64,000 bases of DNA from Sarcomyxa edulis. Lineage: Eukaryota > Basidiomycota > Agaricomycetes > Agaricales > Mycenaceae. A program made the position numbers and the translations under genes. Positions 1-64,000 of this stretch are shown here, one piece after another (position 1 is the first letter of the stretch; every line of letters starts with the position of its first letter). Where the stretch lies: positions 1-64,000 of the forward strand of contig QUOL01000034.1 in assembly GCA_009761415.1 (NCBI GenBank), given 5' to 3'. The notes under the pieces were generated by a model. That model had not been told where the DNA came from. It did no database searches and saw nothing but the letters and a program-made list of their open reading frames with translations.

Positions 1-1336
1 CCCAATCTGGAGACACAACGTCTACTCCCACCAACAACTCTTTGCCGGCTGTTACCACCGATAATTCTGACTTGTGTCCTCCCAAAAAGAAGAGGAAGAC
101 GAACAAAGGCAAGGAAAGGCTGGCGAACCTGGCAGGAATAAGTTTGACGACGTGGTGGATGGTGCGGTGCCCCCTCCTATCCCTCTCTGGGCCTTAGGAC
201 TTTCCAAGGTGAATATGAGACATCGTCCAAGTGCTGAGACTACCCAGATGATGAGAACAACGGGATACCTCTTCCCCGAGTATGGCGTGTTCCTCACCAC
301 TAAGAACCGAACTCGTTTTTTCATCAACTGGCTTTCAGCACGCAGCGCCGTTCTATTCACAATGTGGTCGGTACACTTTGTTCCTCGTGCAGTCTGCAAT
401 CAAGACTGGAGGGCTTTCTTGGGACGATTTCTACACCTTGTGCCCGAGGTTGCCGCTCCCGTCTTGCGACATCTCAAAGCTGCAACCAATGTATTGGACG
501 ACGAGGACGACGAGGACGACGCTAACGACGCTGACCTTTCTGGCAACGAAGACGCCCCGCCTCCCTCCACCACACGTTGCAAGGTGCCCACCGACAACGC
601 TAACGACGACCTTTCTGGCAATGAAGACGCCCCACCTCCCTCCACCACACGTCGCAAGATGCCCACCGACAACACCGACAATGCTGACGTGTCTGGCAAC
701 GAAGATGCCCCCCCTCCCCCTACCACACGTCGCAAGATGCGCAACTCCCAGCGAGTTGCTCATATCAACGAGTTGTTCGGACAGGAAACCACCGTTCCGC
801 CACAAGTGTCTTGGAATGACACCGTCTTCGATACTTACAACGAGTCTGCCATGCAACAAGCCCTGACTCCTGAAATCGAGGCCGAGATCTTGTGGGAGTT
901 GTGCGAGTTGAACTTTCGGTTTGAACTCCTTGCATTGGACCGTCAGATGAGGCCTGATTTGTGGAACGAGGACAACGCTGGAACACGCGATCAAGCTGTC
1001 AAAGCCGTCTTTTTTGGTGATACTGGGTACATAGTAGACGGGGTACCGAACAGGAACCGCGGACTGGCGGCCATCCATTGGAAAGAAAGGGCTCCGTTCC
1101 TACAAGCTCTCCGTGATCTCATGGCGGACTGGCCCATGTCAGTAACAACAAGGTCTTTTTTCAATGCCGTTCGACTTCCCTCGCCCGCAGAAATGGCCCA
1201 ACAAAATCGCAGTAAGACGGTCAATGATGTTGAGAGGATCTTGGCAACGGTATATTGCCAGACCTTCTTCAACAAGTTTGGTCGCGCTGCTATCTGCCCT
1301 CGTCGCGTTCCCCCTCATTTGTCGGAACCAAATTAG
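1..1336 (+). pseudogene. KDZ-composite partner gene, left copy (3' part, frameshifted)
   Basis: This is the C-terminal exon of the protein encoded intact at 19236-22084 on the other strand; the 5' part lies outside the window. Matching blocks include PPPIPLW, YLFPEYG, CNQDWRAFLG and WELCELNFRFELLALDR. A basic nuclear-localisation-like stretch (PPKKKRKTNKGK, about 80-115) reads in frame 3, but the rest of the protein reads in frame 2, which has stops at 62 and 68. A frameshift near 115-140 therefore breaks this copy. Unlike the right copy it has gained a roughly 22-residue acidic/proline repeat (core SGNEDAPPP), three times, at about 530-740. The stop is at 1336. I do not recognise the family function; its position directly upstream of a KDZ transposase in both copies suggests a transposon accessory protein. 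Confidence 0.6.
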
Positions 1337-1537
1337 ATGGACACATGGACTCAGGACAATATATATGCATATGAGCCGTAACTACATAGCTTGCACAATT
1401 ACATACACGAATATTGTGCAAGTTCAAAGTACTTACATCTTTGGTAGCATTTTGTAGTGGTGTCCTTTTGGGGGGTCAGGCCTTGCGTCGAACTTTTTTT
1501 TTCTACAGATACACGATTTTTGGATAGTCAGTACTTC

Positions 1538-1636
1538 GTTGTCGATCTACAGATCGACAACATATCTTGTTAGTTGTCAATTTAGGGATTGACAATAATC
1601 TGTCTCAGGTGTGCTGTTGACTTATCAGTCAATAGC
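1538..1636 (+). repeat. Three tandem small hairpins between partner gene and KDZ gene (left copy)
   Basis: Three inverted repeats follow one another: 1538-1561 (arms GTTGTCGATCT / AGATCGACAAC), 1574-1595 (TTGTCAAT / ATTGACAA, 6-nt loop) and 1613-1636 (GCTGTTGACT / AGTCAATAGC). The equivalent interval of the right copy (18901-19028) has four hairpins of the same type. They lie after the partner-gene stop and about 150-250 bp before the KDZ start codon. They could be transposase-binding sites, promoter elements or a transcript structure. Confidence 0.55.
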
Positions 1637-1785
1637 ATGCCTTGTAATAATAGAATGGACATCACATGTTGAATGTTCAAAAATAAGATCATTTACTTCT
1701 CATGATCAGACATAAATACTAAAGTGTGCTGGCACCAACAGGTTTCTTTTCCCCCTTTCTTTCTCCCCCACTCCTGTGCTATAAG

Positions 1786-4700
1786 ATGTCTTTCCGCACT
1801 CCCAATCTGAGACGACGCTTCACAACCTCCACTTCACCTCACAAAATAGACCCCTTTGCTGTGGTTCCTGCTCTAGAACATGGACGGCAGCGTATCCAAG
1901 GCTTAACGGTGTTTCCCAGGACGGACCTTTATGCTCCAGAGGGTCGGTTTATCCAGCCCGTCACTCGAAGTCCCAGCAGGAGCTCGGAGAACTTACTGGA
2001 CTTTGATGATGAGGCCGGTGAGCCCGAGATAATCAATGCTGCTGCTCCTAAACCACACACAAGTTCCGCGAGCAAAAAAAGACTTAAACAGTGGAATACA
2101 TGGAAGAACGAAGTCATTCCAGAGCTTTTACTTCCCTACCTCCGTGTCCTTTCTGAGTCGCAGTCATTGCGTTCCATGGAACGGTGCGAAGCTCTCTACT
2201 GCCAATGTGGCACTACACGCAGGAAGATTTCAGTGACTTGTGTTTATTTCGACAGTGAGTAAAGTAATGGTTGGTCTTTGGTCTGAGGACTGACATAAAT
2301 GCAGAAATAAAGACTTTAACCATCTGTACATGTGCTCCCGCCCAGCTTCTTCTATCGCGTGGCCTATTTCCTTGTGCTCCGCTCGAGCCATCACTTGCCG
2401 TCGACATCAACATGCTTGATTTTGTCAATCATCTCTTTGTTTGGACTGCTCCCAATGTTACAGCTTGGAGTGATGCGGTAGAGACCTTTCTGTCAGACCG
2501 TAACTATACTCTACAGGCCAGAGTGAGTCCTTGATCATGTTTATGAAATACCATGTTTGAATTGAGATCATTGTTCAGAATACTCTTTGAAGGAGATTTG
2601 GCAATGTCTTGCTATGGTATTCCTACTTAGGAAACAAAACCGTTAAAATGATGGATAAAAAAATCAACCATGTTCGAGCAACATTGATTGAGGACAAAGA
2701 GGAACAAGAGGAACAAGAAGACTTGCAGAATGAGAACGAGTCTTGTAAGCTTTACCATTTTCTACATGAAACTTGACTTAGACTGTTTGCAGCTAATTCT
2801 TCCAGTGCACGTGACAATCTCAAAAGACCAACCAAGTACTTGAGGCAGCGGTGCCTACTGTGCTTTGGTGGTGACTTGGTGCATGATCCAAATGCAATGT
2901 ATGTGTCATTTTCACCCACAGTGTCTACACAGTTGACGACTTGCTTTCAGCGCTGATGTCATTGTAAGCTCTGATGCTTGTTTCACCCAGTTGAGACGGA
3001 AAACCAGCAAGGGCGGCTATCGTGACCCTCCACTGTATTTCCATTCTGACACGGTTTTTCTCACAGAAGAGGAAGTAAAGGCTATGGAAGCCAAGGTTTC
3101 TGAGCAGAGGCCCTCCCGACCTTCACAGAGGAAGAAATCTGGTAAAGCCAATGCTGATAAGGAAGATGATTATGAACCTTCCATGAAGGTTCCAACCTCT
3201 GTTCTGGAAGAATGTAACGAATCCTTCACAGCTGCAGATGAAAGAAGGAAGAAGGCCAGCACTCAATTTTTTGCAGACACAGGTGTCATAGCTTTGCTTT
3301 GCAGACATGATCGGGTCTTGTGGTTGGCCAATATGACTTCAGCAGGGGAGAAGCAGCATTATTCTTTGGCTTTGATCCAGAAGCTTTTCGAAAACCTACC
3401 TTCTGATATGATTGTGGGCTGGCTTTATGACATCGGATGTCAGATACACAGGAGCTGCACAAAGTGGGGTTTTCTGGATGAATATATGGATCGAATCACA
3501 TTTGGAATATCCGTCTTTCATGCGTACGGGCATCAATGGCCCTGCCAATTGATTTATCATCCACGCAAGTGTAAAGGCTTTGGATGGTCAGATGGGGAAG
3601 GTTGTGAAAGGTTTTGGAGCACGCTGAAGTTGCTTATCCCATCTTTGCGGGTTTCTGGATATCACCACAGACTGTACGTGCTTGATACCCAAGTCAGGTA
3701 TCTGGATGGCAAGTCGCTGAACAGTCTTGGTGATTGGCTGAAGCGGAAGTGGGAGACTTGTCAGAAGCGGAAGTTGGCTGCAGAAACAGAGTTTTGTAAC
3801 GCCAATACGGACGAGAGGGTCTCCAGAGATGATTGGGAGCTTTTGATCAGGGCAGAATGGAAGGCACAGGTCATCGAACAAACCAAGCCTTTGCAACGTG
3901 AGTATTTTGTATTTTCATGACAGACATGATTTCTTGACGCGTCTTTGACTCAAGGTCAATCGAAAGACAAGGCAGACAAGATTATCGAAGAGATAATGAC
4001 ACTGGAAGATTGCCAGAAAGCGTACAAGAAGGAACTGGTGGACATTGAAAAGATGTTGGCTATTGGTGTGTATGAGGATGATATGGATGCTGTGGAGGCA
4101 AGCAGTCAATGGGACGAGGTTCAAGATAGAATCAAGAGTCTAGCTGAGACTCTGAAACGGAAGAGATTGGCACTTGGGGTTACTGGCAAAGCACGTTTAG
4201 CTTCGTTGGTTGGAAACCAGTTCCTCAGGCTACGCATGAACGCACGTGCATTAAAGTCTCGCATTCGTGACCGTCTCAGACAGAGGAAGTTTGAATTGGA
4301 CCGTCTAGAACGCGCATACTGCAAGACTAGCAATGGTAAGTCTGATTGACTCAAATGACTGTGGTGCATGTCTTGATTGTATCCTGTTCAGAAAAAAAGC
4401 TTCACAGTCACACGGCTAGTCAGGTCAAAAGAAAAGAGCCTGGCATTGTTCAATTGGCTGCAAAGTACAACAAACTGTGTACTGAAATGGCGACTCTGAA
4501 AGCTGGAAAACAAGCACCACGAGGCGCAATCATACCCCCCCAGATCAACCGAGAAAAGCTTTTTGACTTGGATGTTGATGATGATATCTGGCAGGACATT
4601 GGGTTAGATGAAGCTACAGACAATGCCAATGCTGTTCCGTTGTGGCTTGGCGATGAATATGTTCGACAAGCGATCAAAAGTCTCTTGGAGTTGGATCGTT

Positions 4701-5056
4701 GCGAGGAAGAGGAGATCCGATTGTCAAAGGAGAGATGTGCCATGCAGGACTGGATGATGGAGGAGTGGGCATGCATCACCATTCTCATGAATGAATGCAA
4801 TGATGTTCATCTTGAATATCAACTCAAGTTGAGGGCGCAATCTCTTTCTAGGCTATGCAGAATGTGGAAGGCTAAAGTGATGGCCGTTGGGTGTTTTCAC
4901 GACATGCCCGATTCATGGGGTCCATCACAACAGGACATTGATAAGGCGATGAGTTTGGGTGCTGGGAGTGGGAATAACAATGACAACTCGGAGGAGGAAG
5001 ATGAACAAGAACAAGCAGATTATGAAATGGAAGAAGAACTTATTGAAGCCACATGA
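1786..5056 (+). pseudogene. KDZ transposase (CxC1 type), left copy, disabled
   Basis: Seven exons match the intact right copy: 1786-2254, 2305-2522, 2579-2744, 2793-2898, 2951-3897, 3955-4335 and 4392-5056. Exon 2 carries the CxC1-like cysteine cluster (CTCAPAQLLLSRGLFPCAP). Exon 5 carries the KDZ core blocks: SSDACF, HDRVLWLANM, SAGEKQHYSLAL, YDIGCQIHRSC, FHAYGHQWPCQLIYHPRKC and SDGEGCERFW. It is inactivated twice. Exon 3 has an in-frame TGA at 2588-2590 where the right copy has an arginine codon. A deletion after about 5050 removes the last 60 or so codons and adds a new stop. From about 3430 to 4600 it is nearly identical to the right copy, whereas exon 1 is only about three-quarters identical at protein level, suggesting a conversion tract. 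Confidence 0.85.
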
Positions 5057-5451
5057 TTGCCATGGACTACATAGTTAGTTAGTATTGTTTTGGCTAACAA
5101 ATATATCAAGTTGTTAGAAAGTGATGCATAAGTGATATTATGTTGTAGCAAGTGAGGCAATTTCTCTACTACTCTGTGGGACTTCCCTAAATTAATGGTC
5201 AGGTCCCACATAATATTAGGGAAGCCCACGTAGTGTGTGGAAGTAGTTGGGAACATCCCTGAAAGATGTGTATCTTCCCAGGGAAGATATACATGTTCCC
5301 CGAATAGGGATGGTTGTTCCCCGGGTAGACATATGTCTTCCCTGGGTAAAACATATATCTTCCCAATGGACCAAAATCATAACTGGATAGAGATAGTTTG
5401 TCCCTGGGTAGAGATAGTTTGTCCCTGGGTAGAGTGATGCCTTCCCCGGGA
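5057..5451 (+). repeat. Left KDZ copy 3' tail, up to the Plavaka insertion
   Basis: Noncoding tail matching 14735-15170 in reverse complement. It contains the motif GATTGCCATGGACTAC, several short tracts of the type TTCCC(T/C)GGG with palindromic TGGGA...TCCCA character, and two copies of a 21-bp unit (GTAGAGATAGTTTGTCC core) that is present about four times in the right copy. About 0.4 kb present in the right copy (end of the transposase plus a tandem duplicate of the GCCATGGACTAC segment) is missing here. The tail stops at 5451 where the Plavaka element begins, and resumes at 12467. Confidence 0.7.
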
Positions 5452-5469
5452 TGTCGGAAATTTAAAATC

Positions 5470-5640
5470 TGGCTTGCAAGGCACCGGCATTGCTATGCCG
5501 TCGCAAGGCCGGCTGCAAGTCCGATGCAAGGATTCAGTCTCTGCCGCAAACTGTTGCAAGGTTGAGGTTAAGGTTACAACGTCGTTGCAAGGTTGAGGTT
5601 AAGGTTACAACGTCGTTGCACAGCTGTCGCAAGACTGAGA
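5470..5640 (+). repeat. Plavaka left subterminal repeats
   Basis: Dense short motifs related to GTTGCAAGG / CCGGC, including a perfect 31-bp tandem duplication (5553-5583 and 5584-5614). Related motifs (TTGCAATT, CTTGCAAGG, GCAACCGGCC) crowd the other end at about 12280-12450. Such subterminal arrays are usual transposase-binding regions in CACTA-related elements; that role is inferred here. Confidence 0.6.
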
Positions 5641-5754
5641 AACACGCTTTGCTCACGTCGCCGTCTACTGGCCAGTGAATAACCATCTCTGTGCTCATAC
5701 CTCTACCAGCATGCTATAGAGTACTAGATCAGCAATCTACACATCTGATTCACA

Positions 5755-8700
5755 ATGCCTCGCGGGACTGCAGAGTCCAAGATCTGTGAATATTGTAACC
5801 AAACTTTTACTGCACAAGGGCTCGGCCTGTCAGGGCAACACCAATCTATACAAGACCAGCGGGCCACTGAAGCGTCACGAGCAAAAGACGAGAACAGAGA
5901 AAGAGGAGGAGAGGAGATACAGAGGGAAAGAGAGAGGAGAGGGAAGCGATAGGAGATACTACAGGAGTTATATGACTTAGGTTCCCACTAGATTAGCGGT
6001 AATCCTGAGAGATCGAACTGAGGATCCCCAGGGTGCATAGCACCCTTTATATATCTACCTACATTACATGATTGGTAAGCTATAGAATCCTATGGAACAT
6101 AATGGAACACCGTTAGTAAGAAGATGATGCAACTCCGCAGCACCTTGGTAATTGCATCAGTCAGCAGCAGGAATAAAGGTATCCCAAGGAATAACTATAG
6201 CCCCCTGATAAGATAAGATAAGATCAAAGATAAAGTCCAAAATGAGTCGCTTCCTGACACGGCCGGCATAGACAAGCTTGTAAATCCAACTATCGAGAGA
6301 CGCAAAGGGCCAAAGAGTATGAGAGGAGATCACAGCAGAAAGAGACTCAACATGGTGTGTTATCTCCTACTGATTCTGTTCACGACATCTGAGTGAAAGG
6401 ACTTGACTCTGGGGTAGGTGCCTCACATGCAGCGGATAGCTCGTCCACCCAAAGGCGCGGTGCAGATGATTCTTCCAGGACACAAGACGAGCCCACCAAT
6501 GGTGAGTCCATCGACGACGCGTCTCCCGACAAAGATCTAGGTATGTCGCAATATCATATTGTATGTAAAGCATCCTTATGAGAATGTACTCAAGCTCCCC
6601 CGTCTTCCGAACCGTCAACGGAGCCGTACATTCCCCAATTGAACGATATCAAAGTTGAATATCACCCGAACAGTCACCGACCTACGAGAATCTTCCCGTT
6701 CGAAAAGTACGGTTGCGAAACGAAATTTTCCCCACCCCCACCCGACAAGGAGCCATGGAGGCCATTTCAATCCCGTCTCGACTTCGAATTTGCGAAGCTA
6801 ACTCTTGCTGCGGCTCTCAATGATGCCCAGATCGATACCTTGATCTCAATTTTCCATCGCGCCGCTAGTGGAGAGGAAATTCTGTCGTTCAAAAATCACG
6901 CTGCAGTACGCCGGACCTGGGAGAAAGCCTCAGTCCTCCGGACGCCGGTGAGTAATCTGAGACTCGTTGCATTATTCTGCAGACCCTGATTCTTTCCTTA
7001 TAGTTCAAGAAGGAACCTATAACTGTTCCTTATAAAAAGACGGAATACACCTATGATGTCTGGTTTTGCCCATTATGGGACTGGTCATTAGACCTTCTGA
7101 GTGACCCACATCTAGCTCCTTATTTCGTTTGGGGTGCTCAACAAGTCTATAAATACAACAGTACATCATTCATTCGGTTTTTCTCCAAACCTTGGACAGC
7201 TAACGCGGTTTGGGATATTCAAGTAAGTTAATCTTTCTATCAACATGAGCAGATTCACATAATCAAACTCTGTTTTTCAGTCAAGCCTTCCGGAACATGG
7301 TATACCGTTCTATTATATCATCTATGCGGACAAGACAAAATTGTCCTTGTTTGGTACCGCCAAAGGCTATCCGGTCATGGCCCGGTGTGGACCACTTATT
7401 GTTGATATCTGTAACGGTAATGGACTTGGAGGAGGTACCGTCGTTGGATGGATTCCGATTGTACGAGCTTCGTGGAATCGATTATTTGTTCAATTTTAAT
7501 TCTGAATCCAGGTTGAAGACGACCCCGACAAGAAGGGGAAACCAGGCTATATCAACTTCAAACGTGTTGTATGGCATGCCGCCTTCTGGAAACTTCTTGA
7601 ATCTATTGCGCAACATTCGAAAACTGGGTTTTGGTTTGAGTGCGGGGACTCAATTAGCCGCCTTTTGTTCCCATTCATTCTGATTCTTTCTGCGGACTAC
7701 GAAGAGCAGTGAGCTTTACTTTTTCCTCGGATTCATAGTGCCCTGACCTCCTCCATTCCTATAGATGTGTTATGGCTCTGATTCGTGGCTTTGGTGGTAA
7801 AATGCCATGTCCCATATGCCTTGTCGGATCTGACGAGCTTCTTGATGTGAACCAAACCTATCAACTCCGTACCGCTGAAGACATCAAATCCATTTTTGAG
7901 CAAGCTAAGTCTCTGAATCGTTCAGACGCAGAGGATTTGTTCAAGCAATATGGTCTTTGCGCCGTCAGTGTCAGTATGACAGTATTTTCTTTGTATGAAC
8001 TACTTTTCTCATTCCTCGATACAGAATGTGTTCTGGCAGATTCAAAATTCCGATCCTTGCAAGACACTCTCTTTCGATTCTCTACATGTTTATGCTGGTG
8101 GTCTTTTTTCGGATCAATTATAGGTATGTCTGCAGGCCTGTGTCAAAAAACTGGGTAGACATGCAGTTGCGAAAGTTGACAAACAGTTTGTTTTCCCTTT
8201 TCATATTTCTTCCCCGTCATTAACTGTCATTACAATAGAATGGATGATATTTCACGGTGGCGGGGGTTGAACCATTTTGAGCATGTCATGAATATCTCTT
8301 TCACCGATGGAACAAAGTACGAGGATATCTTGCGAGTTCGTAGTATTCCGTGAAACTTTTTGTTTGCGTGATTTTAATTTCTTGTATCTAGGTTATAATC
8401 TTTGCGCTTCATAACATCATCACCAAGGATGTAGACTCACATGATTACATATTGCTTCAGTGCCTACAGAGCTACCTGGAACTTTTTATGTATGTTGGAC
8501 TGAAGGTTCACACCGCGGAAACACTCGCCACTGGACGAAAAGAACTAGAAAGGTGGTCAAACCTCATAAAAGTATATTTCCATAGTACCTTGTCTTTTAC
8601 AGTACTGACTTCAGTCCGTATAGAAATATGCAACACTCACGGCATCAGAAAGCGAGAAAAACTGGAACTTCCCCAAGGCCCACAGTCATAAACATGTTTT

Positions 8701-9704
8701 CGATGACATCAAAGCCAAAGGTGTCTCTCGTAACATGTCCACCAAAATCAACGAGAAACTTCATGGTCCTCTCAAGGCCTCGTATGCACTGCGTACAAAT
8801 TTCAAGAATGTCGCTGGCCAGGTTTGTGACATGTCTATGATACACTCGATACGCAAACATTTCTGATTATTTTCAGATTCTAAGAGCTGATCACTGGTGC
8901 ATGGTATCGGCCGTCATTCGAGATCAGCTTGATGAATTGGATGAGATTCGAAATGCTCATCCTGCCGCAAATGTAGATGATGATGCAGATGAAGCTGGCC
9001 TATCCGACTCGAACATCTATCATGATCTCCTAGGATCGAAGTCTACTTCGTATTCATTCAGAGACTTGGAGGAAAGTCATCCAGATAATCCCGCTTTCCG
9101 AAACTTCCGGATACGTTTAGCCAATTTCCTCAGTGATTTACTTCCGAATTCAGGTATTCCACTACCGAATCACAGACAAATCAAATTCAGAGACTGCGAT
9201 ATGGTACGTTAGAATCTAGCATCCCTATAAGTCTTGATACTGACGGTTGCATGCATCCGACAGGTAACAGAGTACCAATTCCTCAACGTCAACTATGAAT
9301 CAACCAAAGATTGGCGTCAGGTCACCGATTACTTGCGATGCAACCCAAAATTCCATGGCCACCCACGCTTTGATGGTGTCATCTTCCAGACCATTAACGG
9401 TCCTGTCTTTGGACGCCTTCTATTTCTGTTCAAATGTCAGGTGGATGGTGTCGATTCTAATTTTTCTGTTGCACTTGTCCATCCTTTTGACACCCCGGTT
9501 GGTCCTGTCGCGAGAAAAGACAAGGACCTCAGGCTTTTCCGGATTCGTGCACAGCCGCGTGCAAAAGCCGAATTCATTTCTACTCGGTCTATCATTTGGG
9601 GTGCACTTTTCACGGAGGATACAGATAATCGTGGGGATTACTTTGTAGTTCATGCAGTTGACGCGGATATGTTTTTACGTCTCAAGGCGATGCGTAGTAT
9701 ATGA
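5755..9704 (+). pseudogene. Plavaka transposase gene, multi-exon, probably disabled
   Basis: The ATG at 5755 opens a degenerate zinc-finger-like start (ICEYCNQTFTAQG). The Plavaka core follows: KVEYHPNS (about 6650), PWRPFQSRLDFEFAKLTL, PLWDWSLDLLSDPHLAP, YKYNSTSFIRFF (about 7150), GNGLGGGTVVGWIPI, NFKRVVWHAAFWKLLE, LSADYEEQCVMALIRG, CPICLV, NVFWQIQNSDP, RWRGLNHFEHVMNISF, KINEKLHGPLKASY and DHWCMVSAVIRDQLDEL. Introns joining these in frame: 6948-7003, 7223-7280, 7461-7511, 7709-7764, about 7970-8024, 8186-8238, 8336-8391, about 8572-8622, and two more before 9260. The C-terminal exon ends at 9704. An in-frame TAG at 8121-8123 and the unclear 5980-6390 segment suggest the gene is broken. The encoded protein would cut and move the surrounding element. 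Confidence 0.85.
5985..6390. other. Gene-free stretch inside the Plavaka 5' region
   Basis: Between the zinc-finger-like start and the acidic/serine-rich exon near 6393-6541 there is about 0.4 kb with many stops in all + frames. It begins after a purine-rich run. I see no domain, strong repeat or RNA gene; it may be a small insertion or an unusually long intron that separates the first exon from the rest of the transposase. Confidence 0.35.
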
Positions 9705-10161
9705 AGGCCAATATAATTCTCTCAAAATTTGGCTGGGATCAGTCAATGCATAAATATGAAACTCTGTGAGCTTGTACCATGCGAGGAAAACAACAGATAG
9801 TCTTGGTACAGTATACCCACTTGCCAGAGGACGTTTGACGGTGAGCTGCAAGAAAATTTCTTGACTACATTGAACTTGAATCGATGCGATTTGATTGCTC
9901 GACTCACTGGTAGACAAAGATGTCCAGACCTAGATACATGTCAAAGAGCAACAGAGAGATCCAAAATTATTACTTACCAGTGAACAGAGTGAACATGTCT
10001 GAATCACGGTCGTTGTCACAGTGGCGTTAAATTTGCCGAGTCTGAGGAACACCACCTCACAGAGTAAATTTTCCGAATTTTGCAACAGCTCGCGGCTCAC
10101 AGTAGATTCCCTAGCGCAGATACCTTATTCTTGACAGATACTTGGCCAGTGAAGACTCAAA
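9705..10161. other. Spacer between the two Plavaka genes
   Basis: About 0.46 kb between the transposase stop and the ATG of the second gene. I see no coding potential, tandem repeat or recognisable RNA. It presumably holds the terminator of the first gene and the promoter of the second. Confidence 0.4.
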
Positions 10162-11943
10162 ATGGATGCTAACAAGTCTTCTGGCTCTGTCTCCGACTCT
10201 GATCTAGACATCAAGGCTCAGTTCCATGTCCCTGGGATTCCTGATGCACCCCGTGAAGGTGCAACACTTGACGAGTTTTGTTTGGTGAGTCGTTTTGTCC
10301 TTTTCTGACCATCTAAATAGTTGATAAAAGTTGATAAATGCATCTAGGCCTTGAAGGAAACTCAGCTTGCATTTGGTGAAGCCCGAGCTGAGATACAACG
10401 GTTGGCAGTCAATAACGCGACAATGCGGCTGGCACTGAAGTCCAAGGGTGGTCGCAAAGGGAAGAAGTCGTCCTCCGACAGGAATGAAGAAGACGAGGAA
10501 GTCAAGATGCTTGGCAGGAAATTTTGCGTCATGGGTGAATTGTGGATCGATGATTCTGCATTCGGTCAGCCCCATCCAGAAATGCTTCCGAGCAATCTCA
10601 GAAGATATGCATCCGAGTGGTCGACAAAGGTGGGAGTGACGGCCGAACTCTACCAGTTTGTTCCATCCAGATTCCACCACCGGATGCGCTATCAGCCCAA
10701 CTTCAAACGACAGGTGTGTGCACAGTTGTATAAGCATCTATTATAATGCTAATATAATCCTTGATGTCAGTTCTCGAAAGCATTGGGCGACGTCCGCTCC
10801 ACCTTGGTCAACAAGATTCGCGTGAACGCACCTCTTGTTTTTGATCTTCCTGACCTTCAGGCGCAGTACTTCTTGCTCAGTTACAACCGTGCGACCATTC
10901 CTGCCTTCCAAGAGCTTCTCAAGTTCGATGTCACCAAATCGACATATCCCACGCTTGCCCCCATCTTGTATCCCAATAAACGCCGTGATGCAAAACAGAT
11001 CTTTCGAAACCCAATTCTGCCTAAGGTGAGTCTTGCTTCTTCTTCCCCTTTTGCCATCTTCGACTGATGAATATCTCACACTTCAGATCCTACGCTTCGT
11101 CTTGTTCGGAAAAGAGTCAATCAATGGGAAGGTTCCCCTCAAGAACAAGACAAATGGACTCATTTGGCATGCTAACACCGTCACAGAGGGAGCTATTGCT
11201 TGGTCCGCAATAATAGTGTGTTCTTTCTCATCCTAGTTACTAGTGTGCTAACACAAACTTTGATCATTGTAGGCCCGCTTCATACTCTCTCCCGACAAGG
11301 AATTCAATCCAAAGGGGACAATCCCGGGTATCAACTATCGAGAAGATTTCAAGAGCTACAAAAAAATCCTCGTTACCAAAGCAGACACCAAAACGGTCCA
11401 AGACCTGCTCATGTAGTGGAACGCAAACATTTTTGCGTCGGATTGTAGTGCCCTAGCTCTCGATATGGTGTCCCGGGAGAGCGACGACGAAATCATCGAT
11501 ATCGAGGATGCAATGAGAGGTTTGGACATGGACAGTGACTCGGACACGGACATCATAATTTGTGCACAAGCTGGCACCACAATCGACCGCCGCTCAGACC
11601 TCGGTGAACCCGGAGTTTCTGCAATCCAACTACGGTGTCTGTGACTGTTCCAAGACGCGTCTCATTCCAAACTTCTGGCCCCTCGCAGCGCAGCCTCGAG
11701 GGCAATTCCACTGAAAATCTGCATGCTGTCATCACAGCAATGTCCATCGATCCCACGCGAAGCAAAGTCGTCGATCAGCCAGCGGGCAGAGGATTGAGAG
11801 GGAAGGCTAAAGTGAACAAAGGGAAGGGAAAGTCGACTGCTAGGGTGCCCAGCAGTAGTCGGGAAACGCGATCGCGAGCGACAAAGGTGACGGGACCTGT
11901 TCTTCCGGATCTTGATGTCAAAGAGGATGAAGATGGACTCTAG
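10162..11943 (+). CDS. Plavaka element second gene, hypothetical accessory protein
   Basis: The ATG at 10162 starts a short acidic exon. Introns at 10285-10347, 10714-10770, 11026-11086 and about 11215-11272 join blocks in frame. Readable segments are a predicted coiled coil (ALKETQLAFGEARAEIQRL), KFCVMGELWIDDSAF, FQELLKFDV, a block around FVLFGKESINGK, and ARFILSPDKEF followed by NYREDFKSYKK. A TAG near 11413 interrupts the last exon; homologous-looking acidic and basic sequence continues to 11943 with another frame change near 11640, so the 3' end may be decayed. I do not know its biochemical role. Its place inside the inverted repeats and its shared direction with the transposase make it part of the element. 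Confidence 0.6.
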
Positions 11944-12279
11944 TCAATGCTAGCTACCATCTGCCTACATTTTTTGACACCTCTCGGTCTGAAATGATTC
12001 AGCAAAGAGCTTCTCGGATGTCACGGCTACCCGGGAGTTTGGTCGTCATATGGAGGTCTGCAGCATAACTATTATAGCCTCCGTAGCGTATCTGTAAGTT
12101 TTATCTCTTAGTTTCCTTGAAATTTAGTCTCTAGTGTAAGTAGTCCCCGAGGTCGCTGGTTCGACGCGTATCGATCTCATGAATATTTCTCAATTTACAG
12201 TATAGACCACGTTTGATAATCAATAAGGAAAATGGATTCAGGCCGGTCGGGGCTCCACTGCTTTTACGGTCTGGACCCG

Positions 12280-12466
12280 GAGCCTTGCAAGGCACATCCT
12301 CATGATTGGCAGGCATTGCAATCACCCTTGCAAGGGCCGTGCAACCGGCCGTGCAACCGGCCTTACAAAGTTACGTTTGGCCGAACATGGCCTGCAATGC
12401 CGGCCCAAAATTGCGGCCTTGCAATTTATTGCAATCTATTGCAGCCTAATTTAGAAATTTGCGACA
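12280..12466 (+). repeat. Plavaka right subterminal repeats and terminal inverted repeat
   Basis: Short motifs CTTGCAAGG, GCAACCGGCC (twice in tandem), TTGCAATT and ATTGCAATC precede the terminus AAATTTGCGACA, which is the inverted counterpart of the 5452 end. The preceding interval 11944-12279 shows no gene. Confidence 0.6.
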
Positions 12467-13520
12467 GAAGAGTGCTACATTCCCTGGGAAGAGTGATATG
12501 GTACATATAAGACATGTTGATTGAAGGTATAATAAGCCTTATTGAGAGTTTGAATCATAAAGGTAGTCAACCACTTAGCATGCCTCAACAACAGCGGGTT
12601 ATCCCAAAGTCTAATTCAGCAGTATTACCACTAGCAGGTCATTGCTCTCCTCACGCAACACACGCAGAGCCGTCAACAGATATCTCTGACAAATTTTTGA
12701 TCATTGCCTCATCACCCAATAAGGACACAGAGCTCGCCATCCCCTTCTGTCTGCACTCAGGCAGAGACTCTCTCAATCACCTAAACAACCCATTTCTAGA
12801 CACAACTCCCAAACCCTTGCGAGCAGCACCATCTCTCACCTTCCAACCTTCTGGTAAACTTGCCAATCATTGTTTGTCAGCCCCTCTTCAACAACACTGT
12901 CTCTCCAATGCCCAGTCTAGCCGTATCTGTTTCCAATACCATCCTCCACACCAACAACACCAACGCTAACACCAATCACAATAACAACTACACCAGCCTG
13001 AACAGCACTATCTCTAGATCACACCGTGCTCCCTTGTAAATGCCCATTCACCTTTGTCGGCCCTGTTTTTGGCCCATAACCACTCTCAAGCAATCCTTCA
13101 CCTCTTCTGCTTCCTCCACCAATTTCCCTATCTGCAATGACATGACAGAGGTTGGGGACTACAACCCATATCAGTTGGATCTGGATGTTGACATCAATAG
13201 AGAGGTCAGCACTCCTTCTGTGATGCCTACCCGTCCCCCTTATGTTATACCTGCTATGAACACCTTGCATAATATCCTTTTTCTTATATACAATGACAGG
13301 CCTTGTACTGCATCATTCTCGGATGCTAATGAACCATAACAATGATACCTGGTGCTAAACGCAAATGCTAGAAAAAAATGGAAAAGTGACCCCAGACATT
13401 CTGGGGAAGCCCAGCAGCCATGGGCTATCCCATGGGTAAGTGGGACATGGGCAGCCCTTCTAGGATATACCCAAAGATGGGACGTTCCCAAGATCCCACA
13501 CCCACAGACGGTCCCATAGG
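12467..13520 (+). repeat. Left arm of the large palindrome (3' end of left KDZ copy)
   Basis: Reverse complement of 13647-14690. Identity is close to perfect from about 12720 inward and slightly lower outward. The arm contains two short open frames (12514-12969, 151 codons from ATG, and 13040-13339) that are conserved in the opposite arm. They have no recognised domain and low-complexity Ser/Pro/His content, so I treat them as unproven. The stretch 13380-13520 is rich in TGGGA / TCCCA palindromic motifs resembling those at 30990-31340. Confidence 0.8.
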
Positions 13521-13646
13521 AATTTTGGGGAAGCCCAAGATATCTTGGGATTGACCATGTGCCCATGGACACTCATACCTCTTAGGTTATATATTCTGTC
13601 AATTTTGTCAACCTAAGAGGTTGGGAGGGGGGGGTTGACTGAAGTG
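13521..13646. repeat. Unique 126-bp centre of the palindrome
   Basis: The spacer between the arms is not symmetrical overall but contains an internal perfect inverted repeat, CCTCTTAGGTT ... AACCTAAGAGG (about 13588-13620), next to a G-run. It marks the junction of two elements that lie tail to tail; the small inverted repeat may be a remnant of their facing termini. Confidence 0.6.
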
Positions 13647-14690
13647 CCTATGGGACCGTCTGTGGGTGTGGGATCTTGGGAACGTCCCATCTTTGGGTAT
13701 ATCCTAGAAGGGCTGCCCATGTCCCACTTACCCATGGGATAGCCCATGGCTGCTGGGCTTCCCCAGAATGTCTGGGGTCACTTTTCCATTTTTTTCTAGC
13801 ATTTGCGTTTAGCACCAGGTATCATTGTTATGGTTCATTAGCATCCGAGAATGATGCAGTACAAGGCCTGTCATTGTATATAAGAAAAAGGATATTATGC
13901 AAGGTGTTCATAGCAGGTATAACATAAGGGGGACGGGTAGGCATCACAGAAGGAGTGCTGACCTCTCTATTGATGTCAACATCCAGATCCAACTGATATG
14001 GGTTGTAGTCCCCAACCTCTGTCATGTCATTGCAGATAGGGAAATTGGTGGAGGAAGCAGAAGAGGTGAAGGATTGCTTGAGAGTGGTTATGGGCCAAAA
14101 ACAGGGCCGACAAAGGTGAATGGGCATTTACAAGGGAGCACGGTGTGATCTAGAGATAGTGCTGTTCAGGCTGGTGTAGTTGTTATTGTGATTGGTGTTA
14201 GCGTTGGTGTTGTTGGTGTGGAGGATGGTATTGGAAACAGATACGGCTAGACTGGGCATTGGAGAGACAGTGTTGTTGAAGAGGGGCTGACAAACAATGA
14301 TTGGCAAGTTTACCAGAAGGTTGGAAGGTGAGAGATGGTGCTGCTCGCAAGGGTTTGGGAGTTGTGTCTAGAAATGGGTTGTTTAGGTGATTGAGAGAGT
14401 CTCTGCCTGAGTGCAGACAGAAGGGGATGGCGAGCTCTGTGTCCTTATTGGGTGATGAGGCAATGATCACAGATTTGTCAGAGATATCTGTTGACGGCTC
14501 TGCGTGTGTTGCGTGAGGAGAGCGATGACCTGCTAGTGGTAATACTGCTGAATTGGACTTTGGGATAATCCCCTGTTGTTGATGCATGCTAAGTGGATGA
14601 CTACCTTTATGATTCGAACTCTTAATAAGGCTTATTATACCTTCAATCAACATGTCTTATATGTACCATATCACTCTTCCCAGGGAATGT
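13647..14690 (-). repeat. Right arm of the large palindrome (3' end of right KDZ copy)
   Basis: Mirror image of 12467-13520, continuous with the right KDZ copy. It carries the same two short open frames on the minus strand (14198-14653 and 13828-14127); the first differs from the left arm in about ten residues near its start and is then identical. No protein family is recognised. Confidence 0.8.
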
Positions 14691-15298
14691 AGCACTCTTC
14701 CCAGGGAAGGCATCACTCTTCCCGGGGAAGGCATCACTCTACCCAGGGATAAACTATCTCTACCCGGGGACAGACTATCTCTACCCGGGGACAAACTATC
14801 TCTACCCGGGGACAAACTATCACTATCCAGTTATGATTTTGGTCCATTGGGAAGATATATGTTTTACCCGGGGAAAACATATGTCTACCCGGGGAACAAC
14901 CATCCCTATTCGGGGAACATGTATATCTTCCCAGGGAAGATACACCTCTTTCAGGGATGTTCCCAACTACTTCCACACACTACGTGGGCTTCCCTAATAT
15001 CATGTGGGACCTGACCATTAATTTAGGGAAGTCCCACGCAGTAGTAGAGAAATTGCCTCACTTGCTACAACATAATATCACTTATGCATCACTTTCTAAC
15101 AACTTGATATATTTGTTAGCCAAAACAATACTAACTAACTATGTAGTCCATGGCAATCATGTGAGTTACACGGGTATGGGCCAATAGATAAATAAATACC
15201 AACTAAGGAGGTAGTCCATGGCAATCATGTGGGTAACACGGGTATAAGCCAATAAATATCCACCAACCAACCAGTCGAGAACAATACAATCACATATA
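14691..15298 (-). repeat. Right KDZ copy 3' tail with 21-bp tandem repeats
   Basis: About four tandem units of a 21-bp sequence (TACCCGGGGACAAACTATCTC) at 14750-14825, preceded by GAAGAGTGATGCC-type units. The Plavaka empty site is near 14700-14720. Beyond 15020 the motif CACATGATTGCCATGGACTAC occurs twice in tandem (about 15150-15180 and 15205-15235 as read on -). The segment is the 3' flank of the transposase gene and probably part of the subterminal region of the element. Confidence 0.65.
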
Positions 15299-15300
15299 CA

Positions 15301-18300
15301 TCAGAATTCCTCTTCGTCTTGCATCCTGTTACGTTTTCTTGGTGATCCTTCTCGGTTTGGTGTTCCTTTAATAGGTGACACGTTTCTGCTGTGAATTGGA
15401 GTTTGAAACACCATAGAGGTACGTGGGATGTCAAGTCCTGTTGTAGTATACGCAGATTGCAATGCATCTGTGAATGTGAACTGTTCAATGGCTTCAATAA
15501 GTTCTTCTTCCATTTCGTAATCCCCTTGTTCCTGTTCTTCTTCCTCCTCTGAGTCGTCATTGTCATTCCCACTCCCAGCACCCAAACTCATTGCCTTATC
15601 AATCTCCTGTTGTGATGGACCCCATGAATTGGACATGTCACGAAAACACCTAACCACCATCACTTTGGCCTTCCAGATTCCAGATAGCTTACAAAGAGAT
15701 TGTGCCCTCAAATTGAGCTGATATTCAAGATGACCATCGTTGCATTCATTCATAAGAATGGTGATGCATGCCCACTCCTCCATCATCCAGTCCTGCATGG
15801 CACATCTCTCCTTTGACAATCGAATCTCCTCTTCCTCGCAACGATCCAACTTCAAAAGACTTTTGATGGCTTGTCGAACATATTCATCGTCAAGCCACAA
15901 TGGAACAGCATTGGCATCATCTGTAGCTTCATCTAACCCAATGTCTTGCCAGATATCATCATCAACATCCAAGTCAAAAAGCTTTTCTCGGTTGATCTGG
16001 GGGGGTATGATTGCGCCTCGTGGTGCTTGTTTTCCAGCTTTCAGAGTCGCCATTTCAGTACACAGTTTGTTGTACTTTGCAGCCAATTGAACAATGCCAG
16101 GCTCTTTTCTTTTGACCTGACTAGCCGTGTGACTGTGAAGCTTTTTTTCTGAACAGGATACAATCAAGACATGCACCACAGTCATTTGAGTCAATCAGAC
16201 TTACCATTGCTAGTCTTGCAGTATGCGCGTTCTAGACGGTCCAATTCAAACTTCCTCTGTCTGAGACGGTCACGAATGCGAGACTTTAATGCACGTGCGT
16301 TCATGCGTAGCCTGAGGAACTGGTTTCCAACCAACGAAGCTAAACGTGCTTTGCCAGTAACCCCAAGTGCCAATCTCTTCCGTTTCAGAGTCTCAGCTAG
16401 ACTCTTGATTCTATCTTGAACCTCGTCCCATTGACTGCTTGCCTCCACAGCATCCATATCATCCTCATACACACCAATAGCCAACATCTTTTCAATGTCC
16501 ACCAGTTCCTTCTTGTACGCTTTCTGGCAATCTTCCAGTGTCATTATCTCTTCGATAATCTTGTCTGCCTTGTCTTTCGATTGACCTTGAGTCAAAGACG
16601 CGTCAAGAAATCATGTCTGTCATGAAAATACAAAATACTCACGTTGCAAAGGCTTGGTTTGTTCGATGACCTGTGCCTTCCATTCTGCCCTGATCAAAAG
16701 CTCCCAATCATCTCTGGAGACCCTCTCGTCCGTATTGGCGTTACAAAACTCTGTTTCTGCAGCCAACTTCCGCTTCTGACAAGTCTCCCACTTCCGCTTC
16801 AGCCAATCACCAAGACTGTTCAGCGACTTGCCATCCAGATACCTGACTTGGGTATCAAGCACGTACAGTCTGTGGTGATATCCAGAAACCCGCAAAGATG
16901 GGATAAGCAACTTCAGCGTGCTCCAAAACCTTTCACAACCTTCCCCATCTGACCATCCAAAGCCTTTACACTTGCGTGGATGATAAATCAATTGGCAGGG
17001 CCATTGATGCCCGTACGCATGAAAGACGGATATTCCAAATGTGATTCGATCCATATATTCATCCAGAAAACCCCACTTTGTGCAGCTCCTGTGTATCTGA
17101 CATCCGATGTCATAAAGCCAGCCCACAGTCATATCAGAAGGTAGGTTTTCAAAAAGCTTTTGGATCAAAGCCAAAGAATAATGCTGCTTCTCTCCTGCTG
17201 AAGTCATATTGGCCAACCATAGGACCCGATCATGTCTGCAAAGCAAAGCCATGACACCTGTGTCGGCAAAGAATTGAGTGCTGGCCTTCTTTCTTCTTTC
17301 GTCAGCAGCTGTGAAGGATTCATTACATTCCTCCAGAACAGATGTTGGAACCTTCATAGAAGGCTCATAACCATCTTCTCTGTCAGCATTGCCTTTACCA
17401 GCTTTTTTTCTCTGTGAAGATCGAGAGGGTCTCTGCTCAGAAACCTTGGCTTCCATAGCCTTTACTTCCTCTTCTGTGAGAAAAACAGTGTTGGGATGGA
17501 AATATGGAGGGTCGCGATAGCTGCCTTTGCTGGTTTTCCGTCTCAACTGAGTGAAACAAGCATCAGAGCTTACTATCACGTCAGCGCTGCATCAAGTCAA
17601 TAAATCAAGATGCAAGAACTTTAAGCTCAAATATTACTTACATTGCATCTGGATCATGCACCAAGTCACCCCCAAAACACAGTGGGCACCGCTGCCTCAA
17701 GTACTCACTTGGTCTTTTCAGATTATTTGGTGCACTCGAAGAATTGGCTGTGGACAGTCTAAGTTGAAATTTCACCCTCAAAATGATCAAGTAAAGCTTA
17801 CAAGAATTATCCTCATCCTGCAACTCTTTGTCCTCTTCACCTCTGTCCTGAATCAATTTTGCTCGAACATTATCGATCTTTTCATCCACCATCTTAACGG
17901 TCTCATTGATCAAATAAGAATACCATAACAAGGCATTCCCAAATCTTCTACGGAGAGTATTCTGTACAGTAACCTTTATCAGAACATGGTATCGTAGAAA
18001 TGCAATCAAGTGCTCACTCGAGCTTGTAGAGTATAATTACGGTTGGAGAGAAAGGTCTCCACCGTATCACTCCAAGCTGTAACATTGGGAGCAGTCCGAA
18101 CAAAGAGATGATTGACAAAATCAAGCATGTTGATGTTAGCGGCAAGGGATGGCTCAAGTGGAGCACAAGGAAATAAGCCACGTGATAGAAGAAGGTGGGC
18201 GGGAGCACATGTACAGATGGTTAAAGTCTTGATTTCTGCATTTATGTCAATTCTCAGATCAAAGCTGCAGCCACTACTTTACTCACTGTCAAAATAAACA

Positions 18301-18755
18301 CAAGTCACCATGATTTTCCTTCTTGTGAAACCACATTGACAGTGGAAAGCTTCGCATTGCTCCATGGAACGCAATGAATGAGACTCTGAAAGAACACGAA
18401 GATAGGGAAGCAAAAGTTGTGGAATGACTTCACTCTTCCATGTATTCCACTGCTTCAGTTTCTTTTTGCTCGTAGAACTTGTCTGTGGCTTAGACACAGT
18501 AGCAGCGTGCATTTCGAGCTCATTGGCCTCATTGCCAAAGTCCGATAGATATTCCGAGCTTCTACTGGGACTTCGAGTTACAGGCTGAATAAAACGGCCT
18601 TCTGGAGTATGCAGGTCCGTCCTGGGAAAGAGTGTAACTTCTTGAATACGATGCCGTCCACGTTCGCCAATAGAGACAATAGCAAATGGTTCTGTTTTGT
18701 CGGGTGAAGTAGAAGCAGTAGCGCGTCGTCTGAAATTTGGAGCTCGAAAGGACAT
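15301..18755 (-). CDS. KDZ transposase (CxC1 type), right copy, apparently intact
   Basis: Seven exons read in frame: 18755-18287, 18235-18018, 17961-17802, 17747-17642, 17586-16643, 16585-16205 and 16148-15301, totalling 3126 nt or 1041 aa. Cysteines C134/C139/C141/C152 and the CxC1-like cluster (C164-T-C166, then GLFPCAP) lie in exons 1-2. RCPLCFGG precedes the core. The core includes D326 in SSDACF, D477 in YDIGCQ, H507/H511 in FHAYGH, YHPRKCKGF and D531/E533 in SDGEGCERFW; these resemble the conserved acidic and His/Cys blocks of KDZ enzymes. After residue 540 come coiled-coil-like charged helices and an acidic tail. KDZ enzymes are DDE-type DNA transposases. Unlike the left copy there is no premature stop, so this is the likely active gene of the pair. 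Three of the introns have GTGAGT/GTAAGT-type donors. Confidence 0.9.
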
Positions 18756-18900
18756 AGTTCTGTAGCACGGAATTGGGGGGAGGAAAGTAGACAGGGAATC
18801 TGATGTTGCCCGCGCACCCCACTATATATATGTGCAGAAAAGAACTTGTATTATTTTGGACCATCACCATGTGATGTCCCATATTATTGTTACATAGCAT

Positions 18901-19028
18901 GCTATTGGATCCGTAGATCAACAGCATGCAGACAGATTGCTGTCAATTTGCGGATTGACAACAAGATAAGTCGCCGATCCGCAAATCGACAACAACGAAG
19001 ACATGTCGTCGATCCGCAGATCGACGAC
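18901..19028 (-). repeat. Four small hairpins upstream of the right KDZ gene
   Basis: Inverted repeats at 18901-18925, 18941-18960 (TGTCAAT / ATTGACA), 18970-18992 and 19005-19028 (GTCGTCGATC / GATCGACGAC). Three have a CGCA/TGCG loop. They correspond to the hairpins at 1538-1636 of the left copy, where the stems differ in sequence but still pair. They lie between the partner-gene stop (19236) and the transposase ATG (18755). Confidence 0.55.
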
Positions 19029-19235
19029 GACAAAGGCTATCCTAAAAATGTGTATATGTGAAAAAAAAATGTTTGACACCAGCCCGACTCCCCAAGAAAG
19101 GACCCTAAGACATGCTACCAAGATATAGATATAGAACATGCACGATATTCGTGTATAGAATTGTGCATGTTAACTAACTACAACTACTATGCATATCAAA
19201 TGTCTTGTCTTGTCCAGTCCAGCCCAAATGTCCAT

Positions 19236-22084
19236 CTAAGTCGACTCGGCCATATGAACGGGTATCCAGCGAGGGCAGGTAGGAGCGCGACCAAACTTGT
19301 TGAAGAAAGTTTGGCAGTACACCGTCGCTAACATCCTCTCAACGCCGTTGATCTGCTTGGTCAAATTTTGCCTGGCTATCTCCGCGAGTGAAGGAAGACG
19401 AACACAAGTGAAAAAAGCCATGGTTGAGGGTGACATCGGCCAGTCCTTCATGAGATTTTGGAGAGCCTCTAAGTACGGAACCTTTTCGTTAGGCTGGATA
19501 GCCACCAGGCCACAATTTCTATGGGGTATTGGGCCCACCGTGTACCCGGAATCACCAAAAAAGACAGCCCGAACATCCTGATCGCGCGTCCCAGCGTTGT
19601 CGTCCTCCCACAAATCAGGCCTGAGTTTACGGTCCAAAGCAAGTAGTTCAAACCGGAAATTCAACTCGCACAACTCCCATAAAATCTCAGACTCGATCTC
19701 GGGAGTAAGACCTTGGTTCATGGCGTTCTCGTCGAGGGTATTGATGGTGGTGCCATTCCAAATCACTTCAGGTGGGACTGAGGTTTTGTGTCCGAACACC
19801 TGTTGGATACGAGCAACTCTTAGAGCATTAGGGGTCTTGCGGCGCGTGATGGAGGTGAGGGGCTGGAAGTCATTGTTTTCGGGCTCGTCGGGCTCGTCGT
19901 CATTGTTGGTCAACCCAGAGTCCTGCAGACGTCGCAGAATAGGAGCTGCAACTGAATCAGGCGTAAGATGCAAAAACTGTCCTAAGAAAGCCCTCCAATC
20001 TTGATTGCAGATTGCTCGCGGAACAAACTCCTCCGACCACATTGAGAACAAGACGACGGTGCGCGCTGCAATCCAATTGATGAAGAACCGAGCTCTGTTC
20101 TTTGTCTTGAGGAAAAGGCCGTACTCAGGGAAGAGATATCCCGACGTCTTTGTCAACTGAGTGTCCGCAGCGCTTGGACAATATCTCCGATTGACGCTGG
20201 AGAGAGCTATGACCCACAGAGGGATTGGCGGGGGCAGCGCTTCATCCATCGGTTCCTGGAATTTGTCTCTGTTAGGGGGAGGAGGCTCGGTGTCGCTAGC
20301 TGGCTCTTTCCCTCTAGTCTTCCTCTTCTTCCTTGGACGGCGTGAACTCGAGTCTGCATCAGTAGATGCAGACGCAGTGGAGGGACCAGAGTGAGAGACA
20401 TCAATGCCAACTGCCTTTGACATGGACTTCGACATGGAGGAGCTAGACACAGAGTTCCTAGTGGAAGTCGACGTTGTGCCCAAACCGGATTGAGTGAACG
20501 ACACAGACATGGATTTTGAAACGTTGGAACTGGAAGACGAGGACTTTAAGACGTTTGAACCGGGAGCGGCAGTTGACCTGGACATTGTCATCGATTTCGA
20601 CATTGTAGTTGATTTCGACTGAGACACGCTCGACCGAGCTGTCGTTGATTTTGACGCAACTTGCGGAGGACCCTGACTATGCAAAGTAGACTTGTTTTGA
20701 CGAGGAGCATCTTCATCCTGATCGAGCAAATTGACAAAGTCGGGAGCGTCATTGTCGATAACAGCATTCAATCCAGCAGGCCTAACAGGAGCACCTGTAG
20801 GAGGCTCGGAAGAAAACAACAAAGGCGGAGCAAGCACTAGATAGAAGAAAATCATGGGATATTTAGATCTTATATGTATATTGAGGATCTCGAAAGAAAC
20901 ATACCTGGCTTAATTGGTCTTGCTTCCCCAGTCCACAATTCATACGCAAAAGAATCCCAGTGCAATGGATCACCATCGAGACGAGCTGGGGCCTCTCTGA
21001 TGCTCTGCCTGACTGGAATCATTCCAGCTGGTGCTGGCTCGTCATCCTGGATTGTCAGCCCCGGATATTTCCTCCCGTTCCTGCGAATCGCCTTCCCCAG
21101 ACTTTCTGTTGCATCGCCAAAATAAATGATATCGAAGAGCGCCAGTTTGCCAGCTGCATCGCGGAAATGTGCACCAACGACGTCGACAGGAGCGAGCTCC
21201 TCAACGACAGCGTTGATGTTCATCTGAGGGGGGAGCTTGTGCTTGCGACGTGAAAGCCACACCGGAACCCTCATTTTCATCATGTTTGCGACGACGTATG
21301 GATTGCTGGTGATGCAGCCCATTAGATTGGGCTCAGCGAGAGGACAGTCCTGTTCATTATACGGCTCGTTCAACCGGGGGGTGTAGACCGAATAAAACTG
21401 AACAAAAGACACGATATCTAAATACAGTCTTTGAAATTTGGCGATCTGGAGAACAAGCTCCGCCAGACTCATGGGGGCGTACATGAGTTTTGTCCAAAGA
21501 AACTGGATGGCGTTGTGAGGATGGTACAGATAGCTGATGTTGGCATTCTGAGTTGCATGCCACTCCTTGAATTTTGAGCAGGCTTTGTCGAACAGGGGCT
21601 TCAATTGCTCCCGTCGTGATTTTCTCAACACACCAATTACGAGGCTGAACGCACTATTGGGACCGAGATGGAGATTGTCGAGCGTAGGAGTCCAGTAAGC
21701 CATAAATAATGGATCTTTCGGATCCTTTGTGGGAGGGGGGAGGATGCATGTGTGTTGATAGGTCCAAGTCCACCACTGTGGCCACTGCGAAAATTCATAT
21801 TGAGCAAACCGGCCATCGGCACGAGCTTGCAGAATAGCAGGGCCATAGAAGACCAGGGGAACGGTCTCTGCGTTTGGCGAGGTGATGATGTGCCATTCGC
21901 AAATAATCGAACCTGGTTGTACAGGGTCCGAGAGCCATCGAGTGCGTTGTAATGACCTGAGTGCAAAGATATTAATGTTACAGTGGACTCCAAACGCGCA
22001 AACGCAGGACTTACGTTTCTCGCCTGACCGATGAAAACGCTTGAACGTGGGCCGTTGAGGGTTGTACCAGTTCTGAGAGTCCAT
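19236..22084 (-). CDS. KDZ-composite partner protein (926 aa), function unknown
   Basis: The ATG at 22084 follows a leader intron. Exon 1 (22084-20905) and exon 2 (20836-19236) join in frame across a 68-nt intron to give 926 aa. Residues 1-393 include RTRWLSDPVQPGSIICEW, LVFYGPAILQARADGRF, a WPQWWTW tryptophan cluster and LYHPHNAIQFLWTKLMY. Residues about 440-555 are a Ser/Thr/Lys-rich low-complexity linker; about 559-571 is a basic nuclear-localisation-like stretch (RRPRKKRKTRGK). Residues 590-926 form a conserved C-terminal domain (PPPIPLW, YLFPEYGLF, ICNQDWRAFLG, WELCELNFRFELLALDR, VYCQTFFNKFGRAP). I do not recognise a catalytic motif. The same order, partner gene then KDZ gene, occurs in the left copy, so it is probably an accessory transposition or nuclear protein. 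Confidence 0.8.
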
Positions 22085-22188
22085 CGTAGGCAGAAAGGTG
22101 TGTGCGCGTGTTGGGGGGGGGAGAAAAACAAATGCTGAAAAATTGAACAGTTAGATATAATTTAAAGCCATTCCAATGAAAGTGAAGT

Positions 22189-22313
22189 GGTGATCCGACC
22201 CCGAGACAGACAGAAGAGTCAATGTCTCGGGGTATCGCGACGGACAGAAGAGTCAACGTCGCGATAGACGAGGACGCGGACAGCAGAGTCAACGCATCCT
22301 CGTTGGATGGACC
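22189..22313 (-). ncRNA. Four-way-junction (cloverleaf) structured element, copy A
   Basis: Read on the minus strand: a closing stem (GGT..ATCC with GGAT.ACC) encloses three hairpins with stems ACGAGGATGCG/CGCGTCCTCGT, TATCGCGACG/CGTCGCGATA and CCCCGAGACA/TGTCTCGGGG (10-11 bp, the last two perfect). Each is capped by TTGACTCTNCTGTC, within which GAC and GTC can pair. The element sits inside a predicted intron, donor at 22361 (CAG|GTAAGT) and acceptor at 22135 (TTTCAG), in the 5' leader of the 926-aa partner gene whose ATG is at 22084. This copy has the longest stems. No known RNA family is recognised. Confidence 0.75.
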
Positions 22314-22361
22314 AGGGGGGGGGAGAAGAGGGGAGCAAAAAAAAGGCAAAGAGAAACTTAC

Positions 22362-23136
22362 CTGGTTAAGACAATAAAGGGACCGGTGGGGCGAAACCAA
22401 AAACGAAGACCAAGGAAATGTAAAGAATGAGGGAGAGGATGAGAGTGAGGAGGACGGCGAGAAGTGAGACGAAGACCCAGGCAAGGACGACGGTGGTATC
22501 AATGGTGAAGTTGTCTTGAGTGATGATTGAGATTGAGTGATGATGAGAAAGATTGACGAAAGTCCAGACGGTCGAAGCGGAGTTGGGCTGAGTCCGAAAC
22601 TCTAATCACATGACTGAACACATCTTACAATTCTCGCGTCCAGTGTCAATTCTTCGGTTGTGCTGACAGATCAAAGACCGGTACGTTCAATCTATAAGCC
22701 TTTTACATATTATTAACCATATTTCTTAGTTTTTAATTCCCTCCCAAACCTCACAGAAACTTTGGTCTCAACCATGAAAGATCTTCCGCCCAATTAGGCA
22801 ACACTTCAAACTTCCAAGTTCGAACTTCTAAAGCCGCCTTATCTTTTTTTTGCATCGCCATCATCTTCAATCATTGTTCTCGCCATCGTCGTTGTCCTCG
22901 TTGTTGTTGTCCTCTTTGTCGCTTTCTTCTACGTCGCTGTCTTCAAGAAGTTCCTCGTATGATTATCGACTTGACCGTGCAAGATCTTAGCAAGAATTCG
23001 ATCGTCAAGTTGCAAACTTCCACAGCCGCCTTATCTTTTCTCTCATCGCCATCTTCACTCGTTTTTCTCGCCGTCTTCGTCACTGTCTTTTTCTTCATCA
23101 TCATCGACGGCCTCTGTTTTCACTTCTCGAGAACAG
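22362..23136. other. Divergent intergenic/leader region
   Basis: Between the minus-strand partner gene and the plus-strand leader introns. It contains an imperfect duplication of about 0.2 kb (near 22800-22900 and 23010-23100, sharing GCCGCCTTATCTTTT and CATCGCCATC) and pyrimidine-rich runs. It probably contains the promoters of both directions. No coding sequence is supported. Confidence 0.4.
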
Positions 23137-23187
23137 GTAAGCCCCTCACTTTTTTATCTATCCCATTCCCATCCCACCTTTCCTCTT

Positions 23188-23313
23188 GGTCTATCCAAGC
23201 AAGGGGGAGTTGACTCTTCTGTCCACCCCCTTGCTTTCCGCGACGTTGACTCTCCTGTCCGTCGTGGGACCGCGAGACATTGACTCTTCTGTCTGTCTTT
23301 GGGCTGGGTCACC
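23188..23313 (+). ncRNA. Four-way-junction structured element, copy B
   Basis: The closing stem GGT..ATCCA / TGGGT.ACC encloses three hairpins: CAAGGGGGAG/CACCCCCTTG (one A-A mismatch), CCGCGACG/CGTCGTGG (one G-T pair), and a weaker third stem ending AGACA/TGTCT. Caps are TTGACTCTTCTGTC, TTGACTCTCCTGTC and TTGACTCTTCTGTC. It lies in a predicted intron from 23137 (CAG|GTAAGC) to 23376 (branch-like ACTGAC, acceptor TTACAG). It is the first of three in the same direction upstream of the gene starting at 25477. Confidence 0.75.
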
Positions 23314-23376
23314 AACTCATCTCGATTTTTGATTCCATTTTCTTAGTTCGAGATGTACTGACTTGCATGATTACAG

Positions 23377-24689
23377 GCAAAACTTGCTGTCTAGCACTCA
23401 TTTTCATTCATGCTGTCGTACTCGTCTCGTACTCGTCTGCTTTCCGTGTGCATTCTCGTTGTTTCAACATCTACTTGGTTCAATCCATACCGTACGTGAA
23501 AGTTGGTCGTTTAGCTCCTTCGAAACTGACATCCCCTAGCACAGATCCAGACTAGCAATCTCGCTCGTATGATGGCTTTGATTGACATCGACATTTTCCT
23601 GACACATTGTAGGTCTAATTTATGCATATTTCTCGATTCTTTCCGGCCTATCTCAATCAGGAGGCCTTGCATTTTTTTTTACCTCCGTTATTTCGGGCTT
23701 ATACTGACATACGTTCTCACCCAGTCTCGTTCTTGTTAATCGTTTTGGAGAATATTGCCGTTGTTTCGCGTGATTGCCGGTCTGCTTAAAGGATATCGTT
23801 GTCGCATCTCGTTGTGAGTTTTCTCGGAGGATACACTCGTCGCTTCTCGTTCTTGGAGGATATTGCCGTCCGCTTGCAACATTAAGTATACATATCATAC
23901 CGTTCTGTGTTTGTGTCCTGTATTGACTCCTCCCACTTTTAGCCCTCTCCATCATCTGATTGTGAACCAGTATAATATTCCCGAGCAAAACCCCTCTTCC
24001 TAATCCCCATGGTATCATTCCCCTTTCCATGCAGTCAATTACTTCAGACTTTCCTGTCAGTGATTCTTTGCCGTGCTCAGATTTCTAGATAGTAGTCCTG
24101 CTGTTTCTTCCTTTTTGGACCAATAATGATGTGTAGGCTCTACACACATTCTATTCTCTTTTCGTCACTGCATGGGCTTTGACACTCAAACTGATGAAAT
24201 CTGCAGTCACGCCGAGTCCATATCGCGCATTGGTGTTTGTTTTGGGTCAAACAGCTCACCAAACTCAAACTCAAACTAACTCCCTGCAAGAGGGTGCCCT
24301 GGTCTATGGCTGGGGCCCGGGATATTCAAGTCGTTCACAACATTTTGCCCTCACGCCAAAATGCTGTGTACCTACATCAATGTCATTTCCGTACTAGTAC
24401 TACACACGCAAATGCAGGAGTAAGTTGTTTCCTTGTCTACAATGTATTTGGTATATACTTATTGACCTTCCTGTCGACACTAGCACGCGTTGTCGCGGTA
24501 AAGACGTGTCCTGTTTTGCGTGACCTGGCACGTGACCTCGCACATAAACAAACAACTTCCTTGCTGACTTTTTCTTTTTTTCTTCTTGTTTTGTTTCCAT
24601 TTCCTTCTTCTAACCTCTCCCTCTCGTCCTCTCCTTTGCTCTCTTCCTTCGCTCGTATCGCTTTCGACATCGCTTTCGACATTCTATAG
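23377..24689. other. Noncoding leader/spacer between cloverleaf copies B and C
   Basis: About 1.3 kb without a supportable gene. Two imperfect copies of a GGATATTGCCGT / GGATATCGTTGT-type segment lie at 23745-23880. No ATG-started frame has codon or domain support. It may be a long 5' leader with further introns, or unrelated spacer. Confidence 0.35.
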
Positions 24690-24745
24690 GTGAGTTGCTT
24701 CATTGTTCTGCTTTTCTTTCGTGCTGTCCCCCTCCCCTTCTCTCT

Positions 24746-24870
24746 GGTCTATCCAAGCAAGGGAGAGTTGACTCTCCTGTCCACTCCCTTGCTGACTGCG
24801 GCGTTGACTCTCCTGTCCGCTGTGGTCCCCAAGACATTGACTCCTTTGTCTGTCTTGGTGTTGGATCACC
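24746..24870 (+). ncRNA. Four-way-junction structured element, copy C
   Basis: The closing stem GGT..ATCCAA / TTGGAT.ACC pairs fully. Hairpin stems are CAAGGGAGAG/CACTCCCTTG (a G-C pair of copy B replaced by A-T), CTGCGGCG/CGCTGTGG (with G-T pairs) and CCAAGACA/TGTCTTGG (perfect). Caps are TTGACTCTCCTGTC twice and TTGACTCCTTTGTC. The predicted intron runs from 24690 (TAG|GTGAGT) to 24933 (branch-like GCTAAT, acceptor TTACAG). Confidence 0.78.
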
Positions 24871-24983
24871 AATTTTGTTTTCTTCTGCATGGTCTGTCTT
24901 CTTGTTTCCGGGTGCTAATGTGTATCTTTACAGTCATTCCTTGCTGCATATCTATAATCCTATATTGCCCCTGCTTCGCCGTT

Positions 24984-25190
24984 CCCTTCGACATGTACGT
25001 TGAATTTCTTACAATTTGCGACTCGGCCTACCCACTAACAAATTTCGATGCAGACCTACATCTTATTCAGTCTCGCCTCTCTGGTTCTTCTTGCCTCAAG
25101 TTTGCCGCCGCTATCGCCCTCCCCTTAGCATTGTACGTTACATCTAGAAACTTCACAAAGTCAACATGCCCACTAATGTTGCTCGATGCA
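24984..25190 (+). other. Two small look-alike introns in the leader
   Basis: Two GT...AG intervals (about 24989-25052 and 25130-25190) both begin GTACGTT and end CCCACTAA...TCGATGCAG. They look like duplicated leader introns between cloverleaf copies C and D. They support the view that 23.1-25.5 kb is a spliced 5' leader, but no transcript evidence is available here. Confidence 0.4.
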
Positions 25191-25283
25191 GCTCTACTTC
25201 CTGCTTACCGGCCTTAGTTCTGTATCGACGAGGACATTGTAAGTCAATTTAGCCGTTTTATTGTCTCGTTCCATCTCTTCTGT

Positions 25284-25408
25284 AGTCTATCCAAGTGAGG
25301 GGGTGTTGACTCTCCTGTCCAACCCCTTGCTTTCCGCGACATTGACTCTCCTGTCCGTCGCGGCACTCAAGACATTGACTCTATTGTCTGTCTTGGAGTT
25401 GGGTCACT
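25284..25408 (+). ncRNA. Four-way-junction structured element, copy D
   Basis: The closing stem is AGT..ATCCAA / TTGGGT.ACT: the outer G-C pair of the other copies is changed on both sides to A-T, a compensatory change. Hairpin stems are TGAGGGGGTG/CAACCCCTTG (one mismatch), CCGCGAC/GTCGCGG (perfect) and CAAGACA/TGTCTTG (perfect). Caps are TTGACTCTCCTGTC twice and TTGACTCTATTGTC. The predicted intron runs from 25239 (ATT|GTAAGT) to 25461 (branch TCTAAC, acceptor TGTAG), ending 15 nt before the ATG at 25477. Confidence 0.8.
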
Positions 25409-26962
25409 ACTTCTATCTTGTTCCGGTGGTTTCAGATTTTTCTAACGGTTCATTTGTGTAGTCATCCTTTCGGTTTATGGCGCCTCCTGCACCGACACGC
25501 ATCACGTGTTCCGTGACGTGCAATACCCCACAAACTCGAACATCGCAGGCTCGTAGAGGGCGTAAGAAAACCGGTGCCAGGAAGAAGGCATTCTTGCCAT
25601 CGTCGTCAGATCATGACTCTCCGTCTTCGGAGGAAGAAGCTGGCTCTTCGGGCCATGAAACCATGCCGTCCGAAGATTCCAACCAGGTGGAACGCAAAGT
25701 TGGCCGTCCGCCACCAGGAGCAGTAAGGAGTGTAATCCTTTGACGTCTCAGCGCCAATCTCCTCCAACTCCCTCCGTGCCTCAGCACCAACCTCCTCCAA
25801 TTCCATCCGCGTCTCAGCACCAAGCCCCTCCGCCTTCTGCAATTACACAACTCGCCGTGTCGACACCTTCTCCTGCTACGCCATTGCGTACGCCGACATT
25901 GCCAGATCCACCTCCCACCCCATCTGTCCAACGTGTCCGGACAAAAAGGAGGAGGACAGATAAAGCTGCCTCTAGGGCAATGTACCCCGCTTCCGTAGAC
26001 ATGAGCACCGTCAAGTATCCGTCAGCCTCTTCTCTGCAGCCTTATGAGCGAAATAGTGGATGGTTTGCGTACCGGTACGCCTTTTGGCATGCAACAAGGA
26101 AGATAATATGTCACGTTCAATATATTGGTGACACGCCAATTCTCGGTATTCCCGAGAATGAAGAAGAGGCTGAGAGACTTGTCAAGACCAACATCCAAGT
26201 CTTCGAGACTGGCGCGTTTCACCCACTTCCCAAGGGCTGGATTGTTCCTGCCCACCATCTCACAACTTCTCAACAGTTTGCAGACGACTACGATGATTGG
26301 CTTGCATCCAAAGATTGGAGTCCTGAGGATCTGGAGACGGGACCTTGGCTGTCAGTGCCACTAGAGGAGCCCGAGACTCCGGAAGGGCCTGTTGGTGAGC
26401 AAGCGTTCTGTATAGACAGCTCGCCATCGGAAGTCATCGGTTGCAACATCGATGATGACTTACTCCCACAAATCAACAGTGATTTTGTGTGTGACCAAAG
26501 ACTGGCCGGGTTGTGGATGTCGCGGATTTGGATGATGATCAAGATGAAGATGGAAATGATGATGCGCCAATCATCAAGTCTTCCCCTTCTGGAAGTGATT
26601 GGAGTAAAGATCGCAAGGAGAAGGAGGCAAAGTTGGAATTCCGACGGAAATTGGGCTATGATGAGCCACACACTGAGGAAGAGGACAATGAGGAGGACTT
26701 GGAACTTGAGGGAGAAGTTGTGGAGAGTCCTGACAGAGTTAATCACAAGGGGAAAGGGAAAGCTAAGGAGGTACATGTCGGCTCGGAGGATGAGATTGAT
26801 ACAGTGGATTGTAAGAGAGGTTCTCTTTCAAAAGATAAACTTGCGCGGATCGATTCGCTGCGCCGTTTGATTGAGATGGCCATTGAAGACCTAGCGAAAA
26901 CTCTCAACAGGTCGCACTCTCTGGTCAAGTTAAACATTGGCTTCTTGATCACGCCGTCCCGT

Positions 26963-28709
26963 TGTGATGAGGACTGTGGCGCTAGGAGTAGATGGGTTAG
27001 ACTCCTAACTGTAGTTCGCCTCTAGGGGGTAAGGTGACGTTTTCTCGGAGGGGATTTTACGTAGCGAGAAATCCTAATGCCCAGTGACTTGTATTTGGAT
27101 AATGTGTTCGTAAAACGGTGGCGAGGTGGGTATGAGATGATGAGGTGTAAGGAAAGCTTCGGACTTGTAGGTTCGTTCTCGGTAAGCCGTTTAGAGGTTT
27201 CGGACAGCTATAAGTTTGTTCTCAAAAAACCTGCGAAGGCTTTGGACAGCTTTCGGAGAGCTGACCGATGCTTCGGACAGCTTATAAACGTCTTTGGAGA
27301 GCTATCGAGGGCTTCGGACAGTTATAAGTTCGTTCTTGGAGAACCTACGAAGGCCTCGGACAGCTCTCGGTGAGCTGACCGATGCTTTGTATAGCTATAA
27401 AACGTCCTCGGAGAATTATCGAAGGTTTCGGACAGTTCTGAATTGATTTCGGAGAGCTTCGAGGGTTTCGGACAGCTCTGAACTGATTTCGGAGAGCTTC
27501 CTTTGTTCCGAGAGTGATACTGCTGGCTGAATCAAGTCCTTTTCTCTTTGTTCGACCGACTCCTGTAATCGTTTCCTTGTCTCGGTTTCAGAAGTATGAG
27601 AAAGAGATAGAATTCCTATAGAGAGTGACTGGGTAGTTGGTCGATTTGGGTATGTTCCTCTGGTTCTCGTCCACACTGGTTCTATCTACCGTTCTCCATG
27701 TCCTATCCTACTTTATATATGAATTCCTTCCCTGTCCTTGCCTAATTCTTCACCCCGAGTGCCGTCCCAAGGTCCCCGAGATCTCCAATGATGAAACAGA
27801 TCCGGTATTGGTTTTGATGTGTCCGAACCTCGCTCAGTGTGAAAGGTTAGGGCCTGAGGTGTTCTCTGAAAGCGTTGCAAGGTGAATTTGTGAAGGGATG
27901 AAACATGTCCGAGTGAGCAGGATGATGGGGAGCTTCCGATAGATTTTTCCAAGATGCGACGGCCAAAGTTGTCCGAGAAGAGTGAATTTGATGTGGGTTG
28001 CTAGGCGGAGACCTGTAGTGTCTTTGTTAGCGGGCGATACCTCGCTTACAAGTGCTGTGTCATGTGATAAACACAGAGGGAAGAATATTCCGTAGCACCA
28101 CTTGGTCAGGGTGGACGGAGGTCTTAACGAGGCGTCCAGATGCATGGAAAGGTGTGAATTGAGATCGCAATGTAAAGGGAATATGTCCGATTTGATAGGA
28201 AGAACAGCTCAGGGCAGCAAGCATCACGTTGGCGGTATGTCGACTGGTGGCGATGTTTTGTCGGTGAAGTATCTCTCGATGAGGTCTTCTAGAGGTGAAA
28301 GGGAGCCTGCTGAAACGATTTGGGATCTGTCCGAAGGATCTAGGGGGCCGCGGAGAGGTGATCGAGTATATTGGACTTTCGGTCAGGTGAAACGACGATA
28401 GGGAATTGGGTTCTGGCGGTAGATTTCCCTCGGAGAAGTTGTTCGTGTGTGATTTCAAGTATTCCAAAACGTTCTGAGACGTGACCGAAGGCGGGTTAGC
28501 GTTTCGTGAGTGGATGAAGAGGCCGCTTTCGGGGAGAAACCGTCAAGTAGCGGGTACTTGGTGTCTTTCAGTGTCCGGTCATTCGAAAAGTAAGTCGTTT
28601 GTGGTGATGCCACCAGTATCTCTGTAGTTAGCTATGTCTGGGGAGTCGCATAAGAGTAGGTTGTTGTATAGTTGTCGATTCCTTGGCTGGGGATGCTGGC
28701 ATCCTCACA
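26963..28709 (+). mobile_element. 1747-bp TG...CA interspersed repeat, copy 1
   Basis: It starts TGTGATGAGGAC and ends GGCATCCTCACA; ends are TGTGA / TCACA inverted. It is flanked by CCGT on both sides (26959-26962 and 28710-28713), a 4-bp target duplication, and its removal restores an open frame. No convincing coding sequence is seen. Internally it has a degenerate minisatellite and a TATA-like promoter (CTTTATATATGAATTC at about 27712). It could be a long solo LTR or a non-autonomous DNA element; the 4-bp duplication and lack of long inverted repeats leave this open. Confidence 0.8.
27160..27500 (+). repeat. TCGGACAGCT minisatellite inside repeat copy 1
   Basis: Degenerate tandem units of the type CTTCGGACAGCTATAAG / TTCGTTCTCGGAGAGC, roughly 55-60 bp, occur about six times. 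The same block recurs in copy 3 (about 55437-55780) and, shortened, in copy 2 (about 46300-46460), accounting for most of the length difference of copy 2. Confidence 0.65.
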
Positions 28710-30639
28710 CCGTGCTGCCAACCTGTGGAATCTCTATCAGCGATTCTACTCTCTTGATCACCCTCAGCCAAAGCCAAGTGAAGGTGGTGAGCTCCTGTTC
28801 CGTCTACATTTCACTCAAACAGATACTAATAAACATTTCACAGGGGAAGCTGTCAGAGCATGGAACCGGGCTGTTCAAGCAGCATACACAGAGTTCATGG
28901 AAGGTGTAGATAGTAAGGACAAGGAGGGCTGGGAAGCTAAAAAGGAAGAGCTCCTTGCGGAACTTGCAGTTGCAGATGCCACCATTGCGATGCAATCCCC
29001 TGCCAAGGCTGTGAACACATGCATTCACCAATTGACACGCCTTGTTAGTTGGGATTTTTTCTTCCTACGATTGTGTTCTTGCTGATGTGGTACCACATAT
29101 AGGCACAAAACTGGAGTAATATTGGTGTTGAGATGTGGGGAGGTGTTGTACACCATAAACCTGAAGGCAACATCGCCAGTGGTACCTTCGCTGGCGCGCC
29201 CGAAATCAAAGCCATCATTGAAAAGAACAAAGTTCCTATCCAGGAGCTGACACATCTTGTCGCTGCAGGAATGATGTTAGTTTGTGAGTTTGCCAGTCCT
29301 TGAGCATGTCTAACACATTCTCACCATGTAGGGTGGAAATTGCCAACAAATCGGGACCTCTCATACTGCCTGTGTTGGCAGAGACAAAGAAGAAGCCCAA
29401 ACAAGATGAGGTGCGCACTCAGGTGTACCTCATGGGTTTCCTCTAAAGGCAAACCACATTTTGCAATCAAGACTGCCATCACCCATCACATCAGAGCTAT
29501 GAACTGGCCTGATGGTGTCAAGCCTCTGGGCCCTGGTTTTGAGGTCAAGAAGTTGGTCGGTGCTTCATTGGGGCAGCTCGCTGATGCACTGAATGGAGAG
29601 GAAGGGGATACAGGTCAGGTCCATCAGGTTCGGTTTGAGAAGTGGTCAGAAGGTTTGTTTCTCAATGTTTCTCTTTATTTCTACTTATCTAAGCCATTGT
29701 TCTTCACAGAGAAATGTCAACTGTCTCCAGATTCCAAGGAGTATGCAATGATTCCTTTGGTGATCTCTCAAAGTGGCCCTGTGTTGTTCCGCGTCTCAGA
29801 TTCTATGAAAGCTCCAAAGGATAAGGCTCCTGATGATCAGGGATCTTCTGATGAGGAAGTGCCTGCTCCACCTTATGACCCGTGGCAGTCGCAATCCAAT
29901 TCCGGGAACGCTGTTGCCTCCACATCTCATCTTGGTCCCCAACAGCCTCCTCCTGGTGCTCGTCCCAGACAGTCTTCCTCTCACTCTCGTAAACGCTCTG
30001 CCTCACAGCAAAGGGCCGCATCAGATTCTTATCCCTTGATGCAATCTCGCTTGCGGGCTGAGCAACAATTGGCCCAGGTGGATGAAGACTATGCAGCAGA
30101 TCACTTGGAGCAGCATCCTTCAAAACGCTCCAGAACTCAAGAACAGGAACATGCTGCTTATCCTGTGCAGTCGGACTCTTCCCAGCAACCATATCATGAT
30201 CCTCGCATGTCCAGTCACCCTCCGGAGCCACAACATGGTTATCGTCAACCTTATCGCAACTTGGACTATGAACATGATGAGCGACACATGAGGCAGGGGG
30301 ACTATAACATGGAGCCTCGTCGCTATCATGGTTATGATTATTGGAGGCAATCACCAGGTCCTCAGCCTTGGGATGAGCCTAGACGTCATTATGGTGGAGG
30401 ATATTCTGAGCCTTGATATCCCAACTATCCACCTCCACCTCCACCACCTCCCTCTTCCTGGCACCCTGATCCTGGACCTTGGCAGTATGATAATTCCAGC
30501 CGGCAGCCCAACAACCAGTCTCGTCGTGCTTCTGTTCCTCCACCTGAAAGGACCTTGGGGGTCCTCCCTCCAATGAGTTGAATAGAGGTGCATATGATGC
30601 TCCTTCCAGGCCGCGGAATGTCTACCGGGATCAGTATTG

Positions 30640-30870
30640 AGTTGTTTTATATATTTTGTACATTTACGTTTACTGGCAGATACCCATCATTGCCATGGAC
30701 TTGCATATTCTTTACGTTTACAGGCTGATACCAATAATTGCCATGGACTTGCATATTCTCTATGTTTACAGGCTGATACCAATGATTGCCATGGACTTAT
30801 ACATATCTTTACATTTTACTTTTGGCTTATACCCGCATATCTGCTCTTGCCATGGACTTGTACATGATAT
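30640..30870 (+). repeat. About 48-bp tandem repeat with GCCATGGACTT core
   Basis: Three to four units containing TTTACAGGCTGATACC and ATTGCCATGGACTTGCATA follow the AT-hook gene. The core resembles the GATTGCCATGGACTAC motif in the tails of the KDZ genes at 5057 and about 15170-15230, hinting that this is the opposite subterminal region of the same composite element. Confidence 0.6.
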
Positions 30871-30989
30871 AGAACTTTAGATCATTCTGCATGTCCTGAT
30901 ACAATATTTCTCACTGGTTGAGCACTCTGGTTCAATCTAGCGTGACATAATAGTTCATGTTCTTTGTGCACAATTGAGAAATGCCTGCC

Positions 30990-31345
30990 CAAGTATGTAG
31001 GATCTCACCATGACTGGGTGTCCCATGGTTTCGTTGTGGTTTTCCTAGGTTCAATGCGGGATTACCCCACATGACTTGGGGACTTCCCATGCACCACCTG
31101 GGAATATCCCATATCTGATGTAGGATTGTCCCATTATGACTGGGATGTCCCATTGCCTAATTAAGATTATCCCGCGTCCAATGTGGGATCATCACACATG
31201 ACTCGGGACTTTCCATTGGCCACTTGAGAATATGTTACATCTGATGTAGGACTGTCCCAGCATGACTGGGATGTCCCATTGCTCATCTGGGAATATCTCA
31301 TCGGGAATGGAGCTGTCCCATTTTAACCAAGGCATCCCATGTCTA
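30990..31345. repeat. Degenerate array of palindromic TGGGA...TCCCA motifs
   Basis: About ten units of roughly 30 bp, each an imperfect palindrome such as TGGGATGTCCCA or TGGGAATATCCCA. Similar motifs fill 13380-13520 and 13650-13770 at the palindrome centre and 5220-5450 in the left tail. They are likely subterminal repeats of the composite element; no TIR or duplication could be read beyond them. Confidence 0.5.
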
Positions 31346-31399
31346 TGCTGTGTATTCCTTTGTGAATATGGTACTTTCCAATGTATGTAAGGCTGATTA

Positions 31400-32230
31400 G
31401 ATCGTAAAGAGAAAATGGTCTGCCTTGGGAGCCAGACCACAATTTTTAGATGTATGGCAAGGCGAGTGGGAGTTTGATTGAAAGCAATGTGAGGCAGGTA
31501 AATAGTGAAACCAATGCAAGTGATGGTAATGACACATTAGACTAGAGCTGTCAAGACAGAAAATAAAATGAGAATAGCAAAGATCTAATAAATTTACAAT
31601 GGTAAATTGAAAACCGTGCAAAAGCAAAAGGGCACACAAGTGAGCGTGAGGGTGTCCTAGGTAAATGAACAATGAATGGGGGTGGTGATGATGATGTTGA
31701 TGCCAACAGCAAGAAGGAAAAGGAAAGCGAGAGGGAATAGAGAATTTATACCAATCTTTAGCCAGTGCACAAGTGCGGATCTATCTGTAGGTACTTATGA
31801 TTTGATCCATGAGAAACTCACAGGTGTGAGTAGTGTTTATTGACTCGACCTGTGGGTTAACTACCTGCACAGATCTGGGTATCAAATTTGAAGATATTTC
31901 ACAGGTACTTGCTCAAGTAGATCCGTGGGTATTACGATATACGGCACATTTGTCAGCTTTTTAGCTTCAAAGCTCAATACCCACAGGTAACAGGTACCTG
32001 TTGGCAAATACCTGGCAGCTCTGGGTATTGGTTTTGAAGATGCAACTACCCACAGGTCAAGTACCCAAACCTGTGGATCATGATCTGTGCCTAGCCTTAG
32101 ACCAATCCCGGTCAAGTACCCAAACCTGCGGATCATGATTTGTGCCCAGCCTTAGACCAATCCCAATGCAATATGAGAAACAATTACTTGCAACCAAATA
32201 AAAAAAACCTCTGCCTCGTCCTCTGGAGGC
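31400..32230. repeat. Gene-free stretch with a 56-bp tandem duplication
   Basis: Mostly low-information intergenic DNA. The segment GGTCAAGTACCCAAACCTG... is duplicated head to tail (about 32056-32111 and 32112-32165). Related degenerate phrases (ACAGGTACTTGC, ACCCACAGGT) occur from 31800 on. No gene is supported. Confidence 0.45.
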
Positions 32231-34110
32231 TTCACACCATCAGGAAAAATTACTTTGGTCTTAGGACATCTCAAAGTGCTTTAAGTCATCTCAAGTCACC
32301 AAGTCACTCAGGTCACTCAGGTCATCCCAAGCAGCCCTTAAGTCAATTGAAATAATTCCTGAACCCTGTAATGACTTAGGGTGACCTAAGGTCACGTCCA
32401 AATCACCTCAGGATCACTTATACAGCTTTGAGAAGTGTGTAGGATTGGCTAAATTTGCATATTTTGATCGTTCAATTTACTCAAGTCAAAAATGAAGTTC
32501 AAAAAACCAAATTTTATTCAAACTATTCTATATACATCAGAAATACATCTAAACTATCTGAAAGAGCAGTACAGAGCGGTAAAATAAAGTAAGACAGAAT
32601 ACATGGAGATAGGTGAAGGTGAAGATAGATACAACAAGCTAGAAACACAAAAAGAATGAAAAAAGATGTCCAGGGAGCAAGGAGAAGGTAGGAGGAGGTG
32701 TAGGAAGGTCCAGGGAGGTAGGAGGAGCAAGGAGGAAGTAGAAGAAGGTGTAGAAAGGTCCAAGAAGGTAGGAGGAGGTAAGGGGAGCAGAAAGAAGGTA
32801 GAAAAGGTGTAAAAAGGTAGGGTGAGGTAGGGGAAGGCAAAATAGAGGTGTAGGAAGGTCCAGAGAGGTAAAAAGAGGTGTAGGAAGGTCCAGGGAGGTA
32901 AAGGGAGGTGTAAGAAGGTCTAGTGAGGTAAAGGGAGGTAGTGAGAGGTGTAGGAAGGTCCAGGGAGGTAGGGGGAGCAAGAAGGAGGTAGGGGGAGGTG
33001 TAGGAAGGTCCAGGGAGGTATAGAGAGTAAATGGGAGGTAGGGGGAGCAAGAGAAAGGTGCAGAAAGGTAGAGGGAGTAAGGGGGAGGTACAGAAAAGTG
33101 AAAAGACAAGGGGACGGTGCAGGAAAGTGCAGAAAGGTGGAGGAAGCAAGGGAAAGGTACCAAGAGGTAGGAAAGCCAAAGGAGAGATACAGGAAGGTAG
33201 GAGAAGCAAGAGGAAGATGCATGGTGGTGCAGAGAGGTGAGAGAAGGAAAGAAAAGGTGCAGTAAAGCTGACCAACTAAAAAGAAGGTCTAAGGAGGTCT
33301 AGAGAGGTAGGGAAAGTCAAAGAGAGGTGTAGACAGATGGGAGGGGCAAGGATCATCTATAGACAAAGCATATCAGCAGTGAAAATGAACAGGAAAACAT
33401 ACCAAGTCCAACCAAGCTGCCACGTCACATCATCCATCATCCATCATTCTCTGTCTCCCTACCTATCAAAAAAGTATACTAGTTGGCCAGAATGTAGGAG
33501 AATACATCTATGATGATGCAGATGTTGAGGAAGAAGAGAAATGGAGGAAGCAGAAGGGAGGAGGAAGTAAGAGAAACGATGCGCTGGCAGCAAAGTTGAA
33601 CAGTGACAGTGTGATGTCACGTCACAATGAGAGCGGATTTCTCTAAGTCCAAAAAGTTTGAACACGTCTTGTAGTTTGCTTTGTAATAACATGAAAGGTG
33701 CTTTCATGTTACTGCATTGGGAGCTTGAGTCTGCGCCTGGTACATAGTGCGTTGCAGCAAACAATACTGTAAGGTTCTTTAGTGTAGTGGTCAAGTGTCG
33801 TGATGTTTCGGGCATTTCGGCGAGGAATGCTGAGGTTCTGAGTTTAACTCTTGTTGCTCGCAAAGTTTTTTCCAAATTTTACATGCATGTACTTGGTTTC
33901 TTTTTTTTACACATTTATCATTCCCATCATATGTATAGATGGACATTGTCTATCTTGGCCAGAAGTATCTTAAAGTGCCACAGATTGCTTTCACATGACC
34001 TGAGATTCCAAATATTTGTTAAGTTGGCCTAACATGACTTGTATCGACCTAAGATGTTTTCTTACACCTTGGAATAACCTGGCTAATGTCTGAGCTCTCA
34101 AGTCATGTCA
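32230..34110. mobile_element. Degenerate repeat element, family P copy 1, with polypurine minisatellite
   Basis: Parallel in layout to 39100-40970. A block of short direct repeats (AAGTCATCTC / AGGTCACTC) comes first, then a segment around TTTTATTCAA, a polypurine minisatellite (about 32640-33340) and a block sharing GATGTCACGTCACA and GCGGATTTCTCTAAGTCC. A tRNA-like stretch follows (about 33778-33860) and further short direct repeats to about 34110. No open frame makes sense. It is probably a non-autonomous element or composite SINE; ends are approximate. Confidence 0.45.
32640..33340 (+). repeat. Polypurine minisatellite 1
   Basis: Degenerate units of roughly 28-30 bp built on GGAGGTGTAGGAAGGTCCAGGGAGGTA; the + strand is strongly G/A-rich over about 700 bp. 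The long minus-strand open frames here are artefacts of polypyrimidine sequence. Such tracts can form triplex DNA. Confidence 0.8.
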
Positions 34111-35069
34111 AGACAAAGGTGTTTTTCCAGATGGAGGGGCATTTTTACATACAAGCACGGTCAGAGGAGTGAGCTCAGACGGTTTCATTATGATTGTACA
34201 ACCGCGTGCTAAAGCTGGAGCAACATTCCATGACCTGGAAGAAAGACGTCGGTGGTTGAGTTAAATTTTGAGAAGATCTGTCCACATGACGGTGTCAGTC
34301 CCAAAACTTACCACATATTAATAGGATAGTTCCACGGGATACTGTCAGAGGGGAAACAGGAAGGGAGTGAATCGAGCAGTGTCATAAGCTAAGACTTTCG
34401 ACAAGAAAAAAAAAAGAGGAACAGGATGAATAATTACATCTGACCACAGACGCCTATTGGTTCATGGCGAGTGAAGGAAAGCTTAGTACGGTTGTCCACT
34501 TCAATGGTCTGTCACCTTCGTATCAGGACTCGGATGCAGACTGTGAGAAGAGAATCTTTGCACGCACTTCACCAACGATCTTGTCAGCCCAGCCAGCATA
34601 GTATCGAAGGCATTGGACGCTATCTCCGATGTCAAAGTCTCTATCCTTCTGATCCTGGACAAACTCAATGCACCTGCTGCATTGGGCTGCCTGCAGTCTG
34701 TATGCATTTCAAGAGTTGAGCCAAGGATGGATGGACATCTACCGGATCCAACGCTTGGGTGACGTTTTTGACGTACAAAGGCATAGGGTCGGGACTTGAA
34801 ACTGAGTGAGACCAAACACTCTAAAGGTTCACCCAACAATGAGTCGAGTTTGACTTGTCATCTGGAACCGTCGAGGAGTGAAACAGCCAAAAACACGAGT
34901 TTAACGACACAGAAGAGATACAAAGACGGAACGAGTAGCGATGATGCGTTGATGAAGTGGATATCTCTGGAGAAAAAAAGGGAACGGAACCAAAAAAAAT
35001 AGTGATCATGTTCTCAGGTGGTGTTATGCAGCCTCCTCAGAAGTTGATTGAGTATCCCAACTCCCGCGT
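34111..35069. other. Intergenic stretch, no gene supported
   Basis: About 1 kb between the repeat element and the homeodomain-like gene. Short frames on both strands lack recognisable domains, plausible intron structure or repeats. Confidence 0.35.
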
Positions 35070-36261
35070 TCAACCGCGGTGCATACCAGAACCCGGAGCT
35101 TGCTCTGCGTCACGCCTCGCTGGTGTCTCGCCTTCGAATTTCTGCATCATTTGCTTCATTTTCTCTTTATACGGAGAAAAACACTTGTTGAATTCGTTGA
35201 CAGATTGGGGAGGAGGAAGCAGGGTTGTTTGATACGGAAGAGCTGTTGTGCTTTGAGCGAAGCGGTCTCGAAGGAAGGGCATGATGGGATCTGTCGGGGG
35301 AATGGGTGCCGCTGGTGTCTACATGATTTTCAGTATGAGATTAGACAAATGCGAGCAGATATGGCCCTTACTTGTTTGCGTACAAAGTCCGACCTGCAGG
35401 GTGGCCGAGGCAGAGTTAAAGCAGGGGAGAAGGCAGGTATAACGGGGGACGCAGTTGGTTCTGGTTTGAAGGGGGTGAAGCGAAGAGATGCCAAGAAAGG
35501 TTCTGGGAAGGTAGAACAGAAAGGTGTGGGTAGGTGATTGACACCGGTGCGAGTATCATATTTCTTGGCTCGTTCTTCTTGTATCCCTGAAAACACGTCG
35601 TGTTCGTTTGCTTGCAGCAATTTAGCCCAAGATTGCACAACGGCCATAGACGGATCTAGGAGAGGTTCATATAGTGTTGCGAGCATGTGGATTTTCTTGG
35701 GTGTCAAGGTTGGATATGCGGCTGTTTCCCAGATAGATTAGTGACAAAACTAAGACAGCTGTTGAGAGGTAGATACCATTGCTACTGGTAGAAGCACCAG
35801 GACTCATAGAGGCATAAAAAGGGGTATTAGGGCTTGTTGGGCTGATGGTGGGTGCAAGAGAATTGAGGCCAGATGTTTGTGATACACTGGCGGCATTTGC
35901 ATTTGACTCCAAAAGTTGTTTTCGCCGTTTCTTGAACCAAGCCCGTAGTTTAGTTTTGTTATATTGATTGTTGTGGCCGGAAATCTTTGAGGAAGGGACT
36001 GTAAGACCGGAATAAAATCTCTAGTTTTTGCGAGACTGACTTGGATATGTTGTAGCAGCTCTGTTTCTTCAGTGTCAGTGGGTAATCGCAAGTTGCGGTC
36101 CCAAAAGTCTGCGAAAACGAGAGATGCATCGTGAGAGACGCGGTCTAGGGGTATTGTCGGCTATTTATACCTTGTAAGACCGCCGTCCCTGGTCTCGTTA
36201 GACGCTGAGATGTAGGTTTCTTGGCCTTGGGTTGCAATACTGATATCGGGGGTAGTTCCAT
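35070..36261 (-). CDS. Homeodomain-like protein gene (WFKKRR), multi-exon
   Basis: The ATG at 36261 (MELPPISVLQPKAKK) is followed by an intron at about 36109-36171. The next exon reads DFWDRNLRLPTDTEETELLQ. After a second intron comes NNQYNKTKLRAWFKKRRKQL, which matches the recognition helix of a homeodomain (WF-x-x-RR). The exact splice phase just before it is uncertain. Ser/Thr/Pro-rich sequence follows, then PTLTPKKIHMLATLYEPLL and a C-terminal segment (FLRDRFAQSTTALPY, FNKCFSPYKEKMKQMMQ) ending at 35070. Homeodomain proteins bind DNA as transcription factors. I cannot assign it to the mating-type or any other named group, and an alternative is a decayed or transposon-carried copy. Confidence 0.45.
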
Positions 36262-36299
36262 TTTGGCCGTGAAAAAAGAGGGTGGAAGGGAGAGCAGAG

Positions 36300-39095
36300 A
36301 GGAAAGAAAAAATGTCTGGGCTTATGTTGCTAGATCACTGATCCTCCTGATCGGTGTATGTCGACTGAATTGAACTAACTTCAGGGGGACGGTGTTGTTA
36401 CAGGATCTGGGTCGAGGTGGAGGGGAGAAAGAAAGTACAAAGGACATCTTTGTCTTTGTCCGGATTATATATGCCTGAGAGTGGCTTTGCTTTGTCTTCT
36501 TTTGTGTCACCATGTGGAAAACCGTGAGTTTAAATTTTTTCTGCAACGGTATTTCAAAAATGGGCACAAAACCAATGGACATCTTAGTGTGTGATTTTTT
36601 TTCACAGCCTCATTCTCCTTTTCATTTGTGGCATCCATCCCAGACTTACTGTTCTTTCTTGTCTGTGACCAATCAGTGAAGCTCCACTCCAGTGCTCTTT
36701 TCCATGGCCTATAGGTGTTTCTTTGAAGGACATGGCCACCTCGAAAGAGCCCAGCAAATATCCAATTCAGAATCAGAGTCTTTTCAGGTCCAGATTGGAT
36801 GCAATTTCCAGTGGAAGGGGCACAGTACACCGTGTGCAATCCTGGTATACCATGCATGTTATTGGTCTGACCTGCTTGAAGCATCTGAATCAAGTTTTCA
36901 GAAGTGTTTCATGTTGCACAACACAAAAGTCCGGTCAGTACTAGGTCAGAAAAACAGAAAACATGACAATGGCCGGATTATACTCCTAGACACTGAAATA
37001 GGGCGTTATTTAGCCCCCTATTCCAACACACAAGCAATTTCTATGTTTCTTATCCGGGAATAGGGCGTTCAGTCATGAAATGTCACGGAATAGGGTGTTT
37101 TGTGACTAATAACTCAAAAGTTGGAAAATGCCGCATTTTCCAATTTGAAAGGTTTGGGGCTACGCCAAGGTACTCCAGTATACAATACATCATAAATTTT
37201 ATATCAGCGCGAGCGTATACGTCTTGGCTTTCAGAAAATATAAAAATATCATGTATGTATATTTGGTGTTATTATTTTCCAGCCACAAAGATTCAGAGGT
37301 ACTAAATGGGAAATTGGTGATACCACCAGGCTACGCCAAGGCAAAGGAAGAAGAAAACGCGAAATGTTTTGACTTAGGGATACGCTATATGGTCATGTGA
37401 CACCCCTCCCAAAAGCATTGGTGACCATGTATAGCGCATAGTCTATAATACTGCATTTAAGTTTGGCCCATATTTTATTGTTCGTTGCAAGCGGGTGATG
37501 TTGTCAGCGGCTGAATCCTCTATGTGCCTTTCAAAAGATGGAGGGATGTATCCCTCCATCCTCCCTGAATACGAGTCCTTATGTTTACATAAGAGAAACT
37601 CGTTCTTCACTTCACACAGGGCCATTTCTTAACCCCCCCCGTAATGAAAACCGTCGACATGTGGGAAAGTTGATGTCATTGATGTTTTTTGAAAAATTGT
37701 ATTGAATACGGAGAACTCCGCTTCAGTTTGTAGTCTTTTTCGGCTGTTGCCGGGCCTTTTACTGATACTCTTCAATGTTCATTAGATTGTTGAGAGCCAA
37801 CTCGCGGAAAGTGGGTATATATGGAAATATCCGAGTTCCGACGGATATACTTCCCTGTGGTTCCAAGTTCGAACCACATTGTGAGACTTTTCTTATTCTT
37901 TCCTTTCTTCGATCCTGTGCATTCTGAGTTTGTGTTGGGAAGATGTCATATCACTCGTTAAATTTCCAGATCATCAAGGACTAGGATGTCTTACATTGTG
38001 GTTTGACCAATAGTGTTGAAACTTAATTGGCCTTGTTGGACAAAAACAAAGACAAAAACAAAAACGGCTATGCAATGACGTAGTTGCTGTCTTTGGATGG
38101 TGAGCGCCAGTTGTATCATAGTATTTTTCGGTCTGTATCTGTCCAGGTGCTTGAGCATGTTAGTAGCAATAAACAAGTTTACTCAAGGGTACTCTGTGTT
38201 GGAAGTATAGTTGTATCTGTGCAAAATGAGGGTAGGTCCTCCATTTTGACAACATGCTAAATAATGGTATCTGAGTTCTAGCGCTTGGTGAACAATCTGA
38301 AATCGAAGCAAAAAGGTTTTGGGATTCTGAAGTTTTTGGCACTTTGCAGGTGATCAGGTCTGTAGGTTCATGCAAATTGTATTGGCATTCAGTTTGATCG
38401 TTGTTAAATCAACTCTTGGTGTTTGAATTGAGCATTCTGTTTGAATTGAGTGTTGTGTTCGAATCGAGCCTTGGTGTTCAAATCGAGCCTTGTTGTTCCG
38501 ATGGTTCTACGTTCGAATCACGTTGTGAACTGTTTTTTTTTTGTTTTCCTTTTTGAAGTTCTTGTAGATTCTGAATTTCTTCTGTTCAGAAGGCAGCTCC
38601 ATCTGAAATATAACCTTCATTTTATGAAAAAAAAATTGAATAAATTTCTTCTGTAAGAGCCGGTACCTTTTGCTCTGTATCTGTCCAGGTGATCAAGTGC
38701 ATTTGTATTGCATGTGTAATGTTGGGTGCAAGTGAAGCTCTTGCACCTATCTTGCTTTTCTTTCGGTCAAGTTGAATTATGTATGTTTCTCAAAGTGGTT
38801 GACCGTTGCGCAAACCTTTTTGCCCTGCCCAAAGTCTGCCTCACCGGCCTTCTCGGCATTCCTAAGGTCACATGACATATCTTTGTGCTCATTGTTGGAC
38901 GTGACAAGAACTTGTTTTGACTTGATTCTCCGTATCTCTGGGTTCATGCAATGCTTATACATGCATGTTTCAACCCCTAACGGGCACAAGAATGTGTATA
39001 CAGGCAGGAACAAGGATGTCTATAGAGTAAGGGGACTTGTAATGTGATGCAGGAGGTCAGGGGTTGGTGAAGGAATAGTATAGTATTCCAAACAT
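36300..39095. other. Gene-poor region with tRNA-like short repeats
   Basis: No supportable gene. Two places share the phrase TGGTTC(C/T)A(A/C)GTTCGAA(C/T)CAC with TTGTGA following (about 37858-37885 and 38498-38525), which resembles a tRNA box B (GTTCGAATC). The second is followed by a T-run, as expected for SINE or pol III debris. Three short GAATAGGG-type repeats occur at 36995-37095. Confidence 0.4.
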
Positions 39096-39469
39096 CAGGA
39101 AAATGCACTTTTCCCTAGAGCACCCTGAGGGTAAGCCAGAGCTTCCCAGAGCTTCTCAGAGCTTCTCAGAGATTTCAGAGCTTCAGAGCACTCAGAGCGC
39201 TCTGGGAAGCTTTAGAGACAAGTTACCTTAGCCAGAGATCTTAAAGATGTCATGGGGTATCCTAGGGCTAATTCAGAGCAATCCCAGATAATCTCAGTGC
39301 TACTCTGGATAATCTCAGTGCTACCTCAGATAACCTCAGTGCCTGTCAGATCTATTGAGTGTAGTTCAGAGCTTTTAGAAATATCACATTTTCTTGCATA
39401 CAAGTCAAGTTTTATTCAATTAAACACATATATTCATGGTCTTCTAATACATTATAACTACAAGAGAGC

Positions 39470-40130
39470 TAGAAAAATAGAGGAAATAGTAGGGAAAAGG
39501 ATGGAGATAGTATAGGGAGGTGACAAAAGGTTGGGAGGTGGTGAAAAGAAGTAGGAGGTGAAAAAGAGCTGGGGGAGGATGCAAAAGAGATGGGGGAGGG
39601 TGGAGAAAGGTAGAAAAAGGTACAAGGGGATGAATTTAAGGTAGGGGGAGGGACAAAGAGGTGGGAAAAGGTAAAAAGAGGTGGAGAAAGGTGGAGAAAG
39701 GTGAAGGGAAGGTGGGGGAACATACAAAGAGGTGGGGAGAGGTGGTAAGAGGTAAAAAGAGGTAGGGGAAGGTGGAGAAATGTAAAGGGGAGGTGGGGGG
39801 AGGTAGAGGAAGGGAAAAAGAGGCAGAAAAAGATGGTGAAAGGTGAAAGGGAGGTGAGAAAGGTCAAAAAAGGTGTGGGGAGGTAGGGGAAGGTGATAAG
39901 AAGTAGGGGAAGGTGATAAGAGGTAGGGGAAGGTGAAGAGGGAGGTATGAAGAGATCTAAACAGGTGGAAGCAGGTGGAAGATGGTACAAAGAGATGGAG
40001 AAGGTGAAAGAAGGTGAAGGCAATATAGGGGAAGGCCAAAAGAGGTGGAGAATGGTAGAAAGAGGTAGGGGGTGATGGAGGGTGGTAGGGGGTGGTAGAG
40101 GGTGGTGAAAAAAGTGGTGAAAAGATGGTG
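39470..40130 (+). repeat. Polypurine minisatellite 2
   Basis: Units such as GGTAGGGGAAGGTGATAAGAG and GGTGGAGAAAGG; G/A-rich on + for about 660 bp. Same position within the element as minisatellite 1 but different unit sequence. Minus-strand frames of Ser/Pro/Leu/Phe over it are not genes. Confidence 0.8.
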
Positions 40131-40604
40131 ATACATATGCAAAAGATACAACATATCTTCTTTCCCTGTTCCTGGTTTCTTCCTTCCCATCTCTAAGCTC
40201 TCCATCCTCCAGAGTTATTGGTAGGATCTAGAAGCAGAATATATCAGCAGAAAGGACACAAAAAGAAACATATCTACAGCAGCAAAAATGACAGCAAAAT
40301 TGCCATGTCACCAATTGCTGTGCTCCAGCTTCTTCAAAGAGCAGATTAGTAAGCCAAGATGACCAGGAACACTGGTATTGAGAATGTAGATGATAGAGCA
40401 ATTAGTGGAAAGCAGAGGGAGGAAGGTGGAAAGAGGAAGAAGGATGATGAGCTGGCAGCCAAGTTCGCTTTCAGAGTGATGTGACACCATCACATGTGCA
40501 ATGTCACGTCACACAACGAGCGAATTTCTCTAAGTCCAAAATGTGTTTGCATAAGAGGCTATACCTCAGGGTGATAGTACGAGGATAGTCATATAATTAC
40601 ATGG

Positions 40605-40690
40605 TCTTGTAGACTATTGGTTAAGTTGTTAGTTTGTCGAAGTCATGTGCCTTTTAAGTGAAGTGCTCGAGTTCAAGCCTTGCTGGATGC
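40605..40690 (+). repeat. tRNA-like (SINE-type) segment
   Basis: TAGACTATTGGTTAAGT resembles an internal box A and GAGTTCAAGCC a box B about 50 nt later, the layout of a tRNA-derived pol III promoter. Arms do not fold as a functional tRNA, so it is tRNA-derived debris. Confidence 0.4.
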
Positions 40691-40970
40691 ATTTGTTTTC
40701 TTCGATGTTCTAGTCATCCGAAACCTGTTTTTTTACTCTATTTTACATCCTTTTTCAATGGTATGCCAGAGCATCCCAGGGTGTCTGAGGTACCCTGGGA
40801 AACTACTTATTCCTAGGGCATCTCAGAAAGCTCTCAGACAACTCTCAGAGCTTCTCAGAGCTTCTCAGAGTCTCTCAGAGCATTCAGAGCTCTTAAAATA
40901 CCCTGAGATGCTCTGAGATGCTTTGGGAAGCTTTTGGTTCTCTCAGAGCATGTGAGAGACAAGTGACTTT

Positions 40971-41700
40971 TCCTGATGAAGTTGTGAAGGACAGACGTAA
41001 AAGATAAAGGAACAGGAGGAGTAGGTAACTCTGCATCTAAATGATCTGTCCCAGGACAAAGTTCTTGGCTATAAGCTCAGGAAAGTTTAGACTCTGGAAT
41101 CCAGTAGAGATAAATGAAATAAATCCAGGAGTATTCCTGGATGCAGATAGACAAAATGAGATAACTCACAAGGACAGTCAGTCATTGCCTGACTTGGAGG
41201 CTCTATCAATTAACTCTGAAGCATCCAAAGAGATGAGGGCTAGTCCAGATTTGCTTGTAGAAGAACTAAGAGGGGTTGGGTGATGGTAGGTGCAGGGAAA
41301 TGCTTACCTTACCTGATAAGGGAGCTCTGGAACTTTAGAACCATATGGACAGACAGTGAGTAATGATATATCCATCTTTTATTAGAATTTAAGTATCAGT
41401 GAGAGGCTCCTTGGAGGCTAAGAGCTTGAGAGAATCAAAAGGAAGATTGAGAACTGGAGATATAGCCTATAGACAAGGAAGATCTGCTGAGGGAAGAGAA
41501 CTAATGAGCAGAGTTGAACAGAGGCCAGAGTTGAGCAGAGGCTAGCAGAGGACTCAAGGAATGGAGGTTGTTTGGCCTAATAGTCAACTTTGCACTCATT
41601 GTTTATTTTGTGCTTGTACAGGAAATTTGTGCAATAAACTAATGGGCAGTGAGTGCATAGTCAATAGCCCAGAATTGATACTAATTGTGGGATTTCCATG
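40971..41700. other. Intergenic stretch, no gene supported
   Basis: Short frames only, purine-biased on +, with imperfect GCAGAGTTGAGCAGAGGC repeats near 41500-41550. No recognisable feature. Confidence 0.3.
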
Positions 41701-41749
41701 TATTTCCAAATGTTGGTAAAAATACACTCTGTCTGATGGGTGGATAGCA

Positions 41750-42252
41750 AAACTGAGAAAACACTGAGAAAACACCAAGAAAATACTCAGGAAACAATGA
41801 GAAAATGCCGAGAAAACACTAAGAACACTGGATGTAGTGCATGCTCATTTATAGTGCTTAACCATTTCATATCCAAATTCCAAGGCATGAGCTCTGACAC
41901 TATGATGCGCTGTAGAGGTACTTCATGTATTTTTGAAAAACCGTATTGCAGTTGTGCTCGAATCGAGAATTGAACTCGATTCGAGCGCAACCGCGATGCA
42001 AAAAAATGTCTGCAAAAATATCATAAAATTTATGCACTGGCTGGATTCGAACCTGTGTGAAGGCGTGAGCTTGAACCGATCACGTGATCGATGACGTGCG
42101 AACAAGTGTACTCTACAAAACATACACTCGTTCGCACGTCATCGAACCACGTGATCTATTCGAGAAGAAAATAACTGCGGTCATACAGGATCGAACTTGG
42201 ACTCTTCGGTCTTATTACCGAGAAACTGACAAGTTGACCACTAGTCTACATA
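41750..42252. repeat. Composite short repeat, family S copy 1
   Basis: In order: an 11-bp tandem array CTGAGAAAACA (41752-41830); a perfect 12-bp-arm palindrome GCTCGAATCGAG / CTCGATTCGAGC (about 41954-41985); a minus-strand tRNA-like segment with box-B-like GGTTCGAATCC (about 42043-42055); a 54-bp palindrome (42090-42143); and another minus-strand tRNA-like piece (about 42178-42252). The same order recurs at 51040-51600, so this is one repeat family and probably a tRNA-derived SINE composite. Confidence 0.55.
42090..42143. repeat. 54-bp palindrome, copy 1
   Basis: Arms GATGACGTGCGAACAAGTGTA and TACACTCGTTCGCACGTCATC (one mismatch) around a 12-nt centre. An equally long copy lies at 51494-51547. 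Confidence 0.75.
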
Positions 42253-42527
42253 ATCACATGACACTTTGAACATTTCGTAATCACATCCTGGGGGGTGTCT
42301 CCTATGCCAATATAAAAAAACATTGTTCTAACAGGCTCCAAGGAGGTCTACTTGTATGCAGGTAATGTGTATAGTCTAGATAGTGTAGCCAAATATACAA
42401 GGGTATGATTTCACTCGTACACTTGTTCACAGATCATAGGTTACATGACATATCACGTGATGTGTCATGTGTCGCATTGTTGAAAAGCTGTGGAGGTTCT
42501 TGTTTCATATTTCACTCCCCACTCGTC

Positions 42528-43173
42528 ATGTCCACCCCCGGTCATCTTCTTGACAAATGGACTCACAGACATGATATTCAGTGTATCCAAAGAGACTACT
42601 TAGCCACGACTGACAAAACAACTCCCGAACAACTCCAACGCTTTATTGAAATTGATGACGCAACTCGGAAACGTGGAGTTGGGGTAAGTTTTCCTCTGTC
42701 TTCGAGATATGAGCATGATTTGTGACGTATACTAGGATCCCCCTTGCCTACGCAGTTATGCCGTTCTCCCTGCTGAATTCAATCTTTTTGGTCGGGAACC
42801 AGAATATGCGACCTATATACGTGCACGTTATTTTGGTGTAGGCGTGACTGCCGAAACCATCATACGGACTGCTTCACGTATGAACGTCAGGATTCCCCGT
42901 ATCGACTCCACCAGCACAGTCACTACCTGGCACATGGCCCTGTTGACAGGTCAAAACATTGCCACTGTTTTATCGAAGATATGCCGGCACCCTATCAAGT
43001 GCCGGTGGGTTGCCAGTGGACACACGACCTACGCATTCACTATATTTAGCAACTACGACCCAACTCCAACCGCTCCCCTCAACAACGACAAACAAATGCT
43101 CATTGCAATCATACAAACATTTCTGGGTGTCGAGAAGTCACCAGAGTGGTATTTCGAAGGGTATGCCTATTGA
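42528..43173 (+). CDS. Hypothetical two-exon protein (197 aa)
   Basis: The ATG at 42528 opens MSTPGHLLDKWTHRHDIQCI. Exon 1 (42528-42683, 52 codons) joins exon 2 (42736-43173) across a 52-nt intron with donor GTAAGT and acceptor ACTAG, in phase 0, giving 197 aa. Exon 2 reads DPPCLRSYAVLPAEFNLFG, YATYIRARYFGVGVTAETII, TWHMALLTGQNIATVLSKIC and ends FEGYAY. It has no transmembrane segment, signal peptide or catalytic motif that I recognise. The clean intron and balanced composition make it the best candidate for a real host gene in the central part of the window, but an unknown transposon gene is possible. Confidence 0.5.
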
Positions 43174-43179
43174 TGTGGC

Positions 43180-45300
43180 GATTTTATCGTTGGTATTGGC
43201 TGATTGTGCAAAGGTAAGATAATTTCTCAATGCTATATGTGTGTGTTCATAAATAACTAACACATTGTCCTAAAATTCAGTGGGAGATGATTTTTGTTTA
43301 GTATACATAATGACATTTGGTTTTGAGTGAAGGTGTTATTGTAAGGAAATTCATCAGAGATAATCTGATTATAACACGTACCATTTTTTTGGATTCTCTG
43401 TGAGCACAAATGCATTCAGATACAGCACCGGCCTCACATTGAACACGCATGCTGATCCAAAATGATGAATAAATTCAGAAATCATCCAATTTTAGAGCAT
43501 GGTTTTTTAAGACTTGCAAATTCGAACAAGTCACACGTGGGAGCACTTCTATTTTTTTCCGCATTGCACACATATATCAAGAGCTTCTTCTATATTGTTG
43601 CAATTTGTGGTCTAGAATGTTTGATCGTGCTGTCCCTCATTGCGATGGAATGGCAGAACTCCAATTGTTCTGCTGCATCACTCTTGAAGAACTGGTCCAC
43701 ATAGAACAACCCCAATGTTTGTGTCCATCTTCTCTTTTGGGGTTTGCACAAACAGAAGTGACAGTAATGAGACAATCAAAGGGGATAGGGTTCATTGTGG
43801 GTAACATTGAGCGTGGTTTAGCAACAGGACTGGATTTTACGGAATCTATCAGCGAGGACTCTATGACTGTCAAGGTTGCCAATCACTGCGTTAAGACCCA
43901 GATTAGTTGCACTTTGGCTAGATACGGTTATGCAGGGGTAGGTGAAACTACTTAAATACCTGAAGGTTGGGTAGGAGGTCTATTCGTGTAAATTTGTATG
44001 TCAAGTATCTGTGGCTTGGTACGACTACGTGAAAGTTTTTGAATACTTGGGATTTGGCTAGGTCTGACTATGGCTAACCAGGGGGTTACTCGAGGGTCAA
44101 ATATACCTTCTACTCACAGATGTGTGTCTAGGTGCGTGCACTCAACATGCTCAGCCTGCAAGTAGATAGACTACTTGCAGACCGTGACTAGATGGTATAT
44201 ATTGGGTCCGACTAGCTCCGACCAAAAGAGGTCTTAACACAGTGAATACCATACTGGAATCCATAAAATCTACTTATAAACACCACAAGGACATGTACCC
44301 TCTCTATACCTGAATTTGCTGGTAATCAGAATTGTTCAAATGGATTGAATACTTAAAGCCAAGGGGTGCTGGCTTCTGAGTTTTGCTTTCAGACCCACAG
44401 AGCGGACCTACCTACGTCATAAGCAGCACATGGTCTATAAATTGCCTTATTGGGAATTCCAATCACCCGGATCACCCCTCGACTATAACAATGACTCTAC
44501 CGGGCAGGCCTGGACACTTCAGTATAACTGAGGAAAGGTTGTGTGCGCGGCAAAGCCCTGCACTCCCCCATGAATGCCTCACTTTGTCAAAATGCAACAA
44601 ACTGAGTTTTGTAACACCCTCAAAGCTTTGGGAGCTTACCCATTTCAGTGCATCTATCTGCAAAGGGTAAGGTGGGGTATTGTACAATCTACATTGAGTA
44701 CACTGCAGTATTGTAATAGGTGTTGGGATCCTATTAGCTTGACTCCGGAGAGATACCAGTACTTAGCATCTACAACAAGGGGACAAAGGATGGTTATAAA
44801 CAGGTAGATTGCTAGGGGACAAACACATAAGGAACAGGTGTTCCAACTTGGAGTATGTGCAGCAATCTACAGAGTAGTACAAACACTATTAAATACTTGG
44901 GTGGCATGTAGCAGCACGCACACCAAGTGTTACTCCAATATGCAGGACATGACCCGCACAGCTGATTTCAAGTTGCCTTGTAGTCACTCTACCTCCTGCC
45001 AAATGAGGGGTGGAGATTGCAATCTATATTTGCCACACAATCTGCCTCATTCTTCTTCAGACTATAGCTAATAGGAACATCTCTAGATTTCCTGGGAATA
45101 CTTGTTTCTTGGACTACAAAGACACTAGATGTTAGATTCACTGGTGGTGGTCCCAATCCAGAGGCTCTCTGTTTTGTTCTGTTCTCGTCAAGTCAGATTG
45201 TTTTCTCTCACGCCTTGTCCAGGGACTATACACCAAAATCAACAATCTTCTCGTTATTCTCTCTTGTACTATGACAATGAATAGCGAACATCACCCCAAA
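43180..45300. other. Gene-poor stretch
   Basis: About 2.1 kb with only short frames. An open frame at 43605-43955 lacks a plausible start and any domain. No strong tandem repeat or RNA gene is seen; some phrases near 44080-44230 (CTCGAGGGTC, ACTACTTGCAG) repeat weakly. Confidence 0.3.
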
Positions 45301-45329
45301 TTCAAGGTACATACATCACATGTGCACCT

Positions 45330-45880
45330 TTAGAACATCAATCTGACAAAATTCAAGATTGGAGATTATGCATGGAGACGAGACGGAATTTCTCATATGT
45401 GGCATTGGTCAAAGATTGCTGCAGTCCACAAAGATGAATTTATGGTATGTAAGATGTTGTTTACTGTGTTTGACAATTGATACGCAAACATGAGATAGGA
45501 TATTCTCTCGTGGGCGTACACTGTGTACAATATCTCGGGCTTTACAAGCTGCTGTCTGGAATCGGAGCTTCAACACCCTACATCTTTTCCATTGCAGAAA
45601 AAGAAGGCTAAACGTAGAGTGTGGGACAAAAACACCGCTCAGTATGCACTTGACCATATTGACGATTTAGCTGGGTTGTTACAGTAATTTGTGTTATTAG
45701 CAGCAATACATTATATTGGCTGCAGTAAATCTCATTCCTCAACTAGAAAAGGTCATCCCGACAAAGAGAATAGGATCAGGAGATCCTTGCTGCTGGCAGG
45801 CTTGACCACTTTGCTGGCGCATGACGCGTGATGTCACATCATGCAAAACGCACGAGATAGAAATGAAGGGTGTAATGGTC
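45330..45880. repeat. Duplicated segment, copy 1 (inverse of 54197-54548)
   Basis: The sequence around CATATTGACGATTTAGCTGGG and the LTR insertion-site context (GATAGAAATGAAGGG) reappears in reverse complement at 54197-54548. Both copies carry the same LTR at the same position, so the segment was duplicated after LTR insertion. Nature of the parent element unknown. Confidence 0.6.
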
Positions 45881-46100
45881 AGACTAATGCCGGTCCATTA
45901 CACCCAGTTTGTTACTCCAATAGTCACATCTGTCACACTCTGATCTGATTGCCAGCTGTACTTTCCTTTCTCTTTGTCGAATCAACACCAGTAATTGGCA
46001 CTTCTCAGTATCGAGGACTCTAGCTAAGTTTCCCTTGACTTTTCGCTATTCTGTTATGCCAGACTCTCCCTCTATTTTCCATCCTCGGTGCCTTGCCCGT
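45881..46100 (-). mobile_element. LTR, copy 1, truncated by the 1.75-kb repeat
   Basis: Reverse complement of the solo LTR at 53962-54196. It lacks the last few bases (its end CCCGTTACA is cut after CCCGT) because the interspersed repeat begins at 46101. Confidence 0.65.
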
Positions 46101-47652
46101 TGTGATGAGGACTGCGGCGCTAGGAGTAGATGTGCTATACTCCTAACTGTAGTTCGCCTCTAGGGAGTAAGGTGACGTTTTCTCGGAGGGGATTTTACGT
46201 AGCGAGGAATCCTAATGCCCAGTGACTTGTAATTGAATAATATGTGTGTAAACCGGTGGTGAGGTGGGTATGAGATTTGATGAGGTGTGAAATGTAAAGA
46301 AAGCTTCGGACAGCTGTAAGTTCGTTCCCGGTGGGCCAATAGAGGCTTCGGACAGCTTTCGAAGAGCTGACAGATGCTTTGGACAGCTATAAAACGTCTT
46401 TGGAGAGCTATCAAGGGCTTCGGACAGCTCTGAACTGGTTTCGGAGAGCTTCCTTTGTCCGGGAGTGGTACTGCGGACTGAATCGAGTCCTATTCTCTTG
46501 TCTTCTGTAATCGTTCTTTTGTCTCGGTTTCAGAAGTATGAGAAAGAGATAGAATTCCAATAGAGAGTGACTGGGTAGTTGGTTGATTTGGATGTGTTTC
46601 TACGGTTCTGGTCCACACTGGTTCTATCTACCGTTCTCCATGTCCTATCCTACTTTATATATGAATTCCTTCCCTGTCCTTGCCTAATTCTTCACTCCGA
46701 GTGCCATCCCAAGGTCCCCGAGATCTCTAATGATGAAACAGATCCGGTATTGATTTTGATGTGTCCGAACCTCGCTCAGTGTGAAAGGTTAGGGTCCGAG
46801 GTGTTTTCTGAGAGTGTTGCAAGATGAATTTGTGAAGGGATGAAACATATCCGAGTGAGCAGGACGATAGGGAGCTTCCGATAGATTTTTTCCAAGATGC
46901 GACGGCCAAAGTTGTCCGAGAAGAGTGAATTTGATGTGGGTTGCTAGGCGGAGACCTGTAGCGCCCCCGCCAGCGGGCGACACCCCGCTTACGAGTGCTG
47001 TGTCATGTGATAAACACAGAAGGAAGCACATTCTGTAGCACTACTTGGTCAGGGTGAACGGAGGCCTTAACGAGGTGTCCAGATGCATGGAAAGGTGTGA
47101 ATTGAGATCGCAATGTAAGGGGAATATTTCCAATTTGATAGGAAGAACAGCTCAGGGCAGCAAGCATCACGTTAGCGGTATGTCGACTGTTGGCAATGTT
47201 TTGTCGGTGAAGTATCTCTCGATGAGGTCTTCCAGAGATGAAAGGGAGCCTGCTGAAACAATTTGGGATCTGTCCGAAGGATCTAGGGGGTTGCAGAGAG
47301 GTGATCGAGTACGTTGGGCTTTCGGTCAGGTGAAACGACGATAGGGAATTGGGTTCTGGCGGTACATTTCCTTCGGAGAAGTTGTTCGTGTGTGATTTCA
47401 GGTATTCCGAAACGTTCTGGGACGTGACCAAAGGCGGGTTAGCGTTTCGTGAGTGGATGAAAAGGCCGCTTTCGGGGAGAAACCGTCAAGTCGCGGATAC
47501 TTGGTGTCTTTCAGTGTCCGGGCATTCGAAAGGCAAGTTGTTTGTGGTAATGTCACCGATATCTCTGTAGTTGGCTATGTCTGGGGAGTCGGACAAGAGT
47601 AGGTTGTTGTATAGTTGTCGATTCCTTGGCTGGGGATGCTGGCATCCTCACA
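46101..47652 (+). mobile_element. TG...CA interspersed repeat, copy 2 (1552 bp, more diverged)
   Basis: Same termini as copy 1 (TGTGATGAGG ... CATCCTCACA) but shorter, mainly in the internal minisatellite. Flanks do not match as one insertion: on the left is an LTR ending CCGT, on the right the middle of a cloverleaf element starting CCGC. This is what recombination between two separate insertions would leave. Confidence 0.75.
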
Positions 47653-47727
47653 CCGCGACGTTGACTCTGCTGTCCGTCGTGGTTCCCAAGACATTGACTC
47701 CATTGTCTGTCTTGGGATTGGATCACC
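47653..47727 (+). ncRNA. Four-way-junction structured element, copy E (5' truncated)
   Basis: Only the second and third hairpins and the 3' closing strand remain: CCGCGACG/CGTCGTGG with cap TTGACTCTGCTGTC, CCCAAGACA/TGTCTTGGG (9 bp perfect) with cap TTGACTCCATTGTC, then ATTGGATCACC. The 5' part was replaced by the interspersed repeat ending at 47652. A branch-like GCTGAT and acceptor TTCAG at 47785 remain, as in the complete copies. Confidence 0.75.
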
Positions 47728-48043
47728 ACCCTTCGTTGCTTTGACTATCTTCTTGGTTCAACTTGCTGATGTGTATCAATTCAGGCTCCCCTCAATACAT
47801 ACTCGCTCCAAAATTTTCTCCCATTCCGATTACTTCCACACACACCCTTACCCACCCCCGCTCATTGTCAGGATTTGTTGTTGACGCCAACAGGTTAGTT
47901 CGATATTGTTCTTTTAGACCGTGGCATGACAACTAATATATTTCACGTAGCTTTTCTGCCTCCTCAGCTTTGCTGTACTGTTCACAGTATTCCAGTGCCT
48001 CGTAAGTCAATTTCCTCATGTCATGGTAGCATATTTTCTCGGC

Positions 48044-48168
48044 GGTATATCCAAGCAAGGGAGAGTTGACTCCTTTGTCCACTTCCTCCCTGACCACAAT
48101 GTTGACTCTGCTGTCCATTGTGGTCCCCGATACATTGACTCCTTTGTCTGTTTCGGGGTTGGATCACC
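48044..48168 (+). ncRNA. Four-way-junction structured element, copy F
   Basis: The closing stem GGT..ATCCAA / TTGGAT.ACC is complete. Hairpins are a weaker first stem (AGGGAG/CTTCCT), GACCACAATG/CATTGTGGTC (10 bp perfect, sequence unlike the other copies) and CCCCGATACA/TGTTTCGGGG (one mismatch). Caps are TTGACTCCTTTGTC, TTGACTCTGCTGTC and TTGACTCCTTTGTC. The predicted intron runs from 48002 (CTC|GTAAGT) to 48222 (branch CTGAC, acceptor ACGCAG), 15 nt before the ATG at 48238. Confidence 0.8.
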
Positions 48169-48237
48169 ACCCATTCCTCATTCTGTCGTGTCTGAATTTT
48201 CTGACGGTTCGTTCTCACGCAGTGCTCGATTTTGTCT

Positions 48238-49735
48238 ATGGCCCCTCCAACTCAGAGTCGTGTAACGCGTTCCGCGACGCGTCTTGTGCAAGACGCTCCG
48301 CAATCGCAGCCTTCTGCGGAAAACCAGGTAAGCAATATTGTATATGCAGCACCCGCCTTCTTATTAACAATGTTCTTGCAAAGGGGAATCGAGGAAAGCG
48401 GGCGGCTAAAGGGAAGAAGAAATCACAGTCTACCCACAAAGCGCTGCCATCGTCTTCGGACCACGAGCCTGCTTTGTCAGACGACGAACCCGGCTCCTCA
48501 GGCCATGAATCTATGCCAACTGAGCCTGAAAGGAAGACCAAACGGAAGGTTGGACGTCCGCCTCCTGGGACTGTAAGTATTATTATTATTATTATTATTA
48601 TTGAGTTGGTAGTTACAATAATTCGTAGAAACGAACGGCTGCTATGAAAGGAAAACAAAAGGCCCCTGTGACAGCTGCACCCAGTCCTGCAGTTCCAAGT
48701 AATTCCAGCATTTTGACGGCGTCAACGATGTCATCCGCCTCAACCGCTGGAAAGACCAAAAAGCAAGACATTGGCACAAGTGCAAGGTCCACGGTGCCCT
48801 CAAAGTAAGCTTTTTTTCGTTCCTGCACTGAATTCTAGTACTTGACTAACTACGTATTGTATAGATCATTCTATGTCGAGGTACCGTCGCTCTCGGAGTC
48901 GATCTCTGGACGGCAATCCCTCAAGAGTCGAGCGACAGGCCGAAAGGATCCTGCTGGTCAAGGGTAAGTCGTTGACACCTATCTGTCCTATTCATCTTAC
49001 TTACGATTGAGTAGGGTATTTCCGGGGCCAGCTTCCACTCTCGTCCCAGGCATCAAGGACCGTCTGCCGTTGGACGGTTCTGCATCGGGCTCCAGTCTTA
49101 CGGTCCGGTACTTCTCTCGGGCGGCAGCTATGGTTGCACAAGCGAGAGCCTCACGGGGCATTGACGATACTGACCAGGAAGCGACCCCTCGTCCCACTGC
49201 TTCTTATCAGCAGAAGGGTCATGTTGAGGATCTGGGCCCCGCTTACTCCGCCTCACTCGCGCGGTTTGTACCGTCGCCTCCACCACCATCGCAACCGCAA
49301 ACTCAGTCGCGTGTCCCACCTGCAACACCATCGGCTTCACAAAGAAGACCCCCTGCAACACCATCAGCTTCACAACACAGACCTCCCCCTGCAACACCCT
49401 CAACATCGCAGAAGAGACCTCCTCCGGAGACTCCATCAGCATCGCAGAAGGGAACTTCTGCAGCAAATCCATTGAGTCTCCAGGTTGCGGCTACTCCTCT
49501 GTCGCGTACGCCAACCCAGCCAAACCCGCCTCCCACACCATCTGTCTCCCGTGTTCGTAAGACACGGGGGATCGATCGGTCTGCATCCATTGCAACGCAT
49601 GCCTCGCCCCACCCACCTGTTGATCCCAAGCTATACAAGGTCACATTCCCACCGTCCGCCGCCCTGCAGCCTTACTTGCGGAAGCGGGCCATTGCAAGCA
49701 TGGCATACACGAGTCCTGCTTTTTTTAGTGGAAAA
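48238..49735 (+). pseudogene. AT-hook protein gene, second copy, 3' truncated
   Basis: The ATG at 48238 opens MAPPTQSRVTRSATRL, matching the start of the gene at 25477. Introns at about 48330-48381, 48574-48628, 48806-48865 and 48964-49014 join GKRAAKGKKKSQS, the AT-hook-like KRKVGRPPPGT, a Ser/Thr-rich segment, FYVEVPSLSESISGRQSL and VFPGPASTLVPGIKDRLPLD. A long Pro/Ser/Gln repeat region (PPATPSASQ units) is followed by VTFPPSAALQPYLRKRA, after which similarity to the first copy stops near 49710-49735. The downstream two-thirds of the protein are missing. A (TTA)n microsatellite lies in the second intron (48580-48602). Function unknown; AT-hooks bind the minor groove of A/T-rich DNA. Confidence 0.55.
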
Positions 49736-49739
49736 TTTA

Positions 49740-51000
49740 TCGGAAAAGCTACTTTTGTCTACCATATTAGTAGTTAGTTTGTTCAACAAGTTTTCTTTCT
49801 TCGTAGACTTTTTGTTTGATTTACATACACATTTTTACGATGATAGATACATAGTATTAAATAGAAACTATAGTAGTGGGTATATGTTGTTAGCCATCTA
49901 TTGTATAGTGCCGTAGTGTAGCAGTAACACGTTATGTTTTTTTTTTTTTTTTTTAAGAAATTTACAATTTCCAGCTCAAGGTTTGACTCTTCAACAAGTC
50001 ATTTTATTTCCATCCATATGCTTGGCTTTTTGTTTGCCAACACCAGAATATGCCCAATTCCATATGTTGCAATCAACTTTAGTCTGAACACATCCATGTT
50101 GATCTCCTTCTCTCGGATTATCCATTCATGTGGTATGCTAGAGTGGTTGATAGTTGATGCTTTGCATAGATGTCGAGCAAAAATAACTGTGAAAACCCCA
50201 ACAATCAAAGGTGTTATTTTGAAATGGCATCTGGAAAAAATGTCAGTATGGTTATCTGTAGAATACAAGCAAACATACTTTGATGTGAGGTAGTACAGCA
50301 AAGTTATTTGGATCTTCCATCCATTTGAAATCTAGCAAGCCTGCATATTCCGTAAAAATTCTTGCATAGTCTAAGAAATAGACGAAAAATGTTAGATTGC
50401 CTTTTCAAGTTATCATTGATGAGCAAAGGAGGAGCACTTTTGTTAATAACGTTCTAGTAGAATTGGGTCGTTTAACACCTGCTTTATACATTTTGGCCCA
50501 ACTGCTTAAAGCTAACTACAGTTAATACTAGTTAACGTGTGGATTACTGACCCCGCCTAATCTTCGGCAGACTTAGACTTCAGCACCGTAACTCCGTCTA
50601 GCCTACGCTTCAGAGATCTAACCGGAACTCCTTGCTCAATTGCATTCAAGGAATATACCAATATCTGGAAACGCGCACACTCTTCTAACAAAAGCCCAAG
50701 GTAAGTTTGTCTATGGTAGCCATTTTGATGGTAGGATGGGTGTCTTCTGTGGGAGGTAATGAAGAGACACAATCCTTGCTAAACCAGAGGTGATCAGACA
50801 ATCACATTGCAAATTGAATGAAGTCTTACTTTCAGAACTTTTTGTTTTTGGTGCGGTGGTATTCCTCCAAGGAATTTTGGTCCCTATAAGAACTGAGGAT
50901 CGACAAGGAGTAGGAACACAACACAAACATACTTTAGTTTCTGACAGAATTTTTGTCCTCGGAGAGTGCTAAGGTTGACCGGGCGGTTATCCGACTGTGC
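49740..51000. other. Gene-poor A/T-rich stretch
   Basis: No supportable gene. Contains a T-run at 49937-49954 and scattered short frames. Confidence 0.3.
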
Positions 51001-51029
51001 AGATGACATGCTTTTCCTTATAATCTGGT

Positions 51030-51600
51030 TGATGGGCGGACAACAAAGTTGAGAAAACACTGAGAAAACACTGGGAAAACGCCGAGAAAACACTGAGAAA
51101 GCTCGGATAAATTGGGAGAAAACACCAAGAAAACACCCAAAGAAACCTGGAGCAGATGCTGAGAAACACTGAGAAAACAGAAAACACTGAGATGTAGGGC
51201 ATGTTTATTGCCATTTCCACTTCCAATCCATGTTCATTCACATCATTTTACATTTACCTGCATTTTTGCTGCATTTGTTGTCAAATAAATTCCTTTCCAA
51301 TCCAGGGCATGAACTTTGACACTGCGGAGTAGTACTTCATGTTTGATAAACCGTACAGCAGTCGCACTTGATTCGAACTCGATTTGAGCACAACTGTGAT
51401 GGAAAAGGGTGTCTGCAAAAACATCATAAAATGTATGCATGGTCGGTATTTGAACCTGCGTAAAGGTGCGTGCTTGATCCAATCACGTGACTTGATGATG
51501 TGCGAACGAGTGTACTCTACAAAACATACACTCGTTCGCACGTCATCGATCACCTGATTAGTCCGAGGCACATCATCAATTTGAGGCACAAGCTCGATTT
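51030..51600. repeat. Composite short repeat, family S copy 2
   Basis: Same order as 41750-42252: the CTGAGAAAACA array (51048-51180), a decayed palindrome near 51360-51395, a segment around CTGCAAAAACATCATAAAATG with a tRNA-like box-B remnant, and the 54-bp palindrome at 51494-51547. After it, 51570-51740 has degenerate repeats of TCGATTYGAGGCACA. Confidence 0.55.
51494..51547. repeat. 54-bp palindrome, copy 2
   Basis: Arms GATGATGTGCGAACGAGTGTA and TACACTCGTTCGCACGTCATC (one mismatch); the 12-nt centre CTCTACAAAACA is identical to copy 1. Confidence 0.75.
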
Positions 51601-51749
51601 GAGGCACACGCTCGATTCGAACTTGTGCGTGGATCTAGCGCCGTCTTCGAATTGAAGCAGCAAAATATTCGAGGCACAGGCTCGATTCGAACCAGTATAG
51701 AAAAACATTTGACTTGCACTCTTAGAGGCAAGAGTCCAATTTGAGGCAC

Positions 51750-52220
51750 AAGGTCAATTAAAACCACCGTGCCTGTGATGAATACATATATATTCAACTT
51801 GCTATGGTGCACTTCAAGAATAAGCTTGATCCAGATGGTTTAATTCTTTTATGCTTAAGAAAGGGGGTGCCGGATCACAAGTTCAATACACCGAGCAGGT
51901 AGGTAAGTTTAGGCATCGGGCCTGAGATTCTCATGTGACCTTGTCAGACAGCTTTTCAGACACCTCTACAGCTTTGAAGTGTGTACAGAGCATGAATCCC
52001 CCTATAAACCCTATTTTGAACCATATCTTAATGACATGTATTATTTGTTTGGCTACATCCCCAACGCGTGCACTGCAAAAAAAAATTAAGTCTACCAAAT
52101 GAGAAGAACAAACGTCAAGCGCAGCAACAGCAAATATACTGTCCATTTTATGGATATGAGCTTTCAGGTATCTATACAATTTTCTATCCCACTTACTGAA
52201 GGAATTTTCAAGGATACCTG
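51750..52220. other. Intergenic stretch, no gene supported
   Basis: Short frames only; no repeat family or RNA recognised. Confidence 0.3.
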
Positions 52221-52229
52221 TCCTTGACA

Positions 52230-52991
52230 CTGATGGTTACGCAGACTACCCCGGCTGCAGTCAATGAATCAATTGTGGATCTGGTGGTATTGTAAATCTA
52301 CAAGAAAGGCACCGTGGTAAGAAGGTATGCAACAATGCCAGAGCAGAACACAATAAAATAGCCGGCAAGAAGAAACTGCTGAAGAACATGTCTATATTTG
52401 AATTTCTCCGCCCCAAACCAGCCGCCGTTCCATTAACCGTGGCAGATCCTCCTCTTGTACAGTGTCCGCTGTCTTGTACAGAGCAGTCAGTACCTCAACC
52501 TGCTTCCAGTGCCCCCATCAACCCTGTACACCATGTCTCGCATGACATACAACTGCCCGCCACGCACATTATTGAGAGACTACACACTGTATATGGTGTG
52601 AACAGCTCACGGCTTGCCTTTTGGTAAGTGGTCTCCTTGTTCAATACTCTTCCCTCTAGCTGATGTATCATACTTGTGTAGTATTGCCTCCAATGTTATT
52701 GAAAGCACCACAACTACTCTTGTCTCCAAGTCAGAATCTGACTCTGACACCAAGACCAGCACGTATGGCGACCCTAACACAAACATTGATGACGAGAATG
52801 TTGAGACATATAAGTTGGGTGAGTTCATTGTACATGAAGGAACCTTTAGTACCAATAAGCCTACAGCTCCAAGTCTGAGCCTATTGAGAATCGACTCGTA
52901 TATTGCTTTGACAATGCAATTACCCATTGTTACAGTGTCTACCTCTACTAATGTAGACCCGCTGTCGCACCATGAAATGGTTCTGACATAA
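52230..52991 (+). pseudogene. Relic of a zinc-finger-like fungal gene
   Basis: Reads DGYADYPGCSQ, then after a stop GGIVNLQERHRGKKVC, then LLKNMSIFEFLRPKPAAVP and a Ser/Thr-rich stretch to about 52620. After a probable intron comes VIESTTTTLVSKSESDSDTK, continuing to the stop at 52991. The Cys...His...Cys pattern around NLQERHRGKKVC resembles the N-terminus of a family I have seen in Agaricomycete genomes, but I cannot name it with confidence. The stop near 52267 and the short length suggest a degenerate copy. Confidence 0.4.
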
Positions 52992-53063
52992 AACCCCTCC
53001 CCAGTCACACTTTGCCGTCCACTCGACCCCGTCACTTAAGACCCAAAGCCCAAGCAAGCCACC

Positions 53064-53750
53064 TGTTAGAATAAGAGGTTTAATCTAGTGTTCTGGTGTA
53101 TTCCTTGAATACAAGTAATACTGTAGTAGTTTGGAAGGTTTGAGGTATGATCCCAGGAAGCTAGGCAAAGCGAGAACCACTCTGATTTCAATATAAGTCT
53201 GCCGATGATTAGATATATTTATCGTTAATCAACTTAGAGGCTAGTAATGATGCGGTAATCTCTTTAGGACAGGAGAGAATATGGGTAGTGCAAGACTGTA
53301 CCCGTATTTCTCTTATTTGAAGCAGAACTTAGTCTTTACTTGAACTTAGGGCACCAGAGTTAAGTGGTTGGGAAATGGGAATTGAATTGAATGAATCTCC
53401 AGGGCATATGGCCCGAGCATTTAAATACATGAAGTAACTAGGTAAGAACTATTTTGCACAGTATGGAAGGGTGTCGATGGAACCTTCAAGAAGGCGGTAG
53501 ACGGCTTGCGACATGGCTGTGCCTTATGATCGGTGGCAGACAATACCTTGTGATGCTAACAAGATCAAATACCTTGGTGGCTGAGTACCTCGGTGAAGTA
53601 TGAAGACTCGAAGGCAGGAGAAAGCTCGATGTATAGATGGCAATGAGTAGAAGGAGTATAGAAGAGCATATTACGGTAATAGGTACCTGGTGAAGTATCT
53701 ATAATACCATAACAACTTTGATGATGCGGACCGACGTTAACCTTCCAACA
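53064..53750 (+). mobile_element. LTR-like sequence (687 bp)
   Basis: Starts TGTTAGAA and ends TTCCAACA, an 8-bp inverted terminal pair with one mismatch, and has TG...CA ends and no coding sequence. An ATTTAAATACATG TATA-like box lies near 53420. No flanking duplication is seen (CCACC versus AGTAA), so this may be one end of a rearranged copia-like element or chance. Confidence 0.35.
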
Positions 53751-53961
53751 AGTAACTCAATGGTAAGCTATGTGGTCGTGTTTGACTCAAGTGACAAGAC
53801 TCCCCCTGAGTTCCAACACCTGGGACCCAGAGAAAGCACCATATGAATTTGTTGGGGTGGTGTAGGGGGACTCCTCTTGATGGACAATCTACTATATATT
53901 TTCCTTTCCTTTTTTTTCTTTCTTTCTTACTTATCTGTACCTACCTTTTCCTTTTCCCCTT

Positions 53962-54196
53962 TGTAACGGGCAAGGCACCAAGGATGGAAAATAGAGGGAG
54001 AGTCTGGCGTAACAGACTAGCGACGAAGTCAAGGGAAACTTAGCTAGAGTCCTCGATACTGAGAAGTGCCAATTACTGGCGTTGATTCGACGAAGAGAAA
54101 GAAATGTACAGCTGGCAATCAGATAAGAGTGTGACAGATGTGACTATTGGAGTAACAAACTGGGTGTAATGGACCGGCATTAGCCTGACCATTACA
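53962..54196 (+). mobile_element. Solo LTR (235 bp) with CCCTT target duplication
   Basis: TGTAACGGGC ... CCATTACA, bounded on both sides by CCCTT (53957-53961 and 54197-54201). TG...CA ends and a 5-bp duplication are standard for gypsy/copia-type LTRs; no internal retrotransposon sequence is attached. Confidence 0.75.
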
Positions 54197-54548
54197 CCCT
54201 TCATTTCTATCTTGCGCGTTTTGCATGATGTGACATCACACGTCTTGCGCCAGCAAAGTGGTCAAGCCTGCCAGCAGCAAGGATCTCCTGATCCTATTCT
54301 CTTTGTCGGGATGATCTTTTCTAGTTGAGGAATGAGATTTACTGCAGACAATATAATGTATTGCTGCTAATAACACAAATTACTGTAACAACCCAGCTAA
54401 ATTGTCAATATGGTCAAGTGCATACTGAGCGGTGTTTTTGTCCCACACTCTACGTTTAGCCTTCTTTTTCTGCAATGGAAAAAATGTAGGGTGTCGAAGC
54501 TCCGATTCCAGACAGCAGCTTGTAAAGCCCGAGATATTGTACACAGTG
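54197..54548. repeat. Duplicated segment, copy 2 (inverse of 45330-45880)
   Basis: Reverse complement of the segment adjoining LTR copy 1. Similarity ends abruptly at about 54548, where a hAT-like terminus begins. Confidence 0.6.
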
Positions 54549-54725
54549 TACTAGTGGTGTCAATGTCCGGTTCCGAACCGAGGTTCGGACCTGAACCGCT
54601 ATGAACTTGACCGAAGTCCGGTCCAAAGTTCGACCATTTAGGTGGACCGGACCTGCCGTCCGGTCCTCGGTTCCATATATGGATGAGACATATGGACCTG
54701 TTCGGACCGGTCCGAACCATCAGCC
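54549..54725. mobile_element. hAT-like terminal fragment or MITE
   Basis: Begins CTAGTGGTGTCAATGTCC, resembling the TAGTGGTGTCAA termini of some hAT elements. Then come many inverted phrases GGTTCGGACC / GGTCCGAACC. The opposite end is not clear and no gene is present. Confidence 0.4.
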
Positions 54726-55239
54726 GCCGGCCCAGGATTTTCACCAAACTTTGATTTGCCAGCGCAGCATCACCTACGACGTTGCATTCTGAGACCTTTA
54801 GACCTCGAGCTCAAATCCTCAGCTAAGTGACTCGCTTCAAGTCATTGATTCATGTAGATTGTATTATGCAGGTGTGCTCCAATGACAAAAACTTTCGAAT
54901 TCATGGGATCATCTCCTCTCCCGGTTCTCAGTCATTTCAGCTCTTTGCTGCGACATGGCGCACTTGAGTGTTCAATTTTTTCTCGAGTACATGGCCTCAT
55001 TCAGGTCATGGTCCAGTGCAAGATACTTGGAAAATCTTCTGACGAATGCTACAGTTGCTTCTGGGCCTCAGAGGTAAGCGTGTTTTTCAATATTTAGAGG
55101 TTGAAAATGCTGAAAATCGTGTCAGGTTGTATGCCAACAAAGGCGTCATTCCTTGCATGTTATCTAGATTGTACGCCGAGGCGCTCTCTGTGTTTAATTA
55201 TGCACACGTACAAGGCTGACGCAACGCGCAACGGGACGC
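54726..55239. other. Intergenic stretch, no gene supported
   Basis: An open frame at 54882-55097 has no recognised domain. Nothing else seen. Confidence 0.3.
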
Positions 55240-56986
55240 TGTGATGAGGACTGCGGTGCTAGGAGTAGATGGGCTAGACTCCTAACTGTTGTTCGCCTCT
55301 AGGGGGTAAGGTGACGTTTTCTCGGAGGGGATTTTACGTAGCGAGAAATCCTAATGCCCAGTGACTTGTATTTGGATAATGTGTTCGTAAAATAGTGGCG
55401 AGGTGGGTATGAGATGATGAGGTGTAAGGAAAGCTTCGGACTTGTAGGTTCGTTCTCGGTAAGCCGTTTAGAGGTTTCGGACAGCTATAAGTTTGTTCTC
55501 AAAAAACCTGCGAAGGCTTTGGACAGCTTTCGGAGAGCTGACCGATGCTTCGGACAGCTTATAAACGTCTTTGGAGAGCTATCGAGGGCTTCGGACAGTT
55601 ATAAGTTCGTTCTTGGAGAACCTACGAAGGCCTCGGACAGCTCTCGGTGAGCTGACCGATGCTTTGTATAGCTATAAAACGTCCTCGGAGAATTATCGAA
55701 GGTTTCGGACAGTTCTGAATTGATTTCGGAGAGCTTCGAGGGTTTCGGACAGCTCTGAACTGATTTCGGAGAGCTTCCTTTGTTCCGAGAGTGATACTGC
55801 TGGCTGAATCAAGTCCTTTTCTCTTTGTTCGACCGACTCCTGTAATCGTTTCCTTGTCTCGGTTTCAGAAGTATGAGAAAGAGATAGAATTCCTATAGAG
55901 AGTGACTGGGTAGTTGGTCGATTTGGGTATGTTCCTCTGGTTCTCGTCCACACTGGTTCTATCTACCGTTCTCCATGTCCTATCCTACTTTATATATGAA
56001 TTCCTTCCCTGTCCTTGCCTAATTCTTCACCCCGAGTGCCGTCCCAAGGTCCCCGAGATCTCCAATGATGAAACAGATCCGGTATTGGTTTTGATGTGTC
56101 CGAACCTCGCTCAGTGTGAAAGGTTAGGGCCTGAGGTGTTCTCTGAAAGCGTTGCAAGGTGAATTTGTGAAGGGATGAAACATGTCCGAGTGAGCAGGAT
56201 GATGGGGAGCTTCCGATAGATTTTTCCAAGATGCGACGGCCAAAGTTGTCCGAGAAGAGTGAATTTGATGTGGGTTGCTAGGCGGAGACCTGTAGTGTCT
56301 TTGTTAGCGGGCGATACCTCGCTTACAAGTGCTGTGTCATGTGATAAACACAGAGGGAAGAATATTCCGTAGCACCACTTGGTCAGGGTGGACGGAGGTC
56401 TTAACGAGGCGTCCAGATGCATGGAAAGGTGTGAATTGAGATCGCAATGTAAAGGGAATATGTCTGATTTGATAGGAAGAACAGCTCAGGGCAGCAAGCA
56501 TCACGTTGGCGGTATGTCGACTGGTGGCGATGTTTTGTCGGTGAAGTATCTCTCGATGAGGTCTTCTAGAGGTGAAAGGGAGCCTGCTGAAACGATTTGG
56601 GATCTGTCCGAAGGATCTAGGGGGCCGCGGAGAGGTGATCGAGTATATTGGACTTTCGGTCAGGTGAAACGACGATAGGGAATTGGGTTCTGGCGGTAGA
56701 TTTCCCTCGGAGAAGTTGTTCGTGTGTGATTTCAAGTATTCCGAAACGTTCTGAGACGTGACCGAAGGCGGGTTAGCGTTTCGTGAGTGGATGAAGAGGC
56801 CGCTTTCGGGGAGAAACCGTCAAGTAGCGGGTACTTGGTGTCTTTCAGTGTCCGGTCATTCGAAAAGTAAGTCGTTTGTGGTGATGCCGCCAGTATCTCT
56901 GTAGTTAGCTATGTCTGGGGAGTCGCATAAGAGTAGGTTGTTGTATAGTTGTCGATTCCTTGGCTGGGGATGCTGGCATCCTCACA
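55240..56986 (+). mobile_element. 1747-bp TG...CA interspersed repeat, copy 3
   Basis: Same length as copy 1 and almost identical; by eye I find under about ten substitutions. Left flank ACGC and right flank GCGC do not give a clean duplication. The right end abuts the truncated end of the CxC2-type KDZ gene. Confidence 0.8.
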
Positions 56987-59216
56987 GCGCCAGATGTATA
57001 CCAAAGCCGATGTTTTTCTCCCAATTATGTCTTCCGATGGCATCGTCCAGGAAGTCGTGACGAGCGCCAGGGCCCATTTCCTTTGTAGCCGGAGCCCTGG
57101 AGTTGAGTCGTGCCCACGTTCGCTCGATACCTTCTCCATCTGCACGCCCCACCCCAGTTTGATATCCAAGAGAATTTTCAGCCTGGCAAGAGCTTTCGTG
57201 CGCAGCTGCGTGCCATACGGGAACTCCAAATTGAATAGTGATGTCGCCCGGTATGCGTCGGATAGCCTCAGGCATTTTCTCCATCCTTGATGCCAAATTG
57301 ACCTTCCATTGGCATGCAATATCATACGATACCGTTAGGTAGAGAAGTGTGATGCCGAGGATCGCGGAAAGAAAGATATAGTCCATGTTAGAATACCTAG
57401 TACAGAGATGTATTTATTTCTTGAACCCAATAGCATGAGAAATAGATCACGTACCTCTCTCCTTTCTGGAGATCTCCAATACCAAGGGGTCAGACTAGCT
57501 CATGTCTGGCACAGACACAAGCGCCTACCCCCGAGCTGCGAAGGCCTGTCGTCATCTTCGTATCCTTCTGCATCAGGGCCGCAAAGACAATGCATGTGCT
57601 GATCTGTAGAAATAGAGTTTACTCGTATAGCTACAATGTTGTAATTGAAAAAACCCACATCTGCCTCAGATATGTAGTTTTGTAGATGCTCGAAATACGG
57701 TTCATTCTTGACGAAGTATGCCCAACCGGGCCCAAGGGATGGATCCTTTGCATATGTCGAATTCATGCCGTTCTTGAGACGGAAATTTGCATCCATTGCC
57801 AAGATTAGCATGTAGAGGAACCTTCAATCCAGTGAGCTAGATGTACACAACACCGATCAAAACATAGCGTACCTGTACTTTGGGTCGACATCTCGCCAGT
57901 CTGCAGGAAGATTAATTCCATCGTGCGGACAGGCCCAGCACTTCAAAGCGCATTCCCCCTGGGCGGTACCGTTCAAGCCAGTTGGATCATGCCCCCGCCC
58001 AGCTCTCTTTGCTCGCTTGATGAACGCCCACTCACGAAACATTCTTCCAAACGCCTTATATCGGTCCTACCGAATTAAAAGAACATGAGTTATTGGGTTC
58101 CTCTAGTGACCGACAAAACAGTACGTACCGGCACTCTCTGAACGCCCAAAGCATCTGTGCGGCGCTCCAAGGATCCAATGAAGTCGTAGGTATTGAGACC
58201 GCCAACGACGTTAAGTAGGTGAAAGTGATCTCAGACTCCAAAGGTCGCGCAGGTCTTCGGATTACTGATGGTGGCTGGGTACCACCTTTCTCGAAGAAGT
58301 TGTATACGTTTGGAGATCCTCGAGTTTCCACATCCGCACTCATGCGCGGTGACGGAGTGAACGCCGTTTGTGTCAATGACAACAAGAGATATGGAGGGAT
58401 GTACTGGAGTCGGGCAGCCTCGGCCACCATGCCCCAAGTGATATACAAGGCCCAAATCTTGTAGGCTCCGAGTTTTCCAAAAGGAGCCGTTCCATTGCTG
58501 CACAAAAACAATTGGTGTTGCAGATCGCAATAGAGAATAATGAGTCGCATACCTTCACAATATGGAGTGGAGTGCTTTGGTGCCGTTTCAGGCAACACAA
58601 GCGACACTCTACGAGGGTACCCGTGCAATCTGTACATTGCAACAAGCACCCAGCTTCGGAGTCAATATCTCCTAAGGCTTCAGGAAGTATGCTACATGTC
58701 TGACACCCCAAGATAGCAGTCTCCGGTAAGCATTCATGGCGAAGGATTTCGGCCAAAAATTCATCTGCATACGGTCGCCAAATCTTCATCGGCGAATCCT
58801 GAGATACCTTGCAGGTAAGAACAGACAGAAATAAGTGATAGTGATTGACTGACCGAGCTCATATAACGCCTTCGCTTTCCAATGAAGACTTGGGATGCCC
58901 TGACCCCATTCTCTTCGTCGTCTTCCTCGATCTCTTCGTCCGGCACGTCTTGGAAATCTTCTGGTTGAATCCCGCCATGCTCGTCATAATCGCCTCCAGG
59001 GGTCCACGACGCGTAAGAATCGTCCAAGTCGAGAGGATCGAGCCTCCTCCTTTTTGGTACATGGATGGGAGCCTCAAGTTGTCGTCGACCATCCGCTGAA
59101 ATAACAAATGCGCGATGTGTACTGGCAGCAGAAAAAGGCTGATTATGGACGGTAGGTTGAGACTTCTCTGCTTTTCTGGGACGACCAGCAGGGCGAGCTT
59201 TGCTGGGAGAGAGCAT
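56987..59216 (-). pseudogene. KDZ transposase (CxC2 type), disabled and truncated
   Basis: The ATG at 59216 opens MLSPSKARPAGRPRKAE, with an AT-hook-like GRPRK, then an acidic linker. The CxC2-like cluster follows: LGCQTC, LLQCTDCTG, CRLCCLKRHQSTPLH, then after an intron FWKTRSLQDLGLVYHLGHGG. Next are ATFGV, FHLLNVVGGLNTYDF, AGRGHDPTGL, CPACPHDG-type CWACPHDGINLP, LAMDANFRLKN, GWAYFVKNEPYF, GVGACVCARHE, GDLQKGE, MDYIFLSA, YDIACQW, WHAAAHESSC, GRADGEGIERTW. Two in-frame TGA codons (58231-58233 and 57490-57492, the latter where the family usually has Arg) disable it. The 3' end is cut at 56987 by the interspersed repeat. KDZ proteins are DNA transposases; this copy is dead, and it is on the same strand just downstream of a TET/JBP gene. 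Confidence 0.85.
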
Positions 59217-59346
59217 GTTGTAAAGTGAAGCTTTGAAGTGTGGCGTGGCTGCAGATAACGCGATCACATGGCATCGTGATCAAAGATATATTACAAGAGA
59301 CTCGAGTGTTCGTTTATCTGACTACGTGTATATCCGAATCGGTATG

Positions 59347-61176
59347 CTACTTGTTTTTTCGACTGAGAGCTTGATCTTCCACGAGATCTTCAAACTTCGA
59401 AAACATCGCCAATGCATCCTGCCATCTAGAATCAGCTTCTGCCTCAATGCATGCTAATCTTTCTGCACCTCCCTCTTCTCTCAGGATATCCGCCCTTGTT
59501 CGAAATCCGTATCTCACCCAACGAATCAAGCCCCCAGCACAGTATTGCGCGATAGATTGGCGTGTTTCGCCCTTTTGAATGGTGGTATTCCCGTGTCGTA
59601 GAGCGGCAGATGGAAGGAGGATTGTAGACCCAGGAGGAAACTCTATGATCAATTTCAGATCGAATAGAACGATATGGCCACCTCTCGTGTAGTCGTAGTT
59701 CCCTAGGGCTGTAAGAGCGCAAATACCACCGGGCATATTTCCTGCATCCGTATGTCCGAGCGACACAGTATTAGGGCCCGCGTTGATTGTCATAGCAAGG
59801 TAACTGCTGTTGGAAAAGTTACGGTGGAGCTCATTGTGATGCTCGAATAGTTCGTCGATGTTCTCCGTCATATGCCCGAAGATTCTTGGATAATAAAAGG
59901 CGAGCGCACCTTTCGAGGCGTCATGAATGCAAATTCCGTGTGGTAATACTAATAAACCTACTATTTTGTATGCCTGCAATTCTCTCTATGTCTTGGCTAC
60001 GCATGATCCTGTCGATCGCACGCGTCGCGGCGTCCGTCGACTGGTGGAGATTGCCAGGTCTCTGTGGGGCAAGGCAGATCAGTAAATACGGGTGCAACTA
60101 CGTGAATAGCTGAGCGACGCACCAGCTGCCCACCCCCATAGGAAACCCCAGTAGCCAACGCAGCAAAGGTACCGCGGCGATGCTTGCGTGGAGTGATTCC
60201 CTCTTCCTGGCAGATGGTAGCTATTGCGTGACTTGCATCATGAGAAACTTGGTCCCAGGGCTTGGACTTCGGACTGTTCTGCGGGAACCCAACGAGGGTG
60301 ACAAATATACGCCCGTGCTGGTCGAGAATAACTTCAGATGTTCTATAACAGATCGTTGTTAGCGCACGACGCAGGAAGACATAAAGGAGGTACACACCTT
60401 CCATCCCATCTACGCCTCTCGAAGCCTCGACCCATCAATTCCTCCAGCGTGAATGGCTTTTTTCTGACTACGGGTTGTCGAACGCCAACAAAGGCACTGC
60501 GTGCTCTAGGGAGATGTGCTGCATCCATGGAGACAGTAGTTGTAGATGGATTTCCATAGTTGACCATGGCAGAGGAACGAATACGATACGATGGTGCAGG
60601 ACCGGACAGGGACTTGGACTCGGCAGCTTTAATCCTCTTAGCCCGCCTCCGTCGTTTTGATCCCTGCTGTGCATGAAACGCCTTAGCCGAACGTGTCTTC
60701 GGAGTGAGTTGCATGACCTTAGCCGGCAGCTTCGACCCCGAGTTCAGCGATGAGTCGATCGAAAAGAACGGTAGAGGCGCTGCTTTATTAGTTGTGAGTT
60801 GGTTCGAGTGTTCTACATGCAATTCTGTGGAGGAAATATCGCGCGACGAGGAGGGCGCATCTGCATCTGCATCTGCATCACTGATGCTGAGGGATGACAG
60901 AGAGCTTAGCGAGGCCATGGAAGGAGTAGGAGATGAGGGCCGGTTCACGCCGTGGAATGAGAGCGGTAGATGTTCGTTGTCTCCTAGGCCCAGTACATCA
61001 CGCCGTACTTCTTCGTTGACGGATTTCTGGAGCAAGGTGCCTGCATCGAGATTGGTGACGATCGGTGTTGGTGTACTGAACGGCGAGAATTCGATTCCGG
61101 ATCGAGTCTGGCGCACACTATCAGCCTTCGAAGCTATAAGTTGTATGACACTTCAACGCACCCTTTTGAACGCCAT
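59347..61176 (-). CDS. TET/JBP-type 2-oxoglutarate/Fe(II) dioxygenase (5-methylcytosine oxidase family)
   Basis: Five exons join in frame: 61176-61162, 61107-60398, 60342-60123, 60061-59962 and 59909-59347, giving 535 aa. The first two exons splice to MAFKRTRSGIEFSPF. Residues 20-220 are Ser/basic-rich and probably disordered. The catalytic region begins around RRWDGRTSEVILDQHGRI, then RRGTFAALATGVSYGGGQ, IQNSALAFYYPRIF and NAGPNTVSLGHTD. Iron ligands are H401, D403 and H454 (ALRHGN), and R465 (GETRQS) would bind 2-oxoglutarate; QYCAGGLIRWVRYGF follows. Known members oxidise 5-methylcytosine in DNA, and in basidiomycetes they are expanded and often linked to KDZ transposons. No premature stop is seen. 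Activity on DNA is inferred, not shown. Confidence 0.85.
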
Positions 61177-61792
61177 ATAGACGAGACTGATAGAAATAGG
61201 CCTACGTTGACGCGTCAGACACTTCAAGTAGGGATAATACGCGTCAATCATATATGGCGACGCGTAGAAGTAATCAACTCTCAGCGCCCCGTCATAGTGC
61301 CTTTGGGTCAGGCTCAGTGTACGGGTCGCCGGAACATAGTAGAGAACATATATCCAAAGGGTTAAATGAGAGCAGAATCTAGTACTCACCAGTTTCTGGG
61401 TAGAGATACCCGAGTGTAGTCGCCAAGTACTTGCTGGTTGAACGTTGAAATTGTGAAACGTTGAGGAAAGAGAAAAAAAAATTAAGGTTGAAGAATCCCA
61501 AACCGAACGAATTCGAAGAAGCCTGTTGCCAGGCGATATAATTCCGAATGCTGGGTATAGACATCGCAGTGCTAAAGTTGTTCTGCCAGTGAGCGCTCAG
61601 AGCATGTTGACACGTGTTATGTTCGAAAGCTCAGCGCTCAGGTCGCGAACAATAGTCGCGAACATGGCCTTGAATCGAGTCTTTTCTAAGCCCATTCCCT
61701 TCACTTTTCAGAGATTTTTGTACCTTGCATTTATACCTCAACCCGTATCTCTATTTACGCTACGGTCGTTTCTCGTTCTTCGTCTATGTGCT
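61177..61792. other. Intergenic region upstream of the TET/JBP gene
   Basis: Divergent spacer between the minus-strand dioxygenase gene and the plus-strand gene at 61793. ACGCGT (MluI-type) palindromes occur at 61210-61265. It probably holds both promoters; no gene is supported. Confidence 0.4.
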
Positions 61793-62667
61793 ATGACCCC
61801 AGAATCGAAAAAGAAAAAGGTTCCTAAAGCGAGCAAAGTCAAAAACGCCATCTATTATGCCAAGTGAGTACTTACAAGTCGAGCTCCTTCTCATGTTCGT
61901 CAATTTAACGATTCATTCCTCGAGCCATGCTCCTCGTCTACGAGAATTGTCGAAGCAACGGATGCGACTGAAAAGGTGAGTGATACATATTGCACAAAAT
62001 TTGAGGGCGTCTATCTTAACCCACACTATCTATGTTCAGAGAGGCCGCCAGGCTTGCTGCCTTGGATCTCGACGCCCGAGATGGAAACGCGAGTACAGAA
62101 GTCGAACTGTTAAGAGACCAAACTACGTTAGACACATCGTAAGCCTTGACCACGTTCCGCGCCATCTCGAATAACACTTGTTGCAGATTGGCAGACAAAG
62201 GAATTCAGGACCAGCTTCACTCCCCCGTCCGTTCCCCCGATACTCTCGAGGATGAACCGAAAAATGACGCACTCGTAAACTTCAGAGTCTACGTCAGCAG
62301 CGACGACGATTACCAGGAGTATCTACAAGATCACCAGTCCCTTCCACAACTCTTCGAGCGGGTCCAGACATGGTCAAATCGTTGGGGCATTTCAGCATGC
62401 TGGACCCAGAAACTTCGCGAGGATCACGAGAGGGCGTTGAATAACTCAGGTGATGGCATGCGGATCTGGATGGATGGATTGAAGAAGCACGCGCACCATG
62501 GACGAAAGCTAATCCGGATGATAGCTGAGATCTTTCATCTGCCTCTCCCGACTCGGGAAAAGGATATACAACATATGTTCGCCGCCGCGATGGAATTGAT
62601 GGACTTGCTGTATCGTGGTATTGGATGCCTCGAAGCCAGGATTTCGATGATAGATATGGAAAATTAG
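61793..62667 (+). CDS. Hypothetical protein with Lys-rich N-terminus, multi-exon
   Basis: The ATG at 61793 opens MTPESKKKKVPKASKVKNA. The first intron begins at 61864 (GTGAGT); its acceptor is uncertain. A later exon reads EAARLAALDLDARDGNAST, VELLRDQTTLDTS, and after an intron ending near 62186 LADKGIQDQLHSPV. The last exon is clear: VNFRVYVSSDDDYQEYL, WSNRWGISACWTQKL, KKHAHHGRKLIRMIAEIF and a stop at 62667 after MIDMEN. No catalytic motif is recognised. The charged N-terminus and length resemble the next gene, so the two may be diverged paralogues or components of one mobile unit. Confidence 0.5.
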
Positions 62668-62995
62668 ATATAATACCTCTCATTCATGATACCCATAGAT
62701 TTGTTGTACTCTACATAGTATCGATATGTTTTCAGAACATCTTCAAAGCATGCGATGAACTTGTACCCAGAACCAAGGACGATGATCCGTCCTTCAGCCA
62801 GACATAATTAAATTTTGAGACACCAGATTTTGAACCCTGTATTCCCTTGCATCTTACAGATGTGCTGTCGCATTGTTCTGCATCCAGTGAGTGAGGTAGA
62901 TGCGATTTCTGCAGGTGAAAGGGATAAAAGTCCGACGAAAGTTCAAGTCGCGTCCGTTTCGATCATAACCAACCTTCCTCTGTACATACTACATC

Positions 62996-63778
62996 ATGGC
63001 TCGTCCTCGACTTTACAAGACTGTCGAGGAAAAGAAAGCTGCCGATCGAGCCAAACGAGCTAGGCACTATGAGAGGTGAGTACACTATGTACCCTTAGCA
63101 AACCGCTGAATCAACAATTCCTCCATTCACATAGAAACCGCGGACAAATCAACGCACGGAGGAAGGAGAAATACAGTAAGAAGGTTTCGTACGTGAACTG
63201 AGATACGTCGAGGTGATCAGCACACTCACCGACACATCCATCTGATACAGGGTGTCCTCGCTCTTGGTCAAACTAGGAGGGGGTGTGGTATCGGAGAAAT
63301 TGATACAGTGAGAATAGATCCCGTTGACATTCAATCTCGTTCACTACATGCTGATTAACGACTCAGCAAGGGCATCGAATGTTCAAGTCTTACCCAAAAC
63401 CTTCACAAGGCCGAGCTCACATACCAATCGTTCTTGAATGGACTGACTCCTACGGACTTTGTGGAGTCGGCATACAGCACCTATATCGCCGCTCGAGATC
63501 GCGCAGGCAAGGGAGACGGCAACGATTTAGACCCATGCGACGCTCTCACCAATCCAATCGAGACCCTGGAATCTATTCATACAAGAGTCGCCGCCGCTCG
63601 AAGTCAGTTGTTGCAGACGGACGGACTTGGAGATGGCTGGAGACGTTGCGAAGGTATTTGTCAGGAGATGAGATGCTTGATAAGGTGGCTAGAGGACATC
63701 TTATGCTACGCACTTATGGACGACGGGGAGCTGGTAGATTTGTATAGCCGTTCTGCGTTGCAGTTTCAGTCAGTCTAG
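62996..63778 (+). CDS. Hypothetical protein with Arg/Lys-rich N-terminus, multi-exon
   Basis: The ATG at 62996 opens MARPRLYKTVEEKKAADRAK. Exon 1 ends at 63075 (donor GTGAGT); exon 2 starts at 63135 and reads NRGQINARRKEKYS. A further intron runs to about 63365. The last exon reads KGIECSSLTQNLHKAELTY, FLNGLTPTDFVESAYSTYI, LESIHTRVAAARSQLL and ends at 63778 (LQFQSV). N-termini of this RPRLYKTxEEK type are common in Agaricomycetes, often in many copies near transposons, but I cannot assign a function. It lies in the same direction as the previous gene. Confidence 0.5.
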
Positions 63779-64000
63779 ACGAAATCGATTATGCTTGTAT
63801 TCCTTTACAACTCACTACGGAAATTCAGAATAGAATAATACATATAGGTGTCCGACTGGAATGATACAACCACCCGAACAGAGGAACCCTTTACTTGAAA
63901 GGCATGCAGAAAACAGTTGAATACCCAGGAACGAAGTGCCTCGCGACGTCTTTGATGTCATCCAAGACCTTCTCCCTATCCTTCCTCTTTGTTTCTAAGG

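What the first reader, a model, noticed from the sequence alone, without database searches (positions are those of the whole stretch)
22189..48168. A repeated four-way-junction RNA-like element with 17 identical-type hairpin caps and covarying stems
Five complete copies (22189-22313 minus; 23188-23313, 24746-24870, 25284-25408, 48044-48168 plus) and one truncated copy (47653-47727) share one architecture of 125-126 nt: an outer stem GGT..ATCCAA / TTGGAT.ACC enclosing three hairpins. All 17 hairpins carry the 14-nt cap TTGACTCYNYTGTC, in which GAC and GTC can pair across a TCYNYT loop behind a TT bulge. The stems change but remain paired. The second hairpin is TATCGCGACG/CGTCGCGATA in copy A, CCGCGACG/CGTCGTGG in B, CTGCGGCG/CGCTGTGG in C and GACCACAATG/CATTGTGGTC in F. 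The outer pair GGT/ACC becomes AGT/ACT in D. Fixed caps on freely covarying stems are the mark of selected secondary structure. I do not recognise any Rfam-type family, tRNA, snoRNA or riboswitch with this layout.
Basis: seen in the sequence. Interest (0 to 1): 0.92.

Follow-up and report, generated by a model that had tools for sequence, protein, structure and literature searches.

The report
Capped RNA hairpins in transposon introns
A mushroom-type jumping gene carries, inside what look like introns near the start of two of its genes, many copies of a folded RNA with three hairpins whose tips hardly change while their stems change in matching pairs, which suggests an undescribed RNA switch or docking platform used by a DNA transposon.

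Summary
All 17 caps and six copies are where stated. The host genome holds 125 exact caps against 3 for the reversed pattern. In 35 distinct copies 23 of 47 base pairs show double, pairing-preserving changes, more than shuffles and a tree-based null (12.3 on average, at most 21 in 1000). No Rfam family comes near its threshold.

First, the copies lie in inferred spliceosomal introns, in sense orientation: 36 of 38 distinct flanks carry both splice signals, 0.15 in shuffles. Second, these introns belong to two divergent genes of a KDZ DNA transposon, in 13 clusters of 2 to 8 copies. A diverged second family keeps the caps with other stems. The closing 'four-way' stem is the weakest part.

Best mechanism (inferred): the pre-mRNA folds before splicing and a protein reads the caps to control splicing or nuclear fate of the accessory genes. 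No transcript data and no other fungal genome could be examined.

The parts
22189..22313 (-). three-hairpin element, copy A
   Evidence: 130.1 bits
22135..22361 (-). inferred 5'UTR intron of gene A holding copy A (GTAAGT..CTAAC..CAG)
   Evidence: no RNA data
23188..23313 (+). three-hairpin element, copy B
   Evidence: 128.8 bits
23137..23376 (+). inferred intron holding copy B (GTAAGC..CTGAC..ACAG); 3' end read by eye, the script took a nearer AG
24746..24870 (+). three-hairpin element, copy C
   Evidence: 136.4 bits
24690..24933 (+). inferred 5'UTR intron of gene B holding copy C (GTGAGT..CTAAT..ACAG)
25284..25408 (+). three-hairpin element, copy D
   Evidence: 118.0 bits
25239..25461 (+). 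inferred last 5'UTR intron of gene B holding copy D; ends 15 nt before the ATG at 25477
47653..47727 (+). truncated copy (hairpins 2 and 3); cut where another repeat ends at 47655
48044..48168 (+). three-hairpin element, copy F
   Evidence: 131.2 bits
48002..48222 (+). inferred last 5'UTR intron before a gene B-type ATG at 48238
16623..17591 (-). KDZ transposase exon of the same transposon (PF18758, E = 9.9e-65); same-strand parts at 15304-16610 and 18282-18821
19239..22084 (-). gene A, no Pfam family, start codon about 22084; open frames 19239-20909 and 20873-22150
25477..30413 (+). gene B, no Pfam family (MAPP-type start); open frames 25659-27022, 28672-29082, 29304-30413; split by another repeat at 26960-28712

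Best explanation
A family of cis-acting structured RNA elements lies inside introns at the start of the two divergent accessory genes (A and B) of a KDZ-type DNA transposon in a fungus that is probably an Agaricomycete. In the nascent pre-mRNA the element folds into three hairpins. Each has a fixed tip: a 5' UU bulge, a GAC/GUC clamp and a UCYNHY loop. [quoted passage not shown] Shown by computation: structure under selection, splice signals in sense orientation, membership in the transposon, conservation between diverged families. Inferred: that the introns are spliced, and that a protein, from the transposon or the host, reads the tips and thereby controls splicing or nuclear fate of both accessory genes, with 2 to 8 such sites per cluster.
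For: Covariation: 23 of 47 pairs and 129 cells with double changes; four of five measures reached by 0 of 500 shuffles, the fifth (further pair types) by 20 of 500. Tree-based null: 12.3 pairs (max 21) and 34 cells (max 68) in 1000 runs; 34 same-branch compensatory events in 18 pairs. Arm swap: own arms 92.6% paired against 62.5% swapped; second family 87.5% against 44.8%. In the 35 aligned copies the same 10 of 14 positions are invariant in each cap, GAC/GTC included (copies were chosen by near-exact caps, so this leans high). Mean pairwise identity 0.90 for caps, 0.78 for stems, 0.59 and 0.58 for flanks, about 0.51 for shuffled 5' flanks (561 pairs). Introns: 36 of 38 distinct flanks have both signals, mean 0.15 and at most 2 in shuffles; antisense 6 and 0 of 38 (the flanks are related by descent). 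In the second family a copy sits in a 231-nt intron whose removal joins coding exons in frame, while every frame has a stop if it is kept, in three copies, two of them near-identical. Events leaving a Watson-Crick pair give G-U 38 times and A-C 20 times, as expected if the sense RNA folds.
Against: No RNA-seq, probing or binding data. No RNA-binding domain found in gene A or B; both models of gene A are poor (mean pLDDT 43.4 and 49.9). The expectation that spliced leaders avoid upstream ATGs was not borne out: 0 in 202 nt (P = 0.20), 2 against 3.4 expected in 457 nt (P = 0.32). At C16 two of six hairpin triples (L048 6194 and 6536) show no clear intron by eye, and for the first of them the minimum-energy fold pairs hairpins 1 and 2 with each other. 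In the window no exact cap lies near the transposase gene. Only one genome was examined.
Confidence: 0.5

Rival explanations
1. Splicing architecture only: the structure is a passive 'zipper' that folds away about 125 nt so that a long intron is spliced like a short one; no protein reads the caps.
For: [quoted passage not shown] Zipper stems are widespread in yeast introns (PMC12350175, abstract).
Against: It does not explain caps that hardly vary while stems do, nor copies that keep capped hairpins without a closing stem in the predicted fold.
Confidence: 0.15
2. The excised intron is the product: a stable intronic RNA with three docking tips that acts in trans, for example as scaffold or decoy.
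For: Compact fold with three like tips and several copies per transposon; position inside introns as for many snoRNAs (recalled).
Against: No Rfam similarity near threshold. No small-RNA data available here.
Confidence: 0.13
3. Intron-mediated enhancement: the transposon multiplies leader introns because intron number raises expression in basidiomycetes; the hairpins merely protect or aid the introns.
For: Tandem intron-exon units of about 302 bp, four in a row at C40. Intron number and position modulate expression cumulatively in Cryptococcus (PMC3744415, abstract).
Against: Two apparent plain introns of 59 nt occur in the same leader and would do; fixed caps are unexplained.
Confidence: 0.12
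4. DNA-level function: the hairpins are extruded in DNA or act as binding sites for the transposase during transposition or replication.
For: They belong to a DNA transposon, and hairpin DNA is recognised by some transposases (recalled).
Against: They lie between the divergent genes, 36 of 38 in sense orientation within splice signals. G-U exceeds A-C. Transposon ends were not determined, so sites there were not looked at directly; of the 100 caps listed, 93 lie in the clusters.
Confidence: 0.07
5. Recent duplication with random stem differences, or a coding repeat; no selected RNA structure.
For: Some copies are tandem duplicates; two of the three frames through a cap lack a stop; 16 of 40 introns have a frame open throughout.
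Against: Covariation beyond the tree null, arm-swap control, element lengths in all three classes mod 3 (28, 11 and 3 of 42) and 24 of 40 introns with no open frame.
Confidence: 0.02

Closest known systems
Zipper stems of Saccharomyces introns (PMC12350175, abstract)
   Different: Here the stem encloses three hairpins with fixed tips, recurs in a transposon gene pair, and is sometimes absent.
Autoregulatory intron or leader structures of fungal RPS13, RPL12 and lysyl-tRNA synthetase (PMC8216456, abstract and passages)
   Same: Conserved structure in introns or leaders, proposed to bind the gene's own product.
   Different: That screen covered Ascomycota only; no three-cap layout appears in the passages seen; here several copies lie in both genes of a transposon.
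Drosophila P element third intron with the PSI protein (recalled, no call)
   Same: A DNA transposon gene controlled through regulated splicing of its own intron.
   Different: P uses short linear sites near one splice site; here a structured element in many introns.
Retroviral CTE or RRE-type export elements (recalled, no call)
   Same: Protein-binding structures within intron sequence.
   Different: No retained-intron product is known here; sequence and layout differ.
Kyakuja and other KDZ transposons of Agaricomycetes (PMC12730594, abstract, section 3.2.1 and term search)
   Same: KDZ transposase; elements with extra genes.
   Different: That paper treats TET/JBP genes; the word hairpin does not occur in its main text.

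Membership tests
KDZ DNA transposon | KDZ transposase domain PF18758 | tested here: met
   E = 9.9e-65 at window 16623-17591; transposase, A or B gene parts found at each of the 13 clusters, the transposase itself at some of them
KDZ DNA transposon | 7-bp target duplications and CA..TG ends, as for Kyakuja | not tested
Spliceosomal intron | GT..branch point..AG in sense orientation | tested here: met
   36 of 38 distinct flanks with both signals
Spliceosomal intron | removal joins a reading frame | tested here: met
   coding intron L048 8346-8576 and the two C4 copies; leader introns have no frame to test
Spliceosomal intron | spliced transcripts | not testable with these tools
   no RNA data
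Rfam families (tRNA, snoRNA, riboswitch, ribozyme) | gathering score of any of 4227 models | tested here: not met
   0 matches in the window; permissive search of 22100-25500 gave four, the best MIR8139 at 24.1 bits against a threshold of 90
Introner elements | similar introns spread over many unrelated host genes | tested here: not met
   98 of the 100 listed cap pairs lie in clusters with genes of this transposon; the nine not listed equal in number the pairs remaining in the C40 cluster read from L047
Protein-bound RNA operator | a protein binds the cap and changes splicing or expression | not testable with these tools
   no binding or reporter data
Four-way junction RNA | closing stem enclosing three hairpins | tested here: inconclusive
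   90.0% of cells paired but 1 of 8 pairs with double change; 26 of 40 introns; 3 of 6 second-family copies at C16

The most novel reading that the evidence does not exclude
A DNA transposon has evolved its own RNA regulon: each copy carries several three-tip RNA operators in introns of both accessory genes, read by one transposon-encoded protein, so that splicing of the whole accessory set is tied to copy number or product level.
Probability: 0.27. Interest if true: 0.9.

Novelty: new variant of a known kind. Interest (0 to 1): 0.75.

Why it matters
It is an RNA structure family without a match in Rfam 15, with strong covariation within a single genome, tied to a mobile element. It gives a concrete way to test whether DNA transposons of fungi regulate themselves through intron structure. 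The nearly invariant cap is a ready bait for finding an RNA-binding protein. A covariance model of it can be run on public fungal genomes at once.

Tried and rejected
Coding repeat: rejected, lengths in all three classes mod 3 and no open frame in 24 of 40 introns. Duplication only: rejected. Introner-like spread into host genes: not seen among listed pairs. Base pairing of the caps with U6 or U2: no better than shuffled caps (for U6; the U2 part used the wrong strand and was redone). U1 not found, which does not show absence; U5 found but its letters were not given, so not tested. Upstream-ATG avoidance: inconclusive. Gene A: two poor models, so no fold search was made; the profile against solved structures gave only two matches at E = 0.13. 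Gene B relatives by protein search: none among the scored candidates. Relatives of gene A in viral contigs: none; the cap pair in viral contigs: none. Four cap-pair hits in prokaryote genomes were read: three lie in repetitive, low-complexity stretches and one (L051) in a degenerate direct repeat; I saw the three-hairpin layout in none. Literature: nine searches of the open PMC library listed no title or abstract start that describes this element; most subscription journals are not in it. Papers opened: PMC12730594 (abstract, section 3.2.1, term search), PMC3744415 (abstract), PMC8216456 (abstract, passages), PMC12350175 (abstract). Left out before the structure counts: seven identical copies of the 42, and all partial or second-family copies. 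Seven lone caps were not studied; one (C6) was fetched as L049 and set aside.
Full report
The sequence. The 14-nt cap occurs 17 times in the window (0.03 expected), at the places given. Genome-wide there are 125 exact caps against 3 for the reversed pattern. A pattern that frees all six loop letters finds 109 cap pairs against 0; of the 100 listed, two (C14, C23) lack the TTGACTC core. A second form, TTGACTCTYATGTC, occurs 30 times against 0, at C16 and C4 only.

Copies. In the fetched loci 42 copies are complete (35 distinct). A covariance model built from the 35 finds 57 matches with E of 6e-5 or less in 218,000 bases, and five weaker ones (E 0.006 to 0.33). The 57 are the 42, five truncated or decayed copies, and ten of the second family. 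They fall in 13 clusters of 2 to 8: the window twice, C12, C21 three times, C27, C34, C40 twice, C16, and C4 twice. The two C4 clusters are near-identical inverted copies.

Structure. Helices 2 to 4 (the hairpins) are 91.6 to 97.4% paired with 22 double-change pairs; helix 1 (closing stem) is 90.0% paired with one. Sliding partners by 1 to 3 columns leaves at most 10 double-change pairs. Four of five measures are reached by 0 of 500 shuffles, the number of further pair types by 20 of 500. Shuffles ignore relatedness, so substitutions were also re-placed on the tree of the copies: 0 of 1000 runs reach the observed values. Swapping hairpin arms between copies drops pairing from 92.6 to 62.5% (first family) and from 87.5 to 44.8% (second family; 88 distinct arm pairs in all). 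One pair of the named structure, columns 21-38, is unpaired in 30 of 35 copies and was kept in the count. RNAalifold on its own predicts 39 pairs, 21 with double changes, the three hairpins and only four pairs of the closing stem. Of six second-family copies at C16, three fold with a closing stem of unrelated sequence, two as three hairpins without one, and in one (L048 6194) like stems of hairpins 1 and 2 pair with each other.

Introns. Of 38 distinct flanks, 37 have a 5' splice-site match 30 to 70 nt upstream, 37 a branch point and AG downstream, and 36 both. Block-shuffled flanks give 0.15 on average, at most 2; the antisense strand gives 6 and 0. The two misses are at C21:6566 and C27:83392. 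The flanks share descent, so they are not 38 independent cases. Median distances are 47 nt to the element, 41 nt to the branch point and 60 nt to the AG (36 flanks). In the second family a 231-nt intron with three capped hairpins interrupts coding sequence, and its removal joins the frame in three copies. For two further C16 triples I saw no clear splice sites.

Genes. The KDZ domain lies at 16623-17591. On the same strand lies gene A and, divergently, gene B, with parts of the same genes at the other clusters. The elements sit in leaders of A and B: in 9 of 15 locus strands the last placed intron is followed, after 15 to 96 nt, by an ATG that opens a recognisable A or B protein. In the window no exact cap lies near the transposase gene. 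Gene A has relatives of 38 to 48% identity in a source tagged lgn, presumably metagenomes, and one in Hypsizygus marmoreus (29%). The transposase has relatives in several Agaricomycetes among the 120 listed of 795. Neither A nor B has a Pfam family. The host is therefore probably an Agaricomycete; no call names it.

Conservation. Between copies the flanks are not far from random (0.59 and 0.58; shuffled 5' flanks 0.51) while stems (0.78) and caps (0.90) are kept. Between the two families gene A is 46% identical, yet capped hairpins in threes persist. This points to long-term constraint, not recent copying alone.

Mechanism. Fixed caps on free stems indicate recognition of the tips; the intron position places this before or during splicing; the presence in both accessory genes suggests joint control. 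That a protein reads the caps is inference, and its identity is open. No domain evidence favours gene A or B, and the upstream-ATG test gave no support for a strict splicing gate. Rivals are listed with what would separate them.

Novelty. No Rfam family comes near its threshold and the literature listings show no such element. It is rated a new variant of a known kind, because structured intronic control elements and splicing control of a transposon (P element, recalled) are both known in principle.

Noticed in passing
26960-28712, 46303-47655, 55237-56989: A separate repeat (99.4% between first and third; second about 88.5% to both) interrupts gene B at 28712; its edge at 47655 truncates the element copy there.
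   Followed up: partly
12467-14700: A 2.2-kb inverted repeat, 95.9% identical between arms.
   Followed up: no
128-5050: A second copy of the transposase region on the + strand, 96.6% identical at protein level to 16623-17591, with gene A's second part upstream.
   Followed up: partly
56985-57413: A fragment of a different KDZ transposase (E = 3e-38; 32% identical over 97 residues to the one at 16623-17591).
   Followed up: no
L048 6769-6853: A tRNA-Thr (TGT) prediction inside the leader region of the C16 transposon copy.
   Followed up: no
alignment A1 columns 21 and 38: Hairpin 1 is unpaired at these columns, one pair below its tip, in 30 of 35 copies and C-G or U-A in 5.
   Followed up: no
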